Assembly: GCF_010731775.1 (NCBI RefSeq)
Contig: NZ_AP022590.1
Location: 4,588,001 to 4,652,000, forward strand
Reading direction: 5' to 3'
DNA from: Mycobacterium mantenii
GTDB taxonomy: Bacteria > Actinomycetota > Actinomycetes > Mycobacteriales > Mycobacteriaceae
DNA length: 64,000 nt
Below the pieces are notes generated by a model. That model was not told the origin of the DNA. It worked only from the letters and a program-made list of their open reading frames with translations, and did not search any database. Below, in pieces: positions 1 to 64,000 of the stretch. The position numbers and the translations under genes are program-made. The stretch's first letter is position 1, and each line of letters begins with the position of its first letter.

Positions 1-203
1 AAGACGGCACCGAGGTCGCTCCGCCACTGACGCGTGAACAGTTCTCCGGACCAGGTATCGCGCGGAAGGGCTACAGTGAGTTCAATCAGCGAGAATTGCT
101 GCGGCGCTGGGCGGATGACCTCGAGAGCCCGGTTGAGGCCGCAGCAGAAGGCTCCGAAATCTGCAGCTTTCCAGCCGCCGTCGACAAGGTGGTGCGCCGG
201 TGA
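1..203 (+). CDS. Rieske ring-hydroxylating dioxygenase alpha subunit, C-terminal end (partial)
   Basis: Only the last 66 codons are in the window; the frame is open from base 3 to the TGA at 201-203. The tail carries the stretch GYSEFNQR followed by LLRRWADDL, typical of the C-terminus of large (alpha) subunits of Rieske dioxygenases. The stop overlaps the GTG of the next gene (GTGA), and that gene is a beta subunit, which supports the call. The Rieske cluster and catalytic iron site lie upstream of the window, so substrate class cannot be judged from this piece. Confidence 0.75.
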   Translation, partial: DGTEVAPPLTREQFSGPGIARKGYSEFNQRELLRRWADDLESPVEAAAEGSEICSFPAAVDKVVRR

Positions 204-826
204 GTACTGACACCACAACATCAGATCGGGGTGCAACGGCTAGCAGGCAGCGCGAGACCCATTCGGCTGCCTCGCGACTCGGGGCCCATGCATCCCGAAT
301 TGCCCGCAGCGGTAGCACATTACGCTTCGATGACGAACGCCATCTGTTGGCTCACCGGTGGCTGGTCGACGAGACCTATCTACTCGACGCGCAGGCCTAC
401 ACCGACTGGCTGGACACGCTCGCCGACGACATTCACTACCTGATGCCGGTTCGGGTGACCACCGCCCTTGGTGCGGGATACGACACATCTCCGGGCATGG
501 CTCATTTCGATGAAGACAAGTACTCACTGTCTCGCAGGGTCGCGCGATTCCTCACCGAACATGCGTGGACCGAAGATCCGCCGTCGCGGCTGCGGCACCA
601 CCTGTCGAATGTGCGCACCTTTGCCACCGAGGATTCCGATCATCTGGTGGTCGAGTCTGCAACTCTCCTCTTCCGTAGCAGGGGTGACGTTCGAGAAGGA
701 GCCTTTCTCTCCGCGGGTCGCGAGGACCTCCTGCGCCATGAGGGTGAGCAATGGAAGCTGGCCCGCCGGACCATTCTGGTGGACGAGTCGGTGATCCGAA
801 TGCAGAATCTGGCGATCTTCCTATGA
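200..826 (+). CDS. Aromatic-ring-hydroxylating dioxygenase beta subunit
   Basis: A 208-aa protein with the SnoaL/NTF2-like fold expected of the small subunit of alpha3beta3 Rieske dioxygenases. The family pattern is visible: an early helix with LLDAQAYTDWLDTLADDIHYLMPVR, a central LRHHLSNVRTF segment and the ending VIRMQNLAIFL. The first ~45 residues are Arg/Ser-rich and poorly conserved, so the true start could be later than the GTG at 200, although that GTG overlaps the alpha stop as GTGA. The subunit is structural and helps set substrate range; it carries no cofactor. Confidence 0.88.
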   Translation: MSTDTTTSDRGATASRQRETHSAASRLGAHASRIARSGSTLRFDDERHLLAHRWLVDETYLLDAQAYTDWLDTLADDIHYLMPVRVTTALGAGYDTSPGMAHFDEDKYSLSRRVARFLTEHAWTEDPPSRLRHHLSNVRTFATEDSDHLVVESATLLFRSRGDVREGAFLSAGREDLLRHEGEQWKLARRTILVDESVIRMQNLAIFL

Positions 827-1128
827 CAGCTTATCCGCAGCAGCCGGGGCGATCAGGGACTGACACGGTCCACCCGGAAGATATTGCCGGCGAACCGATC
901 ACGATTGGCAACGAGTTCGCGGAGGTTCGGGTCGCCCGCTTGCAGACGCGCAACGGGTCACGTCTGTTGATCGAATCACTGAAATCCGGGCAATGGGTTT
1001 CGTTGTGCCCATTGGAACTTGAAGCGCTGACCTGGCAGGCCACGGCCACATTTTCGGCAATGATCGGCCAGCCGTTCGGGTCGCTGGTCACCGACGAATC
1101 CGGGGACACAACGTCAGGCCGGGCATGA
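823..1128 (+). CDS. Small conserved protein of dioxygenase clusters (unknown function)
   Basis: A 101-aa protein starting at an ATG that overlaps the beta-subunit stop (ATGA) and ending in another ATGA overlap with the next gene, so it is translationally coupled on both sides. The core runs from about residue 28 (ITIGNEFAEVRVAR) to residue 80 (CPLELEALTWQ). I recall similar short proteins beside Rieske oxygenases in actinobacteria, sometimes labelled dihydrodiol dehydrogenase, but it has no nucleotide-binding motif and is too short to be one. Treat it as a possible accessory protein of the oxygenase. Confidence 0.6.
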   Translation: MTAYPQQPGRSGTDTVHPEDIAGEPITIGNEFAEVRVARLQTRNGSRLLIESLKSGQWVSLCPLELEALTWQATATFSAMIGQPFGSLVTDESGDTTSGRA

Positions 1129-1931
1129 CGGGCTGGCTCGAGGGTCGCCGGGCGCTTGTCGTCGGGGCCGGCTCCGGAATCGGCAAGGCCATTGTCGACG
1201 CTTTCTTGGGCGAAGGTGCCCGGGTAGCGGTCCTGGAGCGCGATCCCGACAAATGCGCGGCATTGTCGACCACCCATCCCGAGGTGGTCACGACGATCGG
1301 CGACGCAACCACCCGAATCTCGAACGATCGGGCCGTCGCAGCCGCGGTGAAGGCATTCGGCGGACTGGACATCTTGGTCAATTGTGTTGGCGTGTTTGAC
1401 TTTTACCGCAGCATCGAGGATCTGGACGCCGACCTTGTCGACGACGCGTTCGACGAGATCTTTCGCGTCAACGTCAAGAGTCACCTGCATTCGGTCAAGG
1501 CCGCCCTCCCGGCGCTGCGTCAGTCCGAGCACGCCGTCGTTCTGCTGACCGAATCCACGTCGGCCTACTACCCGGGCCGCGGTGGAGTGCTCTACGTTGC
1601 TTCCAAATTCGCTGTCCGCGGCCTGGTGACCGCGCTGGCACATGATTTGGCCCCTGGTGTCCGGGTGAACGGGATCGCACCCGGCGGGACGTTGGGCACC
1701 GACCTGCGAGGCGTGGCGAGCCTCGGATCAGCCGAGCGCCGCATGTCCGATACTGCCGAGCGGGCCGGGGAACTCGCTGCGCGCGTGCCGTTGCAGGTCG
1801 CACTGAGCGGCGAAGATCACGCCTGGAGTTATGTCTTTCTCGCATCGGATCGATCCCGCGGCATCACCGGCGGTGTCGTTCACTCCGACGGCGGGATGAG
1901 TGTCGCCGGGGCGCCGAAGAAGCGGCGATGA
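1125..1931 (+). CDS. SDR-family cis-dihydrodiol dehydrogenase (BphB/HcaB type)
   Basis: A 268-aa short-chain dehydrogenase that would oxidise the cis-diol made by the neighbouring dioxygenase to a catechol with NAD+. The cofactor motif GAGSGIG is at residues 14-20, NCVG near 86-89, catalytic Ser near 144-146 and the YVASK (YxxxK) pair at Y157/K161. Length and the C-terminal GGVVHSDGGMSV fit BphB/HcaB-like enzymes. It is coupled by ATGA to the previous gene and to the 37-codon ORF that follows. The substrate (phenylpropionate, biphenyl, phthalate or another diol) cannot be decided from sequence. Confidence 0.85.
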   Translation: MTGWLEGRRALVVGAGSGIGKAIVDAFLGEGARVAVLERDPDKCAALSTTHPEVVTTIGDATTRISNDRAVAAAVKAFGGLDILVNCVGVFDFYRSIEDLDADLVDDAFDEIFRVNVKSHLHSVKAALPALRQSEHAVVLLTESTSAYYPGRGGVLYVASKFAVRGLVTALAHDLAPGVRVNGIAPGGTLGTDLRGVASLGSAERRMSDTAERAGELAARVPLQVALSGEDHAWSYVFLASDRSRGITGGVVHSDGGMSVAGAPKKRR

Positions 1932-2041
1932 CGCCCGATCACAGTGAAGACACAGGGGATGCCTTGCCGAATCTGAAGCCGAATGCCAGGAGCCGCAGGG
2001 GATACCCGGTGCAGGAGAACGTCTCGGAGGGGCCGCGCTGA
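1928..2041 (+). CDS. 37-aa mini-ORF coupled between diol dehydrogenase and ferredoxin reductase
   Basis: An ATG at 1928 overlaps the stop of the dehydrogenase (ATGA), and its own TGA at 2039-2041 overlaps the ATG of the ferredoxin reductase. The 37 residues are hydrophilic and basic in the middle (KPNARSRRGYPVQEN), with no cysteine, so it is not a ferredoxin. In phthalate and biphenyl operons this position usually holds the ferredoxin component; here it may be a remnant, a translational coupler or a real small protein. I do not recognise it. Confidence 0.45.
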   Translation: MTPDHSEDTGDALPNLKPNARSRRGYPVQENVSEGPR

Positions 2042-3288
2042 TGGCCGGCAGGACCGTTGTCATTGTCGGAAGCTCGGTCGCCGGGGTGCGTACTGCACGC
2101 GCATTGAGAACGCAAGAATTTGACGGTCGCATCGTGCTGATCGGCAAGGAAACCGAACTCCCATACGACAAGCCGCCGCTCTCCAAGCAGTTCCTCGCCG
2201 GCGCGTGGGATGAGGACAGGGTGAGACTGTTGACGGCGGACGACGCCGAGGCCGCCGGCATCGAGCTACGCCTCGGCAGTGCCGCGGAACGCCTCGATGT
2301 CGCTGATCGGAAAGTCGTCCTCGCCGACGGCACCCGAGTGCCCTACGACGTCCTTGTCGTGGCCAGCGGCGCTGACGCGAGGCCGTCCCCATGGCCGGTC
2401 GAATCCGGCGTGCACGTTGTCCGCACACTCGACGACAGCCGGGGACTGGCCCGCGACCTCGCCTCGTCATCGGGTCCCGTGGTGGTGGTCGGCGGCGGAT
2501 TCATCGGCGCAGAAGTGGCGGCAACCGCTCACGCGGCGGGCCGAGACGTCACGATCGTCGACCCGCTGCACGCGCCGATCGGCCGGGTCGTGGGCGAGGA
2601 ACTCGGGGTCATGTTCACCGACCTGCACCATCGCCACGGCGTACATACCCGCTTCGGTGAAGGCGTGGAGGCGATCGAGGGCACCGCCGGACAGCTTTAC
2701 GTGGAGTTGACCGGCGGCGACGTGTTACCGGCAAGCACCGTCGTCGTCGGTATCGGCGCCCGTCCCAACGACGGCTGGCTGACATCGTCGGGACTGCTCA
2801 TCGACGACGGGGTGGTGTGCGACGAGTATTGCCGCGCAGTCGATCACAGCGATATCTTCGCGGTGGGTGACGTGGCCCGTTGGCACCATCCGCGGCATCG
2901 AGAAGATGTCCGGGTTGAGCACTGGACCAACGCGTCCGAGCAGGCGGCTTGCGTAGCCCACAACATCGCGCACCCCGATGAGCTGCGCGCGTATGCCCCG
3001 ACGGAGTACGTCTGGAGCGACCAGTACGACTGGAAGATCCAGATCGCCGGGCGGCCAGGTCGAGCCGAACTGCTGCGAATCATCGGCGACCTGAACGGTG
3101 AGAAGCCGCGTGCTGCAGCAATCTACAGCGACGACAGCGGGCTGCTCCGAGGCGCCGTGACCGTCAACTGGCCGAAGGCTATCTTGATTTGCCGCAGACT
3201 GATCGGCGCTGAGACCACCGCCGCGGCGGCTCTGCACGAGCTCGAACAGTTGCCGCAGGCCGGTGCCACGGCGAGCGCCCGGCAGTAG
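2041..3288 (+). CDS. Ferredoxin reductase, FAD/NAD(P)H-dependent (BphA4/HcaD type)
   Basis: A 415-aa flavoprotein that passes electrons from NADH to a Rieske or [3Fe-4S] ferredoxin. There are two Rossmann motifs: the FAD site VVIVGSSVAGV near residues 6-16 and the NAD site VVVVGGGFIGAE near 147-158. The FAD-closing motif IFAVGDVAR is at 272-280. A C-terminal reductase domain follows, ending LHELEQLPQAG. Length is normal for the BphA4 group. No ferredoxin gene is adjacent; the only intact one in the window is at 35623-35865. A decayed paralogue of its 3' end is found at 32995-33188. Confidence 0.92.
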   Translation: MAGRTVVIVGSSVAGVRTARALRTQEFDGRIVLIGKETELPYDKPPLSKQFLAGAWDEDRVRLLTADDAEAAGIELRLGSAAERLDVADRKVVLADGTRVPYDVLVVASGADARPSPWPVESGVHVVRTLDDSRGLARDLASSSGPVVVVGGGFIGAEVAATAHAAGRDVTIVDPLHAPIGRVVGEELGVMFTDLHHRHGVHTRFGEGVEAIEGTAGQLYVELTGGDVLPASTVVVGIGARPNDGWLTSSGLLIDDGVVCDEYCRAVDHSDIFAVGDVARWHHPRHREDVRVEHWTNASEQAACVAHNIAHPDELRAYAPTEYVWSDQYDWKIQIAGRPGRAELLRIIGDLNGEKPRAAAIYSDDSGLLRGAVTVNWPKAILICRRLIGAETTAAAALHELEQLPQAGATASARQ

Positions 3289-3329
3289 GCATCCAGGGTC
3301 GCGTGAATCGCCGTCAGGAGGTCGTAGGG

Positions 3330-4115
3330 GTGACCGAAACAAACGATGCCGTCGCTGCGCGCGAATATGGGCCCGTACCGCAGTACCCAATCGAATCGGT
3401 CGACAACGCGTTGCGTGCGTTGATGATGTTGGTTGAGCGGTCCGAGATCCGGCTCACGGAGGTCAGCAGTCATCTTTCAGTAGCCAGTTCGACGGCTCAC
3501 CGCCTCCTGGCGATGTTGGCCTACCGCGGACTGGTTCGCCAGGATCCGCGGACAAAGGCGTATCGGTCCGGTCCCAGCCTCGACTTGTTGGCCTTCAGCG
3601 TGGTTGGTCGCCTCGACATCCGGGTCCGTGCGCGGCCTGTCCTGGAGAAATTGAATGCGGATCTGCGGGAAACGGTGCACCTGGGGCGACTGGACCGCGC
3701 GCAGGTAGATTTTGTTGACTCCATCGAAAGTTCTCAGGCGCTGCGGGTTTCGGCTCGCCTAGGCGTGGCGATGCCGGCTCATTGCACGTCGACGGGCAAG
3801 GCGCTGCTGGCTGCGCTCACTGACGAGCAACTTGACGCGCTGTATCCCGATACTAATCTTGCCCAGCTGACACGGCGCTCCATTAAGTCAAAGAAAGCTT
3901 TGCAATCCGAACTTGCCACCGTGCGTCGTCGCGGATTCGCCACCAGCGACGAGGAAGGTGAGGAAGGCGTCGTCTCGATTGCGGTGCCCCTGAGGGGCGG
4001 CTCGTTCGCGCTCGCTGCGTCCGTACCGGTGAGCAGGATGGACACTGACTTCCGCGACGTCGTTCTGGAGAATCTGCTCGCCGCCAAAGCTGAGATCGAT
4101 GAATTACTGCCGTGA
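3330..4115 (+). CDS. IclR-family transcriptional regulator
   Basis: A 261-aa regulator with an N-terminal winged helix-turn-helix (about residues 15-75, containing LTEVSSHLSVASSTAHRLL) and a C-terminal effector domain (about 85-255, including CTSTGKALLAAL and SDEEGEEGVVSIAVPL). The GTG at 3330 is chosen because AGGAGGT at 3316-3322 sits 7 bases upstream; an in-frame GTG at 3303 is possible but has no such site. IclR proteins commonly control aromatic-acid operons in actinobacteria, so it probably controls the upstream dioxygenase genes or the decarboxylase gene that follows 16 bases later. Confidence 0.9.
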   Translation: MTETNDAVAAREYGPVPQYPIESVDNALRALMMLVERSEIRLTEVSSHLSVASSTAHRLLAMLAYRGLVRQDPRTKAYRSGPSLDLLAFSVVGRLDIRVRARPVLEKLNADLRETVHLGRLDRAQVDFVDSIESSQALRVSARLGVAMPAHCTSTGKALLAALTDEQLDALYPDTNLAQLTRRSIKSKKALQSELATVRRRGFATSDEEGEEGVVSIAVPLRGGSFALAASVPVSRMDTDFRDVVLENLLAAKAEIDELLP

Positions 4116-4137
4116 TTGATCCGCGAACGGAGTGAAC

Positions 4138-5130
4138 ATGTCGCAACGGCTCGAGTTGACCTACGGTGGGGAGTTGTACGATCGCACCTGGCGTCTGTAC
4201 ACCGGGGAGGTACAGCCCGAAGGTGTGCGCCTACGGTACTTGCACACAGCTATCGAAGATTTGTTCTGGCGTCAGGGTAAGTATGCCGAATTCGACGTCG
4301 CTGAATATTCGATGGGTGCGTATCTGGCGACCCTGAAGAACCCCGATAGGGCTTTTGTCGCCCTTCCGATCTTTCCGTCCCGGGCCTTCCGGCACGCTTC
4401 GGTGTATGTAAACGCCGAAGCGGTCGTGTCGGAGCCTGCGGATTTGGCTAATACGACGGTCGGTACCCCGGAGTGGAGCATGACGGCGTCACTGTGGATG
4501 CGTGGCATCCTCGGTGAACACTACGGTGTTGACTTGACGTCGATTGACTGGCGGACAGGAGGTTTGGAGGAGGCTGGACGGCAGGAGAAGGTGCCTGTCA
4601 CCCCCCCGGAGGACTTCCGGGTGAGCCATATCGGCGACGACGACACGTTGAGCAACCAACTGTTACGGGGTGACCTCGACGGGTTGATCACGGCCCGAGC
4701 TCCCCGGGCTTACTTGCGGGGTGACGCACGTATCAAACGGCTGTGGCAGGATTTTCGCAGCGCGGAACGCGCGTATTTCGAAGCGACGAAGATTATCCCG
4801 ATCATGCACGTTGTCGTGGTCAGGCGAGAGCTCGTCGCCGCTCACCCCTGGCTCGCCAACAACCTGGTCGATGCGTTCGAGGCGGCTCGCAGGCCCGCCC
4901 AGCGCGATCTGCTCGATACCGCGGTATGCAAGAGCAGCCTGGTATGGGAGTCCGCCTACGCTGAGGAGGAAGCCGCCGTGCTGGGCGACCCGTTCCGATA
5001 TGGATTGTCCGAGAACGAGATCAGTCTCCGGTCACTGTTGAACTACGCCCATCGGCAGGGATTCACCGACCACCCACTCGACTACGAGGAAGTGTTCGTA
5101 CCGTCGACGCTGAGCTCAGCGCGGATATGA
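4138..5130 (+). CDS. 4,5-dihydroxyphthalate decarboxylase-like / ABC substrate-binding-fold protein
   Basis: A ~330-aa protein resembling the 4,5-dihydroxyphthalate decarboxylase (Pht5) family, which shares the periplasmic-binding-protein type II fold with nitrate/taurine binding proteins. No signal peptide or lipobox is present, so it is likely cytoplasmic. Visible family features are the opening LTYGGELYDRTWRLYTGEV, FDVAEYSMGAYL near residue 60 and VGTPEWSMTASLWMRGIL near 110. Decarboxylation of a dihydroxy-aryl carboxylate would fit a phthalate-type module with the dioxygenase and diol dehydrogenase upstream. A GTG two codons upstream is an alternative start. It converges on the next gene with 5 bases between the stops. 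Confidence 0.7.
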   Translation: MSQRLELTYGGELYDRTWRLYTGEVQPEGVRLRYLHTAIEDLFWRQGKYAEFDVAEYSMGAYLATLKNPDRAFVALPIFPSRAFRHASVYVNAEAVVSEPADLANTTVGTPEWSMTASLWMRGILGEHYGVDLTSIDWRTGGLEEAGRQEKVPVTPPEDFRVSHIGDDDTLSNQLLRGDLDGLITARAPRAYLRGDARIKRLWQDFRSAERAYFEATKIIPIMHVVVVRRELVAAHPWLANNLVDAFEAARRPAQRDLLDTAVCKSSLVWESAYAEEEAAVLGDPFRYGLSENEISLRSLLNYAHRQGFTDHPLDYEEVFVPSTLSSARI

Positions 5131-5135
5131 GGGCA

Positions 5136-6155
5136 TCACGCCAAGTTCAAGCCCAACATTGTGACGGCAGTCCCTGAAGTAACCGACTCAGTCGCCGGCT
5201 CTGGCAGATCAGCTGCGAACAGTGCTGCACCCGCCGGCCGTTCGGCGATGACAAACGGGTAGTCGGTGCCGACGGCAACACGGTCAGCACCGACGCGGGC
5301 AATCAGTGCGGTCACGGCGGCGGGATCGAACACAAGCGAGTCGTAATAGAAACGATCGGCATACGAGGATGGCCGGCCGCTGGTGCCGGCGGCGTCCGGA
5401 ACACACTTCCAGATGCGGTCGATCCGTGGCAGCAGTGCCAGGAATGCGCCGCCGCCGTGCGCGAGCAGGATCTTGAGGTTTGGATGACGGTCGAGGACAC
5501 CGCCCATCACCAACGACGCTGCCGCAGCAGCGGTTTCAGCTCCCATGCCGATCGAATTCACCAGTCCGTGTTTCTTGAGCCGGTCGGCGCCAAGCATGTT
5601 CCATGGGTGCACGAAGATGAGCGCGCCGGTTTGCGCGCAGGCGGCGAAAAACGGGTCGAGTTCAGGGTCATCGAGATTGCGCCCGCCGACATTCGACCCG
5701 ACCTCCACACCGGACAACTTGAGATCCCCGACGATGTCGACCACCATCTGGGCTGCCCGCGCAGGATCCTGCAACGGGACGGTGCCAAGTCCGGCGAATC
5801 GAGACGGGTGATCACGGGCCACATCGGCGATCCACTCGTTCTGGACCCGCGAGAGGTCCGCCACACCGTCGGCGTTCAACCCGTAGGAGAAGGTGATGGG
5901 GATGGGCGAGATCACCTGCATAGAAACACCATCAGCGTCCATGTCCTCCAGGCGTCGGGCCGGGTCCCAACAGTGATCCGTGATCGACCGGAAATGCCGG
6001 CCACCCAGGAGGATGTCCGCCGTGCACGGGCCGGTCTCGACCAGTTCTGGCCATGAGCCGGCGAATCGTCGTCCGAAGTTCGGCAAGTCGCGCGGCAGAC
6101 CGTGGGTATGCACATCGACTAAGCGCGGTGCCCGGGTCGGTTCGGCAATTATCAT
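5136..6155 (-). CDS. Amidohydrolase-2 / ACMSD-family decarboxylase
   Basis: A 339-aa metal-dependent TIM-barrel enzyme of the aminocarboxymuconate-semialdehyde decarboxylase (ACMSD) group. The zinc ligands are recognisable: HTH at residues 16-18, FVHPWN with H183, LLAHGGG with H233 and GTDYP with D298. Length matches ACMSD. Members decarboxylate carboxymuconate semialdehydes or hydroxybenzoates. Next to an extradiol dioxygenase and muconate-pathway genes, it could remove CO2 from a carboxylated ring-fission product, as PraH does in the protocatechuate 2,3-cleavage pathway. The exact substrate is inference. Confidence 0.85.
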   Translation of the reverse strand: MIIAEPTRAPRLVDVHTHGLPRDLPNFGRRFAGSWPELVETGPCTADILLGGRHFRSITDHCWDPARRLEDMDADGVSMQVISPIPITFSYGLNADGVADLSRVQNEWIADVARDHPSRFAGLGTVPLQDPARAAQMVVDIVGDLKLSGVEVGSNVGGRNLDDPELDPFFAACAQTGALIFVHPWNMLGADRLKKHGLVNSIGMGAETAAAAASLVMGGVLDRHPNLKILLAHGGGAFLALLPRIDRIWKCVPDAAGTSGRPSSYADRFYYDSLVFDPAAVTALIARVGADRVAVGTDYPFVIAERPAGAALFAADLPEPATESVTSGTAVTMLGLNLA

Positions 6156-6219
6156 GACGAAACCTGCTCCTTAACTTGGTTGAGCTTACTGTGACGCCGC
6201 GAAAGAAGCTGATTTGCAA

Positions 6220-6679
6220 CAGGTGACGGGGCATTGGTCTCGACCGGCTCGAGGAGACGTTCGAGGAGAAACTGGTTGTTGACGCTGTTGCCTTAGGGTC
6301 AGTTCTTTCATCAGCCGATGCAGATATGTCCAGTGTCGCGGCGGGAACTTGCGCAGGAACGCGCGGTCCTCATGACGCCTGGCCAGAGCCTCGAACATCC
6401 CTGTCAGGTTGGCCGGCCGCACGGACAGCGTCTCTCCGAGCTCGCCCATTGTCAAAGGCTCGGTCGAGCGGTCCAAGACGGTCAAGATGTTCGGCTGCCT
6501 GGTGTTGAGCCCATGCGGCAAAAGTTCTGCGGCGTGAGCGCATAAGAAGGCCCCGTTGCGGCGCGAAACATGTTCAGCGTCAGGACCAATACCGTGGTGT
6601 CGAAGCCGGGGCTCGTCGCGATTGCCGCCCGCGTGATCTGCTCGGCGATCGACGGCGGCGTGCGAGGAGCTCGCGGCAT
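6220..6679 (-). pseudogene. MarR-family regulator, frameshifted and internally deleted
   Basis: This is a broken paralogue of the intact MarR gene at 12442-13032. The N-terminus opens at an ATG (6677-6679) with GGAGG 7 bases upstream and reads MPRAPRTPPSIAEQ then FDTTVLVLTLNMF. A frameshift near 6540-6560 moves to LLPHGLNTRQPNILTVLDR. About 22 residues of the HTH wing are deleted between LARR and RAFLRKF. A second shift near 6285 leads to QFLLERLLEPVETN, which matches the intact copy's C-terminus. No single reading frame is intact, so it is non-functional. It lies between the amidohydrolase and aldehyde dehydrogenase genes, suggesting it once controlled them. Confidence 0.8.
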
Positions 6680-6803
6680 CGGCTGGCCTCCAGGTCGAAT
6701 CGGGTATTTCTCCCGGGTACATTACAGAGCGTAAAGCAGTCGGGTTGAGTGCTGATAGGCCCCATAGGGACTGTGCCGCAATGCCTTCCAATTGCTGGCG
6801 GCG

Positions 6804-8297
6804 TCAATGCAGGGGGATGTTGACCGTCTTCGACTGCAGGTAGCTCTCCAACTCCTCAACACCTTCCTCGGTGCCGACTCCGCTGTTCTTGTGCCCGGCG
6901 AACGGGGCTCCCAGGAAATGGCTGCCCGACCCATTGATCCAGACGTAGCCGGTATCCAGCCGATCGGCCACCGAAATGGCGGTGGTGATGTCGTTGCTCC
7001 ACACCGCCCCGGTCAGCCCGAACGGGAGTTCGTTGGCTTGCTCGACGACTGTTCCCAGGTCATTCCAGCGCAACACCGACAGCACCGGCCCAAAGATCTC
7101 CTCACGTGCGATCTTCATCGACATGTCGACGTCGGCGAATATCGTCGGCTCGACATAGGAGCCTTTCGCGAAGTCGTTCCCCTCCGGCCTGCGGCCGCCC
7201 GTCACCAGTCGTGCGCCCTCGTGATGGGCTGATTCGATGTAACCCATGACCTTATCGAACTGGGCTTGTGAGACAAGGCATCCCATCTCGGTGGCTGGGT
7301 CGAGCGGATGGCCGATGCGGATGGACTTCAGGCGATCGGTCAGACCGGCGACGACTTGGTCATGCAGCGAGTCGTGGACGAAGAGCCGTGTGGTCGATCC
7401 GCACGACTGCCCTTGGCTCCAATGGCAGTTCATCCCGAACGCCGCACCCTCGATGACGGCGTTGGGGTCGGCGTCCGGGCATACGATCATCGCGTTCTTG
7501 CCGCCGAGTTCCAGCGTGACGTGCTTGATTCCGGCCGATGCCGCCGACGCCATGACCTTCTGGCCGGTCTCGACGCTGCCGATCAGCGAGATCCGTTTGA
7601 CGGCAGGGTGCCGCACCAAGGCATCGCCCGTTACAGCACCGGTTCCCGACAGGATATTGACCACCCCGGGCGGAAAGGACTCGAGGACGATCTCGGCCAT
7701 CAACAGCGACGACAGCGGCGCCTGGTCGGGTACCTTGAGAACCAGTGTGTTGCCGGTGACCAGCGGCGGGCCCACTTTCGCCGCTGCGAATAATATCGGA
7801 TGGTTGTAGGGAATGATCCGTCCCACGACGCCGTAGGGTTCCTTGCGGGTCAGCAGCCAGCTACCAGTCATCGAGGGCAGCGTGGCACCGGCGAGGCTGA
7901 ACGCGACCCCGGCGTGATAGTCGAGCCACCGTGCCGCCATCATCACGTCGCCAACCATGGCGGTCACCGGATTGCCCGCGTCGATGGCGTCGAGCAATCC
8001 GAAGTCTTCGGCGCGCGAGCGCAGACGCGCGGCGAAAGCCCGAATCATCTCCGCGCGCTCAAGAAGGGGGGTGTCGCGCCAGTGCGGGAATGCTCGGGTG
8101 GCAGCCGATACCGCCGCCTCGACGTCGGCTTCGTTTGCAGACGGGACGCGGGCGATGGTCGTCCCGTCATGCGGTGTAGTGATTTCCATCGTCCCACCGT
8201 GGCTGGCCACTGCCGCGGTGTCGCCGATGAGCATGCGCCAGTCGCGGTCCAGCAATGCCGAAACTGCCTTGGTGTTATCAGCCAGTGAAGATTTCAT
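6804..8297 (-). CDS. NAD(P)-dependent aldehyde dehydrogenase
   Basis: A 497-aa ALDH-superfamily enzyme with all catalytic landmarks: oxyanion Asn N165 (PYNHP), K188, general base E263 in LELGGK and nucleophile C299 in GQSCGS. The C-terminal FGLTGAVWSND motif near residue 427 is also present. It is divergent from the extradiol dioxygenase gene and could oxidise a semialdehyde from ring cleavage, or a carboxybenzaldehyde-type intermediate of polycyclic aromatic degradation. The ~250-base region between them holds the promoters. A second ALDH gene is at 10472-11917. Confidence 0.92.
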   Translation of the reverse strand: MKSSLADNTKAVSALLDRDWRMLIGDTAAVASHGGTMEITTPHDGTTIARVPSANEADVEAAVSAATRAFPHWRDTPLLERAEMIRAFAARLRSRAEDFGLLDAIDAGNPVTAMVGDVMMAARWLDYHAGVAFSLAGATLPSMTGSWLLTRKEPYGVVGRIIPYNHPILFAAAKVGPPLVTGNTLVLKVPDQAPLSSLLMAEIVLESFPPGVVNILSGTGAVTGDALVRHPAVKRISLIGSVETGQKVMASAASAGIKHVTLELGGKNAMIVCPDADPNAVIEGAAFGMNCHWSQGQSCGSTTRLFVHDSLHDQVVAGLTDRLKSIRIGHPLDPATEMGCLVSQAQFDKVMGYIESAHHEGARLVTGGRRPEGNDFAKGSYVEPTIFADVDMSMKIAREEIFGPVLSVLRWNDLGTVVEQANELPFGLTGAVWSNDITTAISVADRLDTGYVWINGSGSHFLGAPFAGHKNSGVGTEEGVEELESYLQSKTVNIPLH

Positions 8298-8489
8298 GGG
8301 TCTCCGGCCACCTCCTGGGGTGCTTGCCGCTCTAGCGCGACACGACTCTATCGTGAGCCGGTGCGGCAGAACATGGTTCTGAAGATTTCATGGTGTGACT
8401 AAAGCGGCAGCGCTACATCGTTGTACCGCAAGCTCTTGACGCTGTGGCCGCTATCACTATAGTTCAGAAGTATAAATATTTACACAGCA

Positions 8490-8506
8490 ACTAAGGAATG
8501 GTTAGT
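8490..8506. promoter_or_regulatory. Inverted repeat in divergent promoter region
   Basis: ACTAA and TTAGT arms separated by 7 bases, inside the AT-rich stretch (about 8455-8506) between the divergent aldehyde dehydrogenase and extradiol dioxygenase genes. The intergenic region 8298-8548 carries no gene. The site is a plausible operator for a MarR- or IclR-type regulator, but the arms are only 5 bases long. Confidence 0.3.
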
Positions 8507-8548
8507 GCCGACTACCACATCGGGGCATCGAGAAAGTGAGGCCCGGAG

Positions 8549-9487
8549 ATGATCCAACTGCAGGACATCGCCTATGTCCGGTCCGGGGTCACCGACCTGG
8601 ACCGCGCTGAGCGATTCGCCGTCGACATCGTGGGTCTGGAAACTGTCGCGCGGGCACCCGGGATCACCTATCTGCGAGCCGACCATCGCCATCACTGCCT
8701 GGCGCTGGTCGAGAGCTCACAGGCTGGAGTGCATGCCTCGGCGTTCACGGTGAAGGACGACGCGGCACTCGACGCCGCTGAAGCCGAACTGACGAGGTAC
8801 GGATGCGCGGTGCGGCGGGGATCGGCGGACGAGGCACGACAACGACACGTCCGAGCGTTCATCGCCTTCGACGATCCGTTCGGCAACCACGTGGAACTGG
8901 TGACCGACCAGAGCACACTGGCGCGACCGATCCAGTTCGGGCGTCCAGAGGCCGGGATCTGCGAGTTCGGGCACCTTTGCCTGGATGCTCCCGATGTGCG
9001 GGCCGCATACGCATTCTGGTCGACACTCTTCAATGCCAAGGTGTCCGACTGGATCGGCGATGCGGCGTGCTTGATGCGCATCGACCCGGTACACCACAAG
9101 CTGGCGGTGTTCCAAAACGACGCCGCTCCCGGCCTCTGCCACATCAACTTCCAGGTACACACCCTCGACGACTTGATGCGCAACTGGCGGTTCCTGCAGC
9201 GAAACGACGTGCACATCCTGCACGGTCCCGGCAGGCATCCGACCTCGACGGCGATCTTCGTCTACTTCGTCGGACCCGAGAACCTGACCTACGAGTATTC
9301 CTTCGGGGTGCAGCGGATCTATGACGACACAGCGTGGCGGCCGCGCACATTCAATCTGTCCGAGGAGGGTTCGATCGACATGTGGCTGGGCCCGACTCAG
9401 CGCACCGTGTCACAACCGCAGCTGCGGCGCGACGGCCAGAACGGTTCGGTGCGTGTCGTGCCGAGTCAGTCAGGACATAGCCGGTGA
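8549..9487 (+). CDS. Type I extradiol ring-cleavage dioxygenase (VOC superfamily)
   Basis: A 312-aa two-domain vicinal-oxygen-chelate dioxygenase of the BphC/catechol 2,3-dioxygenase class. The Fe(II) ligands line up as H142 (FGHLCLD), H198 (CHINFQV) and E249 (YEYSFG), with the conserved active-site His at 183 (HHKLAVF). It opens catechols beside the hydroxyls to give a muconate semialdehyde. The downstream hydratase/decarboxylase, tautomerase and dehydrogenase genes are the enzymes needed for that product. The start is the ATG at 8549; the stop overlaps the next GTG (GTGA). Confidence 0.9.
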   Translation: MIQLQDIAYVRSGVTDLDRAERFAVDIVGLETVARAPGITYLRADHRHHCLALVESSQAGVHASAFTVKDDAALDAAEAELTRYGCAVRRGSADEARQRHVRAFIAFDDPFGNHVELVTDQSTLARPIQFGRPEAGICEFGHLCLDAPDVRAAYAFWSTLFNAKVSDWIGDAACLMRIDPVHHKLAVFQNDAAPGLCHINFQVHTLDDLMRNWRFLQRNDVHILHGPGRHPTSTAIFVYFVGPENLTYEYSFGVQRIYDDTAWRPRTFNLSEEGSIDMWLGPTQRTVSQPQLRRDGQNGSVRVVPSQSGHSR

Positions 9488-10287
9488 GCGGCGGCGGATG
9501 GGACATTCAGAGGGCGGCGACCGAACTCCTCGAGGCGGAAAGCACCCAGACCGAGCGTGATCCGCTTAGTGACCAGTGGACTGGTCTCGACCTGGCCACC
9601 GCCTACCGCATCCAGGATGAGGCACTGCGCCGTCGTCGTGAACGCGGTGAGCGACTCGTCGGCGTCAAACTCGGATTGACTTCTCGTGCAAAACAATTAC
9701 GGATGGGTATCAGCTCACCACTGGTGGCATGGCTGACCGATGCGATGGTGCTCCCGGCAGGTGCGCCGTTGCCACGGGAATCGCTCATCCACCCTCGTGC
9801 CGAACCGGAGATTGTGTTCGTGATGGCGGAACGGCTCGCCGGGCCCGACATGACGGCGTCCCGGGCGCTGGGCGCGGTCGGGCAGGTCTACTCCGGCATC
9901 GAGATCATCGATTCACGTTATCGCGATTTCCGGTTCACGCTGCCCGATGTGGTAGCCGATAACGCGTCCTCGGGGCTGTTCGTGATGGGATCAGTGCGCG
10001 TGCGGCCGGATTCGTTAGACCTGGCTGCCGAAGCCTGCCGTCTCGAGGTCGACGGTCGGGTGGTGGACCGCGCCACTGGCGCAGCGGTGCAAGGTCATCC
10101 GGCAGAAGCGCTGGCATTGGCCGCCAATGTTCTTGCCGAACGCGGGTTGGCGATCGAGCCGGGCTGGATCGTACTGACCGGGGGAATGACTGACGCAGTG
10201 AGCGTGCCGCCCGGAGCACAGGTCGCCGCGCACTTCACCCATCTCGGTTCGATCGCCGTGGACGGAGGGGAGGAATCGTGCCGCTAG
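9484..10287 (+). CDS. 2-oxopent-4-enoate hydratase / 4-oxalocrotonate decarboxylase family
   Basis: A 267-aa member of the DmpE/DmpH (XylJ/XylI) superfamily, Mg-dependent. Family features are VGVKLGLTSRAKQLRMGI near residue 60, the acidic metal site HPRAEPEIVFVM near 102-113 and GIEIIDSRYRDF near 138. The GLTSRAK segment looks more like the decarboxylase (DmpH), but hydratase and decarboxylase are hard to separate by eye. It is the only member of the family in the window, so one of the two steps must be encoded elsewhere, as must the following aldolase. The GTG start overlaps the previous stop; the end overlaps the tautomerase gene. Confidence 0.88.
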   Translation: MSGGGWDIQRAATELLEAESTQTERDPLSDQWTGLDLATAYRIQDEALRRRRERGERLVGVKLGLTSRAKQLRMGISSPLVAWLTDAMVLPAGAPLPRESLIHPRAEPEIVFVMAERLAGPDMTASRALGAVGQVYSGIEIIDSRYRDFRFTLPDVVADNASSGLFVMGSVRVRPDSLDLAAEACRLEVDGRVVDRATGAAVQGHPAEALALAANVLAERGLAIEPGWIVLTGGMTDAVSVPPGAQVAAHFTHLGSIAVDGGEESCR

Positions 10288-10472
10288 TCGAGGTGACGCT
10301 GGTGGAAGGTCGCACACCCGAGCAGTTACGTGCCTTGATCACGGGGCTGACCGACGCGGTGGAGACTGCGATCGGTGCTGCGCGGGACAGTATCCGAGTC
10401 GTGCTCCGCGAGGTGCCCGCTACGCATTGGGCGGCCGGTGATGTCACGATCGATGAACGCCGAAAGGGTTGA
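10278..10472 (+). CDS. 4-oxalocrotonate tautomerase
   Basis: A 64-aa protein starting GTG-Pro, so that after Met removal Pro1 is the catalytic base. Numbering from Pro1, the two arginines of 4-OT fall at R11 and R39 as in the family, and the hydrophobic Phe50 position is Trp (THW). It interconverts 2-hydroxymuconate and 2-oxo-3-hexenedioate in the dehydrogenative branch of meta-cleavage. It overlaps the end of the hydratase/decarboxylase gene by 10 bases and its stop overlaps the next ATG (TGATG), so the three genes are tightly coupled. Confidence 0.93.
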   Translation: MPLVEVTLVEGRTPEQLRALITGLTDAVETAIGAARDSIRVVLREVPATHWAAGDVTIDERRKG

Positions 10473-11917
10473 TGATGGACGTGATCCGCCATGTGATCGA
10501 CGGGGAGGAAACGGAGTCGTCCAGTGGCGCACGCTTCGACACCATCGATCCGTGGACCCAGCAACCGTGGGCGCAGGTGGCGCTGGGTGGCCCAGACGAG
10601 GTTGATCGAGCGGTGACCGCGGCCCGGCGCGCAATCGACGACGGCCCTTGGCCACGCATGGGGTACGCGGAGCGGGGCGCCGTTCTGCACCGGCTGGCCG
10701 ATCTGATCATCGAAAGCGCCGACGAACTCGCGCTCGCTGATACCACCGACATGGGCAAGCCGCTCAGCGACAGCAGGGGCAATGACGTTCCACGGTCGGC
10801 GCAAAACTTCCGCTTCTTCGCCGACCATGCTCGGCTGTCCGCCGGCGATGTCCTGCCGATGGACACCGGGCACCATGCCTACACCCGGTTCGAGCCCGCC
10901 GGCGTCGTGGCGGCGATCGCGCCCTGGAACTTTCCGTTGATGCTCGAGACGTGGAAGATCGCTCCCGCGCTGGCGTGGGGTAACACCGTTGTGCTCAAGC
11001 CCGCGGAAGATACGCCGGCATCGGCGGCGATCCTCGCTCGGCTGGCATTGCGCGCCGGCATGCCACCCGGGGTGCTCAACGTCGTCCACGGGTACGGTCC
11101 CGGCTCGGTAGGCGCCGCGCTGACAGCGGACAACCGCGTCGATCGCATCACCTTCACCGGAGAGTCCGGAACCGGCAAGGTCATCGCCGCTGCCGCAGCG
11201 GCGCACCTGACCCCGGTGAGTCTCGAGCTCGGCGGCAAGGGCGCCAACCTGGTCTTCGCGGACGCTGACCTCGATACAGCAGTGAATTGGTCTATCCGCG
11301 CCGTGTTCTCGAATGCAGGGCAGGTCTGCCTGGCCGGCAGCCGACTGTTCGTGCAGCGCGAGGTCTACCACGACTTTTTGGCGAAGTTCGTCGATGCCGC
11401 GGAATCGTTGACGTTAGGTGACCCGAAACTGGCGGGAACCCAGATCGGACCGCTGGCCTCCGAGGCACATTGGAAGAAGGTGCGCTCCTATATCGACGGC
11501 ATCGGGGCCGAGGGCGGAACCATGCGTACGGGTGGTCTGGGCGACGGGTGGGCCATCCGGCCAACGGTAGTCACCGATCTACCGCCGGGCGCCCGGTTGT
11601 GCCGCGAGGAAATCTTTGGTCCCGTTGTCGTGGTGGCGCCCTTCGACAGTGAGGCCGATGCCATCACCGTAGCCAACGGCACTCCCTACGGGCTCAACGC
11701 GATGTTGTTCACCGAGAACCTATCTCGTGCGCACCGCGTTGCGGCCGCGCTTGAGGCGGGCACGGTCTGGGTCAATTGCTTCTTCATTCGTGATCTACGC
11801 GCACCATTCGGTGGTGTCGGCGATTCCGGAATCGGCCGCGAGGGAGGAACTTTCAGCCGAGAGTTCTTCACCGAACCGAAGGCCGTGGTGATGGCGATCC
11901 GTGGCGCCGATACGTAG
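10472..11917 (+). CDS. 2-hydroxymuconic semialdehyde dehydrogenase-like aldehyde dehydrogenase
   Basis: A 481-aa ALDH with E252 in LELGGKG, nucleophile C286 in GQVCLAGS and PWNFP near residue 151. Position after the tautomerase in a meta-cleavage operon suggests a DmpC/XylG role: oxidising 2-hydroxymuconic semialdehyde to 2-hydroxymuconate. The ATG at 10472 overlaps the previous stop; an in-frame TTG at 10469 is less likely. Just 12 bases past its stop begins the ~500-bp repeat that matches the 3' part of the phdJ-like gene, so this gene marks one edge of the 21-kb bracketed segment. Confidence 0.88.
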   Translation: MMDVIRHVIDGEETESSSGARFDTIDPWTQQPWAQVALGGPDEVDRAVTAARRAIDDGPWPRMGYAERGAVLHRLADLIIESADELALADTTDMGKPLSDSRGNDVPRSAQNFRFFADHARLSAGDVLPMDTGHHAYTRFEPAGVVAAIAPWNFPLMLETWKIAPALAWGNTVVLKPAEDTPASAAILARLALRAGMPPGVLNVVHGYGPGSVGAALTADNRVDRITFTGESGTGKVIAAAAAAHLTPVSLELGGKGANLVFADADLDTAVNWSIRAVFSNAGQVCLAGSRLFVQREVYHDFLAKFVDAAESLTLGDPKLAGTQIGPLASEAHWKKVRSYIDGIGAEGGTMRTGGLGDGWAIRPTVVTDLPPGARLCREEIFGPVVVVAPFDSEADAITVANGTPYGLNAMLFTENLSRAHRVAAALEAGTVWVNCFFIRDLRAPFGGVGDSGIGREGGTFSREFFTEPKAVVMAIRGADT

Positions 11918-11929
11918 CCGCCTCTCGTG

Positions 11930-12427
11930 TGTCGCGGTACTCGCATTCCAGCTGCGCCCAGCGCCGGCCGGTTTCTCGCCGCCGGCGATCATGTCGGCGG
12001 GAGCGTCGGTGTAGGGCGGTCGGCTGGGGCCCGGGTCGATCAACCCTGCGGCGCGGAATCGTGCCCGCCCCACCGGGATGCTGTAGTCCATGAAGCGCGA
12101 CATATCGCCACCGAATTGCGGCGCCAGCGCCCAGTTGACCTTCTCGGAGATCGCCGCTGCCGCGTTCCAGTCCCGTGAGAGCACGGCCCTGGAGAGTGCC
12201 GCCAATGGTGAAGGGGCACAGGCCACGTTGCCCGACCAGCAGGCGGTGGCCAGGTCAGGGGATTGCTTTGCCGCGGCATACAGTCGCTGTCGAGGGGCAG
12301 TACGGCAACCTTGTCGCCAACAGCTTCGATATCGCGTTGCAGCGTCGGCCCGCCGGCGTGTTTGGTCGCCACGATCTGCGGCAGATCGGCCAGTTTCTGG
12401 TAGGCCTCGACACTGATCTTGCCTTTG
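11930..12427 (-). pseudogene. Truncated, frameshifted copy of phdJ-like aldolase (direct repeat, copy 1)
   Basis: A 498-bp stretch nearly identical to 33224-33723, which is the 3' half of the intact phdJ-like gene. Two single-base deletions are visible, one in the TTTC(C)TCG stretch near 11972 and one in the ATA(C)CAGTCG stretch near 12281, plus a few substitutions. Codons before 'GKISVEAY' are absent: homology stops at 12427, where unrelated sequence leads into the MarR gene. The copy lacks the start and the first ~150 residues, although the catalytic-Lys region remains. It is non-coding and serves as one arm of a long direct repeat. Confidence 0.9.
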
Positions 12428-12441
12428 GCGCGGCACCACCT

Positions 12442-13032
12442 CTACCACGCAACCTGGTCTTTACGTCGATTGGGGCGCGCCCGACCGCGAAAGAGAAGCA
12501 AATCGGAACCATCGGTGGTGGACGGGCTGTTCTGCTCGATCGACGCAAGGAAACGCTCAAGTAGGGATTCCAGTTGAGCTTTCTGTTTGGGGGTCAGGCC
12601 ATCCATCAGCTTGTGTAAGTATGCCCAGTGACCGGGTAGGAATTTACGCAGAAAGGCGCGCCCTTTCTTGCCGATTTGAATGAGGAACGAGCGACGGTCA
12701 TTCGGGTTGGAGATGCGTTCGACATAACCACGCCGGGCTAACTCGTTGACGACACCGGTGAGATTGGCAGGGCGAACCGACACCGCCTGACCCAGCGCGC
12801 CCATGGTCACGGGTTCGGGTGCGCGGTCCAGCACGGTCAAGATATTGAGCTGGGCGGTGTTGAGTCCATGCGGCTGGAGTTCAACGGCGTGTGCACGCTC
12901 GAAGGCCGTCGCGGTGCGAACCATCGCCAGAGTCAGGCCGAGGACGGTCGTATCGAAGTCGGGACCTTCGTGGTTGGCCGCCAAGGCGACCTGCTCAGTG
13001 ATCGACTGCGGCCGATCTGGTCGTAGCGCCAT
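12442..13032 (-). CDS. MarR-family transcriptional regulator
   Basis: A ~196-aa winged helix-turn-helix repressor. The start chosen is the ATG at 13032 (MALRPDRPQ) because GGAGG lies 7 bases upstream; an ATG at 13038 is too close to it. Recognition helix region: MGALGQAVSVRPANLTGVVNELARRGYVERISNPNDRRS, in which the wing residues DRR are conserved. It has a broken paralogue at 6220-6679. A pair of inverted repeats lies 54-77 bases upstream of the start, suggesting autoregulation. The last few codons run into sequence joined to the truncated aldolase copy, so the C-terminus may be altered. Confidence 0.9.
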   Translation of the reverse strand: MALRPDRPQSITEQVALAANHEGPDFDTTVLGLTLAMVRTATAFERAHAVELQPHGLNTAQLNILTVLDRAPEPVTMGALGQAVSVRPANLTGVVNELARRGYVERISNPNDRRSFLIQIGKKGRAFLRKFLPGHWAYLHKLMDGLTPKQKAQLESLLERFLASIEQNSPSTTDGSDLLLFRGRARPNRRKDQVAW

Positions 13033-13085
13033 TAGCATGCCTCCGGGATGCAGGAGTGGATAGCTGTGACCTTGCACGTTATCGG

Positions 13086-13109
13086 ACCGAAACTATCGGT
13101 AACTAGTTA
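13086..13109. promoter_or_regulatory. Tandem inverted repeats upstream of MarR gene (candidate operator)
   Basis: ACCGA-AACTA-TCGGT (13086-13100) is directly followed by the perfect palindrome TAACTAGTTA (13100-13109). Both lie in the leader of the MarR gene transcribed to the left. MarR proteins bind such short palindromes in their own promoters. No matching site was checked elsewhere, so binding is inference. Confidence 0.45.
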
Positions 13110-13199
13110 GATTAGGCAGAGGGTGTCTCTAGTTTCGTGGAACCGGAGGTGGCGGTGCCCTGCTCGCGACGTGCCGTGTGGTTGGGTCGCGCGTTCCGC

Positions 13200-13400
13200 C
13201 AAGAACGCCGAGAGCTTGGGCACCACCATGAAGATGAGTAGCCAGATTCAGTCCGTGGACGCGAGCGCGCCCGCGATCCCAGAGCGGGTCAGCGTGGCGA
13301 TGGCCGAAACCTGCCCGGCCGAGCTGTCCACCGGGATCTATCCGGGCCGGATCTGGCCGCATTGATAATCGACGGGGTGTATTTCGCCGAATCCGTTAAC
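13200..13400 (+). pseudogene. IS256/mutator-family transposase remnant
   Basis: Two frames give pieces of an IS256-type transposase: IPERVSVAMAETCPAEL (about 13275-13325) and then, after a frameshift, RDLSGPDLAALIIDGVYFAE (about 13332-13392). The second resembles the DLSGLDL-ALMIDGVHFAEH region around the first catalytic Asp of mutator transposases. The rest of the gene is missing. The remnant abuts a different transposase fragment on the other strand at about 13400. Confidence 0.55.
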
Positions 13401-13617
13401 GCATCGTAGGAACACTTCGGATTGCGCTGCCGGCGAGGCTGTTTGGCGATCTGCCGGACCGCCCCGGTGGCCGGGTCACGGCCTTCAACCGGCGCGCGCA
13501 TAGTCACGCGACCAGCAGGTGACCTCCACCATCTGATCCAGATCTGTCCCTATCGGCCTTTGAGGCCTTCACATACGCCTTGGCGAACTTCGCGGTGATC
13601 TCGGCACGAGACGACAT
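13400..13617 (-). pseudogene. Integrase-type transposase N-terminal remnant
   Basis: From an ATG at 13615-13617 the minus strand reads SSRAEITAKFAKAYVKASKADR, then after a frameshift a stretch with VEVTCWSRDYARR, and after another shift RQRNPKCSYDAL. This pattern (a RAE-TAKYA start, VTGWSRDNARR, then YSYDAL) is that of the N-terminus of an actinobacterial integrase-core transposase family. It is cut at about 13400 against the IS256-like remnant. It is non-functional. Confidence 0.5.
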
Positions 13618-14259
13618 CGACAGCCCACTTCCCATGCCCCGAGGATCACCGTTTCGCGGACATCCTTAAGCGATACATCGGGGGCGCTTCGCGGGCACTT
13701 TTCGGGATGCTTGCCGAACCCTTGACCTAACTATTGTTATGAAATTAAAGTACCTGCGATGGCATTCCACGAAACCGCACTCCCGCTTCTGGCACGCTGC
13801 AGAGGATTAGCGCGGCCGCCATCGACCACGGGGCTATGGTCGCAGGGCTGGGGTAAGGCGCTCGGCGGCGGGACTCACCGGTATGCGGCATCGTTTGTGG
13901 CCCGATTGTATCGGCCATCCATAGGAGTTCCGCTAACTTCATTGGGGGACAGCGAGATTGGACAGCGATGTGAGCGTGGCCGCGGTACGGCGATACGGCC
14001 GGCCGTGTGACAACCGCGGTCGGGCCGACGCCGTTTGGTTCACGCATTCGTGTACCGATCCCCGACCCCTGGGCAGCGGCGGGGCGTTTGCACCCCAGCG
14101 GGCGAATAACACGAACAGGATGCCCGGACATTGCCACCGGTTCTGCCCGACAGGTGACACTCGTCGCCAACGCTGGCCCTGTGCCGGGTTGCTGTGGCCA
14201 GCATCGATGTGCGCACCCAACGCGGGAGTGCCGCGAGGCAATCGGCGCGCTGGGGCCGG
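13618..14259. other. Gene-free stretch upstream of mce operon
   Basis: About 640 bases with no gene I can support on either strand; open frames here look like noise and have no recognisable domains. A short AT-rich patch occurs at about 13728-13755. It is probably the edge of an old insertion plus the mce promoter region. Confidence 0.5.
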
Positions 14260-14265
14260 TAAAAT
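14260..14265 (+). promoter_or_regulatory. Candidate -10 element of the mce operon
   Basis: TAAAAT fits the mycobacterial TANNNT -10 consensus and ends 12 bases before the ATG at 14278. Transcription would start within about 5-6 bases of the start codon, giving a nearly leaderless mRNA. No Shine-Dalgarno sequence precedes 14278, which agrees with this. Confidence 0.35.
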
Positions 14266-14277
14266 CATCCCGGCTGT

Positions 14278-15084
14278 ATGGGGTTTCGCCAGGCGAACCG
14301 CGCTGAAAAGGCGGCGTTGATGTTGCAGCCTAATGTCCTCAAACCCCTTCGCGCCCTTGGCGATTTTTTTGCGCTGGCGCTAGATACTTTGCTCCAGATG
14401 CCGCGGCGACCGTTCGCCGGGCGCGAGTTGATCCTGCAGAGCTGGTTTGTCGCCAGGGTGTCGCTCGCGCCGACGGTGATGCTGTCAATCCCGTTCACTG
14501 TGCTCACAGTGTTCACGCTCAATATTCTGCTCGTCGAGTTCGGCGCCGGCGACTTTTCTGGCAGCGGCGCCGCGCTTGGCACGGTCACGCAGATCGGCCC
14601 GATCGTGACGGTGTTGGTCGTTGCCGGAGCCGGCGCGACATCGATGTGCGCCGACCTCGGTGCTCGCACCATCCGCGAAGAACTCGACGCGCTGAGGGTG
14701 CTCGGGATCAACCCGGTCCAGGCGCTCGTGGTGCCCCGGGTCCTCGCCGCAACGTTCGTCTCGTTGCTGCTGTCGGGGGTGGTGATCCTGACCGGCCTCA
14801 TCGGTGGTTTTGGTTTCTCGGTCTTCGTCCAACACGTGACACCGGGGGCCTTCGCGGCGGGGCTGACACTGCTCACCGGTGCGCCGGAGCTGGTGATCGC
14901 CTTGATCAAGGCCGGGCTTTTCGGTCTGACCGCCAGCCTGATCGCCTGTTACAAAGGCATTTCGGTTGGGGGCGGCCCCGCCGCGGTCGGCAACGCGGTG
15001 AACGAAACGGTGGTCTTCTCTTTCATGTCGCTGTTCGTCATCGACGTCATTGTCACCGCGGTTGGTGTTAAGGCCACGGCATGA
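14278..15084 (+). CDS. yrbEA: YrbE-family MCE permease A
   Basis: A 268-aa integral membrane protein of the MlaE/YrbE family, the permease of an Mce lipid importer. Family signatures seen are RRPFAGRELILQSWFVARVSLAPT near residues 42-65, GAGATSMCADLGARTIREELDAL near 118-140 and several hydrophobic segments after it. The MlaE-type coupling helix sequence EELDALRVLGINPVQ contacts the ATPase MceG, which is not in this window. The ATG at 14278 lacks a ribosome site but may be leaderless; an ATG at 14320 with AAGGCGG upstream is the alternative. The end overlaps yrbEB by ATGA. Confidence 0.93.
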   Translation: MGFRQANRAEKAALMLQPNVLKPLRALGDFFALALDTLLQMPRRPFAGRELILQSWFVARVSLAPTVMLSIPFTVLTVFTLNILLVEFGAGDFSGSGAALGTVTQIGPIVTVLVVAGAGATSMCADLGARTIREELDALRVLGINPVQALVVPRVLAATFVSLLLSGVVILTGLIGGFGFSVFVQHVTPGAFAAGLTLLTGAPELVIALIKAGLFGLTASLIACYKGISVGGGPAAVGNAVNETVVFSFMSLFVIDVIVTAVGVKATA

Positions 15085-15941
15085 GCTTCAACAACGTTGC
15101 AAGCCAGCGGTTCCCGCGGCTGATGCGGCAACTGGATGGGTGGGTTAGCGGGTGGCGGCGGATCGGCGCGCAGGCGCGTTTCTACGCCCGAACGCTACGC
15201 GCCGCCTCGAACGCCGTCACCGACTACCAAGGTGAGACGCTGCGCATGATCGCGCAGATGGGCTTGGGCGCTGGAGCGCTGGCGGTCATCGGCGGCACGG
15301 TGGGCATCGTCGGTTTTCTGACCCTGTCGGCCGGTTCGCTTGTCGCGATCCAGGGATACAGTTCGCTCAGCGGAATCGGTGTGGAGGCTTTGACCGGTTT
15401 CGTGTCCGCGTATCTGAATGGCCGCATCGTCACTCCGCTGACGGCGGTCATTGCCCTGTCGGCGACCATCGGCGCCGGCGCGACTGCGCAATTGGGTGCG
15501 ATGCGGATCAACGAGGAGATCGACGCGCTGGAGGTCATAGGAATCCGCTCGATCGCTTACCTGGCCTCCACCCGGGTCATCGCCGGCGTGATTGTGGTGA
15601 TCCCGTTGTATTGCATCGCGCTGTGGATGTCGTTTCTGGCTGCCCGATTCGCCACAACATTTGTCTACGGCCAGTCAACCGGTGTCTACGACCACTATTT
15701 CCACACGTTCCTTCAGTCGACCGACATCATCTGGTCGCTTTTCCTGGCGATTCTGATGGGCCTCGTGGTGATGCTGGTGCATACGTATTACGGATTCACC
15801 GCTTCGGGTGGGCCCGCCGGGGTGGGGGAGGCCGTCGGTCGGTCGGTGCGTACCTCCCTGGTCTCGGTGGTACTTGTCATTTTGTTCGCGTCGCTTGCCA
15901 TTTACGGGCGGAGCGGCAATTTCCACTTTTCGGGGGCATAG
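15081..15941 (+). CDS. yrbEB: YrbE-family MCE permease B
   Basis: A 286-aa second MlaE-type permease subunit, ATGA-coupled to yrbEA. The N-terminal amphipathic part (about residues 1-50) is followed by five or so membrane segments and the signature GAGATAQLGAMRINEEIDALEVIGI near residues 133-157. C-terminal segments VRTSLVSVVLVILFASLAIYG close the protein. It should form a heterodimer with YrbEA in the inner membrane. A 145-base gap with no recognised gene separates it from mceA. Confidence 0.93.
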   Translation: MSFNNVASQRFPRLMRQLDGWVSGWRRIGAQARFYARTLRAASNAVTDYQGETLRMIAQMGLGAGALAVIGGTVGIVGFLTLSAGSLVAIQGYSSLSGIGVEALTGFVSAYLNGRIVTPLTAVIALSATIGAGATAQLGAMRINEEIDALEVIGIRSIAYLASTRVIAGVIVVIPLYCIALWMSFLAARFATTFVYGQSTGVYDHYFHTFLQSTDIIWSLFLAILMGLVVMLVHTYYGFTASGGPAGVGEAVGRSVRTSLVSVVLVILFASLAIYGRSGNFHFSGA

Positions 15942-16086
15942 CGGTGATCTCGTGTTCTGGTTCTTACCTGGCTGGCCACATCGCTGGTGAGCTGGCGGCA
16001 TGGCCACTCGATGGGTTTGCTCACCCGCGTCATTTCAACGATGAAGTAGGTGTGGTGCGGTTTCATCGCTCCGTCCGGGTAGCGCC

Positions 16087-17469
16087 ATGGAATCCCTAGA
16101 CCCGGCAGATGGCCGCCACCTCGGGTGGTGGACGACCATTCTTTTCGCGGTCGTCATCGCGTTGATCGTTTTGGCGTGCGCATCGTTCAACGGGGCATTT
16201 CGATCGTTCGTCCCGGTAACGCTGACCTCTGACCGCTCTGGGCTGGTGATGGAGCCTGGCAGCAAGGTGCGACTGCGCGGAGTGCAAGTAGGTCAGGTCG
16301 GTTCGGTGACCGGGGGGACGGAACCGGTGAACCTGCAGCTGGAGATAGACGCCGATCAGGTCGAAAACATTCCGGCAAACATCGGAGCTCAGATCAGGGC
16401 CTCCACAGTATTCGGCTCCAAATACGTCGATTTGATCTATCCCGACCATCCCAGTGCCACGCGTATCTCCGCCGGAGCGGTGCTCCGGTCGCGCACCGTC
16501 AGCACCGAGATCAACACTGTCTTCCAGAATCTGGTTTTGGTGCTCGAGCAGATCGATCCCGCCAAACTAAACGCGACGTTGAGCGCCCTGGCCGAGGGCC
16601 TTCGCGGCGAGGGCAGCGCCATCGGGCAGGCCACCACCGACGCCAACCAGGTGCTGATGGCGCTGAATCCCCGAATGAGCACCATGCAGCAAGACTTTCG
16701 GTCGCTGCGCGGTTTCAGCGACGCCTACAGCGCCGCCGCACAAAACATCCTCACGACGCTATCGGCATTGAGCACTACCAGCTCGACCATTACCAGCCAT
16801 ACATCGGCGCTCGACGCGCTGCTGCTGAACACTATCGGCTTATCGGACGCCGGTACCAACCTAATCGGGCCCAACCGGAGCAACCTCATCCGCGGGGTCA
16901 ACCTGCTTGAGCCGACAACGAATCTGTTGATGAAATACAACCCCGAATACACCTGCCTGCTACTCGGCGCCAAATGGTTCATCGACAACGGGGGTCGCGA
17001 CGCGATGGGCGGCGCCAACGGGTTCTCGGGGCTTCTTGACGCCACGGTGCTGCTCGGCGACGACCCATACAAATATCCCGACAACCTGCCCGTCGTTGCC
17101 GCCAAGGGAGGACCCGGCGGCAAGCCGGGCTGTGGATCGTTGCCCGACGCCAGTAAGAAGTATCCGATCCGTCAACTGATCACCAATACCGGCTGGGGCA
17201 CCGGACTCGACATTCGGCCCAACCCCGGCATCGGGCATCCCTGTTGGGCCGACTACTTCCCCGTCACCCGGGCCGTCCCGGAACCGCCGAGCATCCGGCA
17301 GTGCATCCCAGGGCCGGCGCCTGGGCCGATTTCCTACCCGGGGCCGCCGCCTAATGGAGCGCCGCTATACGCACCGGACGGGACGCCGCTGTATCCACCA
17401 CCACCTGGGGCGCCTCCAACCGATGCGCCGCCATCAACGCCGCCACAGATATCAGGAACGAAGCCATGA
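16087..17469 (+). CDS. mceA: Mce-family protein MceA
   Basis: A 460-aa Mce substrate-binding subunit. One N-terminal membrane anchor lies at about residues 15-33, then the MCE/MlaD domain at about 40-120 (SDRSGLVMEPGSKVRLRGVQVGQVGSV), then a long helical region typical of the needle-like tunnel, and a Cys-containing domain. The last ~50 residues are a Pro/Gly-rich tail (repeated PPP, GAPLYAPDGTPLYPPP) expected to lie near the cell wall. ATGA overlap with mceB. The specific mce paralogue number cannot be set from sequence alone. Confidence 0.93.
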   Translation: MESLDPADGRHLGWWTTILFAVVIALIVLACASFNGAFRSFVPVTLTSDRSGLVMEPGSKVRLRGVQVGQVGSVTGGTEPVNLQLEIDADQVENIPANIGAQIRASTVFGSKYVDLIYPDHPSATRISAGAVLRSRTVSTEINTVFQNLVLVLEQIDPAKLNATLSALAEGLRGEGSAIGQATTDANQVLMALNPRMSTMQQDFRSLRGFSDAYSAAAQNILTTLSALSTTSSTITSHTSALDALLLNTIGLSDAGTNLIGPNRSNLIRGVNLLEPTTNLLMKYNPEYTCLLLGAKWFIDNGGRDAMGGANGFSGLLDATVLLGDDPYKYPDNLPVVAAKGGPGGKPGCGSLPDASKKYPIRQLITNTGWGTGLDIRPNPGIGHPCWADYFPVTRAVPEPPSIRQCIPGPAPGPISYPGPPPNGAPLYAPDGTPLYPPPPGAPPTDAPPSTPPQISGTKP

Positions 17470-18494
17470 GAGACAACTTCGCCGGCGCCGCCTGGCGGCT
17501 CGGCGTCTTCGTCGCCGTCTGCTTGCTGGGTCTGTTCGCGCTGTTCGCGGTTTTCGGCCAGCTGCGCTTCCAAAGCGGGAAGACCTACAACGCCGAGTTC
17601 AGCAACGTAGGCGGTTTGCACAGCGGCGACTTCGTCCGCATTGCAGGCGTCGAGGTCGGCAAGGTCAAAGAGATCTCCATCAAGCAAAGCGCGTACGCGG
17701 TGGTCAAGTTCTCCGCCGACGACTCGGTGATTTTGACCGAGGGCACAAAAGCTGTGATCCGCTACGACAATCTGATCGGCGGCCGGTTCCTGGCCCTCGA
17801 GGAGGGCGCTGGCGGGGTCAAACAACTCAAACCGGGAGAAACCATCCCGCTGGACAGGACGGCGCCGGCGCTGGACCTCGATGCACTCATCGGCGGTTTC
17901 CATCCGCTGTTTCAGGCGCTGAACCCAGAACAGGTGAATGCACTGACCGGGCAATTGATTTCGGCGTTCCAGGGCCAGGGAGCGACGATCGGCTCATTTC
18001 TGGCGCAGACTTCAGCACTGACAAGCACGCTGGGCGACCGAGACGACCTGATCGGGCAAGTGATTGCCAATCTCAACATCGTGCTGGGGTCGCTGGGCGA
18101 TCAAAGCGGGCAGTTCGCAAAGGCCGTCGATTCCCTATCGGAACTGATGAAGGGACTCGCCGACCGAAAAACCGATATCAGCAACGGCGTGGCCTACATC
18201 GACGCGGCGTCTGCGTCGATCGCTGACCTACTCCAACAGGCCCGGCCGGCGCTGCAAAACACCGTGCGTCAGACGGATCGGGCCAGCGGGATCGTCGTCG
18301 CCGATCACGAGTACTTCGATGACTTCCTCAACACCCTCCCAGACGCCTACCAGCAGCTGGGCCGCCAAGGCCTCCACGGTGACTACTTCGGGTTCTACCT
18401 GTGCGAAGTGCTGCTCAAGCTGAACGGCAAGGGTGGCCAGCCGGTGTACGTCAAGCTGGCCGGCCAGCCCACAGGACGGTGCACACCCAGATGA
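17466..18494 (+). CDS. mceB: Mce-family protein MceB
   Basis: A 342-aa Mce subunit. There is an N-terminal membrane segment at about residues 10-32, an MCE domain at about 38-115 (FSNVGGLHSGDFVRIAGVEVGKV), and a helical region with repeated heptad-like spacing to residue ~280. It contributes one of six protomers to the Mce ring/needle. The ATG at 17466 overlaps the mceA stop, and the end overlaps the mceC ATG at 18491. Intact. Confidence 0.93.
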   Translation: MRDNFAGAAWRLGVFVAVCLLGLFALFAVFGQLRFQSGKTYNAEFSNVGGLHSGDFVRIAGVEVGKVKEISIKQSAYAVVKFSADDSVILTEGTKAVIRYDNLIGGRFLALEEGAGGVKQLKPGETIPLDRTAPALDLDALIGGFHPLFQALNPEQVNALTGQLISAFQGQGATIGSFLAQTSALTSTLGDRDDLIGQVIANLNIVLGSLGDQSGQFAKAVDSLSELMKGLADRKTDISNGVAYIDAASASIADLLQQARPALQNTVRQTDRASGIVVADHEYFDDFLNTLPDAYQQLGRQGLHGDYFGFYLCEVLLKLNGKGGQPVYVKLAGQPTGRCTPR

Positions 18495-19820
18495 AGTCCT
18501 TCGCCGAACGCAATTCCCTCGTCGTCGGCTCCGTCGGCTGCGTGGTGATCGCCGGGCTAGTGCTGGCGGCAACGCAGTACGACAAGCTGCCGTTTTTGTC
18601 CGGCGGCAACGGATATTCAGCTTATCTGGCCGAGGCTGGGGGTCTCAGGACCGGCGCTGCCGTGCAAGTATTCGGCTACCGGGTGGGCCAGGTGTCGGCC
18701 ATCGAGCTCGACGGGCCGCGAGTGCTGGTGAAGTTCAACGTCGCAAAGGACATCCGGCTCGGGGACCGCACCGAGGCCGCGGTCAAGACCAAAAGCGTGC
18801 TGGGCACCAAGGTTTTTGAGGTCACGCCCCGTGGCGATGGCGAGCTCTCGGGCACGATTCCTCTCGCACGGACAACACCGGCCTATCAGCTGCCTGATGC
18901 GCTCGGCGACTTGGCCACCACAATCAGCAGTTTGAAAACCGACCAGCTGTCCGACTCGCTGGCCACGCTGGCGCAGACATTTCAGGACACCCCGCCGGAG
19001 CTGAAGACCGCGGTCCAGGGCGTCGCTCGATTCTCCCAGACGATCGGTAGGCGCGATGCGCAGCTTCGCAACTTGCTCGCCAACGCCAGCAAAGTGACGG
19101 CCGTACTTGCCGAGCGCGCTAGCCAGGTCGCCAGTCTGATTGAGCGCACCAACGCGTTCATGGCGGAGCTGCAAACCCAGAGCAACGCACTAAATTCCAT
19201 TGCTTACCACGTCTCTGCGCTGGCCAAGCAGTTGTCGGGGTTCGTCGCCGACAACCGCGCCCAGCTGCGGCCGGCGCTGGACAAGCTCAACGGCGTCCTA
19301 ACAATCGTCGACAACCGCAAACAGCGGGTGCAGAAATCCATTCAGTTGCTCAACGCCTACGTGATGTCGCTGGGTGAGGCGGTGTCGGGAGCCCCGTTCT
19401 TCAAGGCCTATGTCGCCAACTTGCTGCCAGGGCAATTCGTGCAGCCGTTCGTGGATGCGGCGTTCTCAGATCTTGGCCTAGATCCCAACGTGCTGCTCCC
19501 CTCACAGCGCGTTGACCCGCCAGTGGGCCAGCCGGGAACACCGCCGCTGCCGATGCCGTTTCCGCGGACAGGCCAGGGCGGCGAGCCGAACCTGAGGCTG
19601 CCCGACGCGATTACGGGTAAGCCTGGCGATCCGCGTTACCCTTACCGGCCGCCGCTGCCCCAACCGCCGCCCGGGGGGCCCCCGCCCGGACCGCCCACCG
19701 GTTACCAGCCCCGCCGCGCCGGCGGCGCCCGCCACCTCGGTGCTGCAGTCACCCGACGGCGGGCTCGCAGAAGCACCGATGCCGGCCCTCGTTGGGCCGA
19801 GCGGAGGGGACGGACAATGA
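18491..19820 (+). pseudogene. mceC: MceC, frameshifted near the C-terminus and read through into MceD
   Basis: The ATG at 18491 overlaps the mceB stop. Residues 1-~395 are a normal MceC: membrane anchor ~10-28, MCE domain with EAGGLRTGAAVQVFGYRVGQV, helical region. In the Pro-rich tail the natural frame is lost: frame +1 continues as AAPAAPATSVLQSPDGGL and ends at TGA 19818-19820, overlapping the mceD ATG as every other junction does. The distance 18491-19820 is 1,330 nt (3n+1), so one extra base is present, possibly in the G6C5 run at 19673-19683 or the C4 run near 19710. Without correction the frame runs on into MceD as one 885-aa protein ending at 21148. Confidence 0.85.
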
Positions 19821-21148
19821 CCGTATTGCGCAACGCCAAGGCGGTTCTGGCCACTGTGCTGGTTGGGTTGCTCACCGCCGGGCTGGTGACGGTCGTGCGC
19901 CAGGCTGGTCAGATCGACCGGACCACGATCGTAGGGTATTTCGAAAACAGCAACGGCATCTTTGTCGGCGACGAGGTGCGAATCCTGGGTGTGCCGGTCG
20001 GCAAGATCGACAAGATCGAACCGCACCCCCACCGCGTCAAGATCACCTTCTGGTACAACCGCAACTACAACGTGCCCGCCCACGCGAAGGCGGTGATTTT
20101 ATCCCCGTCCCTGGTGACTTCGCGCGCCATCCAGCTGACACCCGTGTATACCGGCGGAGCCACGATGCAAAACAACGCGGTCATTCCGCAGGATCGGACC
20201 GCCGTCCCGGTGGAATGGGACGACGTTCGCGCACAGCTCGAAAAGCTCGTGCTGATGCTGCGGCCGGCCGAACCGGGCGGCGTCGCCCCACTGGGTTCCT
20301 TCATCAACACCGCCGCCGACAACCTGCGCGGTGAAGGCGCCAACATCCGAGACACCGTGACGAAGTTGTCCCAAGCATTATCGGTCCTCGGCGATCACAG
20401 CACCGACATCTTCAGCACTGTGAAGAACCTGGCGACCGTGGTCGCGGCCCTACAAAGCAGCACTGGCCTGATGCGGCAGTTGAATCGCAACCTGGCGTAT
20501 GTGACCGGACTGCTGGCCAATGACCCGAACAAGGTGGGCGCGGCCGTGCAGGACCTCAATACTGCCGTCGGTGATGTCCACGATTTTGTGGTGGAGAACC
20601 GGGACGCGCTGGGCATCACGTCGGACAAGTTGGCGTCGCTGTCCAAGGCTGTTACCGACAGCCTCGATGACATCAAGCAAACCCTGCACGTCGCCCCGAA
20701 CGCTCTGCAAAATTACACCAACATTTGGCGGCCCACCCAGGGCGCCCTGTCGGGGGCGTTGATGGTCAACAATTTCGCCAGCACCATCTCCTTCCTCTGT
20801 GGTGCCGTGCAGGCGGCGTCGCGGCTAAACGCCGAGCAGTCGGCCAAGCTGTGTGTGCAGTACCTGGCGCCGATTATGAAGAACCGCCAGTACAACTTCC
20901 CCCCGCTCGGGGAGAACCTGTTCGTCGGCACCCGAGCCCGGCCAAACGAGGTCACCTACAGTGAAGACTGGATGCGTCCGGACTTGGTGCCCCCAGCACC
21001 GAATGCACCGTCGGCTGAGGCGGCGCCTGCGGCGCCTCAAGACCCGCCACCGGCGGCCAACCCCGCGCCACCGCAGCCTGCCGAGGCGGTCACGACCAAT
21101 CCCTCCGCGGGGCTGCCGGGCATGATGGTGCCGCCCGGAGTGCGATAA
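19817..21148 (+). CDS. mceD: Mce-family protein MceD
   Basis: A 443-aa Mce subunit with membrane anchor at about residues 8-28, MCE domain at about 36-115 (YFENSNGIFVGDEVRILGVPVGKI), a long helical region and an Ala/Pro-rich tail. GGAGGGG lies just upstream of the ATG at 19817, so it can be translated on its own even though the reading frame is also open from mceC at 18491. Its stop shares bases with the mceE start (TAATG). If the fusion frame is real, MceD would also be made as the C-terminal half of an 885-aa protein. Confidence 0.9.
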   Translation: MTVLRNAKAVLATVLVGLLTAGLVTVVRQAGQIDRTTIVGYFENSNGIFVGDEVRILGVPVGKIDKIEPHPHRVKITFWYNRNYNVPAHAKAVILSPSLVTSRAIQLTPVYTGGATMQNNAVIPQDRTAVPVEWDDVRAQLEKLVLMLRPAEPGGVAPLGSFINTAADNLRGEGANIRDTVTKLSQALSVLGDHSTDIFSTVKNLATVVAALQSSTGLMRQLNRNLAYVTGLLANDPNKVGAAVQDLNTAVGDVHDFVVENRDALGITSDKLASLSKAVTDSLDDIKQTLHVAPNALQNYTNIWRPTQGALSGALMVNNFASTISFLCGAVQAASRLNAEQSAKLCVQYLAPIMKNRQYNFPPLGENLFVGTRARPNEVTYSEDWMRPDLVPPAPNAPSAEAAPAAPQDPPPAANPAPPQPAEAVTTNPSAGLPGMMVPPGVR

Positions 21149-22287
21149 TGGCACGCTCGCGCTGGGCGCGCATTACCGCAGCGGTGCTGGTGGCGATCGC
21201 CGGGATGGGCTTGTCGGGCTGCGGCTGGCGAGGGTTGAACTCATTACCACTGCCGGGCACGGCGGGCGGTGGCCCCGGCTCCTTTGAGGTGAAGGCGCAG
21301 CTGCCCGACGTCACCAATCTCCAACAGAACTCCCGCGTCCGGGTGGGCGATGTGACGGTCGGAAATGTCACCAAGATCGAGCGTGAGGGCTGGCATTCGC
21401 TGCTGACAATGCGGGTCGACGGCAACGTCCAGCTGCCGGCGAACGCCACCGCCAAACTCGGTCAGACAAGCCTGCTTGGGTCGCTGCACGTCGAACTGGC
21501 CCCGCCGACCGGTGTCCCGCCCGTAGGGCGGCTACACAACGGCTCACTCATCCCGCTGCCGGCCGCGAGCAGCTATCCAACGACTGAGCAGACGTTGGCG
21601 ACATTGTCGCTGGTGCTCAACGGTGGCGGGCTGGGTCAGGTTCAAGACATCACTAAAACGCTCAGCGAGGCCTTCGCTGGCCGTGAGAACGATCTCAGAA
21701 GCCTGCTTCAACAGCTTGACGCGTTCATCGGCCATCTCAACGCGCAAACCGATGACATCATCAATGCCACCGACAGCGTAAACAAGCTGGCTGGTCAGCT
21801 CGCCGGACAGAAACCAGTGCTTGACCGCTCGCTGAGCATCCTCCCCGACGCTCTGGCAGTGCTCAGCGGCGAGCGGAAAAAGCTCGCCGACGCGGTCGAC
21901 CGGCTCGGCAAGTTCAGCGCGCTGACCGCCGACTCGGTCAACCATACGAAGGACGCACTGGTCCAGGAGTTGAGGGGCCTCGCGCCGGTACTGCAGTCGC
22001 TGGCCGACGCGGGTCCGGCCCTGACCCGTTCGCTGAGCTTCTTGGGAACCTTCCCGTGGGTGAAGGAAACGATCCCCAACTGGTTCCGCGGCGAGTACGC
22101 CAACCTGTCCCTCGTGCTCGACTTGACGCTGAGCCGGCTTGACTCGGCGCTGTTCACCGGCACCCGATGGCAGGGCAACCTGACCGAATTGGAAATGCAG
22201 TGGGGCCGCACGATTGGCCAGCAGCCCAGCCCCTACACCGCAGGCAACCCGCTGACCTTCCCCTACCGTGCGGATCAAGGTCCCTGA
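21148..22287 (+). CDS. mceE: Mce-family lipoprotein MceE
   Basis: A 379-aa lipoprotein member of the Mce complex. The signal peptide (about residues 1-24, positively charged start and hydrophobic core) ends in the lipobox LSGC with lipidated C25. The MCE domain is at about 45-125 (QNSRVRVGDVTVGNVTKIE), followed by the helical region. Start ATG overlaps the mceD stop as TAATG. Intact. Confidence 0.93.
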   Translation: MARSRWARITAAVLVAIAGMGLSGCGWRGLNSLPLPGTAGGGPGSFEVKAQLPDVTNLQQNSRVRVGDVTVGNVTKIEREGWHSLLTMRVDGNVQLPANATAKLGQTSLLGSLHVELAPPTGVPPVGRLHNGSLIPLPAASSYPTTEQTLATLSLVLNGGGLGQVQDITKTLSEAFAGRENDLRSLLQQLDAFIGHLNAQTDDIINATDSVNKLAGQLAGQKPVLDRSLSILPDALAVLSGERKKLADAVDRLGKFSALTADSVNHTKDALVQELRGLAPVLQSLADAGPALTRSLSFLGTFPWVKETIPNWFRGEYANLSLVLDLTLSRLDSALFTGTRWQGNLTELEMQWGRTIGQQPSPYTAGNPLTFPYRADQGP

Positions 22288-22288
22288 C

Positions 22289-23740
22289 ATGCGGTTGAGC
22301 AGACAAATCTGGATAAAACTGGGCGCCTTCACGCTGGTGTCTATCGTCGCTGGCTGGGTGACGGTGTTTGACTACATCAAGCCGGAAAACTTGATACCCG
22401 GGGTCGGGCATTACACCGTGACCATCGAGCTCCCGGAGTCGGGTGGACTCTACAAAAGCGGCAACGTCACCTACCGCGGCACGGAAGTGGGCCGGGTCAA
22501 AGACGTGCGACTGACTACCACCGGCGTCGCTGCCGTGCTGTCGCTTAATTCGGGGATCGACATCCCGTCCGATCTCGATGCGCAGGTACATAGCCAATCG
22601 TCGGTCGGCGAACAATATGTCGCGCTGCTGCCGCGCGCCGGCACCTCCCGGCCGTTGCGTCAGGGCGACGTGATACCGCGAAGCCGCACGTCGGTGCCCG
22701 TCGACATCAACTCAGTACTAAATACAACCAACACAGCGTTGGCGGCCCTCCCGCGCGACAACCTGAAAACCGTGATCGACGAAAGCTATATCGCCGTTGG
22801 CGGCCTGGGGCCGGAAATCCGACGGATCATCAAGGGATCGACGGCCCTCGCCATCGACGCGAGGAAGAATCTGGACCCCCTGACCAATTTGATCGACCAA
22901 TCCCAGCCGGTGCTGGACTCACAGGCCGACACACCCAGCTCGATCCAGGCATGGACAGCCAATCTGGCTACCATGACAGGGGAGCTGCAAACACAGGACT
23001 CGGCCGTTGCGGGGGTGCTCGAAAAGGGTCCCCAAGCCGCCGACGAGGCCCGACAGCTACTTGAGCGGTTACAGCCCACGCTACCGATCGTGCTCGCCAA
23101 CCTCGTCAGCGTTGATCAGGTGGCGATCACCTACCGAAACGACATCGAGCAGTTGTTGGTACTGCTGCCCCAAGGAACCGCCATGATGGCGGGAGGGCTT
23201 GTTCCTGACCTGGACATCAAGCAGCCATATAAAGGGTTCTACCTCGACTTCAGTCTCAACCTGAACTTGCCGCCACCATGCGCCACCGGCTTCCTCCCGG
23301 TCCAGCAGCAGCGAGTGCCCAGCGACGTGGATTACCCCCCTCGCCCGGCTGGCGACCTGTATTGCCGAGTGCCGCAGGACTCACCCTGGAATGTGCGTGG
23401 CGTGCGGAATACGCCCTGTGAAACCGTTCCGGGCAAGCGCGCCCCGACAGTGAAGATGTGTGAAAGCGACGAGCAATACGTACCGCTCAACGACGGTCTG
23501 AACTGGAAGGGCGACCCGAACGCAACCCTGTCAGGCCAGGGGATACCGCAACTAGCGGTACCGCCGGGCACACCGTCGCCGGGACCAGCGCCACCTCCAA
23601 TAGCCGTCCTGACTTACGACCCAGCCACTGGGACCTACCTAGGGCCGGATGGACACCTATACACGCAATCCAACCTGGCACACAATGCCCCGAAGGAGCA
23701 GACATGGCAGTCGATGCTGATGCCGCCCACCGGAAACTGA
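22289..23740 (+). CDS. mceF: Mce-family protein MceF
   Basis: A 483-aa Mce subunit. Start taken at the ATG at 22289, one base after the mceE stop, rather than an upstream GTG at 22268. The protein has an N-terminal anchor (about residues 8-28), an MCE domain around 45-125 (ESGGLYKSGNVTYRGTEVGRV), and a long helical region. A C-terminal part with several Cys and a Pro-rich tail follows. The 3' end overlaps the start of the following mas gene by about 37 bases in another frame. Confidence 0.93.
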   Translation: MRLSRQIWIKLGAFTLVSIVAGWVTVFDYIKPENLIPGVGHYTVTIELPESGGLYKSGNVTYRGTEVGRVKDVRLTTTGVAAVLSLNSGIDIPSDLDAQVHSQSSVGEQYVALLPRAGTSRPLRQGDVIPRSRTSVPVDINSVLNTTNTALAALPRDNLKTVIDESYIAVGGLGPEIRRIIKGSTALAIDARKNLDPLTNLIDQSQPVLDSQADTPSSIQAWTANLATMTGELQTQDSAVAGVLEKGPQAADEARQLLERLQPTLPIVLANLVSVDQVAITYRNDIEQLLVLLPQGTAMMAGGLVPDLDIKQPYKGFYLDFSLNLNLPPPCATGFLPVQQQRVPSDVDYPPRPAGDLYCRVPQDSPWNVRGVRNTPCETVPGKRAPTVKMCESDEQYVPLNDGLNWKGDPNATLSGQGIPQLAVPPGTPSPGPAPPPIAVLTYDPATGTYLGPDGHLYTQSNLAHNAPKEQTWQSMLMPPTGN

Positions 23741-24333
23741 AAGAACCCAGCGATCCAAGATCACGCTAGAGACGGCGCCGGTGAAGAGAATGCGGCATTC
23801 CCCGAGAAAGTCACCGAACTTGGTGACGCGCATCCCGAGACGCCACGCGAATCGGGCATTCGGATGGGGTTAGCTATCGGATCAATGGTCGTCGTACCTC
23901 TGGCCGGCCTCGCGTCGGTCGGCTCGGTTTTCGTGCCCCCCAATCACATCCGGCCGAACAGCAGCGCCAACTCTTCCTGGAGGTCGGCCGGCAGGGGGCA
24001 CTGAATCTGACCACCGCCAGCTACACCGAGGCGGACCCCGATGTGCAGCGGATCCTGGATTCGGCCACCGGGACGTTCTACGACGACTTCAAGAAACGCT
24101 CACCAGCGTTCAGCGAAGTGGTCAAACAGGCCCACTCGAAGTCCCAGGGCACCGTCACCGAGGCCGGCTTGGAGTCCGACGACAATAATCAGGCTCAGGT
24201 GCTTGTCGCCGTGACGGTGAAGACCTCGACCGCTGGGGCCGCCGAGCAGCAGCCGCGGCGTTGGCGCATGCGCATCAGTGTGCAAAAGGTCGGCGACGGC
24301 GCCAAGGTGTCCAGCGTCGAGTGCGTGCCATGA
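23704..24333 (+). pseudogene. Mce-associated membrane protein (Mas), with two offsetting frameshifts
   Basis: The ATG at 23704 starts inside the end of mceF. Its frame hits TAG at 23767, but the next frame continues the protein (DGAGEENAAFPEKVTELG, then a membrane segment MGLAIGSMVVVPLAGLASVG). A second shift near 23917 returns to the first frame with RLGFRA, then AEQQRQLFLEVGRQGALNLTT, which is open to 24333. The two shifts cancel: the span is 630 nt, the normal ~209-aa length for a Mas protein. Either it is a recent pseudogene or the sequence has two indel errors. The stop overlaps the next ATG (ATGA). Confidence 0.8.
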
Positions 24334-24992
24334 GCAAGACAAAGATCACCGACGGCACCGCGACCGGCACCGAGGAGGACGCCGCGGTCGATGCCGAACC
24401 GGTGACCCAAGGGCAGACCATCCAAGGAGAAGCCGACCCCGCGCCGATCGGGGACTCTGAGGACGACGCTGACGACCGCAGCTCCGAAGGTCCGGCGGTT
24501 TTGCGCGGTGCGCGGTGGGGTCGGGTGGTGGCCTACGGGGTGCTGCCCGCGTTGGCGCTGCTGCTCGCGATGGCGGCGGGTTACCTGAAGTGGCTGGACT
24601 CCTTGGTGCGTGATCCCCAGGAGGCGCGTATCGAATCGGTGCGCGCGGCAACCGACGGCACGGTGGCGCTGCTGTCCTACAAGCCCGACACCGTCGACAA
24701 GGATCTGGGCGGCGTCCGCGACCGGCTGACCGGGAGTTTCAAGGACGCATACACGTCGCTCACCCGCGATGTGGTGATCCCCGGGGCCAAGCAAAAGCAG
24801 ATATCGGCGGCGGCTAGCGTGCCCGCTGCGGCGTCGGTGTCGGCGACTGCCAACCATGCCGTGGTGCTGGTTTTCGTCAATCAGACCGTGATCGTCGGCA
24901 ACGACGCTCCCACCGGTATGGCCTCCAGCGTCAGGGTGACGCTGGACAAAATCGGGGACCGGTGGCTGATCTCCGGATTCGATCCGGTCTAA
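24330..24992 (+). CDS. Mce-associated membrane protein (Mas)
   Basis: A 220-aa protein with an acidic N-terminal cytoplasmic part (residues 1-55, rich in Asp/Glu), one membrane helix at about 65-87 (VVAYGVLPALALLLAMAAGY) and an extracytoplasmic NTF2-like domain to the end (GDRWLISGFDPV). Such Mas proteins stabilise Mce complexes in mycobacteria. The ATG at 24330 overlaps the stop of the preceding frameshifted mas gene. This copy is intact. Confidence 0.88.
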   Translation: MSKTKITDGTATGTEEDAAVDAEPVTQGQTIQGEADPAPIGDSEDDADDRSSEGPAVLRGARWGRVVAYGVLPALALLLAMAAGYLKWLDSLVRDPQEARIESVRAATDGTVALLSYKPDTVDKDLGGVRDRLTGSFKDAYTSLTRDVVIPGAKQKQISAAASVPAAASVSATANHAVVLVFVNQTVIVGNDAPTGMASSVRVTLDKIGDRWLISGFDPV

Positions 24993-25016
24993 GGGCTGAG
25001 GTCAGGTGGTGAAGCC

Positions 25017-25382
25017 GTGAAGACACCGAAGTCCTTGGCCAAGCCTGATGCCGGCACCTGCAGTGCTCGCGTGCGTCGGCACCGTCCCGAGTGCTCCCCT
25101 TGCCGACGCCGATGCGGTGGCGTTTCTGGTCAACGTCACCGTGCGACCCGGCTACAACTTTGCCAATGCCGACGACGCACTGGCCTATGGGCACGGCATC
25201 TGCGACAACGTCGCCCAGGGCCGCACCTATGCGCAGATCATGGCGATGTCAAAGCCGACTTCCAGACCGCAGACCAATACCAGGCGTCGTATCTGATCGC
25301 CCAGTCGGTCAACGAATTATGCCCCGCATTGATCTGGCAGCTGCGCAACTCCGCGGCGTATTACCGGCCACCGGCGTCGTGA
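25017..25382 (+). pseudogene. DUF732-type secreted protein, with two offsetting frameshifts
   Basis: From the GTG at 25017 the first frame reads MKTPKSLAK. After a shift at about 25042 the next frame gives a signal peptide and mature part (LMPAPAVLACVGTVPSAPLA, then DADAVAFLVNVTVRPGYNFANADDALAYGHGIC). After a second shift near 25240 the first frame resumes with DVKADFQTADQYQASYLIAQ and ends YYRPPAS. The shifts cancel and the span (366 nt) suits a small DUF732 protein, a mycobacterial secreted family. The pattern is the same as in the mas gene 700 bases upstream. Confidence 0.75.
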
Positions 25383-25395
25383 CCACCCGGAAAAG

Positions 25396-25521
25396 AAAGG
25401 AGGCCACCGGATGATCGAGTATCGCCCGTCCGCGAGTGAGAAGATGCAAGGTGGCAGCCGCCTGCGCGGTAACGGCCGGGTTGCGGCGCCCGGCATCGGT
25501 CACCCTCACGCCGAGTCGTAG
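25396..25521 (+). pseudogene. Decapitated gene start: strong ribosome site and ATG fused to foreign sequence
   Basis: AAAGGAGG at 25396-25403 stands 7 bases before an ATG at 25411, an excellent initiation site that would continue the mce operon. After three codons the sequence becomes the antisense of an LLM oxidoreductase fragment, and the frame stops at 25519-25521 after 36 codons. The original gene has been lost by a junction at about 25414-25420. Confidence 0.5.
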
Positions 25522-25790
25522 CCGCCCCAGGCGATTCCACGACGCAATATGCCCGAGCATCGTCCACGGTTCGAGGTAGGCGTCGACCTTGGGTACGAGC
25601 CTAGCCGCGCCGAGATAGTGCGGGGTGGCGATCGCCCGAGGCAGCAGGGCGTTGAGATGGTCGGGCACCCAAAAGGAGTCAATGCCGCTGCCAGAGCACT
25701 CAGATAACCCGCTCGGACCAAGGCGGTCGGCGAATGACGAGCGTTGAAGATCTCGGTTGCAAGCCCGATTCGGAAGCTAGACATCGGCAT
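25414..25790 (-). pseudogene. LLM-class F420-dependent oxidoreductase fragment
   Basis: From an ATG at 25788-25790 the minus strand reads [16 protein letters not shown] and [10 protein letters not shown]. After a frameshift it continues [16 protein letters not shown], then [22 protein letters not shown] and [18 protein letters not shown]. These are the first ~120 residues of a luciferase-like monooxygenase of the phthiodiolone-ketoreductase-like group. The gene is cut at about 25417, just before the expected GIGVGE motif, where it meets the mce-side sequence. Confidence 0.75.
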
Positions 25791-25861
25791 TGGCGCCCCT
25801 TCTGGGTGCCGTGGCTGGTTCTCGCGCTTGTCCGTGAGCGCGGACGAATCCACCGACTATC

Positions 25862-26096
25862 AAGGTAAAAGGAACGGCTTGCGGAATTCGTGTTCTGGGA
25901 AGCAGATTTCGAAGCGCCCGATAATGGCGTCAAGCGCAAGGATCGCTTCGAGAATGGCGAAGTGGTCCCGGATCCGAGACCGCGGTCCGCCACCGATTGG
26001 GACGTATTGCCAACCCTCGCCGGCCTCGGAGAAGTACTCGGCGCTGAACCGGTCTGGGTCAAGCATTCCCGGGTTATCTGTTAGCTCAGCGCACAT
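25862..26096 (-). pseudogene. Cytochrome P450 C-terminal fragment lacking the heme cysteine
   Basis: The minus strand encodes DPDRFSAEYFSEAGEGWQYVPIGGGPRSRIRDHFA followed by ILEAILALDAIIGRFEI. This is the heme-binding loop and following helix of a P450, but the family pattern PRSCIGDHFA reads PRSRIRDHFA here. The axial Cys and the conserved Gly are both replaced by Arg, so it cannot bind heme as a P450. Only the last ~75 residues exist. Confidence 0.75.
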
Positions 26097-26797
26097 GGGC
26101 GATGCCGTGCACTTCGATCATCTACAGAGCTCTTCCCTGTCCAGCAGCACGTTCATCACATCTACCGGTTAGGGCGTCTCCGTGTGTCACCGTCAAACTG
26201 GGGCGACGTTTGCAGTCGTATCCCTGTAGCTAGCGTGGAGTCTAGAATGTTATCTTTCTGAACTATATCGGCCCCGGTACCGTTGAGGTCAAAGAGTTTT
26301 GAATATTTAGGGCTGGCAGATTGTCTGAACGTGGCGGGCTGCCACTTGCCGATTCGGCGGGGTAGTTGACGGTCGTCTTCGACTCTTGACGTCATTTGGT
26401 TATGAAAGTAAAATATCACCGTGGTGCACAGCGCGACGACGGTGTTTGGCGACTCGGGTGCGACCGTCGTGCGGCGCGGGGAGCGAAGGATGCGTCACAG
26501 CGTTCCAAACTGGCAGTCCCACCGGCTCAATCACACCGTCACGGAGTACGGTCCCAGGTGGAGCCAGGAGGGCATGCAGACGCAGGTTCTACGCCCTCAT
26601 AATCCCCTCAATGCGTCGGGCGCTCATCGTTGTAGGACGCGGAGGCGCCGCACCACGAGTTCGCCGATCAACGGCGCCTGCAGACACCGACCACAGCACC
26701 ATCGGCACCGCCGATGGCTCCGCCTGTTAGAGTCCCGTCGTCATCGGAACGTAATAGTTACAACTCGCCACGAAGAGCACGACAGAGCCCGCAGGGT
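26097..26797. other. Gene-free stretch
   Basis: About 700 bases between the P450 fragment and the LLM oxidoreductase gene. I see no domain or motif in any frame. A patch at 26398-26415 (GTTATGAAAGTAAAATA) resembles 13735-13751 (GTTATGAAATTAAAGTA), which may be chance. Confidence 0.45.
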
Positions 26798-26863
26798 ATG
26801 ACCGGCGATGACCGGTTGCGTGGAGTATCGCCCCAGCCGGCCGCGCGCGACACTCCCTTGAAC

Positions 26864-27919
26864 ATGCGCTATAGCCGGACGAAACGCGTAACTCCGGAGC
26901 TGGGCGCTTACGTTCTGCCAGGACGGATTACGGATGTGCGGCCAGGCCTACAGCAAGCCGCCATCGGCGAGCGCATCGGCCTGGGCAGTGTCTGGGTTTC
27001 TGAACGCTGGGAAACCAAAGAGATCGGCGCCACCCTGGGTGCCCTCACCCAAAACACGTCACGCGTGAGGCTGGTGGCCGGGGTCACGCACTTCGGTACG
27101 CGGCACCCCGTCGTTCTGGCCGGAATGGCATCGACCTTGCAGGCGTTGTCGGACAACCGCCTAATACTCGGCTTTGGGCGCAACGTAGCGGGCATGTGGC
27201 GGGACCTCGGGATCCCCACGCCGGTCGGTGCCGCGATCAGGGATTATGCCGACATCTATCGTGCGCTGTGGCGCGGTGAAACCGTTACCTATGACGGCCC
27301 AGCCGGCCGCTATCCCCGAATACGTTTGACTGACACTCCCGCCGTGGCGCCTCCGCTGATCCTGGCGGCAATCGGGCCGAATTCTCTGCATCTGGCCGGC
27401 GCACACTTCGACGGTGCAGTGCTGCATCCTTTTCTGACGACCGAGGGAGTCGCCCGGTCTGTTGCAATGGTGCGCGATGCGGCCAAGGAAGCCGGCCGAG
27501 ATCCGGCGACGGTTAAAATCTACGCCGAGGTCGTCGTCGCGCCCGACTGCAGCGACGACCAAATCACCAAAATCGTGCGTGCTCGCGCCGCAACCTACTT
27601 CACCCTGCGGGACCTAGCCCGTCATATCATCACCGCAAATCGATGGGATCCATCGCCAGTGCACCAACTCCTGGCAGATCCACGCTTCGCGAACCTTGAA
27701 CTACAAGCCGGTACCCCCGAACAGTTGCGCGCCCGCTCACTTGAAGCGGTCTCTCTAGTCCCAGATGGCTGGATATCCACGGGCGCGGCGATCGGATCAG
27801 CAGCACAGGTCGCCGCGCGACTGCATGAGTACCGCGCAGCAGGAGCCGACGAGATTGTGCTGCACGGAACGACGACCGACCGGCTCGGCCCGCTACTGAA
27901 GGTCTACGCGAAATCATGA
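26864..27919 (+). CDS. LLM-class flavin/F420-dependent oxidoreductase
   Basis: A 351-aa luciferase-like TIM-barrel enzyme, probably using F420. Visible features: AAIGERIGLGSVWVSERWETKE near residues 26-47, the conserved VAGVTHFGTRHPVVLAGMASTLQALS near 68-93, and FGRNVAGMWRDLGIP near 101-115. The start is uncertain: an ATG at 26798 would add 22 residues with no family similarity, so 26864 is preferred. It is ATGA-coupled to the phosphotransferase gene. The pairing suggests a shared catabolic task, such as handling a ketone or CoA-linked intermediate. Confidence 0.85.
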   Translation: MRYSRTKRVTPELGAYVLPGRITDVRPGLQQAAIGERIGLGSVWVSERWETKEIGATLGALTQNTSRVRLVAGVTHFGTRHPVVLAGMASTLQALSDNRLILGFGRNVAGMWRDLGIPTPVGAAIRDYADIYRALWRGETVTYDGPAGRYPRIRLTDTPAVAPPLILAAIGPNSLHLAGAHFDGAVLHPFLTTEGVARSVAMVRDAAKEAGRDPATVKIYAEVVVAPDCSDDQITKIVRARAATYFTLRDLARHIITANRWDPSPVHQLLADPRFANLELQAGTPEQLRARSLEAVSLVPDGWISTGAAIGSAAQVAARLHEYRAAGADEIVLHGTTTDRLGPLLKVYAKS

Positions 27920-29040
27920 ACGAAATCACTCCAGACCACACGTATCAAGCCCTCGCGGCATGGCTGGCGGACAAGTTACCGGCAACCGATATCTGCGTCA
28001 CCGCACTCACTCTCGCTGGCACCGGCAATTCCGCGCAGACTTTCTTCGCTGATGTAAGCTGCGTCCAAGGCGGCACACCAACCGAGCTTGAATTGGTCAT
28101 CCGCCGACAGAATCAGGGCAGCGACTTTTTCCTCGACGCAGACCTTGATCTCCCTTACCAGATGATGCGCGTCGTCGCGGAATGCTCCGATGTGCCCGTG
28201 CCGCGCATGATCGGCATCGAGCGGGACGGGGCTGTGCTCGGTGCGCCTTTCCTGGTTATGCACAAGTGCGGAGGTCGCGTCGTTCACCAGGCCCCCAACT
28301 ACAACGTGCAAGGATGGTTGAAGGACCTGCCCACAGATCAGCGCGGAACAGTCTGGCGTAATGGGCTGCACGTGCTTGTCCGTATCCACCAACTTGATTG
28401 GACTCAGGGATTCGACTTCCTGAACCAGCCCGCACGCGGAGCCCCTGGACTCGACCAATACCTGCACATGGTTGCCGATTGGTATCGGTGGGCGCGCGGC
28501 AACCGGGAACACCCCGTGTCTGACGCAGCTATCGATTTTCTCATGCGCGAGTGTCCCACCGATGCCCCGGTTGGGGTCCTGTGGGGTGATCCGACGTCGG
28601 CGAACATGCTGTTCCGCGACGACCTGACGGTAAGCGCCGTAATAGATTGGGAGATGGCCGCTCTTGGCCCACCCGAGGTCGACGTCGCCTGGTGGCTGTT
28701 CTTCGATGATCTTTTCAGCCTCGGAATGGGTGTGTCCCGTCTCGCCGGGCTTCCGGACCGCGCCACCACGATCGCTTGGTACGAAACGTATGCGGGGACC
28801 AAGCTCGCAGACCTGCACTGGTACGACGTATTGGCCGCCCTGCGGATGGCGATTATCGGCATGCGCGCCGCCGACCGCCAGATCGGCTTGGGCCGCATTC
28901 CCGAAAGCACCACTGCCCGTACACATTCTCCATTCATGAGGATGCTCGCCGCCAAACTGGGTGAGCCGCAACCAGAGGTCGGACAGGACTTCATCGACCT
29001 GATGAGGGCAATGGGGATGGATGAACCCGGCCCGGCGTGA
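27916..29040 (+). CDS. Aminoglycoside phosphotransferase-fold (APH) family protein
   Basis: A 374-aa protein of the APH/ChoK kinase-like family. The catalytic loop VLWGDPTSANMLF (Asp near residue 219) and the DFG-equivalent VIDWEMAALGPPEVDVAW near 239-256 are intact. Mycobacterial members of this length beside oxidoreductases and acyl-CoA dehydrogenases are often annotated as phosphotransferases of unknown substrate; antibiotic resistance should not be assumed. It overlaps the LLM gene by ATGA and is followed 46 bases later by a methyltransferase. Confidence 0.85.
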   Translation: MNEITPDHTYQALAAWLADKLPATDICVTALTLAGTGNSAQTFFADVSCVQGGTPTELELVIRRQNQGSDFFLDADLDLPYQMMRVVAECSDVPVPRMIGIERDGAVLGAPFLVMHKCGGRVVHQAPNYNVQGWLKDLPTDQRGTVWRNGLHVLVRIHQLDWTQGFDFLNQPARGAPGLDQYLHMVADWYRWARGNREHPVSDAAIDFLMRECPTDAPVGVLWGDPTSANMLFRDDLTVSAVIDWEMAALGPPEVDVAWWLFFDDLFSLGMGVSRLAGLPDRATTIAWYETYAGTKLADLHWYDVLAALRMAIIGMRAADRQIGLGRIPESTTARTHSPFMRMLAAKLGEPQPEVGQDFIDLMRAMGMDEPGPA

Positions 29041-29086
29041 CGGCCGGCAATGGGAATGGAACTAGGGCAGTGGAAAGGGCAAAAGT

Positions 29087-30028
29087 ATGAACCGTTCAGA
29101 CAACGACACCTGGGATCTGGCATCTAGTGTGGGAGCGACTGCGACGATGGTGGCTGCGGGCAGGGCCCGTGCCGCCAATGCGGAGGATCCGCTGATCGAG
29201 GACCGGTTCGCTGAGCCGCTGGTGGCCGCAGTCGGCATCGAGTTCTTCACCCGGTGGGCTACTGGTGAGCTTGACGCCGCCGAGGTTGATCTCCCGAACG
29301 CCCCATGGGGCCTGCAGCGTATGACCTACATGATGGCGGCGCGCACCCGTTACTTCGACGCGTTCTTTTCCGATGCGGCCGCTGCAGGCATCCGTCAGGC
29401 GGTGATCTTGGCTTCGGGCTTGGACGCACGTGGCTACCGGCTGTCGTGGCCGTCCAACATGGCGGTGTTTGAGATTGATCAACCGCAGGTTATCGAATTT
29501 AAGGTGGCCACGCTGTCCGACATGGGCGCCGAACCCACGGCTGATTTGCGGGCGGTTGCGATTGATCTGCGCCATGATTGGCCGACCGCGCTGGTGCAGG
29601 CCGGTTTCGATGCTAGCCTGCCCAGTTCCTGGCTCGCCGAGGGTCTGCTCGCCTTCCTGCCGCCTGAGGCTCAGGACTGCTTGCTGGACAACATCACCGC
29701 ACTCAGCACTGTCGGCAGCCGGCTGGCGGCGGAGATTTTTATGAACGCGCCGGACGGCGCTGCACTAGCCGAGATGCTGCGAACCTCTACTCAGCGGTGG
29801 CGTGACCATGGACTCGACCTCGACCCCATCGAATTGGGCTATGACGGCGAACGCAACGATGTCGCAACCTATCTGGACAGCCACGGCTGGCGTTCGGTCC
29901 GTACTTCGCTGAGCCAGTTGCTGGCCGACAACGGACTACCGCCGCTACCAGACAATGACGACGCACTGTTGCTTCGCGAGAACTACTACTGCACGTCGAT
30001 CTTCGGGAACGAGACCAGCGGCAGCTGA
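29087..30028 (+). CDS. SAM-dependent methyltransferase, mycobacterial TIGR00027 type
   Basis: A 313-aa class I methyltransferase of the family expanded in mycobacteria (leucine carboxyl methyltransferase-like). The signature opening [20 protein letters not shown] is at residues 6-25. [11 protein letters not shown] follows near 31-41, the SAM motif [14 protein letters not shown] near 106-119 and [11 protein letters not shown] near 129. The ATG at 29087 is preceded by AAAGGGCAAAAGT. The substrate is unknown for most of the family. It is the last intact gene before the IS3 element. Confidence 0.9.
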
Positions 30029-30695
30029 GCACCTCGACCAGGTGGGCGTGCTCTAGCGAATGCCCTAACCGCTGCGTCCAAGGACGGCACCGTCCTCTTC
30101 GACGACCCCCACGGCGGACAGCACCGCGACTCCCGAGACCCGCGTAGCCACCCTGTTTGGTCCAGTGATGTATTGACATTGAATGATCTTGCGGCACAAG
30201 CCCTTCCGGGATCGGGGAGAAGAACGCGAGATGGCGTGTCGAAATGAGGCCAGCCATCACATCTACCTTGAGCGGCGGATTGGGTGCTCTAGAGCCAGTG
30301 TGGGTGCCCCGGCGTGGTTAACGGGGGAGTGTCTTCGTCACTGAGCGGCCACGCGACAAGGCCGCCGCCACTGACGAACTCGCCAACAGGCGACAGGTCT
30401 CCGTACATGCCGGGGCCGGTTCAGGATGGCTGTCGCTCGATATTGGTCAACCGAATGCATGATGTGTGGAGGTCGAGCCAAGCTGCGCCCCTCGGAACGC
30501 AATCGTTTTCCTGCAGACCGGTGACCGCGCGACGGGCCATGGATCGCCTGTGCCGTCGACAACGAGATCCGCCCAGCTGACTCCTTGCTTCGGGTCGGCG
30601 CGACCAGGACCGCACATTGGGTCGCAGCTCCCGCAACTCCGCACTCCTCCAGCCCGCCCATGCTGTCAACGGCAACCGAAAGTCGTAACCAAACC
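30029..30695. other. Gene-free stretch before the IS3 element
   Basis: About 670 bases with no recognisable coding or RNA feature; short open frames on both strands have no domain and no ribosome site. It probably represents old rearranged sequence on the left flank of the IS3 element. Confidence 0.45.
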
Positions 30696-30710
30696 GTAGG
30701 TCAGGTCAGT

Positions 30711-30848
30711 GTGCCGTCGAGTGAATCGACTGAGTTACGCGCGGCTCGCCGTCGGATCCGCGAGCTGGAAACCGAGTTGGCGATTGTGCGCCAGGCCGCG
30801 ACGTTTCTCGGGGAGGACAAGCCCCGCCCAAAAGGATCTACCCGGTGA
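30711..30848 (+). pseudogene. IS3-family OrfA, C-terminal part only
   Basis: A 45-codon frame reading VPSSESTELRAARRRIRELETE then LAIVRQAATFLGED, the leucine-zipper end of IS3-family OrfA. The upstream helix-turn-helix half (normally ~50 more residues) is absent; similarity stops at about 30700 where the 13-base repeat lies. Its TGA overlaps the GTG of orfB. Confidence 0.7.
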
Positions 30849-31711
30849 TCGATCGACTCGTCGACGCCGGGGCGTCCGTGGATCGCTGCTGCCTCATTCT
30901 CGGTGTGACGCGCCAGAACTACTACAAACACAAGCGCACGCCGACCACGCCGACGGCGCTGCGGCGGCAATGGTTGACCGGGTTGATCCGCGAAGTGCAC
31001 GTAGCCTCTCGGGGCACCTACGGGTATCGCCGTGTGCATGCCGAGCTCACCCTGGGTATGGGTATTACGGTGTGTCCGCGCACGGTATCGGTGCTCATGA
31101 CCCGCGCCGGCATCTACGGGCTCCCCGGGCCCGTCCGGGTCAAGCGGCTACGCGGCGTGGTCACTGCTGATGATCTGGTCAATCGCAAGTTCCACCGTCT
31201 CGCACCAAATGAGTTGTGGGTAACCGACATTACGCAGCATCGAACCCGTGAAGGGTGGCTGTACTGCTGCGCGGTCCTGGATGCGTTCAGCCGCAGGATC
31301 GTGGGCTGGTCGATCGACTCGCGGGCTGACTCCAGCTTGGTGGTCAACGCACTGGACATGGCGATCCGCAACCGCCGCCCAGCCGCCGGAGGGATTGTCC
31401 ATGCTGATCATGGAACCCAGTTCACCTCTTGGGTTTTCGGTGAGAAGATCCGCGCTGCCGGGCTGGTGCCGTCGCTCGGCACGATCGGTGACGGCCTGGA
31501 CAACGCGATGATGGAGAGCTTCTGGTCCTCGATGCAGATCGAGCTTCTCGACCGCCAGAAGTGGAAGACCCGGGTAGAGCTGGCCAACGCGATCTTCGAC
31601 TACCTCGAGATCTTCCACAACCGCCGCCGACGCCATTCCGCGCTGGGCTATCGCACCCCGATCGAGTACGAACTATCCTTTGCCAACGACACCCTCACCG
31701 CCGTCAGTTAG
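30845..31711 (+). CDS. IS3-family transposase OrfB (DDE integrase core)
   Basis: A 288-aa transposase. N-terminal HTH_21-like region (residues 1-95, with SRGTYGYRRVHAEL), then the rve catalytic core: D in WVTDITQ near residue 127, D in HADHGTQF near 185 and E in MMESFWSSMQIELL near 221, ending HNRRRRHSALGYRTPIEYE. The GTG start overlaps the orfA stop. In intact IS3 elements the active protein is an OrfAB fusion made by -1 frameshifting, so this ORF alone may be inactive. Confidence 0.93.
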   Translation: MIDRLVDAGASVDRCCLILGVTRQNYYKHKRTPTTPTALRRQWLTGLIREVHVASRGTYGYRRVHAELTLGMGITVCPRTVSVLMTRAGIYGLPGPVRVKRLRGVVTADDLVNRKFHRLAPNELWVTDITQHRTREGWLYCCAVLDAFSRRIVGWSIDSRADSSLVVNALDMAIRNRRPAAGGIVHADHGTQFTSWVFGEKIRAAGLVPSLGTIGDGLDNAMMESFWSSMQIELLDRQKWKTRVELANAIFDYLEIFHNRRRRHSALGYRTPIEYELSFANDTLTAVS

Positions 31712-31844
31712 CTACCACCACTGGAACCCAACAGGTAGGTCAGGTCAAGGTGTCACCTATTCATGCAGCAGACCCATTCGTCATTAGCTTTGCGATCCCG
31801 TCGCTTATGCTGTCGAACTGCTGTAGGGCGCAGATGAATGTCCG

Positions 31845-31887
31845 TGGCCATGAGAAGGTCCCCGTTTGTGGCCAGTAGGAAGTCCCC
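31845..31887. repeat. IS21-type multiple terminal repeats (left end)
   Basis: Two 19-base units, TGGCCATGAGAAGGTCCCC (31845-31863) and TGGCCAGTAGGAAGTCCCC (31869-31887), agree at 15 of 19 positions and are 24 bases apart. Repeated terminal transposase sites of this kind occur just outside istA in IS21-family elements, and an istA remnant begins about 100 bases later. Confidence 0.5.
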
Positions 31888-31983
31888 ACTCCTTTGCGGG
31901 CCCGCGTGTCATTTCCGGGAGCTGTGGGCCTGGGCGGTGACGGTGATAGCGCCAACTGTCACCACACCGCCCAGGGAGCTCTA

Positions 31984-32994
31984 TTGAAGTCTGCAAGGGA
32001 GCGTATGAACATCATTTCTGCGTATCGCCAGGTCGGGTCGTATCGCGGCGCGGCCGAGCTGTGCGGCACGACGCATAAGACGGCCAAGCAGGTCATCGAG
32101 CGTGCCGAGGAAGGCGGACCGCGGCCACGGGAACCGCGACCACGCAATGTCGATGCGTTTGTCGAGCCGGTCGCGACTCGGGTCGAGAGTCGAAGGGCAA
32201 GATGTCGGCGAAGCGGATGTTGCCGATTGCCCGTGCGGCCGGTTATCAGGACTCGGCACGTAACTTCCGCCGGTGATGGCCGAGCAGAAAGTGTTGTGGC
32301 GCAACGCTAACCGGCATCAGCGGCGTCCTGCGGTGTGGTCACCGGGTGACTATCTGGTGATGGACTGGGCCCAAGCCGCACCGGGTTTGATGATGTTCTG
32401 CGCGGTGCTGGCGTATTCGCGGTGGCGGTTCGTGCGCTTCGCCGCTGACGAGAAGGTCTCGACCACGCTGGCGATGATTGCCGAGCCCTTTGAGGCGATC
32501 GGCGGGGTTCCGGCCAAGATCCTGGCTGACCGGATGGGCTGCCTCAAAGGCGGTGTGGTCGCCAATGTCGTTGTCCCGACACCGGATTACGTGCGGTTGG
32601 CCTCCCATTACGGTTTCGACCCAGATTTCTGCCACGCTGCCGATCCCCAATCGCAGAGCATCGTCGAGCATCTGTGCGGCTACGCCCAGGACGACCTCGC
32701 GATCCCGCTGCTGACCGAAGCCGCCCTGGCCGGCGAAATGGTTGATCTGCGTGCTCTCAACGGCCAGGCCGCGTCGTGGTGTGCGCAGGTCAACGCTGTG
32801 GTGCATGCGGAGATCTGCGCAGTGCCCGATGAGCGACTCGCCGAGGAACGCCGCGTCCTGAAAGCGCTGCCGTCGCTGCGGCTGGAGATCGGTGCCGGGT
32901 CGGTGCGCCGCAAGGTCGACAGCCTGTCCTGCATCCGATACGGCTCAGCCCGCTACTCGGTGCCCAAGCGCCTGGTGGGCACGACCTGCACGTT
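31984..32994 (+). pseudogene. IS21-family IstA transposase, frameshifted and truncated
   Basis: A TTG at 31984 begins KSARERMNIISAYRQVGSYRGAAELCGTTHKT, the IstA helix-turn-helix. After ~60 codons the frame changes to GKMSAKRMLPIARAAGYQDSARNF and then to a frame open from about 32270, with LVMDWAQAAPGLMMF (first Asp), ILADRMGCLKGGVVANVVVP and the region through RYSVPKRLVGTT. At about 32990 the sequence switches abruptly to a ferredoxin-reductase tail. The C-terminus and istB are missing, so the element is dead. Confidence 0.85.
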
Positions 32995-33188
32995 GATAAG
33001 CCGCGTGTCGCCGCGGTATTCAGCGACGACAGCGGAATGCTGCGCGGCGTCGAGGTCGATCGGCGGCGGTAGGTTCGATGGCCATTTCGATTCTTCCTCA
33101 GCCTCATCGGTGCCGAAGCCACACCCCTGCGACGCTCGACGAAGTCGAACAGCTACCTAGGATGGCGCTGAGCAAGACCCAAACGTAA
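32995..33188 (+). pseudogene. Ferredoxin reductase 3'-end remnant
   Basis: Reads DKPRVAAVFSDDSGMLRGVEV, then in another frame VRWPFRFFLSLIGAEATP, then LDEVEQLPRMALSKTQT to a TAA at 33186-33188. This matches the tail of the intact reductase at 2041-3288 (EKPRAAAIYSDDSGLLRG, then NWP, LIGAETT and ELEQLP) but is clearly a divergent paralogue. At least two frameshifts are present. The start is cut by the IS21 remnant. It lies tail-to-tail with the phdJ-like gene. Confidence 0.7.
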
Positions 33189-33194
33189 CCAGAC

Positions 33195-33209
33195 GCCGGA
33201 GATTCCGGC
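33195..33209 (-). terminator. Short stem-loop 3' of phdJ-like gene
   Basis: GCCGGA and TCCGGC form a perfect 6-base stem with a 3-base loop. On the minus strand it starts 6 bases past the stop of the phdJ-like gene and is followed by TTACGTTT after a few bases. It could act as a weak intrinsic terminator for the phdI-phdJ transcript. Confidence 0.35.
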
Positions 33210-33215
33210 AGGCGG

Positions 33216-34181
33216 CTACCGCTTGTCGCGGTACTCGCATTCCAGCTGCGCCCAGCGCCGGCCGGTTTCCTCGCCGCCGGCGATCATGTCGGCGGGAGCG
33301 TCGGTGTAGGGCGGTCGGCTGGGGCCCGGGTCGATCAACCCTGCGGCGCGGAATCGTGCCCGCCCCACCGGGATGCTGTAGTCCATGAAGCGCGACATAT
33401 CGCCACCGAATTGCGGCGCCAGCGCCCAGTTGACCTTCTCGGAGATCGCTGCTGCCGCGTTCCAGTCCCGTGAGAGCACGGCCCTGGAGAGTGCCGCCAA
33501 TGGTGAAGGGGCACAGGCCACGTTGCCCGACCAGCAGGCGGTGGCCAGGTCAGGGGATTGCTTTGCCGCGGCATACCAGTCGCTGTCGAGGGGCAGTACG
33601 GCAACCTTGTCGCCAACAGCTTCGATATCGCGTTGCAGCGTCGGCCCGCCGGCGTGTTTGGTCGCCACGATCTGCGGCAGATCGGCCAATTTCCGGTAGG
33701 CCTCGACACTGATCTTGCCTTTGAACGCGGCGGGATTGTCGTAGACAACGAAGGGAACACCAGGCAGTGCCTCTGTGAGATCGCCGTAGAACCGCACGAT
33801 CGCGTCGTCGTCGAGCGGGAGCCACATCGGGCGCCCCACGAACAGCCCATCGGCACCGGCGTGGATCGCTTCGCGCCCACGGGAAATGGTGTCGCGGGTA
33901 TTCAAGGTGGTGACACCGGCGAAGAATGGGACCCGACCGCGGATGACCTTGGCGATGCAGGTGGTGAAGGTGAGCCACTCGTCATGGGTGAGCGACGCGC
34001 ATTCGCCGAAAGTCCCAGTGGACATCACGAATTCGATGCCGGCGCCGATGACCTCCTCGATCATCTTCTCGGCCTCGGCTGTGTTCACCGTGTTGTCGGC
34101 GCGCCAGCTTCCTGCGTCACTGGTGGCCGGGGTGGGCACGATGCCCACCACCCCTCGGACGTCGGCTCGGGTGATGGTCAT
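33216..34181 (-). CDS. phdJ: Hydratase-aldolase of the PhdJ/NahE type (DHDPS superfamily)
   Basis: A 321-aa class I aldolase with Schiff-base K175 in IVATKHAGG and Y147 in VVYDNP; STGTFGECASL near residues 54-64 matches trans-o-hydroxybenzylidenepyruvate hydratase-aldolases (NahE) and trans-2'-carboxybenzalpyruvate hydratase-aldolase (PhdJ). With the cupin dioxygenase gene upstream it would split the ring-opened product of 1-hydroxy-2-naphthoate into 2-carboxybenzaldehyde and pyruvate. It overlaps the phdI-like gene by ATGA. Its 3' half (33224-33723) is duplicated at 11930-12427. The symbol is given by pathway analogy. Confidence 0.85.
   Translation of the reverse strand: MTITRADVRGVVGIVPTPATSDAGSWRADNTVNTAEAEKMIEEVIGAGIEFVMSTGTFGECASLTHDEWLTFTTCIAKVIRGRVPFFAGVTTLNTRDTISRGREAIHAGADGLFVGRPMWLPLDDDAIVRFYGDLTEALPGVPFVVYDNPAAFKGKISVEAYRKLADLPQIVATKHAGGPTLQRDIEAVGDKVAVLPLDSDWYAAAKQSPDLATACWSGNVACAPSPLAALSRAVLSRDWNAAAAISEKVNWALAPQFGGDMSRFMDYSIPVGRARFRAAGLIDPGPSRPPYTDAPADMIAGGEETGRRWAQLECEYRDKR
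33224..33723. repeat. ~500-bp direct repeat, copy 2 (3' part of phdJ-like gene)
   Basis: Matches 11930-12427 in the same orientation with two single-base indels and a handful of substitutions. Limits are the shared TGTCGCGG at one end and GCCTTTG at the other. The two copies are 20.8 kb apart and bracket the MarR gene, the mce operon and all insertion-sequence remnants of the window. Confidence 0.92.
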
Positions 34182-35287
34182 TGTGACTGGCCTCCACGTG
34201 TCAGGTCGGCCGGTACCGCTGGATAAGGACCGGTTCCGAACGAGTCATGCGGTTCCTCCCGGTACATTCCCAGCGCGGCGAGAAGCGGGGCGTCGGTCGC
34301 GGAGAACAGCACCGCTTCGGTGCTTTGCGAGTTGTTGATGTGTTGGTGCCACATCCAATTCGGGACTACGAACGAATCGCCTGCCGACCAATCGAGCCGG
34401 TGGTCACCCACATGGGTGGTGCCTTCGCCTTCAACCACGTAGTACACCGCGCTGGAGGTGTGCCGGTGCTGCTGCGTCCGCAGCCCCGGACGCAGTAGCT
34501 GGGCGAAACAGTCGATGGTCGGCAGAGTTGGACCGCCGGTGATGGGATGCGCGTAGTGCATTATCACCCCGTCGAACGGGCTGCCCTCGTAGCCGGTGAA
34601 GTCGCACAGCGATGCTCTGACGTCGCGCCACGCGTACCGGAACGGAATGCGGGAGCCATCACGGCGTTCCCATGCCGGCTGAACCGGAGCTGAACGGTTG
34701 CTGATGAAGTCGGCACGCTTCTCCCGAATAGGCTGTGTACTGGCTCCGTAGGGCTCGAAGAAGATCTGCCGCAGATAGCCCATCACCGGCACGTCCAGGA
34801 TGTCGATCCAGATTCCGCGCTTGTCGCTTTCGTTGTGGTGGTCGTGCCACGTATAGGCCGGCGTGATGACGAGATCGCCATCTTCCATCGCGAGCTTCTC
34901 GCCGTCGACAGCGGTGTAGAGGTCGGCACTGCCATCTACGACGAACCGCAGTGCGTTGATCGAATGGCGATGCGCCCAGGCGATTTCGCCCGGCAAGGTG
35001 ATTTGCATCCCCATGGCGAGGGTGGGGGTGGTCCCGTCGACCCCCGGTCCGGGGTTGATGAAGGTGAAGTTGCGCCTAGCGATGTCGTTGGATCTGACGA
35101 CGCACATCTCTTCGAGCGCTTGCTCGGCCAAACCGCGTGGCCACAGGAAAGGCACACCGGCGGGACGCGGACCGTCGGTCAGTTGCACCAACTGCGCGTC
35201 GTACTGCCATTGTCCGCGCAGATGTAGTTCATTGAGGTGTTCGTCGAACTCGGCAAGCGTCTGGCCCGGCTCGCGTGTCGTCGTCAT
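34178..35287 (-). CDS. phdI: Bicupin ring-cleavage dioxygenase (1-hydroxy-2-naphthoate / gentisate dioxygenase type)
   Basis: A 369-aa two-cupin Fe(II) dioxygenase. The start is taken at the ATG at 35287 (MTTTREPGQ), which has AAGGA 8 bases upstream; the longer frame to 35335 adds 16 weak residues. The first cupin has HRHSINALRFVVDG with metal-binding His residues, and the second has QQHRHTSSAVYYVVEG and a later H in MWHQHIN. The family includes gentisate 1,2-dioxygenase, salicylate dioxygenase and PhdI. The coupled phdJ-like aldolase makes the PhdI role (1-hydroxy-2-naphthoate cleavage in phenanthrene breakdown) most likely. Confidence 0.85.
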   Translation of the reverse strand: MTTTREPGQTLAEFDEHLNELHLRGQWQYDAQLVQLTDGPRPAGVPFLWPRGLAEQALEEMCVVRSNDIARRNFTFINPGPGVDGTTPTLAMGMQITLPGEIAWAHRHSINALRFVVDGSADLYTAVDGEKLAMEDGDLVITPAYTWHDHHNESDKRGIWIDILDVPVMGYLRQIFFEPYGASTQPIREKRADFISNRSAPVQPAWERRDGSRIPFRYAWRDVRASLCDFTGYEGSPFDGVIMHYAHPITGGPTLPTIDCFAQLLRPGLRTQQHRHTSSAVYYVVEGEGTTHVGDHRLDWSAGDSFVVPNWMWHQHINNSQSTEAVLFSATDAPLLAALGMYREEPHDSFGTGPYPAVPADLTRGGQSQ

Positions 35288-35622
35288 ATCCGATGTCCTT
35301 GGTTGAGGACTTGACCCGTCTAGCGCGGCCGCCAAGTCAGAAGGAAACCGCGCTCGCTGCGGCGCGGCTGGTCGGGAGCGCCCACCACTGTGGTCGAGGT
35401 TACATCTTCATAGTTGCACAAACAAGACGACTTACGGCAAATCAATGCTATTGACTTGATATCTCCGATTTGCCTGACGCCCAACATAAAACGACTCAGG
35501 TTCGAGCGGCAAGGGTGGCCAAAAAAGTACATCGGGCGGGAACCCGGACGTCGGCCGACCATCGAAGCGATTTGGGCGGCGGGCGATGGAGTATGGAGGC
35601 AAGCTCTTCGGTCGCTATCGCG
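35288..35622. other. Intergenic stretch between phdI-like and ferredoxin genes
   Basis: About 335 bases without a supported gene, holding the upstream region of the phdI-phdJ operon (minus strand). It is AT-richer than its surroundings at about 35395-35500. No clear operator was found. Confidence 0.4.
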
Positions 35623-35865
35623 CTATACGCCGTCAGTGGCGTCGCCGGTCGCATCCCGTCGGCCGAGAATGATCGCCCTTTCAGGGCATGCGGCCGCACC
35701 ACGGCGGGCTTGATCCTCGAGTTCCGCAGGCACGCTCGCCGGTGCGACGGCATAACCCTCGTCGTCGATCGAGTACACATCGACCCCCTCAGTGGCACAA
35801 AGTGTATAGCCGCAGCATTTCGACCGGTCGATGCTGATCGTCAAGGCCTGCTCATTGTCTGCCAT
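35623..35865 (-). CDS. Ferredoxin, [3Fe-4S] type
   Basis: An 80-aa ferredoxin. Cluster ligands appear as C17, C23 (C-x5-C) and C60 followed by Pro (ACPERAI), the arrangement of actinobacterial [3Fe-4S] ferredoxins; C18 is an extra cysteine. These proteins feed cytochrome P450s and actinobacterial Rieske oxygenases such as the phthalate/PAH dioxygenases. It is the only intact ferredoxin gene in the window and is divergent from the monooxygenase-dioxygenase operon at 36139, with paired operator-like repeats between them. It is a good candidate to serve the Rieske enzymes encoded here. Confidence 0.9.
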   Translation of the reverse strand: MADNEQALTISIDRSKCCGYTLCATEGVDVYSIDDEGYAVAPASVPAELEDQARRGAAACPERAIILGRRDATGDATDGV

Positions 35866-35926
35866 GGTGACGGTCCCTCCGCGATCGGCCCGACCGGTGA
35901 GGTCGAGAATTTGTGAGACAGAATGA

Positions 35927-36050
35927 AACGATTATGTGTTCTATGACCAACTTGTGCCAGAGTGCCATGTGCCGCCCGCCACTGGCATCAGGCCAGTGCC
36001 CCGAGCTCTTGCCACTTGACCGCGCGGTGATCCGGAACACATAATACGTT
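35927..36050. promoter_or_regulatory. Paired inverted operator-like sites between divergent genes
   Basis: AACGATTATGTGTTC (35927-35941) and GAACACATAATACGTT (36035-36050) are inverted copies of each other: an 11-base arm is perfect and the outer AACG/CGTT also matches after one extra base. They sit about 93 bases apart in the 273-base region between the ferredoxin gene (left) and the operon starting at 36139 (right). The spacing suggests a regulator bound at two sites, perhaps with looping. The TetR protein at 43046-43648 is a candidate. Confidence 0.5.
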
Positions 36051-36138
36051 AAGTGTGCAACGAAACATATTTATTCAATAACTGCCGCGGCTCCGTTGGC
36101 GGTAACTGGGTCGGACCTTGTCAACCTGGAGGTGCTGC

Positions 36139-37320
36139 ATGACAACCTTTGCGGCGGGTACAACTACCGTGCTCGAAGCCGTCCGGGCGCTGACCCCGGA
36201 AATCGCCGAGCGGGCCGACGAGATCGAGAAGGCCAAGGTGGTGCCCGCCGACCTGCTCGAGCGGCTCGCCGATGCCGGTGCTTTCCGCATGTTCGTCCCG
36301 CGTCAATACGGCGGGGAGGAGATGAGCCTGCCGGAGGCCATGGCCGTAATCGAGGAGGTGTCGCGGGCGGATGCTTCTACGGGATGGACCGTGATGATCG
36401 GCGCCGACTTCGCGCCGGTATTCGCCCGTCTCTCCAAAGAGGTGCTCGACAACGAGATCTATCCTGATGGCCCAAACACCATGGCGCGGGGTGCTTTTGC
36501 CCCAAAGGGTGTTGCCGTCGCGGCCGAGGGCGGTTACATCGTCAACGGGCAGTGGCCACTGGCCAGCGGGAGCTACGAGCACCAGTGGGTGATGGGCAAC
36601 TGTATTGTCCTGGACAACGGGCAGCCTCGGATGACCGAGATGGGCGTGCCCGAGATGAAGCTCGCCGTGGTGCCGACGGCGCAGGCCCAGTTCCTGGATA
36701 CCTGGGACTCGGTGGGGTTGCGGGCGACCAACAGCAATGACTTGGTGCTCAAGGACGTGTTCGTGCCCGAGCACCACACCGGTGAGTTCTTCGGGGCTTC
36801 CGGTGTGGACAGCCCGATGTTCCGGCTACCGACCCGCTTGGCGCTGGGGCCCACCCACGTCGCTGTTGTGCTAGGCATCGCCGAGGGCGCGCTGGATGAC
36901 GTGCGCAAGCTCGCCAAGACCAAGCGGCCGGCGTTCAACCCCGGCATGCGATTGGCCGAGGACACCGTCTTCCAATTCCGACTAGGTCTGCTCGACACCC
37001 GCTTGGCGGCCGTGCGTGCGCTCGCCGAGAAGGAGGCCCAGCTGATGTGGGACGCCGCGGTTGCAGGAGAGCCGATCACAACGATGGCTGCGGTGCGCCA
37101 GCGCGCGATGGTGGCGCGGGCCCACACCGAGTGCGTGGAGATCGTCAACGAGGCCTTCGGCCTGGCCGGCAGCAATGCCATGTACAGCAGCTCCTCGCTG
37201 CAGCGACGCTTCCGCGATATCCGCACCGCGGCACAGCATGTGGCGGCGAGCCCGGAGATCTACCAAATCGTCGGTGCGCTGCTTGTTGACGAAGACGTCC
37301 CGCCGTCGGCCCTGATCTGA
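36139..37320 (+). CDS. Acyl-CoA dehydrogenase-fold flavin monooxygenase/dehydrogenase
   Basis: A 393-aa protein with the acyl-CoA dehydrogenase fold: N-terminal helical domain (RLADAGAFRMFVPRQYGGEEMSLPEA near residues 44-70), beta domain (VNGQWPLASGSYEHQWVMGN near 136-155) and C-terminal helical domain. The sequence style (ASTGWTVMIG, LRATNSNDLVLKDVFVPEHH) matches the group D flavin monooxygenase branch (HsaA/DszC-like) better than true dehydrogenases, and it would then need a flavin reductase such as that at 56524-57108. GGAGG lies 6 bases before the ATG at 36139. It is first in a + strand operon. Confidence 0.8.
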   Translation: MTTFAAGTTTVLEAVRALTPEIAERADEIEKAKVVPADLLERLADAGAFRMFVPRQYGGEEMSLPEAMAVIEEVSRADASTGWTVMIGADFAPVFARLSKEVLDNEIYPDGPNTMARGAFAPKGVAVAAEGGYIVNGQWPLASGSYEHQWVMGNCIVLDNGQPRMTEMGVPEMKLAVVPTAQAQFLDTWDSVGLRATNSNDLVLKDVFVPEHHTGEFFGASGVDSPMFRLPTRLALGPTHVAVVLGIAEGALDDVRKLAKTKRPAFNPGMRLAEDTVFQFRLGLLDTRLAAVRALAEKEAQLMWDAAVAGEPITTMAAVRQRAMVARAHTECVEIVNEAFGLAGSNAMYSSSSLQRRFRDIRTAAQHVAASPEIYQIVGALLVDEDVPPSALI

Positions 37321-37341
37321 GTTCGGGGGAATGAAGAGCAC

Positions 37342-37776
37342 ATGACTTCTACCGAGACGATGACGGCCGAGTGGGAGCTGGTCCGGCTGAACAACGACTT
37401 CGCCTACTACGTGGACCAAGGCGATTTCGAGTCGATGATCGGGCTGTTCACCCCGGACGCCGTTTTCGATCGTGCCGGCAACGTCCACCACGGCCACGAC
37501 GAGCTGCGCCAGGGCATGCGCGACCGGCCAAAGGCGACTACGCGGCACCTGGTCACCAATTTCCACTTCGCCAATGTCGGGAACGACGCCGCCGAGGCGG
37601 TGGTTTGCTCGATGGTCTATCACGGACCGCCATCGGAGCAAGGCGAGCCGGTGGTGTATGCGACGGAAAATGGCCGCGTCATGGAGTTTCACGACAAGTA
37701 CGTCAAAACTCCTGAAGGATGGCGGATTTCAGAACGAATCGCGCGGGCGATCTTCACGCCGAAGGTGTGGCCGTGA
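37342..37776 (+). CDS. SnoaL/NTF2-like protein, 144 aa
   Basis: A small alpha/beta cone-fold protein. The opening WELVRLNNDFAYYVDQGDFESMIGLFTPDAVFD is typical of SnoaL_4-like proteins, and the ending GWRISERIARAIFTPK matches this family too. Such proteins act as isomerases, dehydratases or dioxygenase small subunits; here no catalytic role can be assigned. It sits 21 bases after the monooxygenase-like gene and 27 bases before a second NTF2-like gene. Confidence 0.8.
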   Translation: MTSTETMTAEWELVRLNNDFAYYVDQGDFESMIGLFTPDAVFDRAGNVHHGHDELRQGMRDRPKATTRHLVTNFHFANVGNDAAEAVVCSMVYHGPPSEQGEPVVYATENGRVMEFHDKYVKTPEGWRISERIARAIFTPKVWP

Positions 37777-37803
37777 CAGGTCTGATCAAGGAAGGCGAAA
37801 ATC

Positions 37804-38199
37804 ATGGCTGACAAACACAACGACGTGCAGGCCACCGTTGACAAGTTCTTCACCGCGCTGGCAACCGGGGACCAGGCGACCTGCGAAGCACTGTTCACCG
37901 ACGACGCAGTGGTATGGCACAACTACACCCAACAAGAACAACCGAAAAGCGAAGCACTTGCCGCCCTCGCGGGGCTGGCCCAAATGCAGGCCGAATTTTA
38001 CGTCGTCGGGCGTGACTTCACGGACGATACCTGCGTTCAGCGGCACGTGGTGCGGGTGACACTGCCGAACGGCGACACGGCGGCCATTCCGGCGATTCAG
38101 CGCATTTCCCTCTCGGGTGGCCGGATCCGACGCATCGAGGAGTACATGGATTCGGCCCAAATGGCCGCGGCGATGCAAGCACTGCAAGCCGGCGTGTGA
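37804..38199 (+). CDS. SnoaL/NTF2-like protein, 131 aa
   Basis: A second cone-fold protein: VQATVDKFFTALATGDQATCEALFTDDAVVWHNY at residues 9-42 and GGRIRRIEEYMDSAQM near 106-121 fit the SnoaL polyketide-cyclase/limonene-epoxide-hydrolase-like group. It differs from its neighbour and is not a recent duplicate. AAGGCGAAAATC precedes the ATG. The substrate is unknown; two such proteins in a row suggest sequential handling of a reactive intermediate. Confidence 0.8.
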   Translation: MADKHNDVQATVDKFFTALATGDQATCEALFTDDAVVWHNYTQQEQPKSEALAALAGLAQMQAEFYVVGRDFTDDTCVQRHVVRVTLPNGDTAAIPAIQRISLSGGRIRRIEEYMDSAQMAAAMQALQAGV

Positions 38200-38241
38200 C
38201 CGACCCGAACATCTCGGCGAGGAATTAGGAAGGAACCTGTA

Positions 38242-38808
38242 ATGCCCGGAATCACAGACAAGTTCACCGGCGAACCTGTGCTGAAGGTCCAACGGCTCGG
38301 TCACGGCACCTTGGAGGTCGTCGACATCGCCAGGTCACGGCGATTCTACGAAGAGGTCCTCGGGCTCGAGGTGATTCAACCCAGCGCCCGCTCGATGATG
38401 ATCCGGCTCAACACCAACCACGCCTACGCGGTGGTGGAGACCGGCAAGGAGAGCTCCATGCCGATGCTGGCCCACAATGGCCTCGACGTGGGCAGCGAGG
38501 AAGAAGTGCACGCCGCCCACGACCGGCTCGTCGAGCTCAAGGACGAGTGGGGCCTCAAGACGATCACCGACGTGCGCCACATGCACGGGGACACCTCGTT
38601 CTACTTCACCGACCCCGACGGCAACTGGTGGGAGATCGTCGCGGTCCGCGAAGGCGGTTACGCGGTGGACTTCTCGGACCCCGAGCGCGATCTCACCGGT
38701 CTGCACGAGTTCGACGGTGAGGGCGGCAACGTGAACTTCAGCCACACCCATGACCCCAACTTCCGGTCGCGCGTCCGTGAGGTCCTTGACGCGAAGAGCA
38801 AGGCGTAA
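38242..38808 (+). CDS. VOC/glyoxalase-fold protein, possible extradiol dioxygenase
   Basis: A 188-aa vicinal-oxygen-chelate protein. Possible metal ligands are H17 (LGHGTLEV), H114 (DVRHMHGDT region) and E134 (WWEIV), the pattern of small single-module VOC enzymes. It begins with KVQRLGHGTLEVVDIARSRRFYEEVLGLEV. It may be a one-domain extradiol dioxygenase or an epimerase/lyase. The stop at 38808 is 3 bases before the SDR gene, so the two are co-translated. AAGGAAC precedes the ATG. Confidence 0.8.
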   Translation: MPGITDKFTGEPVLKVQRLGHGTLEVVDIARSRRFYEEVLGLEVIQPSARSMMIRLNTNHAYAVVETGKESSMPMLAHNGLDVGSEEEVHAAHDRLVELKDEWGLKTITDVRHMHGDTSFYFTDPDGNWWEIVAVREGGYAVDFSDPERDLTGLHEFDGEGGNVNFSHTHDPNFRSRVREVLDAKSKA

Positions 38809-38811
38809 CTG

Positions 38812-39642
38812 GTGGCCCGTCTGGACGGAAAGGTTGCCGTCGTCACCGGCGCTGGCAAGGGTATCGGGCGGGGAATCGCCCGCAGGTTCGCCCGCGAGGG
38901 CGCCAAGGTGGTCATCGCCGAGTTCGACGCCGACGCGGGTAAGCAGGTCGCCGAGGACCTCGGCACGCTCGGCGGCGAGGGCTTGTTCGTCCAGACCGAC
39001 GTGTCCCGCAAGGCAGACATCGAAGGTGCGATCGCGATCGCCCAGGAATCCTTCGGTGGTTTGGACGTCCTCGTCAACAACGCGATTTCGCTGACCCCGG
39101 AAGTTCCGCTGGAGCAGAAGACCGACGAAATGTTCGAGCAGATGCTCGGAGTCGCCCTGTGGAGCGTGTGGTGGGGGATGCAGACCGCGTTCCCCGTCAT
39201 GAAAGCTCACGGTGGTGGACGCATCATCAACTTCTATTCGATCGACGCTGACAACGGCAACTGGGTTCATGGTGACTACAACACCGCCAAGGGCGGTGTG
39301 CAGGCTCTGACCCGCACGGCCGGTTTCCAGTGGGCCAGGCACAACATCCTGGTCAACGCGATCGCACCGATCGCTGCATCGGCTGCCTTCGAGGAGATGG
39401 CGTCCGCCAATCCTGCACTGCTCGAAGCGGTTCCGTTGATGATCCCCTGCGGACGGATGGGTGACCCGGAGGAGGACATCGCCCCAGTGGCGGCGTTCCT
39501 GGCCAGCGACGAGGCACGCTTCATCACCGGCGCGACCATCCCGGTCGACGGGGGCCTGCACGTACCGCGGCTGAACACCCGACCACCGGACCCCTCGGTC
39601 TTCGACTCACTGCCCGGCAGCGCCGGGTCGGAAAACAAGTAA
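38812..39642 (+). CDS. SDR-family dehydrogenase
   Basis: A 276-aa short-chain dehydrogenase: GAGKGIG at residues 13-19, NNA near 89-91, Ser143 and YNTAK at Y156-K160, and the C-terminal ITGATIPVDGGLHVP. It uses a GTG start just after the previous stop. It stands directly before a Rieske alpha/beta pair, so a cis-diol dehydrogenase role is plausible, although the motif pattern is that of general SDRs. Confidence 0.88.
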   Translation: MARLDGKVAVVTGAGKGIGRGIARRFAREGAKVVIAEFDADAGKQVAEDLGTLGGEGLFVQTDVSRKADIEGAIAIAQESFGGLDVLVNNAISLTPEVPLEQKTDEMFEQMLGVALWSVWWGMQTAFPVMKAHGGGRIINFYSIDADNGNWVHGDYNTAKGGVQALTRTAGFQWARHNILVNAIAPIAASAAFEEMASANPALLEAVPLMIPCGRMGDPEEDIAPVAAFLASDEARFITGATIPVDGGLHVPRLNTRPPDPSVFDSLPGSAGSENK

Positions 39643-39652
39643 GGAGAGCGTC

Positions 39653-41053
39653 GTGACTATCGACGAAGTGAAGCACGCTCGGACCGGACCGGTCCTGGCG
39701 GACGGGACCCCGCTGTCAGAGCTGATCGACAAGGATTACCGCGAGGTATCGCTGCGCGTCCTCAATGATCCGGAGCTCTACCAGTTGGAGCTCAAACACC
39801 TGTTCGCCAAGGCGTGGACGGCCGTGGCCCATGAGGATGAGATCCCCAACGTCGACGATTACGTCCTGCGGTATGTCGGTGAGGATCAGGTCATCATCAG
39901 CCGCGCGGCCGACCGAAGCATTACGGCCGCGTTGAACGTGTGCGCCCATCGGGCAGCGAAAGTGTGCCGATTCGAGGCCGGCAACGCCAAGAATTTCCAG
40001 TGCCCCTACCACGGGTGGGTCTACAAGTCCGATGGCGCCTTCCAGGCGGCCCCCATCGCCCGGGAGACCATGCAAGGCCACCTGCGGACCAAGGACGAAC
40101 TCGGGTTGCAGCGCGGGCGGGTTGAGCTCTACGCAGGCATGGTCTTCGTGACCTTCGACCAGAACGCACCGACGTTGCGCGAGTACCTCGGCCCGATGAC
40201 CTGGTACTGGGACCTGATGTTCGACCGCACCCGAAGCGGGATGACGGTGCTGGGACACCCGCAACGCTTCATCATCCCCGCCAACTGGAAGTGCGCCGCC
40301 GAGCAGTTTGCCGGAGACATCTTCCACACCCTGACGCTGCACCGGTCCATGCAGGAGTTCGAGCTGTTGGGACCGGCGGCCGAAGAGCCCGCGATGGCCG
40401 GAGTGAGCGCCAGCCACAAAGGCCATTTCGTGCGGTGCTTCGACCTCAGAGAAGAGCACTACATCACCGCACTCAAGGGCAAGAACCTGACCGCACTGTC
40501 CCCGATAGAACGGCTGCGGCTGGCGGCACCGCCGGGCATGTCGCCCGACATGGTCGAAGACTTGCCGCAACGATTCGACGAGGGCCAACTGCAGGTGTTG
40601 ACACAGTTCACCCCGCAGGTAGGTCAGCTGTTCCCGAACGTCGGCGCATTGGCCATGCCGTTCCAGTTCCCCGACGGCACCCCGTCGGCGTTCTTCAGCT
40701 GGCGGGTGTGGGTTCCGAAAGGGCCGGACCACTTCGAGTTGTTCCACTGGAGCCTGGTGGAGCGTGACGCGCCGAAAGAGCTCGCGGAATCGATGAATCT
40801 GATGACCGCTGCCACATTCGGGATCAGCGGATTCGTCGAGGCCGACGACACCGACACCTGGCCGATGCAAAGCCAGGCCGCGCGCGGCGCGTTGGGGCGC
40901 CGGCAGAAGCTTCGCTATCAGGCGATCACCGGCGAGAACAAGCCCGCCGACTGGCCCGGTCCCGGACAGGTGTACGCAGGGTTCCCGAAAGATGACACGC
41001 AGTGGAACTTCTGGCTGCGCTACAGCGAGTTCATGGAAGGGAGACCGTGGTGA
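39653..41053 (+). CDS. Rieske ring-hydroxylating dioxygenase alpha subunit
   Basis: A 466-aa large subunit. Rieske [2Fe-2S] ligands: C97-x-H99 (VCAHRA) and C117-x2-H120 (CPYHGW). The mononuclear iron site follows NWKCAAEQFAGD: bridging D222, H225 and H230. It resembles PAH/NidA3-type oxygenases in actinobacteria. It hydroxylates an aromatic ring to a cis-dihydrodiol, taking electrons from a ferredoxin. AAGGAGAG precedes the GTG start. The beta subunit gene overlaps its stop. Confidence 0.93.
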   Translation: MTIDEVKHARTGPVLADGTPLSELIDKDYREVSLRVLNDPELYQLELKHLFAKAWTAVAHEDEIPNVDDYVLRYVGEDQVIISRAADRSITAALNVCAHRAAKVCRFEAGNAKNFQCPYHGWVYKSDGAFQAAPIARETMQGHLRTKDELGLQRGRVELYAGMVFVTFDQNAPTLREYLGPMTWYWDLMFDRTRSGMTVLGHPQRFIIPANWKCAAEQFAGDIFHTLTLHRSMQEFELLGPAAEEPAMAGVSASHKGHFVRCFDLREEHYITALKGKNLTALSPIERLRLAAPPGMSPDMVEDLPQRFDEGQLQVLTQFTPQVGQLFPNVGALAMPFQFPDGTPSAFFSWRVWVPKGPDHFELFHWSLVERDAPKELAESMNLMTAATFGISGFVEADDTDTWPMQSQAARGALGRRQKLRYQAITGENKPADWPGPGQVYAGFPKDDTQWNFWLRYSEFMEGRPW

Positions 41054-41634
41054 CTGCAGATGCCACACCGGACATCGACGCCCAGACCCACTCGGGTGTC
41101 AGCTATCCGACGCCGCGGGGCTCTCGGGTCCCGGTGACCGATCCACGTCACTTCGAGATCGTTGGGTTCCTGGAAGACGAGTCCGCACTGCTGGACTCCG
41201 ACGACCTGACCGCCTGGTTGGGTCTGCTTGCGCCCGACATCATCTATCGTGCACCGGTCCGGACTACGCGCGATCACCGCGCTCGGGGCGTGTACGAGGC
41301 GGACATGTTCCACTTCAACGAGAACATCATGACCCTGATGTTGAAGGTCATGCGGATGACGCAGACCGACAGCGCCTGGGCCGAGAATCCGCTGTCGCGA
41401 ACGCAGCGAATTGTGCACAAGGTAAGGGCGTATGAGACCGATACGCCGAACGAATACCAGGTATACAGCTCGATCCTGCTGCTGCGGTCCCGCTACGACG
41501 ATCCCGCGCTGGATTTCCTCCCGGCCCGGCGAGTGGACACCATCCGGGTGGGTGATGAGTGGAAGATCGCCTCGCGCACAATCTATTTCGAGCAGGCCAC
41601 CCTTGGCGTGCAGAACCTCGCCGTTTATCTGTGA
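41050..41634 (+). CDS. Ring-hydroxylating dioxygenase beta subunit
   Basis: A 194-aa small subunit. The GTG at 41050 overlaps the alpha stop (GTGA) and has AAGGGAG six bases upstream; a GTG one codon earlier is equivalent. Family features: FLEDESALLDSDDLTAWLGLLAPDIIYRAPVRTT, SRTQRIVHKVRAYE and the ending TLGVQNLAVYL. It pairs with the alpha subunit immediately upstream. Confidence 0.92.
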   Translation: MTADATPDIDAQTHSGVSYPTPRGSRVPVTDPRHFEIVGFLEDESALLDSDDLTAWLGLLAPDIIYRAPVRTTRDHRARGVYEADMFHFNENIMTLMLKVMRMTQTDSAWAENPLSRTQRIVHKVRAYETDTPNEYQVYSSILLLRSRYDDPALDFLPARRVDTIRVGDEWKIASRTIYFEQATLGVQNLAVYL

Positions 41635-41648
41635 GGCAGGGTCACGAA

Positions 41649-42206
41649 TTGTCTTCTGCGACCGAGATTCCGGGTTATGCGGCAGGTACGTGGGCGATCG
41701 ATCCGGTCCGGTCGACGCTAAGGTTCGGGGTCAAGCACCTTGGCGTGCAAAACGTTCGCGGCATCTTGAGGGTCGAGGGGCAGATCGTCGTGGCCGATCA
41801 ACCGGCGGATTCGACGGTGGCTGCGACGATCGACCTTGGCTCGGTCGATACGAAGAGCAAGGGACGCGACAAAGCGATTCGCTCGGCTTCGCTGCTGGAC
41901 ATTGCGAGCCATCCGACCGCGGAATATCATTCGACGGGAATCAGCCCCGATGCCGCCGGCGGCAATCCGCAAGGGTTCCTGCTGGACGGGGAGCTGACCT
42001 TCATGGGCGTCACCCGGCCGTTGCCACTGCGGATTCAGCTGGAGCGATTCATCCGAGACGGGGGCGGGACGAGGCCGATCCTCGCCGGGCAGGGGCAGTT
42101 CACCCGCAACGACTTCGGGTTGGTCTATCGCGTCCACCCACGGCTCCTCGACCGAGCGATCGGACAGACAGTGCACGTGGACATACGGTTGGAGGGATCA
42201 CCCTGA
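41649..42206 (+). CDS. YceI-family protein
   Basis: A ~185-aa lipocalin-like YceI protein: AAGTWAIDPVRSTLRFGVKHLG at the start, then SVDTKSKGRDKAIRSASLLD and FMGVTRPLPLRIQL. YceI proteins bind isoprenoid-like or hydrophobic ligands; in a catabolic operon it may carry a hydrophobic substrate. There is no signal peptide. A TTG at 41649 has GGCAGGG 7 bases upstream; a GTG at 41631 overlapping the beta stop is the alternative. Confidence 0.85.
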   Translation: MSSATEIPGYAAGTWAIDPVRSTLRFGVKHLGVQNVRGILRVEGQIVVADQPADSTVAATIDLGSVDTKSKGRDKAIRSASLLDIASHPTAEYHSTGISPDAAGGNPQGFLLDGELTFMGVTRPLPLRIQLERFIRDGGGTRPILAGQGQFTRNDFGLVYRVHPRLLDRAIGQTVHVDIRLEGSP

Positions 42207-43042
42207 AAATCGCGAGAATCCGCTTCCAGGACCATGATTCGTGGGCAGTGGTCGATGCCGGGGAAGGCACGGTGCGGCCCATCGGCGGTGAGATCACCGA
42301 TTGGGGCTCGGCTGCGGCTGAGGGTCGGGCAACCTTCGAGTTCGCTGGCCCACCAATAGCGCTGGAGGACGTGCGCCTCTTGCCGCCCATCACCCCGACG
42401 TCCACGGTCGTGGGGGTCGGAATGAACTACTGGACGCACCTGGAGAAGCTCGGCGTCACCGAAAGGCCGCCAAGCACAGTGGGTTTCATCAAACCGCAGG
42501 TGGCAATCATCGGTCACGACGACGAACTAGCCAATCCCGCCATCACGGACCAGTTGGACTTCGAAGTCGAGCTGGTGGCGGTGATGGCGCGAGCCGTGAG
42601 CAAGCCTGACGGGCACCTCACCGACGCCGTCTTGGGGTACACCGTCGGCAACGACGTGAGTGCGCGTGATGCGCCGTCGCCTATGGGCGGGCTGGACCTG
42701 TTCACGATGAAGGCGCTCACCGGGGCGACCCCGGTGGGGCCGTGGATTACTACCAAGGACGAGTTCGGCGGATCGGGCCAGATCGATGTCGGGATCTCTT
42801 TGCGCGTGAACGGTGAAGAGCGCCAACATGATCGGACGGCGAAGATGATCTGGAGTCTTGACGAATGTCTCGACTATGTCGTCGCGAGGGTAGCGCTGAG
42901 GCCCGGCGACATCGTGTTCACCGGCACTACGAATGGTGTCGGTATGGAGGACGGCCGGTTCCTCCGGCAAGGCGATGTGGTGGAGGCTGAGATCGAAGGG
43001 ATCGGGGTGCTGCGCAATGTCGTCGGTGCGAAGCGGTCGTAA
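42203..43042 (+). CDS. Fumarylacetoacetate hydrolase (FAH) family protein, probable CTG start
   Basis: A 279-aa FAH-fold hydrolase/decarboxylase. Metal-site features: DFEVELVAVMARAV near residues 114-127, GYTVGNDVSARDAPS near 148-162 and GATPVGPWITTKDEF near 174-188. It would hydrolyse a C-C bond in, or decarboxylate, a ring-fission product. No ATG, GTG or TTG stands at the family start; the frame begins LKIARIRFQ at a CTG (42203) that overlaps the YceI stop (CTGA) with GGAGGG six bases upstream, so a CTG start is likely. The gene converges on the TetR gene with 3 bases between. Confidence 0.82.
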   Translation: MKIARIRFQDHDSWAVVDAGEGTVRPIGGEITDWGSAAAEGRATFEFAGPPIALEDVRLLPPITPTSTVVGVGMNYWTHLEKLGVTERPPSTVGFIKPQVAIIGHDDELANPAITDQLDFEVELVAVMARAVSKPDGHLTDAVLGYTVGNDVSARDAPSPMGGLDLFTMKALTGATPVGPWITTKDEFGGSGQIDVGISLRVNGEERQHDRTAKMIWSLDECLDYVVARVALRPGDIVFTGTTNGVGMEDGRFLRQGDVVEAEIEGIGVLRNVVGAKRS

Positions 43043-43045
43043 CTA

Positions 43046-43648
43046 TCAGCTTGCGGCCTTGCGGCCGGCCCTGGACCGGGCTTTCTTCGGTTCCAGTCCT
43101 GCTGCACCCCCGAGAGCGACAAGCAGATCACGCAGCTCCGAATAGTCTTTGGCAGGCATGAAGTAATGCGAAAAAGCCATCCGCACAACAAGATCCACGA
43201 TCTCCTCGTGCGTCGCCAATCCGAGCCGGATCGCCGGACTGTCGGCGAGTGCCGGCTCCAATTCGTCACGCAGAACGGCGGACAACTGGGGTGTCACCTG
43301 CTTGATGTAGTCGATCACGAAACCCGGTTCGAGTTGGCCCAGCTGGACAGTCGCCGGGTTTTCCTGCCAGTAGCGCAGCATGACGTCGAGGACCACGCGC
43401 AGGCGATCCGCCGGATCGGGCTGTTCGGCGATTTCGTCCTGCAGGATCCCGCGCAACCTCATCATGAAGTGATCCCCGAGCGCCTCGAGAAGGTCCTCCT
43501 TGTTCTTGAAGTACCTGTAAAGCGTGCCGCCCGAGACCCCAGCCTCAGCCGCGATGTCGCTCATTGCCAGCTTCTTCGGACCCTGACGCGCGAGGGCGCG
43601 CAAGGCGCCGTTGAATATCTTCGCCTCGGTGGTCGCCCTGGTCGCCAC
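43046..43648 (-). CDS. TetR-family transcriptional regulator
   Basis: A 200-aa repressor with N-terminal TetR HTH (about residues 12-55: RALARQGPKKLAMSDIAAEAGVSGGTLYRYF, then KNKEDLL) and a helical ligand domain, ending in a Lys/Arg-rich tail. The GTG start at 43648 has GGAAGG upstream. It is divergent from the LigB-dioxygenase operon at 43833; the 184-base gap holds a CGTTA/TAACG inverted repeat. It likely represses one or both flanking aromatic operons in response to a pathway intermediate. Confidence 0.92.
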   Translation of the reverse strand: MATRATTEAKIFNGALRALARQGPKKLAMSDIAAEAGVSGGTLYRYFKNKEDLLEALGDHFMMRLRGILQDEIAEQPDPADRLRVVLDVMLRYWQENPATVQLGQLEPGFVIDYIKQVTPQLSAVLRDELEPALADSPAIRLGLATHEEIVDLVVRMAFSHYFMPAKDYSELRDLLVALGGAAGLEPKKARSRAGRKAAS

Positions 43649-43697
43649 GCTATGCCTTCCTTTTTGGAGCTCCGTCGTTCGGCTCGACAGGCGTGCT

Positions 43698-43717
43698 CGT
43701 TAACAACAATGGTAACG
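43698..43717. promoter_or_regulatory. Candidate TetR operator
   Basis: CGTTA and TAACG arms with 10 bases between, in the divergent region between the TetR gene and the LigB-type dioxygenase gene. A downstream AT-rich patch (43728-43765) contains GAACATATTGAATAAAATG, similar in style to sequence upstream of the operon at 36139. Confidence 0.4.
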
Positions 43718-43832
43718 CAATCCCGCTAATCGAACATATTGAATAAAATGTGTAATTTCTCTATTATCAGTGCATTAGCTTCGACCTTGCTCGCGCAGGG
43801 CTTGAACAGCGATCGAGGAGGATCACCGGACC

Positions 43833-44909
43833 ATGGGTGCAGTACTGGCATTAGGTGCCACACATTTCCCGCCGCTGGCGCTACCCGACGAGCGAATGGC
43901 CGACGTGTTCCGCTGGGCGCAGCGGGATCCCGAGCTGCCCGAGGAGAAGCGCGACCCTGCCGCGCTGTCGAGCCTGCTTGTGCGCGAACTGGGCGACGAC
44001 AACGGCCTGGCCGCGGCGGCAGCCCACCGCGAAGAACTGCGACAGAACTTCCAACGAGTGCGCGATGCCCTGGACGAGTTCCAACCCGATGTCGTGCTGA
44101 TCTGGGGTGACGATCAGTATGAGCTGTTCCACGAGGACTGCGTCCCGCCCTTCGCGGTATGTGCTTTCGACGACCTGGAAACGCAGCTGTGGCAACGGCC
44201 GTTCTACAAGGGCCGGCCGAATGCTTGGGGCGAGCCAGAAGACACGTCGTACCCGATCAAGGGCGCGGCCCGGGCCGGCAAGAAACTCACCACCGAATTG
44301 CTGAGCCGCGGCTTCGATATCGCCTATAGCTACCGGCCGCTGCCCGACCGGCCGATGCCGGCCGCGTTCGCGAACACTTTGCGCTACCTCGACTGGAGCG
44401 GTGAGGGCTTCCCTTATCCCTCGTTGTTCTTCTCTATCAACTGTTATGGCCGTCGACTGGTCAAACACAAGGGTGGCTTGGCCTATCTGAGTAGCATGCC
44501 CAAGGACATCTCTGAATTGGATCCGCCTGCGCCCGCGCCGGCCCGCTGCTTCGACCTCGGTGCGGCAATTGCCGAGATCTGCCTGCAGAGCAAATCACGG
44601 GTGGCCCTGGTCGCGTCATCGAGCTGGTCGCACGCCTTCCTTAACGAGGCGAGCCGATTCCTGCTCCCCGACACGGCCCGGGACCGGGAGCTGTTCGCGC
44701 AGCTCCATGGTGACAAGCCGGCCGCCTGGCGCGATGTAACACTCCAGGAGGTCGAGCAGGCCGGGCAGCACGAGATGCTGAACTGGTTCTGTCTTGCCGG
44801 TGCCGTCGACCACCTCGGTGTGCGTCCCGAGTGGATGGAGATGATCGAGACCGATCTGTTCACCTCGAACAAGGTCTTCGGTGTCTACCAGGTGGCGGGG
44901 CGCAACTGA
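43833..44909 (+). CDS. LigB-type (class III) extradiol dioxygenase family protein
   Basis: A 358-aa protein of the protocatechuate 4,5-dioxygenase catalytic (LigB/MhpB) superfamily. The opening GAVLALGATHFPPL contains the conserved His near residue 11. VLIWGDDQYELF is near 88-99, and VALVASSSWSHAFL near 256-269 carries the base-like His. It should open a catechol between or beside its hydroxyls with Fe(II). GAGGAGG lies 11 bases before the ATG. It is first in an operon with an SDR and a Rieske pair, and is unrelated to the VOC-type extradiol enzyme at 8549. Confidence 0.82.
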   Translation: MGAVLALGATHFPPLALPDERMADVFRWAQRDPELPEEKRDPAALSSLLVRELGDDNGLAAAAAHREELRQNFQRVRDALDEFQPDVVLIWGDDQYELFHEDCVPPFAVCAFDDLETQLWQRPFYKGRPNAWGEPEDTSYPIKGAARAGKKLTTELLSRGFDIAYSYRPLPDRPMPAAFANTLRYLDWSGEGFPYPSLFFSINCYGRRLVKHKGGLAYLSSMPKDISELDPPAPAPARCFDLGAAIAEICLQSKSRVALVASSSWSHAFLNEASRFLLPDTARDRELFAQLHGDKPAAWRDVTLQEVEQAGQHEMLNWFCLAGAVDHLGVRPEWMEMIETDLFTSNKVFGVYQVAGRN

Positions 44910-44910
44910 G

Positions 44911-45669
44911 ATGGGCGCATTCACCGGCAAATGCGTCATCGTCACCGGGGCCGCGGGCGGAATCGGTACGGCGTTGAGTGAGCGATTCGCTACCGCCGGC
45001 GCGTCGCTCGTGCTGGCCGACACCAACGACGAGGGCCTGGCCAAACTGGCCGCCAAGCTCGAGGGTGATCACACCGCGCCGGTCATTACCAGCGTCGGTG
45101 ACCTGAGCACCCGGGAAGCGGCCGAACAGATGGTGGCCCAGGCGGTCTCGGTGTTTGGTCGCCTCGATGTGCTGGTCAACAACGCCGGCGGCGGCGTCAT
45201 CCGGCCGACGCTGCGCCACACCGAGGAAACCCTGCAGGCCACCATCAACCGCAACCTGTGGTCCGCGCTGCGGTCGACGCTGGCCGCGCTCCCGGTGATG
45301 CTCGAGGCCGGGAAGGGCCGGGTGATCTTCATCGGCGCCGATTCGGTGCGCAACGGCCTTGAGGACCATGCGATCTACAACGCCGCCAAAGGTGGCGTGC
45401 ATGCGGTGGCCGGCAGCCTTTCCCGTGAGTTCGGTAAGCAGGGTGTCACTTTCAACGTGGTGGCGCCTCCAGCTGTCCGCTCGCCCGAATTTGAGCGGTT
45501 CCTGCGGGAACAGCCCGAACTGACCCAGCGGTTCCTGTCCCAGATCCCGATGGGCCGGCCTGCGGAGATGAGTGAGGTCGCCGCTCTCGTCGAGTTTCTC
45601 GCCGGCGACGAGGCGGGATTCATCAACGGCCAGGTGGTCGGCGTGAATGGAGGGTCGACGCTCGCGTGA
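44911..45669 (+). CDS. SDR-family dehydrogenase
   Basis: A 252-aa short-chain dehydrogenase: GAAGGIG at residues 13-19, NNAGGG near 90-95, Ser145 and YNAAK at Y156-K160, ending FINGQVVGVNGGSTLA. The ATG follows the previous stop by one base, and the end overlaps the Rieske alpha GTG (GTGA). Probable cis-diol or alcohol dehydrogenase acting on products of the adjacent dioxygenase. Confidence 0.9.
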   Translation: MGAFTGKCVIVTGAAGGIGTALSERFATAGASLVLADTNDEGLAKLAAKLEGDHTAPVITSVGDLSTREAAEQMVAQAVSVFGRLDVLVNNAGGGVIRPTLRHTEETLQATINRNLWSALRSTLAALPVMLEAGKGRVIFIGADSVRNGLEDHAIYNAAKGGVHAVAGSLSREFGKQGVTFNVVAPPAVRSPEFERFLREQPELTQRFLSQIPMGRPAEMSEVAALVEFLAGDEAGFINGQVVGVNGGSTLA

Positions 45670-46952
45670 CCGTCAACGGATACAAGGATCTGGTCGTCGA
45701 AACCCCGGGTGTGGATTTTCGGGTCCATCGGTCGGTCTTTACCGACGAGGAACATCTGAAACGCGAACAGAAGACGATCTTCGCCAGTAAGTGGCTCTAC
45801 GTCGGTCACGCCACCGAGGTGGCCCAGCCCGGTGACTTCGTCACGCGGACGGTGGTCGGCGAGCGGCTGATCATGTGCCGGGACAACAGCGGTGAGCTTC
45901 GGGTCTTCTTCAACACCTGCCGTCACCGTGGTGCGCTGGTCTGTCGCGAGCCTAAGGGAAATGCCGAGCGGTTCCGTTGCCTGTATCACGCGTGGACGTA
46001 CAAGAATTCGGGCGAGTTGGTCGGTGTCGCCGAGCGCGCGTCGTTCCCGCCCAGTTTCGACCCCGCGAACTTCGGCTTGGATTCGCCCAGGTTTGAGGTG
46101 TACCGGGACTTCGTCTTCGCCACGTTCAACCGTGACGCCCGGCCGTTGCGCGACTACCTCGCTCCGGTGCTGCCGTACCTGGATTCCATCATCGATCAAT
46201 CGCTGGCCGGGCAGATGGAAGTGGTTGAGGGAACACATATCTACCGGATGGGCGGTAACTGGAAGCTCATCGTTGAAAACAGTCTCGACGGCTACCACGG
46301 CATGGCCGTGCACAAGACGTATTTCGCCTACCTCAACAGCCGGGGTTACGACCTCAGCGGAGGCTTGGACGGAGTAGGCCTGAGCCTGGGCAACGGACAC
46401 GTAATGATGCGCTACAAGGCGCCTTTCGGCCGGTCGGTTGCCAAACCCGCTCCGGTGATGAGCGAGCGGGCCCAGCAGCGGGTCCATACCATCGCAGCGG
46501 AACTGGTGGACAAGTTCGGCGAGGAGACCGCCCAACTTGTGGGGCAGACCTCCAAGAACATCTTGATCTATCCCAACCTTTTGATCATCGACGGCGCGTC
46601 GCTGCAATTGCGGGTGCTCGACCCGGTCGCCGTCGACCACACCGATGTCACGGCCTGGTGCTTGGCCCCCGTCGGCGAGGATTCCGAACTGCGCAAACAC
46701 CGCATTCAGGGGTATCTGGAATTCCTCGGTCCGGGTGGTTTCGCGACGCCGGACGACAACGAGGTCATCGAAGCCTGCCAGGAAGCCTACGGACACGTGC
46801 GCGGCACGGAGTGGAACATCGTCTCCAAGGGAATAGGCAAGGACGTTCCGAGCATGACCGACGAAGAGCAGATACGTGGCTTTTGGCGGCAGTGGCAGAC
46901 CGACGTTGTCGGCGTGGACGCGGCTGCGATGGCCGGAGCCGAGGAGTCATGA
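45666..46952 (+). CDS. Rieske ring-hydroxylating dioxygenase alpha subunit
   Basis: A 428-aa large subunit. Rieske ligands C85-x-H87 (TCRHRGA) and C105-x2-H108 (CLYHAW); the usual CPYHGW is CLYHAW here. The catalytic iron site is in NWKLIVENSLDGYHGMAVH with D208, H211 and H216. It belongs to the benzoate/anthranilate-like branch by general look, but the substrate is not readable. Start GTG overlaps the SDR stop, and the stop overlaps the beta-subunit ATG. Confidence 0.93.
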   Translation: MTVNGYKDLVVETPGVDFRVHRSVFTDEEHLKREQKTIFASKWLYVGHATEVAQPGDFVTRTVVGERLIMCRDNSGELRVFFNTCRHRGALVCREPKGNAERFRCLYHAWTYKNSGELVGVAERASFPPSFDPANFGLDSPRFEVYRDFVFATFNRDARPLRDYLAPVLPYLDSIIDQSLAGQMEVVEGTHIYRMGGNWKLIVENSLDGYHGMAVHKTYFAYLNSRGYDLSGGLDGVGLSLGNGHVMMRYKAPFGRSVAKPAPVMSERAQQRVHTIAAELVDKFGEETAQLVGQTSKNILIYPNLLIIDGASLQLRVLDPVAVDHTDVTAWCLAPVGEDSELRKHRIQGYLEFLGPGGFATPDDNEVIEACQEAYGHVRGTEWNIVSKGIGKDVPSMTDEEQIRGFWRQWQTDVVGVDAAAMAGAEES

Positions 46953-47470
46953 CCAAGATGTTGTCTTCCCACCCGGCGACGGTTGACCGCGACACCGCAT
47001 ACGAAGTCGAATCGTTCCTCTATCACGAGGCCGAGTTACTGGATACTTGGAAGCTGCCGGAATGGCTAGAGCTGCTGACCGAGGACTGTTCATACCTCGT
47101 ACCATCCACGGACGCAATCGATTCCACCACTCCTGACGAGACCGTCTTCATCATCGCCGATTCCTACCCTCAGATCGTGGGGCGGGTGGAACGCCTGGAA
47201 AGTGAGATGGCGTTCGTCGAGCGACCACGCTCACGCACCCGCCGGTTGATTACCAACGTGCGCGTCCACGACAACGCCGGGAATGGTTTCGAGGTGCGGT
47301 CGAACTTCGTCGTCTACCGGTATCGGCGCAGCGCATCACATCTGTTCACCGGTGAGTACCGCCATGTGCTGGTACGCGGGGCGGACGGCCGCTTCCGCAT
47401 CCGGGAGCGCCGGGCCACGCTGGACTGCGAGGACCTCCGGCCGCAAGGAAAAGTCAGTTTCATTCTGTGA
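46949..47470 (+). CDS. Ring-hydroxylating dioxygenase beta subunit
   Basis: A 173-aa small subunit with AYEVESFLYHEAELLDTWKLPEWLELLTEDCSYLVPST near residues 15-52, RSRTRRLITNVRVHD in the middle and ending GKVSFIL. ATGA-coupled to the alpha subunit. About 40 bases separate it from the FAH-family gene. Confidence 0.92.
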   Translation: MTKMLSSHPATVDRDTAYEVESFLYHEAELLDTWKLPEWLELLTEDCSYLVPSTDAIDSTTPDETVFIIADSYPQIVGRVERLESEMAFVERPRSRTRRLITNVRVHDNAGNGFEVRSNFVVYRYRRSASHLFTGEYRHVLVRGADGRFRIRERRATLDCEDLRPQGKVSFIL

Positions 47471-47513
47471 AGGCCCAAATCGATCGGCCAATCGGCCGCG
47501 GAGGTGAATCCTG

Positions 47514-48356
47514 GTGCGTGTAGCCAATTTCGGTGGCCGGTTGACATTGGTTGTCGAGGGCGATGGCATCGACGTCGAGAAGGCCAGCAACGGTCTGTTT
47601 TCAGCCGATCCGGCAGCCGTCTACGACCGGTGGACGGAGTTTCGGCGCTGGGCCTCCTCAGGGGTCGACTTTCCCGCCGAACCGATCGATGAGCAGAGCC
47701 TGGGAGCGCCGTCACCAAGGCCGCGCCAGGTTTTCTCGATCGGCGCAAATTATCCGGACCACGCCGAAGAGGCCGATTTCACCCTGCCTGAGGTGATGGA
47801 GGTCTTCTCGAAGTTCCCTTCCTCGATCGCCGGGCCGAACGCCGACGTTCCGCTCCCCAAGGACACGGTGGACTGGGAAGCCGAACTCGTCGTCGTCATC
47901 GGGACAGCAGCGCATCGCGTGGCGAAGAAGGACGCCTGGGATCACATCGCCGGAGTGATGGCGGGCCAAGACTATTCGGAACGGGAGCGGCAGATGGCCG
48001 CCAGCCAGTGGGGTCTGGCAAAGTCGTACCCGGCTTTCGGTCCGACCGGACCGTGGCTCGTGACACCGGATGAACTACCCAACCCAGACGATGCTGGCAT
48101 CACCTGCTGGGTCAACGGTGAGCAAGTGCAACACGCGCGCACATCGCGGATGATCTATTCGGTACCGGACATTGTCGCCGAATTATCGCTTTACTGCACG
48201 CTTTATCCCGGCGATCTGATCTTTACCGGGACCATGGCCGGCGTCGGTTTCATCCGTAAACCGCCCCGCTATCTGGCACCGGGCGACATTGTCGAGACCG
48301 AAGTCGAGGGAGTCGGACGGATGCGCAACCAGATGTTGCCTGGCGGGGCCCGCTAG
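47514..48356 (+). CDS. Fumarylacetoacetate hydrolase (FAH) family protein
   Basis: A 280-aa FAH-fold enzyme. QVFSIGANYPDHAEEA near residues 76-91, DWEAELVVVIGTAAHRV near 120-136 (acidic metal ligands) and GPTGPWLVTPDEL near 179-191 are family features, with YPGDLIFTGTMAGVG near the end. It is a second FAH enzyme, distinct from that at 42203. In this operon it probably hydrolyses the LigB ring-fission product. GTG start; the stop is immediately followed by the acyl-CoA ligase ATG. Confidence 0.88.
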   Translation: MRVANFGGRLTLVVEGDGIDVEKASNGLFSADPAAVYDRWTEFRRWASSGVDFPAEPIDEQSLGAPSPRPRQVFSIGANYPDHAEEADFTLPEVMEVFSKFPSSIAGPNADVPLPKDTVDWEAELVVVIGTAAHRVAKKDAWDHIAGVMAGQDYSERERQMAASQWGLAKSYPAFGPTGPWLVTPDELPNPDDAGITCWVNGEQVQHARTSRMIYSVPDIVAELSLYCTLYPGDLIFTGTMAGVGFIRKPPRYLAPGDIVETEVEGVGRMRNQMLPGGAR

Positions 48357-49991
48357 ATGCCGGGAACGAGGGTGATGCGCCGCTGGCACGACGAGGCGCA
48401 GGCGCAGAAATACCGGGACGCTGGTATCTGGAGTGACCAAACCCTGCCAGAGATGTTCGACGAGCACGTTGCAGCACATCCCGAGAAGCTGGCTGTGATC
48501 GACGGCGAAGTCCGATGGACCTACGGCGAATTGGCGGATCTCACGCAACGCGGCGCCCAACTTCTGCTGGATCTGGGCGTCCGTCCCGGTGACCCGGTGG
48601 CCGCCCAGCTACCCACCTGCGCTCTGCTGCCGGTGATCAACCTCGCGGCGAACCGCATCGGTGCCTACATGGTCGCGATGCCCACCCGGTGGCGCCGGGC
48701 CGAAGTGGGGTCACTGCTCGCCACGATCGGTGCGGAGGTGCTGATCAGTGTCGAGTCCGACAGGGATATCGACGTTCGGGCACTGCACGAGGAGCTGCGC
48801 CCCACACTGCCGGATCTGCGTGAAGTGCTGTACGCGCGAACAGGTTCGGTGGGCTCGTTCGAATCGCGCGTGCGGGCCGCCGAGCCGATCAATCCCCGGA
48901 CCGCACGCGGGCTGCGGTGCGACCCGGATCAGCCGGCGCATGTGATGTGCTCGTCGGGAACCACCGGTGTGCCGAAGGCCTCGCTGTGGAGCGCCAACGA
49001 CATGATCGCCTTCCTCGTTCATCAGACGGCGCCAGCGCTCAAACTGACATCCGATGACGTGGCCGGCGCAATCGCGCCCGCCGGACAGGGCTCCACCGGC
49101 TATGTCTTTCCGATTCTGATGCCGCTGCTCACCGGTGCCACAAGTGTCATGTTGGAGCATTGGAAGCCGCAGCCCGCGCTGGATCTCATTGTGCGCGAAC
49201 GGGTCACGTACGCCACCGCCATCCCGACCCAGTTGGTCATGATGCTCGACCTCGACCTGGAGTCCGCGGACCTGTCGGCCTTCACCCGCTTCAACAACGC
49301 TGGCGCTCCTTTGCCCCCACGGGTCGCCGAAGAGATCGAGCGGCGGATGGGCTGCGTTGTGCAGAATGTGTACGGCACCACCGATGGCGGTGTGCCCACG
49401 ATGACCACGGTCCACGATTCTGAGTGGGCGCGATGGAATACCGTTGGAAAGATCTGTGCGGGTGAGGAGCTTGAACTGCGGGCTCCGGACGGGACTTTGG
49501 TAATACCGGGGGATACCGGTGAGGTGTTTTGGCGTGGTGCCAACAACACGTGGGGCTATCTGAATCAAGCCGACTACGACAAGGCGAACTGGGACACCGA
49601 CGGCTGGTATCGCTCTGGGGATCTGGGCTGCGTGCAGGACGGCTACCTGCGCATCGTGGGGCGGGCTAAGGACATGATCCTAAGGGGCGGCATGAACATC
49701 TTTCCGTTTGAGGTGGAGACCGTGCTGATCAAGCATCCCGCCGTCGCTGCGGTCGCGATCATCCCGGTCCCAGACGATCGGCTGGGTGAGCGGGCCTGCG
49801 CCGTCGTCGTGCCGGCAGGTGAACCTCCAACGCTAAATGACCTTACGGCTTTCCTTGACGCGCAGGGCCTCGCCAAATTCAAGTTCCCCGAACAGCTTGT
49901 CTTGGTTGACGAGCTTCCCACCAACCCGGGTGGGAAAGTGGACAAAGGCCGGCTGCACCAACTGGTCGCCGCGCAAACCCAACCTGCTTAA
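48357..49991 (+). CDS. AMP-dependent acyl-CoA synthetase (aryl/alicyclic acid:CoA ligase)
   Basis: A 544-aa ANL-superfamily ligase. P-loop motif MCSSGTTGVPKASLWS near residues 197-212, YGTTDGGVPTM near 341, RSGDLGCVQDGYLRIVGRAKD near 418-438 and the catalytic Lys in NPGGKVDKGRL near 530. It forms a CoA thioester of a carboxylic acid via an acyl-adenylate. Placed with FAH, CMD-like and BadI-like genes, it could activate a ring-reduced or ring-opened acid. The ATG follows the FAH stop without a gap. Confidence 0.9.
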   Translation: MPGTRVMRRWHDEAQAQKYRDAGIWSDQTLPEMFDEHVAAHPEKLAVIDGEVRWTYGELADLTQRGAQLLLDLGVRPGDPVAAQLPTCALLPVINLAANRIGAYMVAMPTRWRRAEVGSLLATIGAEVLISVESDRDIDVRALHEELRPTLPDLREVLYARTGSVGSFESRVRAAEPINPRTARGLRCDPDQPAHVMCSSGTTGVPKASLWSANDMIAFLVHQTAPALKLTSDDVAGAIAPAGQGSTGYVFPILMPLLTGATSVMLEHWKPQPALDLIVRERVTYATAIPTQLVMMLDLDLESADLSAFTRFNNAGAPLPPRVAEEIERRMGCVVQNVYGTTDGGVPTMTTVHDSEWARWNTVGKICAGEELELRAPDGTLVIPGDTGEVFWRGANNTWGYLNQADYDKANWDTDGWYRSGDLGCVQDGYLRIVGRAKDMILRGGMNIFPFEVETVLIKHPAVAAVAIIPVPDDRLGERACAVVVPAGEPPTLNDLTAFLDAQGLAKFKFPEQLVLVDELPTNPGGKVDKGRLHQLVAAQTQPA

Positions 49992-50009
49992 CCGGCTGAT
50001 TCGTCAACA

Positions 50010-50507
50010 GTGGATTCCATCTCAGGAAGGGTGCCGGCGAGCCGCATCCCGTATCTCGCTGCCGCCGAAGCGCCGGAGGCGATTGCCAAGCGGCTGGCGG
50101 CTCTTCCCGATCTCACGCTGGACGACCAACTGCGCGAACTGGCGATTCTGCGGGTCGCGTATCTGACACCGGGCGCAGAATACGAATGGGTTCAGCACGA
50201 GGCGATCGCCCGGGAGATCGGTGTTGAGCCGGCGCGGATCGCCGCGGCGCGATACGAAGCTGTAACGGAATCCGATGACGCGCTGGTGTTGGCCTTCACC
50301 GAGCAGGTGGTTCTGCGCGCGCCGCCCGACGACGAAACGTTCACGGCCTGCGCGGCGCGCTTCAGCAGCCGAGAGATTGTGGAACTCATCCTGGTCATCG
50401 GTCAGTACATGATGCTGGGCCGCCTGATGGCGACCGCACGGATAGACATCGATCTCCCAACACATCTGGACCGGCTGGTCCCCAAACCGAAAGGCCCACA
50501 TGGTTGA
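50010..50507 (+). CDS. Carboxymuconolactone decarboxylase (CMD)/AhpD-like protein
   Basis: A 165-aa all-helical protein: ELAILRVAYLTPGAEYEWVQHEAIAREIGVEPARI near residues 46-80 matches the CMD domain. The redox CxxC of AhpD is absent, which favours a decarboxylase/isomerase-like role. It starts at a GTG 18 bases after the ligase stop and overlaps the next gene by 8 bases. The substrate is unknown. Confidence 0.82.
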   Translation: MDSISGRVPASRIPYLAAAEAPEAIAKRLAALPDLTLDDQLRELAILRVAYLTPGAEYEWVQHEAIAREIGVEPARIAAARYEAVTESDDALVLAFTEQVVLRAPPDDETFTACAARFSSREIVELILVIGQYMMLGRLMATARIDIDLPTHLDRLVPKPKGPHG

Positions 50508-51303
50508 CTACGAAGACATCATCTACGACGTGACTGACCGCGTCGCGACTGTAACTATCAATCGGCCGAAGTCGCTCAACGCATTCACGCGAACGACATT
50601 GCTTGAGATGGTCGAGGCGATCTCGAAGGCCGGCGCTGATCCGCAAGTCGGTGTCATCGTTATCACGGGAACAGGCGAGCGCGCCTTTTGTGCCGGCGGC
50701 GATGTCAACTCGGAGGCCGACGGAGCTTTGGAGAATCGCGGCGAGGAAGATCGCGGCCTCGAGAACTACGTCAAGGATGTGTATGCCGCGATTCGGCAGA
50801 GCCTGAAACCCACGATCGCCCGGGTCAACGGCTACGCGATCGGCGGCGGAAACCACATGGCCTACTTCTGTGACTTCACCATTGCCTCGGAAGCAGCGAT
50901 ATTCGGCCAGAACGGACCGCGCGTGGCAAGCCCGGCCCAGGGCTGGATCGTCTCGTATCTTGTTCGGGTATTGGGCGCCAAGCGCGCCAGAGAGATGTGG
51001 TTTCTGTGCCGTCGGTACACGGCGGCTCAGGCCCTGGACTGGGGTCTGGTGAACGCGGTGGTCCCCGCGGCTGATCTCGATACCGAAGTTCGTCGGTGGG
51101 CAGACGAACTGCTTTCGATGAGTCCCACTGTGCTCAAACTGCTCAAGATGTCGTTCGACGAGGAGTACGCGCCGATGCGGGATTATCAGGAGAAGGATTA
51201 CCTGCCCATCGTCAAGCCGGATTTCTTCGCCAGCGGTGAGCAGGCCGAGGGGGCCAGCGCTTTCCTCGAGAAGCGCAGCCCGAATTTCGACGTCTGGCGC
51301 TGA
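50500..51303 (+). CDS. BadI/MenB-like enoyl-CoA hydratase-family ring hydrolase
   Basis: A 267-aa crotonase-fold enzyme. Oxyanion-hole segments are AFCAGGDVNSEADG near residues 62-75 and NGYAIGGGNHMAYFCDF near 109-125. The stretch GPRVASPAQGWIVSYLVRVLGAKRAREMW, then LCRRYTAAQALDWGLVNAVVP, is close to MenB and to BadI, the 2-ketocyclohexanecarboxyl-CoA hydrolase that opens an alicyclic ring hydrolytically. With a CoA ligase two genes upstream, a CoA-dependent ring-opening step is likely. Confidence 0.82.
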   Translation: MVDYEDIIYDVTDRVATVTINRPKSLNAFTRTTLLEMVEAISKAGADPQVGVIVITGTGERAFCAGGDVNSEADGALENRGEEDRGLENYVKDVYAAIRQSLKPTIARVNGYAIGGGNHMAYFCDFTIASEAAIFGQNGPRVASPAQGWIVSYLVRVLGAKRAREMWFLCRRYTAAQALDWGLVNAVVPAADLDTEVRRWADELLSMSPTVLKLLKMSFDEEYAPMRDYQEKDYLPIVKPDFFASGEQAEGASAFLEKRSPNFDVWR

Positions 51304-51564
51304 GCACTAGGACGGGGAGGGAGCCACATAGTAGAGCTGATTGAGAGCATCGCACCCGATGACCCGGGCGGCCATTACCACTGCAAGCGGCGCGAGATCG
51401 CCATCGTCATCGACCTATCCGCGTCGGTGCGACTATGGCTCGAACGGACCGGCCCTAGCATGTTCGACTCGCGGAATTCAGCGCAGATGACGTGACAAAA
51501 CTAACCTAGTAACCTATGTTTGTGGTTGCGGATCCAGTCAGAATCGACGATGAATGACGGATAG
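51304..51564. other. Intergenic stretch with a short unassigned open frame
   Basis: A ~54-codon open frame (about 51332-51496) reads ELIESIAPDDPGGHYHCKRRE, then IAIVIDLSASVRLWLERTG, and stops at TGA. It has no good start or ribosome site and I do not recognise it; it may be a gene remnant. The rest of the gap is the upstream region of the CoA-transferase gene. Confidence 0.3.
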
Positions 51565-52794
51565 ATGCAGAAACCGATGACCGGTGTGCGCGTGCTCGAA
51601 GTCGCGCAATTCACCTTCGTGCCTACCGCCGGTGCGGTCCTCGCCGACTGGGGCGCCGACGTCATCAAGATCGAGAACCCGGTTACCGGAGATGCACAAC
51701 GGGGGCTCGTCACGGTCGCCGGTCGCTCCGCCACCACACCGGGAGTCTCGTTCTCGCCCACGATCGAGGCCCCCAACCGCGGTAAGCGCAGTGTCGGACT
51801 GTCCTTGGCGTTGAAACAGACTCGGCCGGTGTTCGAGGAACTCGTCCGGCGCAGCGACGTCTTCCTGACCAACTTGCTGCCCCAGGCGCGGGCGAAATTG
51901 CGGATCGACCTTGATGAGGTACGGCGTATCAATCCGTCGATCGTCTACGTCGCGGGCAGCGGATTCGGGAGCGAAGGTCCCGACCGCGAGACGGGAGCGC
52001 ACGACGCGACGGCGTTCTGGGCGCGCGCAGGCAACGCCGACGGAGTCACGCCGACGGAATCCGAGGTGCCGACGGGCATGCCGGCGGGCGCATTCGGCGA
52101 CAACATCGGTGGCATCACCATCGCGGGCGCGGTAGCCGCCGCCCTCTACGGCAGGCAAACGACTGGGCAGCCGTCGGTCATCGACGTCTCGCTGCTGGCG
52201 GTCGGGGCGTGGGCCAACCAGTCCAGCGTCAACCTTGCCATGCTCTACGGCTGTCCGCTGCCGAAGATCGACCAGCGGACGCAGGCGCCAGGCAATCCGC
52301 TCACCGGCGCCTACCGATGCTCGGACGGACGCTTCATACAGCTTTCGATGCTTCAGCCCACTCGCTATTGGACTCCCGTCTGCCGGCTCTTCGGACTCGA
52401 GGCGGCCGCCGTGGACGAGCGATTCGCCTCGCTCGAGTCGTTGGCGGCGCACGCCGATGAGGCCACCGCGCTGCTCGCCGACGCCATCGCATCGCGGACC
52501 TTCGGGGAGTGCACGCGGCTGCTGAGTCTGCTAAGGGGCCAGTGGTCTCCAGTGCAGGACGCCTGGGAAGTCGCCCATGACGAATCGCTGGTCGCCAACG
52601 GGCGCATCGCCGACGTCCGGGACGCTCAGGGAAATGAACAGCGGTTGGTGGCGAACCCGGTGAAGTTCGATGAGGCGGCCGCCCACCTGACCCGGGCGCC
52701 GATGTTCGCCGAACACACCGACGAGGTATTGCGGGAATTGGGCATCGGCGACCACGACCTGATCGAACTCAAGATCGAAGGTGCCATCACCTGA
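51565..52794 (+). CDS. CaiB/BaiF family (class III) CoA transferase
   Basis: A 409-aa family III CoA-transferase. Opening LEVAQFTFVPTAGAVLADWGADVIKIENPVTGDAQRG, NRGKRSVGLSL near residues 72-82 and VAGSGFGSEGPDRETGAHDATAFWARAG near 129-156 (with the catalytic Asp region) are typical. It transfers CoA between carboxylic acids, here perhaps activating an aromatic or alicyclic acid as an alternative to the ligase. It ends 7 bases from the convergent thioesterase gene. Confidence 0.9.
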   Translation: MQKPMTGVRVLEVAQFTFVPTAGAVLADWGADVIKIENPVTGDAQRGLVTVAGRSATTPGVSFSPTIEAPNRGKRSVGLSLALKQTRPVFEELVRRSDVFLTNLLPQARAKLRIDLDEVRRINPSIVYVAGSGFGSEGPDRETGAHDATAFWARAGNADGVTPTESEVPTGMPAGAFGDNIGGITIAGAVAAALYGRQTTGQPSVIDVSLLAVGAWANQSSVNLAMLYGCPLPKIDQRTQAPGNPLTGAYRCSDGRFIQLSMLQPTRYWTPVCRLFGLEAAAVDERFASLESLAAHADEATALLADAIASRTFGECTRLLSLLRGQWSPVQDAWEVAHDESLVANGRIADVRDAQGNEQRLVANPVKFDEAAAHLTRAPMFAEHTDEVLRELGIGDHDLIELKIEGAIT

Positions 52795-52801
52795 GCGCCG
52801 G

Positions 52802-53650
52802 TCAGGTCGACACTATTGACGGCGGTGGCGTGAATCCGGGGTTCGCCAATGCCGTTGCCATACCGCTGCCGATTGGCCCGGTTTCGTCGAACAGCGTCGC
52901 CACGCCGGTCGCGACGCCGGCGTGGCCGTAGTGCGTGACCGCGGCCAATCCGATGTAGACGCCCTCCGGCAAGCGACTGAGCGTGATCGTGTAGTCGGCG
53001 TTGATGAACTGCAGTCCCTCGGTGCCCCAATGGGTCAACGAACTGGTGACATCGCCGGCCATGACGGCGCGAGTGAAGGGCGACAGCGGCTCGTCGTCGA
53101 CGAGAAACTTGGTCTCCCGCATCCACGCGAACTTCTGCCCGTAGTGTCGCCACTCTTTGACGCCGACACCCGGACTGCCCGCGACCGGGTCTCGGCCGAA
53201 CGAGTGGAAGACCATCGGGACATCGGCCGCCAACACATCGGGCTCCGCCGGGACTGGGGGCATGGCGACCGGCGACGTCCACACCGTGTCCACGGCATGC
53301 TCGCTGCGGCGAAGGAACAATCCGCCGGCCCGGGCCACCATCACGTCGTTCTGCGTCATGACCGCGTCGACCAGTCGCAGCCGGCGGCCGTCGCGCACCA
53401 CCGAAGAGTGCACCTGCAGGGGTTGCAACGCCACGGGCCTGAGCAGGTCGACCGTCAGCCGGGCGGGCTGAAGGTCGACATCGTCGACTTCTTGCTCGAC
53501 CGCTCGCCCGAGTAACCCGCCGATGTAATTACCGCTGAGCGACGGACCCCACGGTCCTCTCGCCAAAAGGGTTGGAACATAGCCTTTTCCGTCGGTGACG
53601 AAGAAGCTCGTCGGCGCCGAGGCGGATGGATCCGCCGATGAATCTGTCAT
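52802..53650 (-). CDS. Acyl-CoA thioesterase family protein (double hot-dog)
   Basis: A 282-aa thioesterase-like protein with two hot-dog halves: GPSLSGNYIGGLLGRAVEQE near residues 35-54 and a C-terminal half with THWGTEGLQFINADYTITLSRLPEGVYIGL. The ATG at 53650 overlaps the hydrolase stop (ATGA); the longer frame upstream is only the hydrolase gene read in another frame. It is the last gene of the long minus-strand operon and probably releases acids from dead-end CoA esters. Confidence 0.82.
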   Translation of the reverse strand: MTDSSADPSASAPTSFFVTDGKGYVPTLLARGPWGPSLSGNYIGGLLGRAVEQEVDDVDLQPARLTVDLLRPVALQPLQVHSSVVRDGRRLRLVDAVMTQNDVMVARAGGLFLRRSEHAVDTVWTSPVAMPPVPAEPDVLAADVPMVFHSFGRDPVAGSPGVGVKEWRHYGQKFAWMRETKFLVDDEPLSPFTRAVMAGDVTSSLTHWGTEGLQFINADYTITLSRLPEGVYIGLAAVTHYGHAGVATGVATLFDETGPIGSGMATALANPGFTPPPSIVST

Positions 53651-54408
53651 TGGACGCTCCCTCGCAGGCGGCATCGCTCGAGGAGGATCTGCGCCAGGCG
53701 TTCTGGATGGCTGAACATCACGTCGTGGCAGGCGTCGATGGGGATCACCCGTTGCACGCCGCCGAGCGCCGCGATGCTCGCGTGCTGGGAGCTCTGCGAC
53801 AGGCACCGGTCTCGGGTGGTCAGCACCCAGGTGCGCGGCACGTCGCCGGGAAATCCGCTACGGTCCACCGGTTCTGCGGGAATTCGCGCCGCTTCGGTGT
53901 ACAACCGCGACATCGCCAGCCGGCGCTGTTGCCTCGTCATGCCGTTGCAGAACGCGTACTGCGCGGCCACGCTTGGAACCTTGAACGGTCTGCCGCCTCG
54001 CGCGGCGAAGCGCGCGAAGGACGCGAGCGGACCGCCCAGGGTGTCGACGATCGCCTGTCCCTGGCGCGGGACGAACGCGCTGACGAGAACCATCTCGCGT
54101 ACTCGGGCGGAGCCAAGTTTGGTGACGACGCCGGGGACTGTGACGCCGGCCATCGAGTGGCCGGCGATCACGATGTCGCCCAGACGTTCCCGCTCGATGT
54201 CGGCGACGACCGAATCTACCCACTCGCCGATAGTGGCGGTCGCCAAGTCGCCTGGCGTGCGGCCGCGGCCCGGTAGATCCACCGCGAGGGTGCGCAATTC
54301 CGGCTCTTCCCGTCGCAATTCGGCGACGACGAGGTCCCAGCAGTCACCGGCGTGTTCGCCGCCGTGGACGAGCACGAGGCCGGGCAGCGCCATCGTCGAG
54401 CCCTTCAT
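53647..54408 (-). CDS. Alpha/beta hydrolase
   Basis: A 253-aa alpha/beta-hydrolase of the EstC/MKS-like (salicylate-esterase/hydroxynitrile-lyase) group: LVLVHGGEHAGDCWDLV near residues 11-27, nucleophile S85 in GHSMAG and the late His in IDACHDVMFSHPE near 231. It may hydrolyse an ester, lactone or C-C bond in a ring-opened intermediate. Coupled by overlaps to genes on both sides. Confidence 0.87.
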   Translation of the reverse strand: MKGSTMALPGLVLVHGGEHAGDCWDLVVAELRREEPELRTLAVDLPGRGRTPGDLATATIGEWVDSVVADIERERLGDIVIAGHSMAGVTVPGVVTKLGSARVREMVLVSAFVPRQGQAIVDTLGGPLASFARFAARGGRPFKVPSVAAQYAFCNGMTRQQRRLAMSRLYTEAARIPAEPVDRSGFPGDVPRTWVLTTRDRCLSQSSQHASIAALGGVQRVIPIDACHDVMFSHPERLAQILLERCRLRGSVQ

Positions 54409-55316
54409 TCGTCGATCAACTGGGAGCTCAGCATATCGATGTCGGTACGGAAGTCGCTGAAGCTCCGACTGGCCGGCTCAATGGTGATCCAAGTGACGCC
54501 CGCTTGGGCGTAAGCATCCAGCCGCGGTTGCACTGCGGCGCAGAATCTCTCGCAGTCACCGCTCGCGAGCAGGTCTGCTTCGAACGGGACGAAGGCGACG
54601 TCGGCGGTGCCGCGGCCCATCTCCGCCCGTCGCTTGTTCACCCTCGCCACCCAGTCGCCAAGCGTGTCGATGTCTTCGAGTGGGCGGGCGCGGGTGATCG
54701 CGGCCATCTCGCCCGACGCCGCCATCGGCATCCAGCCGTCGGCAACCTCCACGACGCGGCGTTGCGCGGCCGCGCCGTTGCCACCGATCCAGATCGGCGG
54801 ACCGCCCGTCGTCAACGGCGGCGGCAACGCGACGTGACCGCTCACCCCGAACTCCGGCCCGTCGGGGTCGACGCCGGCCCAGGTTGCTTTCCACGCGGCG
54901 ATCGCCTCGTCGAGTAGCGCGCCGCGGCGGTTGAAATCGGCGCCCAGCGCCTCGAACTCGGACTTCAGGTAGCCGGCCCCCGTACCCAGCGTGAAACGTC
55001 CGCCGGAGAGCAGATCGAAACTCGCGGCCGCTTTAGCCGTCAGATACGGGCTGCGATAACCCGATACCAGGATGTAGGTCATCAACCGGATCCGGGTGGT
55101 GGCGGCCGCCGCGAAGCTCAGTGACACGAACGGGTCAAAAGCGTGGTGCCCGCCGCGGGCCAACCAATCCCGGTCGGGATACGGGTGTTCGGACATCGAG
55201 AAGGCATCGAAGCCGGCGTCTTCCACCAATCGCGCGATATCGCCGATGCCTGCGCCCTCACACCACCGGTTCCAATGCTTGACGGCCCGCATCGGGAACA
55301 TCAGGTTGTAGCGCAC
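54405..55316 (-). CDS. LLM-class F420-dependent oxidoreductase
   Basis: A 303-aa luciferase-like enzyme of the TIGR03619 style. The GTG at 55316 (VRYNLMFPMRAVKHW) has GAGGAG four bases upstream; the open frame continues upstream without family similarity. Features: ARLVEDAGFDAFSMSEHPYPDRDW, the central LGTGAGYLKSEFEALG, and GGPPIWIGGNGAAAQRRV near residues 168-185. Probably uses F420H2 to reduce, or flavin to oxygenate, a pathway intermediate. It lies 45 bases downstream of the acyl-CoA dehydrogenase gene. Confidence 0.87.
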   Translation of the reverse strand: MRYNLMFPMRAVKHWNRWCEGAGIGDIARLVEDAGFDAFSMSEHPYPDRDWLARGGHHAFDPFVSLSFAAAATTRIRLMTYILVSGYRSPYLTAKAAASFDLLSGGRFTLGTGAGYLKSEFEALGADFNRRGALLDEAIAAWKATWAGVDPDGPEFGVSGHVALPPPLTTGGPPIWIGGNGAAAQRRVVEVADGWMPMAASGEMAAITRARPLEDIDTLGDWVARVNKRRAEMGRGTADVAFVPFEADLLASGDCERFCAAVQPRLDAYAQAGVTWITIEPASRSFSDFRTDIDMLSSQLIDE

Positions 55317-55360
55317 GTTGCTCCTCTTGTTGGTCCCCTTCGGTTCCATTGTCGCCGCGA

Positions 55361-56524
55361 CTATCTCACCAACGATCGCGCGATGACTTCGCGCTGGACC
55401 TCGGTTGCGCCTTCGCCGAGTCGCTTGACCCGCAGGTCGCGAAACCATCGCTCCAGCGGCAGTTCGGTGGAGATTCCCAGTGCCCCGTGAATCTGGATGC
55501 AGCGGTCCAGAATTCGGTAGGCGGCCTCGGTGGCGAACATCTTGGCCACCGAGGCGTCTACCCGAACATCGCGGCCAAGGTCGGCGTTCCACGCGGCTTG
55601 GTAGATCAGCAGCCGGGCGGCCCGCAGGTCCACCTCACTGTCCGCCAGCATCCACTTGATGCCCTGCTTGTCGGCCAGCTTGCCCCCGAACACAACCCGG
55701 TCCCTTGCCCATTGGCAGGTCATGTCCAGCGCGCACTGCGCGATCCCGATCGGGCCGGCGGCATACACGATGCGTCCGTGCACGAGGAACTCGTTTGCCA
55801 GCGAAAAGCCCTGTCCCTCGGCGCCGATCAGTCGATCCGCGGGTATCCGCACATTGTCGAAGTGCAACTCGTACGGCGCAAAAGACGCCATCACGGGGAT
55901 ACGGCTGAACATGACTCCGGGGGTGTTCTTCCCCAGAATGAAGGCCGAGATGCCTTGGCGCCCCTCGCCGGTGCGGGCATAAATCACGCCCCAGTCGGCA
56001 TCGAGGGCATGCGAGATCCACATCTTCGAGCCGTTGAGTACATAGCAGCCGCCGTCACGCGTTGCCTTGAGGTTGATCGCGCGCGCCGGATCCGACCCGC
56101 CGGACGCCTCGGTGATCGCGGTGTACGCCTTGGACATGGTGCCGTCGATGATGGGCTTGGCGTACCTGTCGAACTGCTCGGGCGATGCCTTGAACATGAT
56201 GTTGGGCGGGTTGCCGCCGAACGCGCCGAGCGCCGGAAAGAAGGCTCCCATCCGGCATTTCGCGGCCTCCTCGGCGACCACCACTTGGCCGAGGACACTG
56301 AGCCCAGCGCCGCCGTACTCCTCGGGTGTCTGCAGCGCCCATAGCCCGAGCGCTCTGGCTCTGGCCTGCAGCTCGACGAGCTGCTCGCGGGGTAACCCGA
56401 CCGTATCGTGGTCGAGCTTCTCCTCGAGGGGATGCACGTGGGCATCCATGAACCGCCGCACGGTGTCGCGCAGCATCACCAGCTCTTCCGGCAGCTCCCA
56501 TGCACCGGAATGTTCTTCAGGCAT
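55361..56524 (-). CDS. Acyl-CoA dehydrogenase
   Basis: A 387-aa flavoprotein with the full ACAD fold: EEYGGAGLSVLGQVVVAEEAAK near residues 62-83, AYTAITEASGGSDPARAINLKA near 133-154, the flavin-binding YVLNGSKMWISHALDADWG near 162-180 and the C-terminal CIQIHGALGISTELPLERWFRDLR near 340-363. The expected catalytic Glu region near residue 365-370 has GEGATEVQ. It oxidises an acyl-CoA at C2-C3. The ATG overlaps the flavin reductase stop (TGATG). Confidence 0.9.
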   Translation of the reverse strand: MPEEHSGAWELPEELVMLRDTVRRFMDAHVHPLEEKLDHDTVGLPREQLVELQARARALGLWALQTPEEYGGAGLSVLGQVVVAEEAAKCRMGAFFPALGAFGGNPPNIMFKASPEQFDRYAKPIIDGTMSKAYTAITEASGGSDPARAINLKATRDGGCYVLNGSKMWISHALDADWGVIYARTGEGRQGISAFILGKNTPGVMFSRIPVMASFAPYELHFDNVRIPADRLIGAEGQGFSLANEFLVHGRIVYAAGPIGIAQCALDMTCQWARDRVVFGGKLADKQGIKWMLADSEVDLRAARLLIYQAAWNADLGRDVRVDASVAKMFATEAAYRILDRCIQIHGALGISTELPLERWFRDLRVKRLGEGATEVQREVIARSLVR

Positions 56525-57108
56525 CAGACTCTCGCTGCCGCCCGCAGGTCGCGCGCGCTCTGCAACTGCGGCTCATGGTTGGCCTCGTACTGCTCGATCC
56601 ATTCGTGTGGCAACTTGCCCCACGCCTCACCGATCCGCAGCCGCTGCTGCGAGCTGAACACCTCCGCTGCGACGACGTCGCCGACGAAGATGGTGTTTTC
56701 ATCGTTGTCCAGCGATCCCGTGATGCGGCACTCGACGTAGCTGTGCGCGTCGAGCAGGATCGGGGCGCCTGTGACACCCGGCTTGGTGTGTAGCGTGGAA
56801 ATCTTGTCACCATCGCGGCCTGAACTGCCGCCGAGGGTCATCAGGATCTCCATCGACTTGTCGATCTCCTCCGGGCCGGCCGACAGCATGTGCATCGCGA
56901 AGATGCCAGAGTTGACCAGCATGTCGTGCGACTTGTTGTACTTGGTCAGGCTGACGGTCGCGCGGGGCAGTTCGGGCACGATGCTGGCCGAGCCGGCCGA
57001 CAGCGATATCAGCCCATTGCCGAAACCGCCGTCGATCGTGGTGACTGCCACCGGAAATGGCCGCAGTCCGGCCAGCACCTTGTCGGCGGCCGCGAGATCC
57101 AACGTCAT
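56524..57108 (-). CDS. Flavin reductase domain (FMN-dependent) protein
   Basis: A 194-aa protein of the flavin reductase-like (HpaC/PheA2) family: LRPFPVAVTTIDGGFGNGLISLSAGSASIVPELPRATVS near residues 15-53 and SYVECRITGSLDNDENTIFVGDVVAAEV near 122-149. It supplies reduced FMN/FAD to two-component monooxygenases; possible partners are the ACAD-fold enzyme at 36139 or the LLM enzyme in this operon. Confidence 0.88.
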   Translation of the reverse strand: MTLDLAAADKVLAGLRPFPVAVTTIDGGFGNGLISLSAGSASIVPELPRATVSLTKYNKSHDMLVNSGIFAMHMLSAGPEEIDKSMEILMTLGGSSGRDGDKISTLHTKPGVTGAPILLDAHSYVECRITGSLDNDENTIFVGDVVAAEVFSSQQRLRIGEAWGKLPHEWIEQYEANHEPQLQSARDLRAAARV

Positions 57109-57137
57109 GTGAATTGCCCTTCTCGATTGGATTCAGC

Positions 57138-58628
57138 TCAGCCGAGCGTGAATGGGTCGCGGGTGTCGCCGGAGAGCTCCACCCACACCGCCTTGGTCTC
57201 GGTGAAGTCTTTGACGGCGTCGATACCGTTCTCCCGCCCGATGCCGCTGTGGCCGGTCCCGCCGAACGGAACATGGGGCGCTACAACACGATAGGCGTTG
57301 ACCCAGACGGTGCCGGCCCGAAGCTTGGCGGCCACACGGTGTGCGCGGTGCACGTCCTTGGTCCACACCGCAGCGGCCAAGCCGAACTCAGTGCCGTTGG
57401 CGGCGGCAACCGCTTCGTCCTCGTCGGCGAAGGTCATCACCGCCAACACGGGTCCGAAGATCTCCTCGGCGACGGCACGCATCGAGGGGTCGACATCGGT
57501 CAGCACGGTCGGCTTGACGAAGTAGCCACCCAGGTCGGTGGCAGGCTCGCCGCCATGGGCGATCGTCGCACCCTGCTCCCGCGCGGAAGCGAAGTGCGAC
57601 AGCACCTTCTCGTACTGCGGCTGATTGGAGACCGGGCCCATCTCGGTCGTCGGGTCCTTCGGGTCACCCAGTTTGATGGTCGCCGCCCTCGCGACGATCT
57701 TGTCCACCAGCGCGTCGGCGACGCTCTCGTGCACCAACAGCCGCGAGCCCGCCAGACACGTTTGGCCGGTGGCGGCGAACACACCGGCGATCACCCCATT
57801 GGCTGCGGCGTCGAGGTCGGCATCGGCGAACACCACCTGCGCCGACTTGCCGCCGAGTTCGAGGGAGAACCGGGTCATGTTGTCGATCGCAGCTTTGCCC
57901 ACCTGAATGCCGGTGGCCGTCGACCCGGTGAACGCGATCTTGTCGACGCCGGGGTGCGACGCCAGCGCGGCACCCGCCTCCGGACCCCAGCCGGTCACGA
58001 CGTTGATGACGCCCGGCGGAAAACCGGCCTCGGCAAACAGCTTTGCGAACGCCAGCGTCGATGTGGGGGTGTGGTCGCTGGGCTTGACGACGAACGTGCA
58101 ACCGGCGGCCAGCCCGGCGGCCAACTTCCAGGTCAACAACAACAGCGGAGAGTTCCAGGGTGTGATCGCGCCGACCACGCCCACGGGTTCGTGGCGGGTG
58201 TAGACGAAGTAGTTGGGCTTATCCACCGGTATGACGTCGCCTTGCAGCTTGTCGGCCAGCCCGCCGTAGTAGGAGTAGTAGTCCGGCAGCGACCGCATCT
58301 GGCCGACCATCTCGCGAACCAGCTTGCCGCCGTCACGCACCTCGAGTTCGGCGAGCTGCTCGGCCTCGCGCGCGATGATCTCGCCGAGGCGAAGCAGCAG
58401 CTTGCCGCGGGCGGTCGCGGTGAGCGCACCCCACGGGCCATTGAGTGCGGCACGGGCGGCGGAGACAGCGCGATCCACATCAGCGGCCCCACCGTCGGGC
58501 ACGCGCGCCCAGGGCCGGCCAGTGAACGGGTCGATGCTGTCGTAGGTCGAACCTGATGCGGCGGGCGATGATTCGCCCCCGATCAGCAGGTCGAAATCGA
58601 CTAAATGGTCGATCACTATGTCGGTCAT
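57138..58628 (-). CDS. Aldehyde dehydrogenase
   Basis: A 496-aa ALDH with ITPWNSP near residues 155-161, general base E257 (SLELGGK) and nucleophile C291 (GQTCLAGS). Third ALDH of the window and distinct from the other two. In this operon it likely oxidises an aldehyde formed by retro-aldol or thiolase-type cleavage of the side chain. An open frame of ~1.5 kb on the opposite strand is a coding shadow. Confidence 0.92.
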   Translation of the reverse strand: MTDIVIDHLVDFDLLIGGESSPAASGSTYDSIDPFTGRPWARVPDGGAADVDRAVSAARAALNGPWGALTATARGKLLLRLGEIIAREAEQLAELEVRDGGKLVREMVGQMRSLPDYYSYYGGLADKLQGDVIPVDKPNYFVYTRHEPVGVVGAITPWNSPLLLLTWKLAAGLAAGCTFVVKPSDHTPTSTLAFAKLFAEAGFPPGVINVVTGWGPEAGAALASHPGVDKIAFTGSTATGIQVGKAAIDNMTRFSLELGGKSAQVVFADADLDAAANGVIAGVFAATGQTCLAGSRLLVHESVADALVDKIVARAATIKLGDPKDPTTEMGPVSNQPQYEKVLSHFASAREQGATIAHGGEPATDLGGYFVKPTVLTDVDPSMRAVAEEIFGPVLAVMTFADEDEAVAAANGTEFGLAAAVWTKDVHRAHRVAAKLRAGTVWVNAYRVVAPHVPFGGTGHSGIGRENGIDAVKDFTETKAVWVELSGDTRDPFTLG

Positions 58629-58638
58629 CGCCTCCTCC

Positions 58639-59421
58639 TCATCGTGTTCGAGGTTTCTTCTTGTTGTTCAACGAGTCCGGCTTGGCGCCGGCATTGCCGA
58701 GGTCGGTGAAGAATTTGCCGTGGCGGGCGGCGACGCTGGGGGTCAAATCACGGGCCTCCCACATCGCGCGCACGGTTCCCTGGACACCATTGGGTCTGCG
58801 CGCGGCGATTTCAGCGGCCAGTTCGAAGGCGCGCACGCGCAATTGATCATCCGGGACCACCTCGGTCACGAGTCCGATTCGCAAGGCGGTCTGGGCGCTC
58901 ATCCGCTCTTCGCTGCCTAGCAAGGCCCAGCGCATCACCTCGCCGTAGGGTACGCCGAGGGCCAGCATGCCCATCGGTTCGAGCGCCGAGACGATGCCCG
59001 CATTGGCATGCGGGTCGAAGAACGTAGCCGTCTCACTGCAGATCGAGAAGTCGCACTCGTTAACGAAGTACATGGCGCCACCGGCCACGATGCCGTGCAG
59101 TGCCGCGATCACCGGCTTCCACACTTTGTGCGCTTTCGGCCCCAGTAATTCGCCCGGATCTTCCTGGTTAAAGATCGGCTTGTGCGTCCACCAGGTGCCC
59201 TCGGATACGTCGATGCCAGTGCAGAAGGCGCGGTCGCCGTTGGCGCACAACACCGCGACCCGGATGTCATCGTCATCGCGCACCCGAGCCCATGCCGTAC
59301 CGAGGTCTGCGGCCATCTGTTCGGTGAAGCTGTTCATCTTCTCGGGCCGGTTGAGCGCCACGGTGGCGATGTGGTCGGTCACCTGAAATTCGATGGTGGC
59401 CAGGTCGGTCTGTTTCGTCAC
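58639..59421 (-). CDS. Enoyl-CoA hydratase/isomerase family protein
   Basis: A 260-aa crotonase-fold protein: VALNRPEKMNSFTEQMAADLGTAW near residues 17-40, RAFCTGIDVSEG near 64-75 and ALHGIVAGGAMYFVNECDFSI near 107-127, then EPMGMLALGVPYGEVMRWALLG. The catalytic Glu positions are not clearly conserved (GVPYGEVM may supply one), so hydratase or isomerase activity is open. Overlaps the ligase stop by ATGA. Confidence 0.88.
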   Translation of the reverse strand: MTKQTDLATIEFQVTDHIATVALNRPEKMNSFTEQMAADLGTAWARVRDDDDIRVAVLCANGDRAFCTGIDVSEGTWWTHKPIFNQEDPGELLGPKAHKVWKPVIAALHGIVAGGAMYFVNECDFSICSETATFFDPHANAGIVSALEPMGMLALGVPYGEVMRWALLGSEERMSAQTALRIGLVTEVVPDDQLRVRAFELAAEIAARRPNGVQGTVRAMWEARDLTPSVAARHGKFFTDLGNAGAKPDSLNNKKKPRTR

Positions 59422-61025
59422 GGGCGCTCCTCGGTCGATGCGGTCGATACCGGCATCTTCGCACCCGACCCACTCACGTGGTTCACCTGGTTAGCGATCT
59501 CGCGTTTGAGGATCTTGCCTGCGGGGCCCAACGGGAACTCGCGCCGGAACACGAACCGGCGCGGCTGCTTGTAACCGGCCAGTTCCGCGCGACACAGCGC
59601 AGCCAGCTCGGCGGTCAATGCGTCCTCATCGGTGACGTGGGCCTTGGGAATCACGGCGGCAACCGGCGTCTCACCCCACTCAGGGTCAGGCACCCCGACC
59701 ACCGCCACCATGTCTACGTCGCGATGCTGAGCGAGCACCCGCTCGATCTCAGCCGGATAGACATTGAACCCGCCGGAGATGATGAGATCGGTTTTGCGAC
59801 CGGTGATATGGAGGTAGCCTTCCTCGTCGAGGTAGCCCAAGTCACCGCTGAGCAACCCATCAGGCCGGAACGTCTCCATTGTCTGCTCGGGCCGGTTCCA
59901 GTAGCCGATCGCGTTGGCAGGGCTGGTGATCACGATTTCGCCGACGTCGCCGGGTGGGGCATCGTTGCCATCGACGTCGACGACCCGGATCACGCACATC
60001 GGCGTTTCCTGCCCGCATGAGGTCGCAATCGAGGTTTTGCCGGCGACGATGTCGCGATGATCCTCGGGCGTGAGAATCGTTGCCTGTCCGCCGCATTCGG
60101 TGAGTCCATAACGCTGCTGCAGGTCGCAGCCGAGCAGGTCCATCGCTTTACGTGCCAAACCGGGCGGCACGGGGGCTGATCCGTAGGAGATGCGCCGCAG
60201 GCTCGACATGTCCCGCGGTGGTCCGTCTTCCAGGATCGCCAGCGTGCGGTGCAGCATCGTCGGGATGAACGTCGTGAAGGTGACGGCACTGCGTTCGATC
60301 TCGTCGATCACGGCCTGCGGGTCGAACCTCTGATGAATCACCATGGTCTGACCGAGATACAGCCATGACACCGTGCGGACCATGCCGCCTGCAGTGAAGA
60401 ACGGGGTGGTGGCCAGCATGACGTCCGAGCGGTTGGCCTCCGTGACGAGATTCGTGTCAGCCGCCTGGTAGAGCAAGCCGCGGTGGGTATGCATCACGCC
60501 TTTGGCTCGACCGGTGGTGCCGCTGGTGTAGAGGATGAACGCGACGTCGTCCGGCGTGACGTCGCCGCGCTCAGCGCCGGGTTGCGCGCGCGACAGCGCC
60601 GTGTCGTAGTCGGTGACCAACTCGCTTGTGCTGTGCGCCGAGCTGGAGCCCACGCCTAATATCAGCCCCAGCTGGGTCAATTCGCCGAGAAACTTCTCCA
60701 GATGGTCGGCGTGGATAATCACCGCTCGTGCGCCGGAGTCGTCGCGCACGTGGGCGACCTCGTCGGGAGCCAACCGGATGTTCACCGGCACAGTGATCAG
60801 CCCGGCTTTTGCCAGACCGAATGAGATCTCCGGCCATTCAAGGCAATTGCGGGCGATCACCATGACCCGGTCGCCCGGCACCAGCCCCCGGCCGATCAGG
60901 AAGCCGGCGAGTCGACGGGCCCGGTCGTCGACCTGAGACCAGGTCAGCGTCCGGTCAGCGTCTATCAGTGCACGCTTGTCGGGGTAGCGGCGGGCGTTGT
61001 TGGTTGCGATGTCGCCGATGAGCAT
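59418..61025 (-). CDS. AMP-dependent acyl-CoA synthetase
   Basis: A 535-aa ANL ligase: P-loop FILYTSGTTGRAKGVMHTH near residues 162-180, YGLTECGGQATI near 310, SGDLGYLDEEGYLHITGRKTDLIISGG near 386-412 and the C-terminal Lys in GPAGKILKRE near 508. In an operon with a Rieske dioxygenase, DUF35 and thiolase, it fits the role of IpfF: activating an aryl-alkanoic acid as its CoA thioester before ring dioxygenation. It follows the beta subunit gene after 16 bases. Confidence 0.92.
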   Translation of the reverse strand: MLIGDIATNNARRYPDKRALIDADRTLTWSQVDDRARRLAGFLIGRGLVPGDRVMVIARNCLEWPEISFGLAKAGLITVPVNIRLAPDEVAHVRDDSGARAVIIHADHLEKFLGELTQLGLILGVGSSSAHSTSELVTDYDTALSRAQPGAERGDVTPDDVAFILYTSGTTGRAKGVMHTHRGLLYQAADTNLVTEANRSDVMLATTPFFTAGGMVRTVSWLYLGQTMVIHQRFDPQAVIDEIERSAVTFTTFIPTMLHRTLAILEDGPPRDMSSLRRISYGSAPVPPGLARKAMDLLGCDLQQRYGLTECGGQATILTPEDHRDIVAGKTSIATSCGQETPMCVIRVVDVDGNDAPPGDVGEIVITSPANAIGYWNRPEQTMETFRPDGLLSGDLGYLDEEGYLHITGRKTDLIISGGFNVYPAEIERVLAQHRDVDMVAVVGVPDPEWGETPVAAVIPKAHVTDEDALTAELAALCRAELAGYKQPRRFVFRREFPLGPAGKILKREIANQVNHVSGSGAKMPVSTASTEERP

Positions 61026-61041
61026 CAGATCAACAGGCCCT

Positions 61042-61557
61042 TCATATCAGGAAAGCAAGTGTCTCGACCGGTCCGCCCGCGTCGATCAGGTGTACGGTCT
61101 TGCGGACCAGCCTCGGGCCATCCGCCGACAAACGGATCGTGTGAATGACCCGGCCGGCCCAGAATCGTTGGCGCAGACGGTATTCGAACAGCGCAAAGTT
61201 GGATTCCACGGTGACGGTGTCGGCGCCGGCGTCCACCACCTCGCTGTTGGAGATGACGCGACGCATCACCGACGGCGGTGTCTGGGAGTGTCGGTTACCG
61301 GTGTTGAGCTGAGCCACCCGGCTTTTGATCCGTCGCCGGTTGTCGTTGATGTAGGCGAGCGTGGTGCGCGGGTCGTCGTCGGGGTGCATCGGGACGCGGT
61401 ACTCGACCGTGTCGTCGTCATCGACCCACAGCGCCTCCCACTCCGAGTAGCGGCCCTCGTCGGCCAGTCGCGCCTCCAGGTATAGAAACGACAGGATCTC
61501 GGCGTCGGGCAGCGGACGCAGGGCGGGACGTGTCTGGGTGTGGGAGTTGACGGTCAT
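61042..61557 (-). CDS. Ring-hydroxylating dioxygenase beta subunit
   Basis: A 171-aa small subunit: ILSFLYLEARLADEGRYSEWEALWVDDDDTVEYRVPMHP near residues 21-59, the Arg-rich INDNRRRIKSRVAQLNTG and the ending PVETLAFLI. ATGA overlap with the alpha subunit gene. Equivalent in position to IpfB of the ibuprofen pathway. Confidence 0.91.
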   Translation of the reverse strand: MTVNSHTQTRPALRPLPDAEILSFLYLEARLADEGRYSEWEALWVDDDDTVEYRVPMHPDDDPRTTLAYINDNRRRIKSRVAQLNTGNRHSQTPPSVMRRVISNSEVVDAGADTVTVESNFALFEYRLRQRFWAGRVIHTIRLSADGPRLVRKTVHLIDAGGPVETLAFLI

Positions 61558-62849
61558 GCTCCGGCCATTCCGCCGACGACCGCGGCCCAGTGCGAGTAGA
61601 AACCACGCTGCGGAGTCTCCGCGCTCTTGTCCCGATTGATGATGCCCGTCGAGTCATCGACATCGCTTTCCATACCGCGTGCCAGCATCAGCCACTCGGG
61701 CAGCTCGGCGGCAAGCCCGGCCTGGTTGCGCATGCCGATTTCGCCGTCGTCGGCGATCAGGAATCCCGCCGGGCCCATCGCCCCCTCCGAGCGGCGCAGC
61801 GTGCGTTCGTTCAACGCATCCTGACCGGGTATCAAAACCGCGGTGGTGTAGGCGATGGTGCGGTCGGGGGCCTGCGGCTCGACGAACATGACGTTCATCT
61901 CGGCCAGGAAGAGGTTGGGCCAGATCAATGTATGTGGTGGGCCGACGACCAGTGCGTCGTGCGCCTGCTCGGGACCGTACGCACCCTCGAGTGCCTGGAC
62001 GTAGTCGGCGAGCTTGGTCCGTGGGATGCGCCCGTACCAGACGAATTCCTCGTCCAGCTTGCGGTATTCGTCGCTGTAGTCGATCTCGGAATGACCGTTG
62101 CCGAGGTCGCGGACCAGCACATCGACCTTGGTCGGAACGTGCGACACTTTGGCGGGTTTGATCGCGTCGTACACCGAGGCATGAGTGAACAATGCGTGGT
62201 AGCCGTCGACGTTGTTCTCCACCACCATCTTCCAGTTGGCATGGTGCAGGTGCTTCATCCAGTTGGCCCGCAAGTCGATCGTGCGGGTGGGGGACAGGTT
62301 CAGCAGCCGGTCGATGGCGCGTGTCGCCTTGCCGAGATGCTCAGTCAGGGACACGCCTTCAGAAGCGAGCGACGCGAAAATGAATCCGCCGTAGCTGTCC
62401 ACGCGGGGCGCCTGGGCGAGGCCCAGTTCGGAGCGGACCTGGTTGAAAGCCTCGCCGTAACCTTCGCGCATCGGAACACCCTGCAACGCACCGGTATTGC
62501 TGAAGGTCCAGCCGTGATACGGGCACCGGAACGAGTTGGCGTTGCCCTTCTCGGCGTTGCACAGCTTGTTGGCCCGGTGGGTGCAGCGGTTGAGGACCAC
62601 TCGGATGACACCGTCCTTGCCGCGCGCCACGACGACCGGGTCGTGTCCGATCATCCGGGTGAGGTAGTCACCCGGCTCGCTGACCTCGCTCTCATGCGCG
62701 ACGTAGACCCATCCGGTCTTGAAGATGCTGTCCATTTCGCGGCGGAAGATCTCGGCGGACGTGTACACACTCCCGTGCACGCGGTCGGTGCGTATGACGG
62801 TCCCGACGTCGAAGTTGTCTGTCGCAGAAGCGGATTCAAGTGTTGTCAC
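61554..62849 (-). CDS. Rieske ring-hydroxylating dioxygenase alpha subunit
   Basis: A 431-aa large subunit. Rieske ligands C89-x-H91 (RCTHRA) and C109-x2-H112 (CPYHGW); catalytic iron site NWKMVVENNVDGYHALFTH with D215, H218 and H223. The GTG at 62849 is chosen: GGAGG stands four bases upstream and it overlaps the DUF35 stop (GTGA); the frame extends upstream only as a shadow of the DUF35 gene. With CoA ligase, DUF35 and thiolase genes around it, it may act on an aryl-CoA ester as IpfA does. Confidence 0.93.
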   Translation of the reverse strand: MTTLESASATDNFDVGTVIRTDRVHGSVYTSAEIFRREMDSIFKTGWVYVAHESEVSEPGDYLTRMIGHDPVVVARGKDGVIRVVLNRCTHRANKLCNAEKGNANSFRCPYHGWTFSNTGALQGVPMREGYGEAFNQVRSELGLAQAPRVDSYGGFIFASLASEGVSLTEHLGKATRAIDRLLNLSPTRTIDLRANWMKHLHHANWKMVVENNVDGYHALFTHASVYDAIKPAKVSHVPTKVDVLVRDLGNGHSEIDYSDEYRKLDEEFVWYGRIPRTKLADYVQALEGAYGPEQAHDALVVGPPHTLIWPNLFLAEMNVMFVEPQAPDRTIAYTTAVLIPGQDALNERTLRRSEGAMGPAGFLIADDGEIGMRNQAGLAAELPEWLMLARGMESDVDDSTGIINRDKSAETPQRGFYSHWAAVVGGMAGA

Positions 62850-63286
62850 TGGTCCTCCAGGATGTCGATGGCCGGGATCGCGACGTCGCCGAGGTGGCGG
62901 AAACCGATGTGCACTGCTGTGCCGATGGGCGGTGCCGTGTCCGCGGGTTGGACGGTGGTCATCACCATTCGGTGTCCGCTCGACAGTTCGACGTCGACGA
63001 TGGGGTAGGGTGCCACGCTGCGCACCAGGCCGGGCTCGCGCCGGTGCATGAGCGCCGCAGTATGTACTGTTCCGCGCGGATCGACTGTGCGCCAATCCCG
63101 TTCGCTGTGCCCGCAGCCGTCGCAGACCTGCTGGTCGAGCTCGAGTGGTAGCGCGCACGCCGCGCAGAACGGCACCGCGAGCTCGTTGCGTGCGGCCGCC
63201 CGGTACAGCGGCGCCAGCAAGTCGTCATCGGAAATGGGTGCCAGCGCACTGTCCAGCAGCCAGTCCTCGACCGCGGTGGCGGTCAT
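62846..63286 (-). CDS. DUF35 / Zn-ribbon OB-fold acyl-CoA-associated protein
   Basis: A 146-aa protein with an N-terminal rubredoxin-like zinc ribbon (C41-x2-C44 and C55-x2-C58 in FCAACALPLEL and VCDGCGHSE) and a C-terminal OB fold (VHTAALMHRREPGLVRSVAPYPIVDVEL). DUF35 proteins partner thiolase-fold enzymes, for example Ltp2 retro-aldolases in steroid side-chain removal and the thiolase of the ipf cluster. It overlaps the thiolase gene by ATGA, consistent with a complex. Confidence 0.9.
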   Translation of the reverse strand: MTATAVEDWLLDSALAPISDDDLLAPLYRAAARNELAVPFCAACALPLELDQQVCDGCGHSERDWRTVDPRGTVHTAALMHRREPGLVRSVAPYPIVDVELSSGHRMVMTTVQPADTAPPIGTAVHIGFRHLGDVAIPAIDILEDQ

Positions 63287-64000
63287 GCGGCGCGCTCCAG
63301 CACCAGCGCCGCGTGGTGGTCCATCCGGCCGCCGATGCCGCCGACCAGCGCCACCGTGGCTCCCGGAACCTGACGCTGCCCGCCGCTGCCGCGCAGCTGA
63401 ATCATCGCCTCCGCCAACGGCGTCATGCCCTGCAGATAAAACCCGGACAGCTGGCCACCGCCGGTATTGGTCGGCAGCCTGCCGCCCGGCCCGGTATGGC
63501 CGTCGCGCACGAACACCCCCGCGGGCACATCACCGGTGAGCCGGTATTCGTCGAGCAGCGCCAGGGTGACGATGGAGAACGGGTCGTACAGTTCGGCGAC
63601 GTGCAGGTCCGATCGGACCATGCCGGCCTGGTCGAGCGCGTCCTGTACCGCGCGGGCACCGCCGCCGAACCACGACTCGGCTCCTGAGCGACGGCGCCGC
63701 ACCGGATGCTCGCGCCCGGTGCCGCGAACCCGCAATCGGGTGCCGCCGGTCGAGGGCCGCCCGGTAAGGACGACGGCGACCGCGCCGTTCACCGGCCGCG
63801 CGCAGTCCAGCAGCCGAAGCGGTTCGGCGATCATCGGGGAAGCGTCATAGGCGGCGTCGTCGAGCGGCTCTCGGTTGACCGCGTCGGGATTGCCGCGCGC
63901 CCAACCCCTTGCGGTGGTGGCCACCGAACGCAGCGCGTCGGCACTGGTGCCGGTTACATGCAGCCAGCGCTGGGTGAGCAGCGCATACGTCGGCACCGAG
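63283..64000 (-). CDS. Thiolase-family protein (SCPx/lipid-transfer type), C-terminal part
   Basis: The 5' end lies beyond the window; at least 239 codons are present. The C-terminal thiolase domain is clear: VAELYDPFSIVTLALLDEYRL, then NTGGGQLSGFYLQGMTPLAEAMIQLRG and ATVALVGGIGG. The GGG-LSG stretch in place of the GHP motif of degradative thiolases marks the Ltp/SCPx-like group that works with DUF35 proteins and often does aldol-type rather than thiolytic cleavage. It is the most upstream gene of this operon in the window. Confidence 0.87.
   Translation of the reverse strand, partial: SVPTYALLTQRWLHVTGTSADALRSVATTARGWARGNPDAVNREPLDDAAYDASPMIAEPLRLLDCARPVNGAVAVVLTGRPSTGGTRLRVRGTGREHPVRRRRSGAESWFGGGARAVQDALDQAGMVRSDLHVAELYDPFSIVTLALLDEYRLTGDVPAGVFVRDGHTGPGGRLPTNTGGGQLSGFYLQGMTPLAEAMIQLRGSGGQRQVPGATVALVGGIGGRMDHHAALVLERAA

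Follow-up and report, generated by a model that had tools for sequence, protein, structure and literature searches.

Apparent exchange of two blocks within a PhdJ-type aromatic cluster of Mycobacterium mantenii that carries an mce operon

In the window (the whole stretch of M. mantenii DNA analysed, 64,000 nucleotides), an mce operon lies between two direct repeats of the 3' half of an aldolase gene. The comparison with related genomes is best read as a relocation inside one catabolic cluster, two blocks of which changed places, and it identifies the mce operon as an old, conserved companion of the PhdJ-type aromatic cluster. What looked like an inserted foreign mce operon is recast as a block exchange that took place within a conserved catabolic cluster and left a readable scar.

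Gene content and gene order in relatives

The features of the segment and its flanks are collected in Table 1. The best NCBIfam matches of the aldehyde dehydrogenase (ADH) are OH_muco_semi_DH and HpaE, each under its curated cut-off. By similarity, the gene at the right end encodes a putative PhdJ-type aldolase, alignable over its full length with PhdJ 6dan (residues 3–317, E 1.6e-100); the substrate of PhdJ is trans-2'-carboxybenzalpyruvate. The cluster resembles phd-type aromatic catabolic genes in having an aldolase closest to solved PhdJ with a dioxygenase-family cupin gene adjoining, although the M. mantenii cupin scores under the curated gentisate and 5-aminosalicylate cut-offs. The MarR regulator shares 91% protein identity with the pre-mce MarR of M. 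numidiamassiliense. The mce operon, a YrbE permease pair followed by MCE-domain proteins, has the layout of actinobacterial mce operons, two YrbE-type permeases and then six MCE units, given in PMC1810536; unlike those, it is linked to aromatic genes, and its third and fourth MCE units form a single 915-aa reading frame with two MCE stretches (18401–21148).

Table 1. Coordinates of the segment, its joints and its flanks in the window.
Feature	Position	Strand	Basis or remark
Aldehyde dehydrogenase (ADH), meta-cleavage type, left neighbour of copy 1	10469..11917	+	NCBIfam best matches
Copy 1, aldolase 3' half, broken	11930..12427	-	repeat listing and alignment of copies
Joint 1, aldolase interior fused to MarR-gene flank	12428..12441	.	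comparison with M. numidiamassiliense
MarR-family regulator 2, intact, divergent from mce	12442..13077	-	profile match and relative
Two MlaE/YrbE-type permease genes of the mce operon	14278..15941	+
Six MCE units, named A–F by position	16087..23740	+
F420-dependent LLM oxidoreductase, APH-type phosphotransferase, SAM-dependent methyltransferase	26714..30028	+	block 93% in M. numidiamassiliense
Joint 2, scrap zone	30293..33212	+	IS and gene remnants
IS3-type transposase	30845–31711		within scrap zone
IS21 istA remnant	31844–32986		within scrap zone
Ferredoxin-reductase 3' remnant	32982–33152		within scrap zone
PhdJ-type hydratase-aldolase gene, intact, 321 aa	33216..34181	-	closest solved structure PhdJ 6dan
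Copy 2, 3' half within intact aldolase gene	33224..33723	-	repeat listing and alignment of copies
Double-cupin protein, gentisate 1,2-dioxygenase family	34178..35335	-
Right-hand catabolic block	36118..51303	+	wholly or partly between aldolase and mce in relatives

Besides M. mantenii, 13 of 395 other Mycobacterium genomes carry the aldolase, and the gene order was readable in nine. All nine of these have an mce operon downstream of the cluster, and in none of the 12 relatives examined does one adjoin the aldolase on the ADH side, the ADH itself adjoining the aldolase in 11 of the 12. The cluster is followed by mce in the closer relatives M. numidiamassiliense and M. rhizamassiliense, as well as in the more distant M. 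lacusdiani, M. vulneris, M. nebraskense, M. pinniadriaticum and the genomes G389, G177, G249 and G248. The order in relatives is ADH – aldolase – cupin – ring-degradation block – (other genes, MarR) – mce – oxidoreductase/APH/methyltransferase. In M. mantenii it is ADH – (aldolase 3' half) – MarR – mce – oxidoreductase/APH/methyltransferase – IS scrap – aldolase – cupin – ring-degradation block. Since mce is downstream in 9/9 relatives and on the ADH side in 0/12, the M. mantenii order is the derived one.

The correspondence with M. numidiamassiliense could be followed piece by piece. Window positions -2429 to 12434 equal 1197808–1212705 there, 33213–35304 equal 1212187–1214278, and 35619–49957 match up to 1229007. 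The MarR region 12436–13127 corresponds to 1237940–1238626 (92%), the mce region 13687–25334 is 90% identical, and 26360–30292 is 93% identical, its match running to 1254849. The blocks stand in opposite order and in the same orientation in M. numidiamassiliense and M. rhizamassiliense, where the MarR-to-methyltransferase block is 90–93% identical and begins 25 kb past the cut point of copy 1.

An insertion or duplication event had been proposed in the initial annotation, with the segment regarded as unlike the catabolic genes outside it. The event itself stands, and the synteny comparison found the segment-free state: in M. numidiamassiliense, M. rhizamassiliense and a Mycobacterium MAG, the equivalent of 1965–12434 is followed directly by aldolase and cupin. 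Relatives carry the block downstream of the cluster, which speaks against a foreign insertion and leaves the supposed unlikeness to the catabolic genes unsupported.

In M. numidiamassiliense, 8.9 kb of other genes separate the ring block from MarR, and relatives of these genes (70–74%) lie to the left of the cluster in M. mantenii, so the order has changed more than once. In addition, the chromosomal site of the whole cluster differs between the two species.

The two copies of the aldolase 3' half

The two copies are the longest pair of direct repeats in the window (99%), with blocks at 11972–12271/33267–33566 and 12281–12427/33577–33723. Of 492 aligned bases across 11936–12427, 489 are shared by the copies. 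Copy 1 also shows two one-base deletions, at bases present in copy 2 and in the three relatives compared there. The aldolase stop codon is intact in copy 2 (minus strand, 33216–33218) and altered in copy 1, which is devoid of the 5' half of the gene. The alignment therefore bears out the initial annotation, which had described near-identical copies in the same orientation, the second in an intact aldolase gene and the first truncated and frameshifted just after the ADH.

Chance is ruled out for a 495-base match of such quality. The single-contig genome (6,185,541 bases) showed two repeat sites and no third among the 40 of 100 candidates scored. With two candidates scored per genome, in a sample from a larger group, the 3' half was found in 14 of 396 Mycobacterium genomes including M. 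mantenii, the only one with it in two places. An assembly artefact is barely credible: the copies differ at several bases, the genome is a single contig, and joint 1 unites sequences that are each backed by relatives. Moreover, the copies have distinct flanks, and relatives back the sequence to the left of copy 1 and that to the right of copy 2, which makes a simple assembly slip unlikely.

Each copy is 91.3% identical to M. numidiamassiliense. In the region of the copies, M. mantenii and M. numidiamassiliense are 91% identical and M. numidiamassiliense and the MAG 95%, and the ADH adjoining copy 1 is 94% identical between M. mantenii and M. numidiamassiliense. Import of a second aldolase allele was rejected, since copy 1 would then be expected to be native-like (about 94–95% to M. 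numidiamassiliense) and both copies are the 91% allele. Both share one lineage-specific allele, which fits the copying of a resident gene. Gene conversion could mask an imported allele, or make an old duplication appear young. Judging from their orientation and identity, the arms could recombine with loss of the mce block, so the repeat predicts an mce-operon loss that is easily scored.

The joints and a possible path

At joint 1, the window up to 12434 corresponds to M. numidiamassiliense 1212705 and from 12436 onwards to 1237940, positions 25.2 kb apart there. No extended homology is visible at this joint and no IS was seen. The 2.9-kb scrap zone at joint 2 has no counterpart at the same place in the relatives fetched. 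Among the nine segment ORFs scanned, two carry rve (DDE transposase) domains; tyrosine or serine recombinase domains were absent from all nine. With only 69% identity to the resident gene, the ferredoxin-reductase fragment has diverged too far to be a recent copy of it, and it was discarded as a trace of a whole-cluster duplication. No genome among the genus-search candidates scored has this fragment beside the aldolase; one genus-wide search bearing on the scrap zone scored one candidate per genome and left 273 of 396 genomes unscored.

On balance, we lean towards a tandem duplication pruned by deletions as the explanation of the block exchange. On this path, whose intermediate and sequence of steps we infer, a segment of about 43 kb (at the scale of M. 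numidiamassiliense) that began at the aldolase stop codon and ended beyond the methyltransferase would have been duplicated in tandem. The first copy would then have lost about 25 kb, from the aldolase interior to just past the MarR stop codon, which gave joint 1, while the second would have lost its mce end. On this reading, the 495-bp repeat would be the leftover of the first aldolase copy, not an IS target-site duplication.

A path of this kind is known from the same genus: DU2 of M. bovis BCG Pasteur, described in PMC2448323, is a tandem duplication of 100 kb, one copy of which has lost 64 kb internally. As expected of a DU2-like event, the repeat copies are in direct orientation and native neighbouring DNA lies between them, namely the M. 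numidiamassiliense downstream block over 12436–30292, with 30293–33212 unaccounted for. DU2 retains a 36-kb duplication, whereas in M. mantenii both copies would have been pruned, leaving only about 495 bp and a changed gene order. PMC3274525 describes tandem duplications of M. tuberculosis whose junction is 3 bp or an IS6110. The same-orientation exchange with a pseudogene scar also follows the tandem duplication–random loss model; in the papers found, the model concerns mostly mitochondrial genomes, whereas here it would apply to a bacterial catabolic cluster with an intermediate that is not observed. No genome with the tandem intermediate was found among the 396 Mycobacterium genomes, one per species. 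An exchange of blocks is an ordinary kind of chromosome rearrangement. The 69% ferredoxin-reductase fragment between methyltransferase and aldolase counts against the tandem path, and so do the extra order changes and the different cluster site in M. numidiamassiliense.

Template switching or fragment capture is a rather unlikely alternative. A broken fork or a staggered break in the aldolase would have acquired the MarR–mce–methyltransferase block from 25 kb downstream with the scrap attached, end fill-in would have doubled the 495 bp, and the original mce copy would have been lost then or later. The lack of extended homology at joint 1 suits this account, no large intermediate is necessary, and end joining is active in mycobacteria, but a stagger of 495 bases would be very long. 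Since the end structure is the same as that of duplication plus deletions, no sequence evidence here favours template switching.

Campbell-type integration, the mechanism implied by the insertion idea of the initial annotation, is improbable. Here, the resident aldolase gene would have taken in, by recombination, a circle made up of an aldolase 3' fragment, MarR, mce and the IS scrap. Such an event would leave a truncated and an intact gene as direct repeats. Besides, no second genomic copy of the IS remnants in the scrap was found among the candidates scored, so this zone could have been put together elsewhere, and two close relatives carry the cluster at different sites. Nevertheless, in relatives the supposed insert is found downstream of the cluster, joints 1 and 2 would have to pre-exist in the circle, and only 4 of 72,556 plasmid records match 9500–34400 (near mode), with a coverage of at most 10% each, on which a plasmid origin of the segment was rejected. 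For the IS part by itself there are matches in 71 plasmid records, 68 at 60–80% and 3 at 80–90%.

Composite transposition carried by IS elements, which would make the repeats target-site duplications, would fit the IS3-type and IS21-type remnants at the right end. It is very improbable, since no IS was seen at the left joint, no second copy of either remnant was found in the genome (40 of 156 candidates scored), which also led us to reject IS–IS recombination, and 495 bp far exceeds IS target duplications, which are about 2–14 bp. Matching IS at both ends with a short target duplication were not found, nor was a tRNA gene at an end, as of an integrative element; the 64-kb window holds none.

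The mce operon as companion of the cluster

In a 17-row tree, the mce operons beside the cluster in M. mantenii, M. numidiamassiliense, M. vulneris, M. lacusdiani, G177 and G249 belong to the same lineage, and the downstream mce of M. pinniadriaticum and G248 falls outside the M. mantenii group. The tree was built after leaving out seven loci as repeats of others, dropping rows with less than 80% query coverage and collapsing identical sequences, which leaves M. nebraskense and G389 without separate rows; the row of G248 is long and its placement unsure. The downstream mce of other lineage in M. pinniadriaticum and G248 counts against the duplication path. In G177, another mce operon follows about 10 kb past the first, and it groups with the M. 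pinniadriaticum mce. Either mce operons were repeatedly recruited to the end of the cluster or an old mce pair was thinned out, and the second operon of G177 weakens the former reading. A candidate second-mce remnant at the right end of M. mantenii (51307–51563) was discarded, as it matched nothing among the fetched loci.

The highest numbers of mce operons occur in PAH-degrading mycobacteria, as stated in PMC1810536, so that a link of mce with aromatic degraders has already been remarked on there. The literature search found no paper combining phdJ, Mycobacterium and mce, and among its matches no title or abstract opening names an Mce importer of aromatics. We tentatively suggest, with somewhat less than even confidence, that the mce operon might be the dedicated uptake system for the aromatic substrate of the cluster, and that selection might have maintained the partnership, including during the block exchange. 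The operon is thereby a concrete candidate for Mce-mediated aromatic uptake. The block exchange also sets an intact MarR gene next to the ring-cleavage genes.

The repeat pair and the aldolase locus in relatives

Alignment of the two copies confirmed the near-identical direct repeats of about 500 bp proposed in the initial annotation: they extend over ~495 bp in the same orientation, with 489 of 492 aligned bases equal over 11936-12427. Three substitutions and two deletions separate them, both deletions being of a single base and in copy 1, and the longest difference-free run is 180 bases (11975-12154). As also claimed there, copy 2 belongs to an intact aldolase gene (321 aa, nearest solved relative PhdJ, 6dan), and copy 1, a disrupted remnant of the gene's 3' part, sits immediately after the aldehyde dehydrogenase (ADH) gene. 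The own-genome search for the repeat returned two places only (40 of 100 candidates scored).

Both copies represent one lineage-specific aldolase allele, 91.3% identical to M. numidiamassiliense; over the same stretch, M. numidiamassiliense and the MAG share 95.0%, and the ADH gene beside copy 1 is 94.3% identical between M. mantenii and M. numidiamassiliense. Given so few differences within a shared lineage-specific allele, the duplication would be young compared with the divergence from M. numidiamassiliense, provided that gene conversion has not homogenised the copies. The aldolase-cupin stretch 33224-35900 is 80-91% identical to M. numidiamassiliense and the MAG, more diverged than most surrounding genes, hinting at past allele exchange.

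Nine related loci were obtained by protein search of genome contigs. The predicted segment-free state was found in M. numidiamassiliense (L024), M. rhizamassiliense (L032) and MAG CO287 (L025), where the window is collinear from 1965 or 2038 to 12434 and the ADH side runs directly on into aldolase and cupin. Over 79 kb of this region (L083-L090) the two named species share 99.94% identity, very close for separate species. Searching 396 sampled genus genomes for the aldolase gave 22 with a match, of which 14 (M. mantenii included) carry its 3' half and the remaining 8 only short weak matches; with two candidates scored per genome, M. mantenii alone had two aldolase places. The left neighbour, examined in 12 of the 13 other carriers (all but G299), was ADH in 11, at tens of bases to ~0.8 kb, and an amidohydrolase in M. 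pinniadriaticum; mce stood on that side in none of the 12.

Coordinates of the features discussed (window positions unless stated)
Feature	Position	Remark
First MarR gene	6158-6712	beside ring-cleavage genes
ADH gene	10469-11917	
Copy 1	11930-12427	
Joint 1	12428-12441	aldolase interior fused to MarR flank
Second MarR gene	12442-13077	
Third and fourth MCE units	18401-21148	
Scrap zone	30293-33212	IS3-type transposase, IS21 istA remnant, ferredoxin-reductase 3' fragment
Ferredoxin-reductase 3' fragment	32982-33152	between IS21 remnant and aldolase stop codon
Copy 2	33224-33723	
Ring-degradation block	36118-51303	
Region tied to M. numidiamassiliense cluster site	4433942-4439374 (M. mantenii genome)	

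Place of the mce block in relatives, and the joints

Gene order was readable, with aldolase and mce operon on one contig, in nine of the 13 other carriers (G266, G268, G018, G248, G298, G389, G177, G249, G280), five of them read from named records paired with them by contig and coordinates: M. rhizamassiliense, M. numidiamassiliense, M. pinniadriaticum, M. vulneris and M. lacusdiani. In G086 aldolase and mce are on separate contigs, and in G358 and G390 the contig with aldolase ends too soon to show the order. In each of the nine, mce is found on the downstream side of the ring-degradation block and reads in the same direction; another assembly, from M. nebraskense (probably conspecific with G389), agrees. 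Six relatives have the operon after the counterpart of window 43.6 kb, and in M. pinniadriaticum and G248 it lies ~3.3 kb past that of 51.3 kb, where it is only 67-71% identical to the M. mantenii operon. The initial reading of an insertion is partly supported: it stands as to a duplication or insertion event and a segment-free state, but not as to a segment alien to the cluster, an mce operon being the downstream neighbour in every readable relative.

On the M. numidiamassiliense contig, window 12434 corresponds to 1212705 and window 12436 to 1237940, the block continuing to window 30292 (1254849). The stretch 25335-26359 is ~0.8 kb longer than its counterpart there, and its sole match among the fetched loci is 35 bases.

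Joint 1 falls 6 bases beyond the stop codon of MarR, and joint 2, on the methyltransferase-to-aldolase side, falls at that of the aldolase; therefore, both genes are intact. The gene order in M. mantenii appears to be an exchange of two blocks of the cluster. Tandem duplication, later pruned, would be a simple route to it with precedent in the genus, namely BCG DU2 (PMC2448323), with tandem duplications also on record in M. tuberculosis (PMC3274525); BCG DU2 went through duplication and then pruning, the route proposed for M. mantenii. One-step alternatives, template switching or capture at a break, would yield the same final structure as a pruned duplication. The rearrangement is of a known kind with a clear scar. 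The reductase fragment in the scrap zone is 69% identical to both the resident and the M. numidiamassiliense reductase genes.

Chromosomal setting of the cluster

The cluster occupies different chromosomal sites in M. mantenii and M. numidiamassiliense. The sequences bordering the M. numidiamassiliense cluster (1191339-1194822; 1259978 onward) are 2.4 kb apart in the M. mantenii genome (4436930, 4439374), ~138 kb left of its own cluster's left flank. Those bordering the M. mantenii cluster correspond to 1382667-1391277 and to 1393808 onward in M. numidiamassiliense. M. numidiamassiliense has 8.9 kb of other genes between ring block and MarR, relatives of which (70-74%) are left of the cluster in M. 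mantenii. Immediately to the right of mce, M. lacusdiani, G177 and G249 have a stretch like window -9098 to -8528 (left of the window). The cluster was thus rearranged more than once, and it either moved or was gained independently.

The right end, 48000-51303, is 85-94% identical to M. pinniadriaticum versus 74-82% to M. numidiamassiliense, with no match to the latter beyond 49957 in this stretch, and is probably mosaic.

Cluster content, mce lineages and regulators

The cluster encodes Rieske dioxygenase subunits, a ferredoxin reductase, extradiol-type dioxygenases, a hydratase, ADH, the PhdJ-type aldolase, a cupin, an HsaA-like monooxygenase, FAA hydrolases and an AMP-binding (CoA-ligase-like) enzyme. 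Judged from PhdJ, a bicyclic aromatic substrate might be guessed.

A tree of one mce permease (17 rows, fetched sequences only) grouped M. mantenii, M. numidiamassiliense, M. scrofulaceum, M. vulneris, G177, G249, MAG RYN_181 and M. lacusdiani at 100/100. The cluster-side operons of M. pinniadriaticum and G248 (a long branch) fell outside, and a second operon in G177 (L142-L143), ~10 kb beyond the cluster-linked one, grouped with M. pinniadriaticum. Linkage of the cluster with some mce operon is thus conserved, either because such operons were recruited repeatedly or because an original pair lost a member. The result also offers a useful lead, an mce operon coupled with the breakdown of aromatics.

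The third and fourth MCE units form one 915-aa frame with two MCE stretches, and are separate, slightly overlapping ORFs in all six relatives compared; the frame is either a natural fusion or a sequence error, and the fourth unit may have a start of its own. The first MarR gene aligns as three separate pieces and is apparently damaged in M. mantenii; M. numidiamassiliense also lacks one stretch, and the MAG CO287 match is in one piece. The second MarR gene is intact and now near the ring-cleavage genes.
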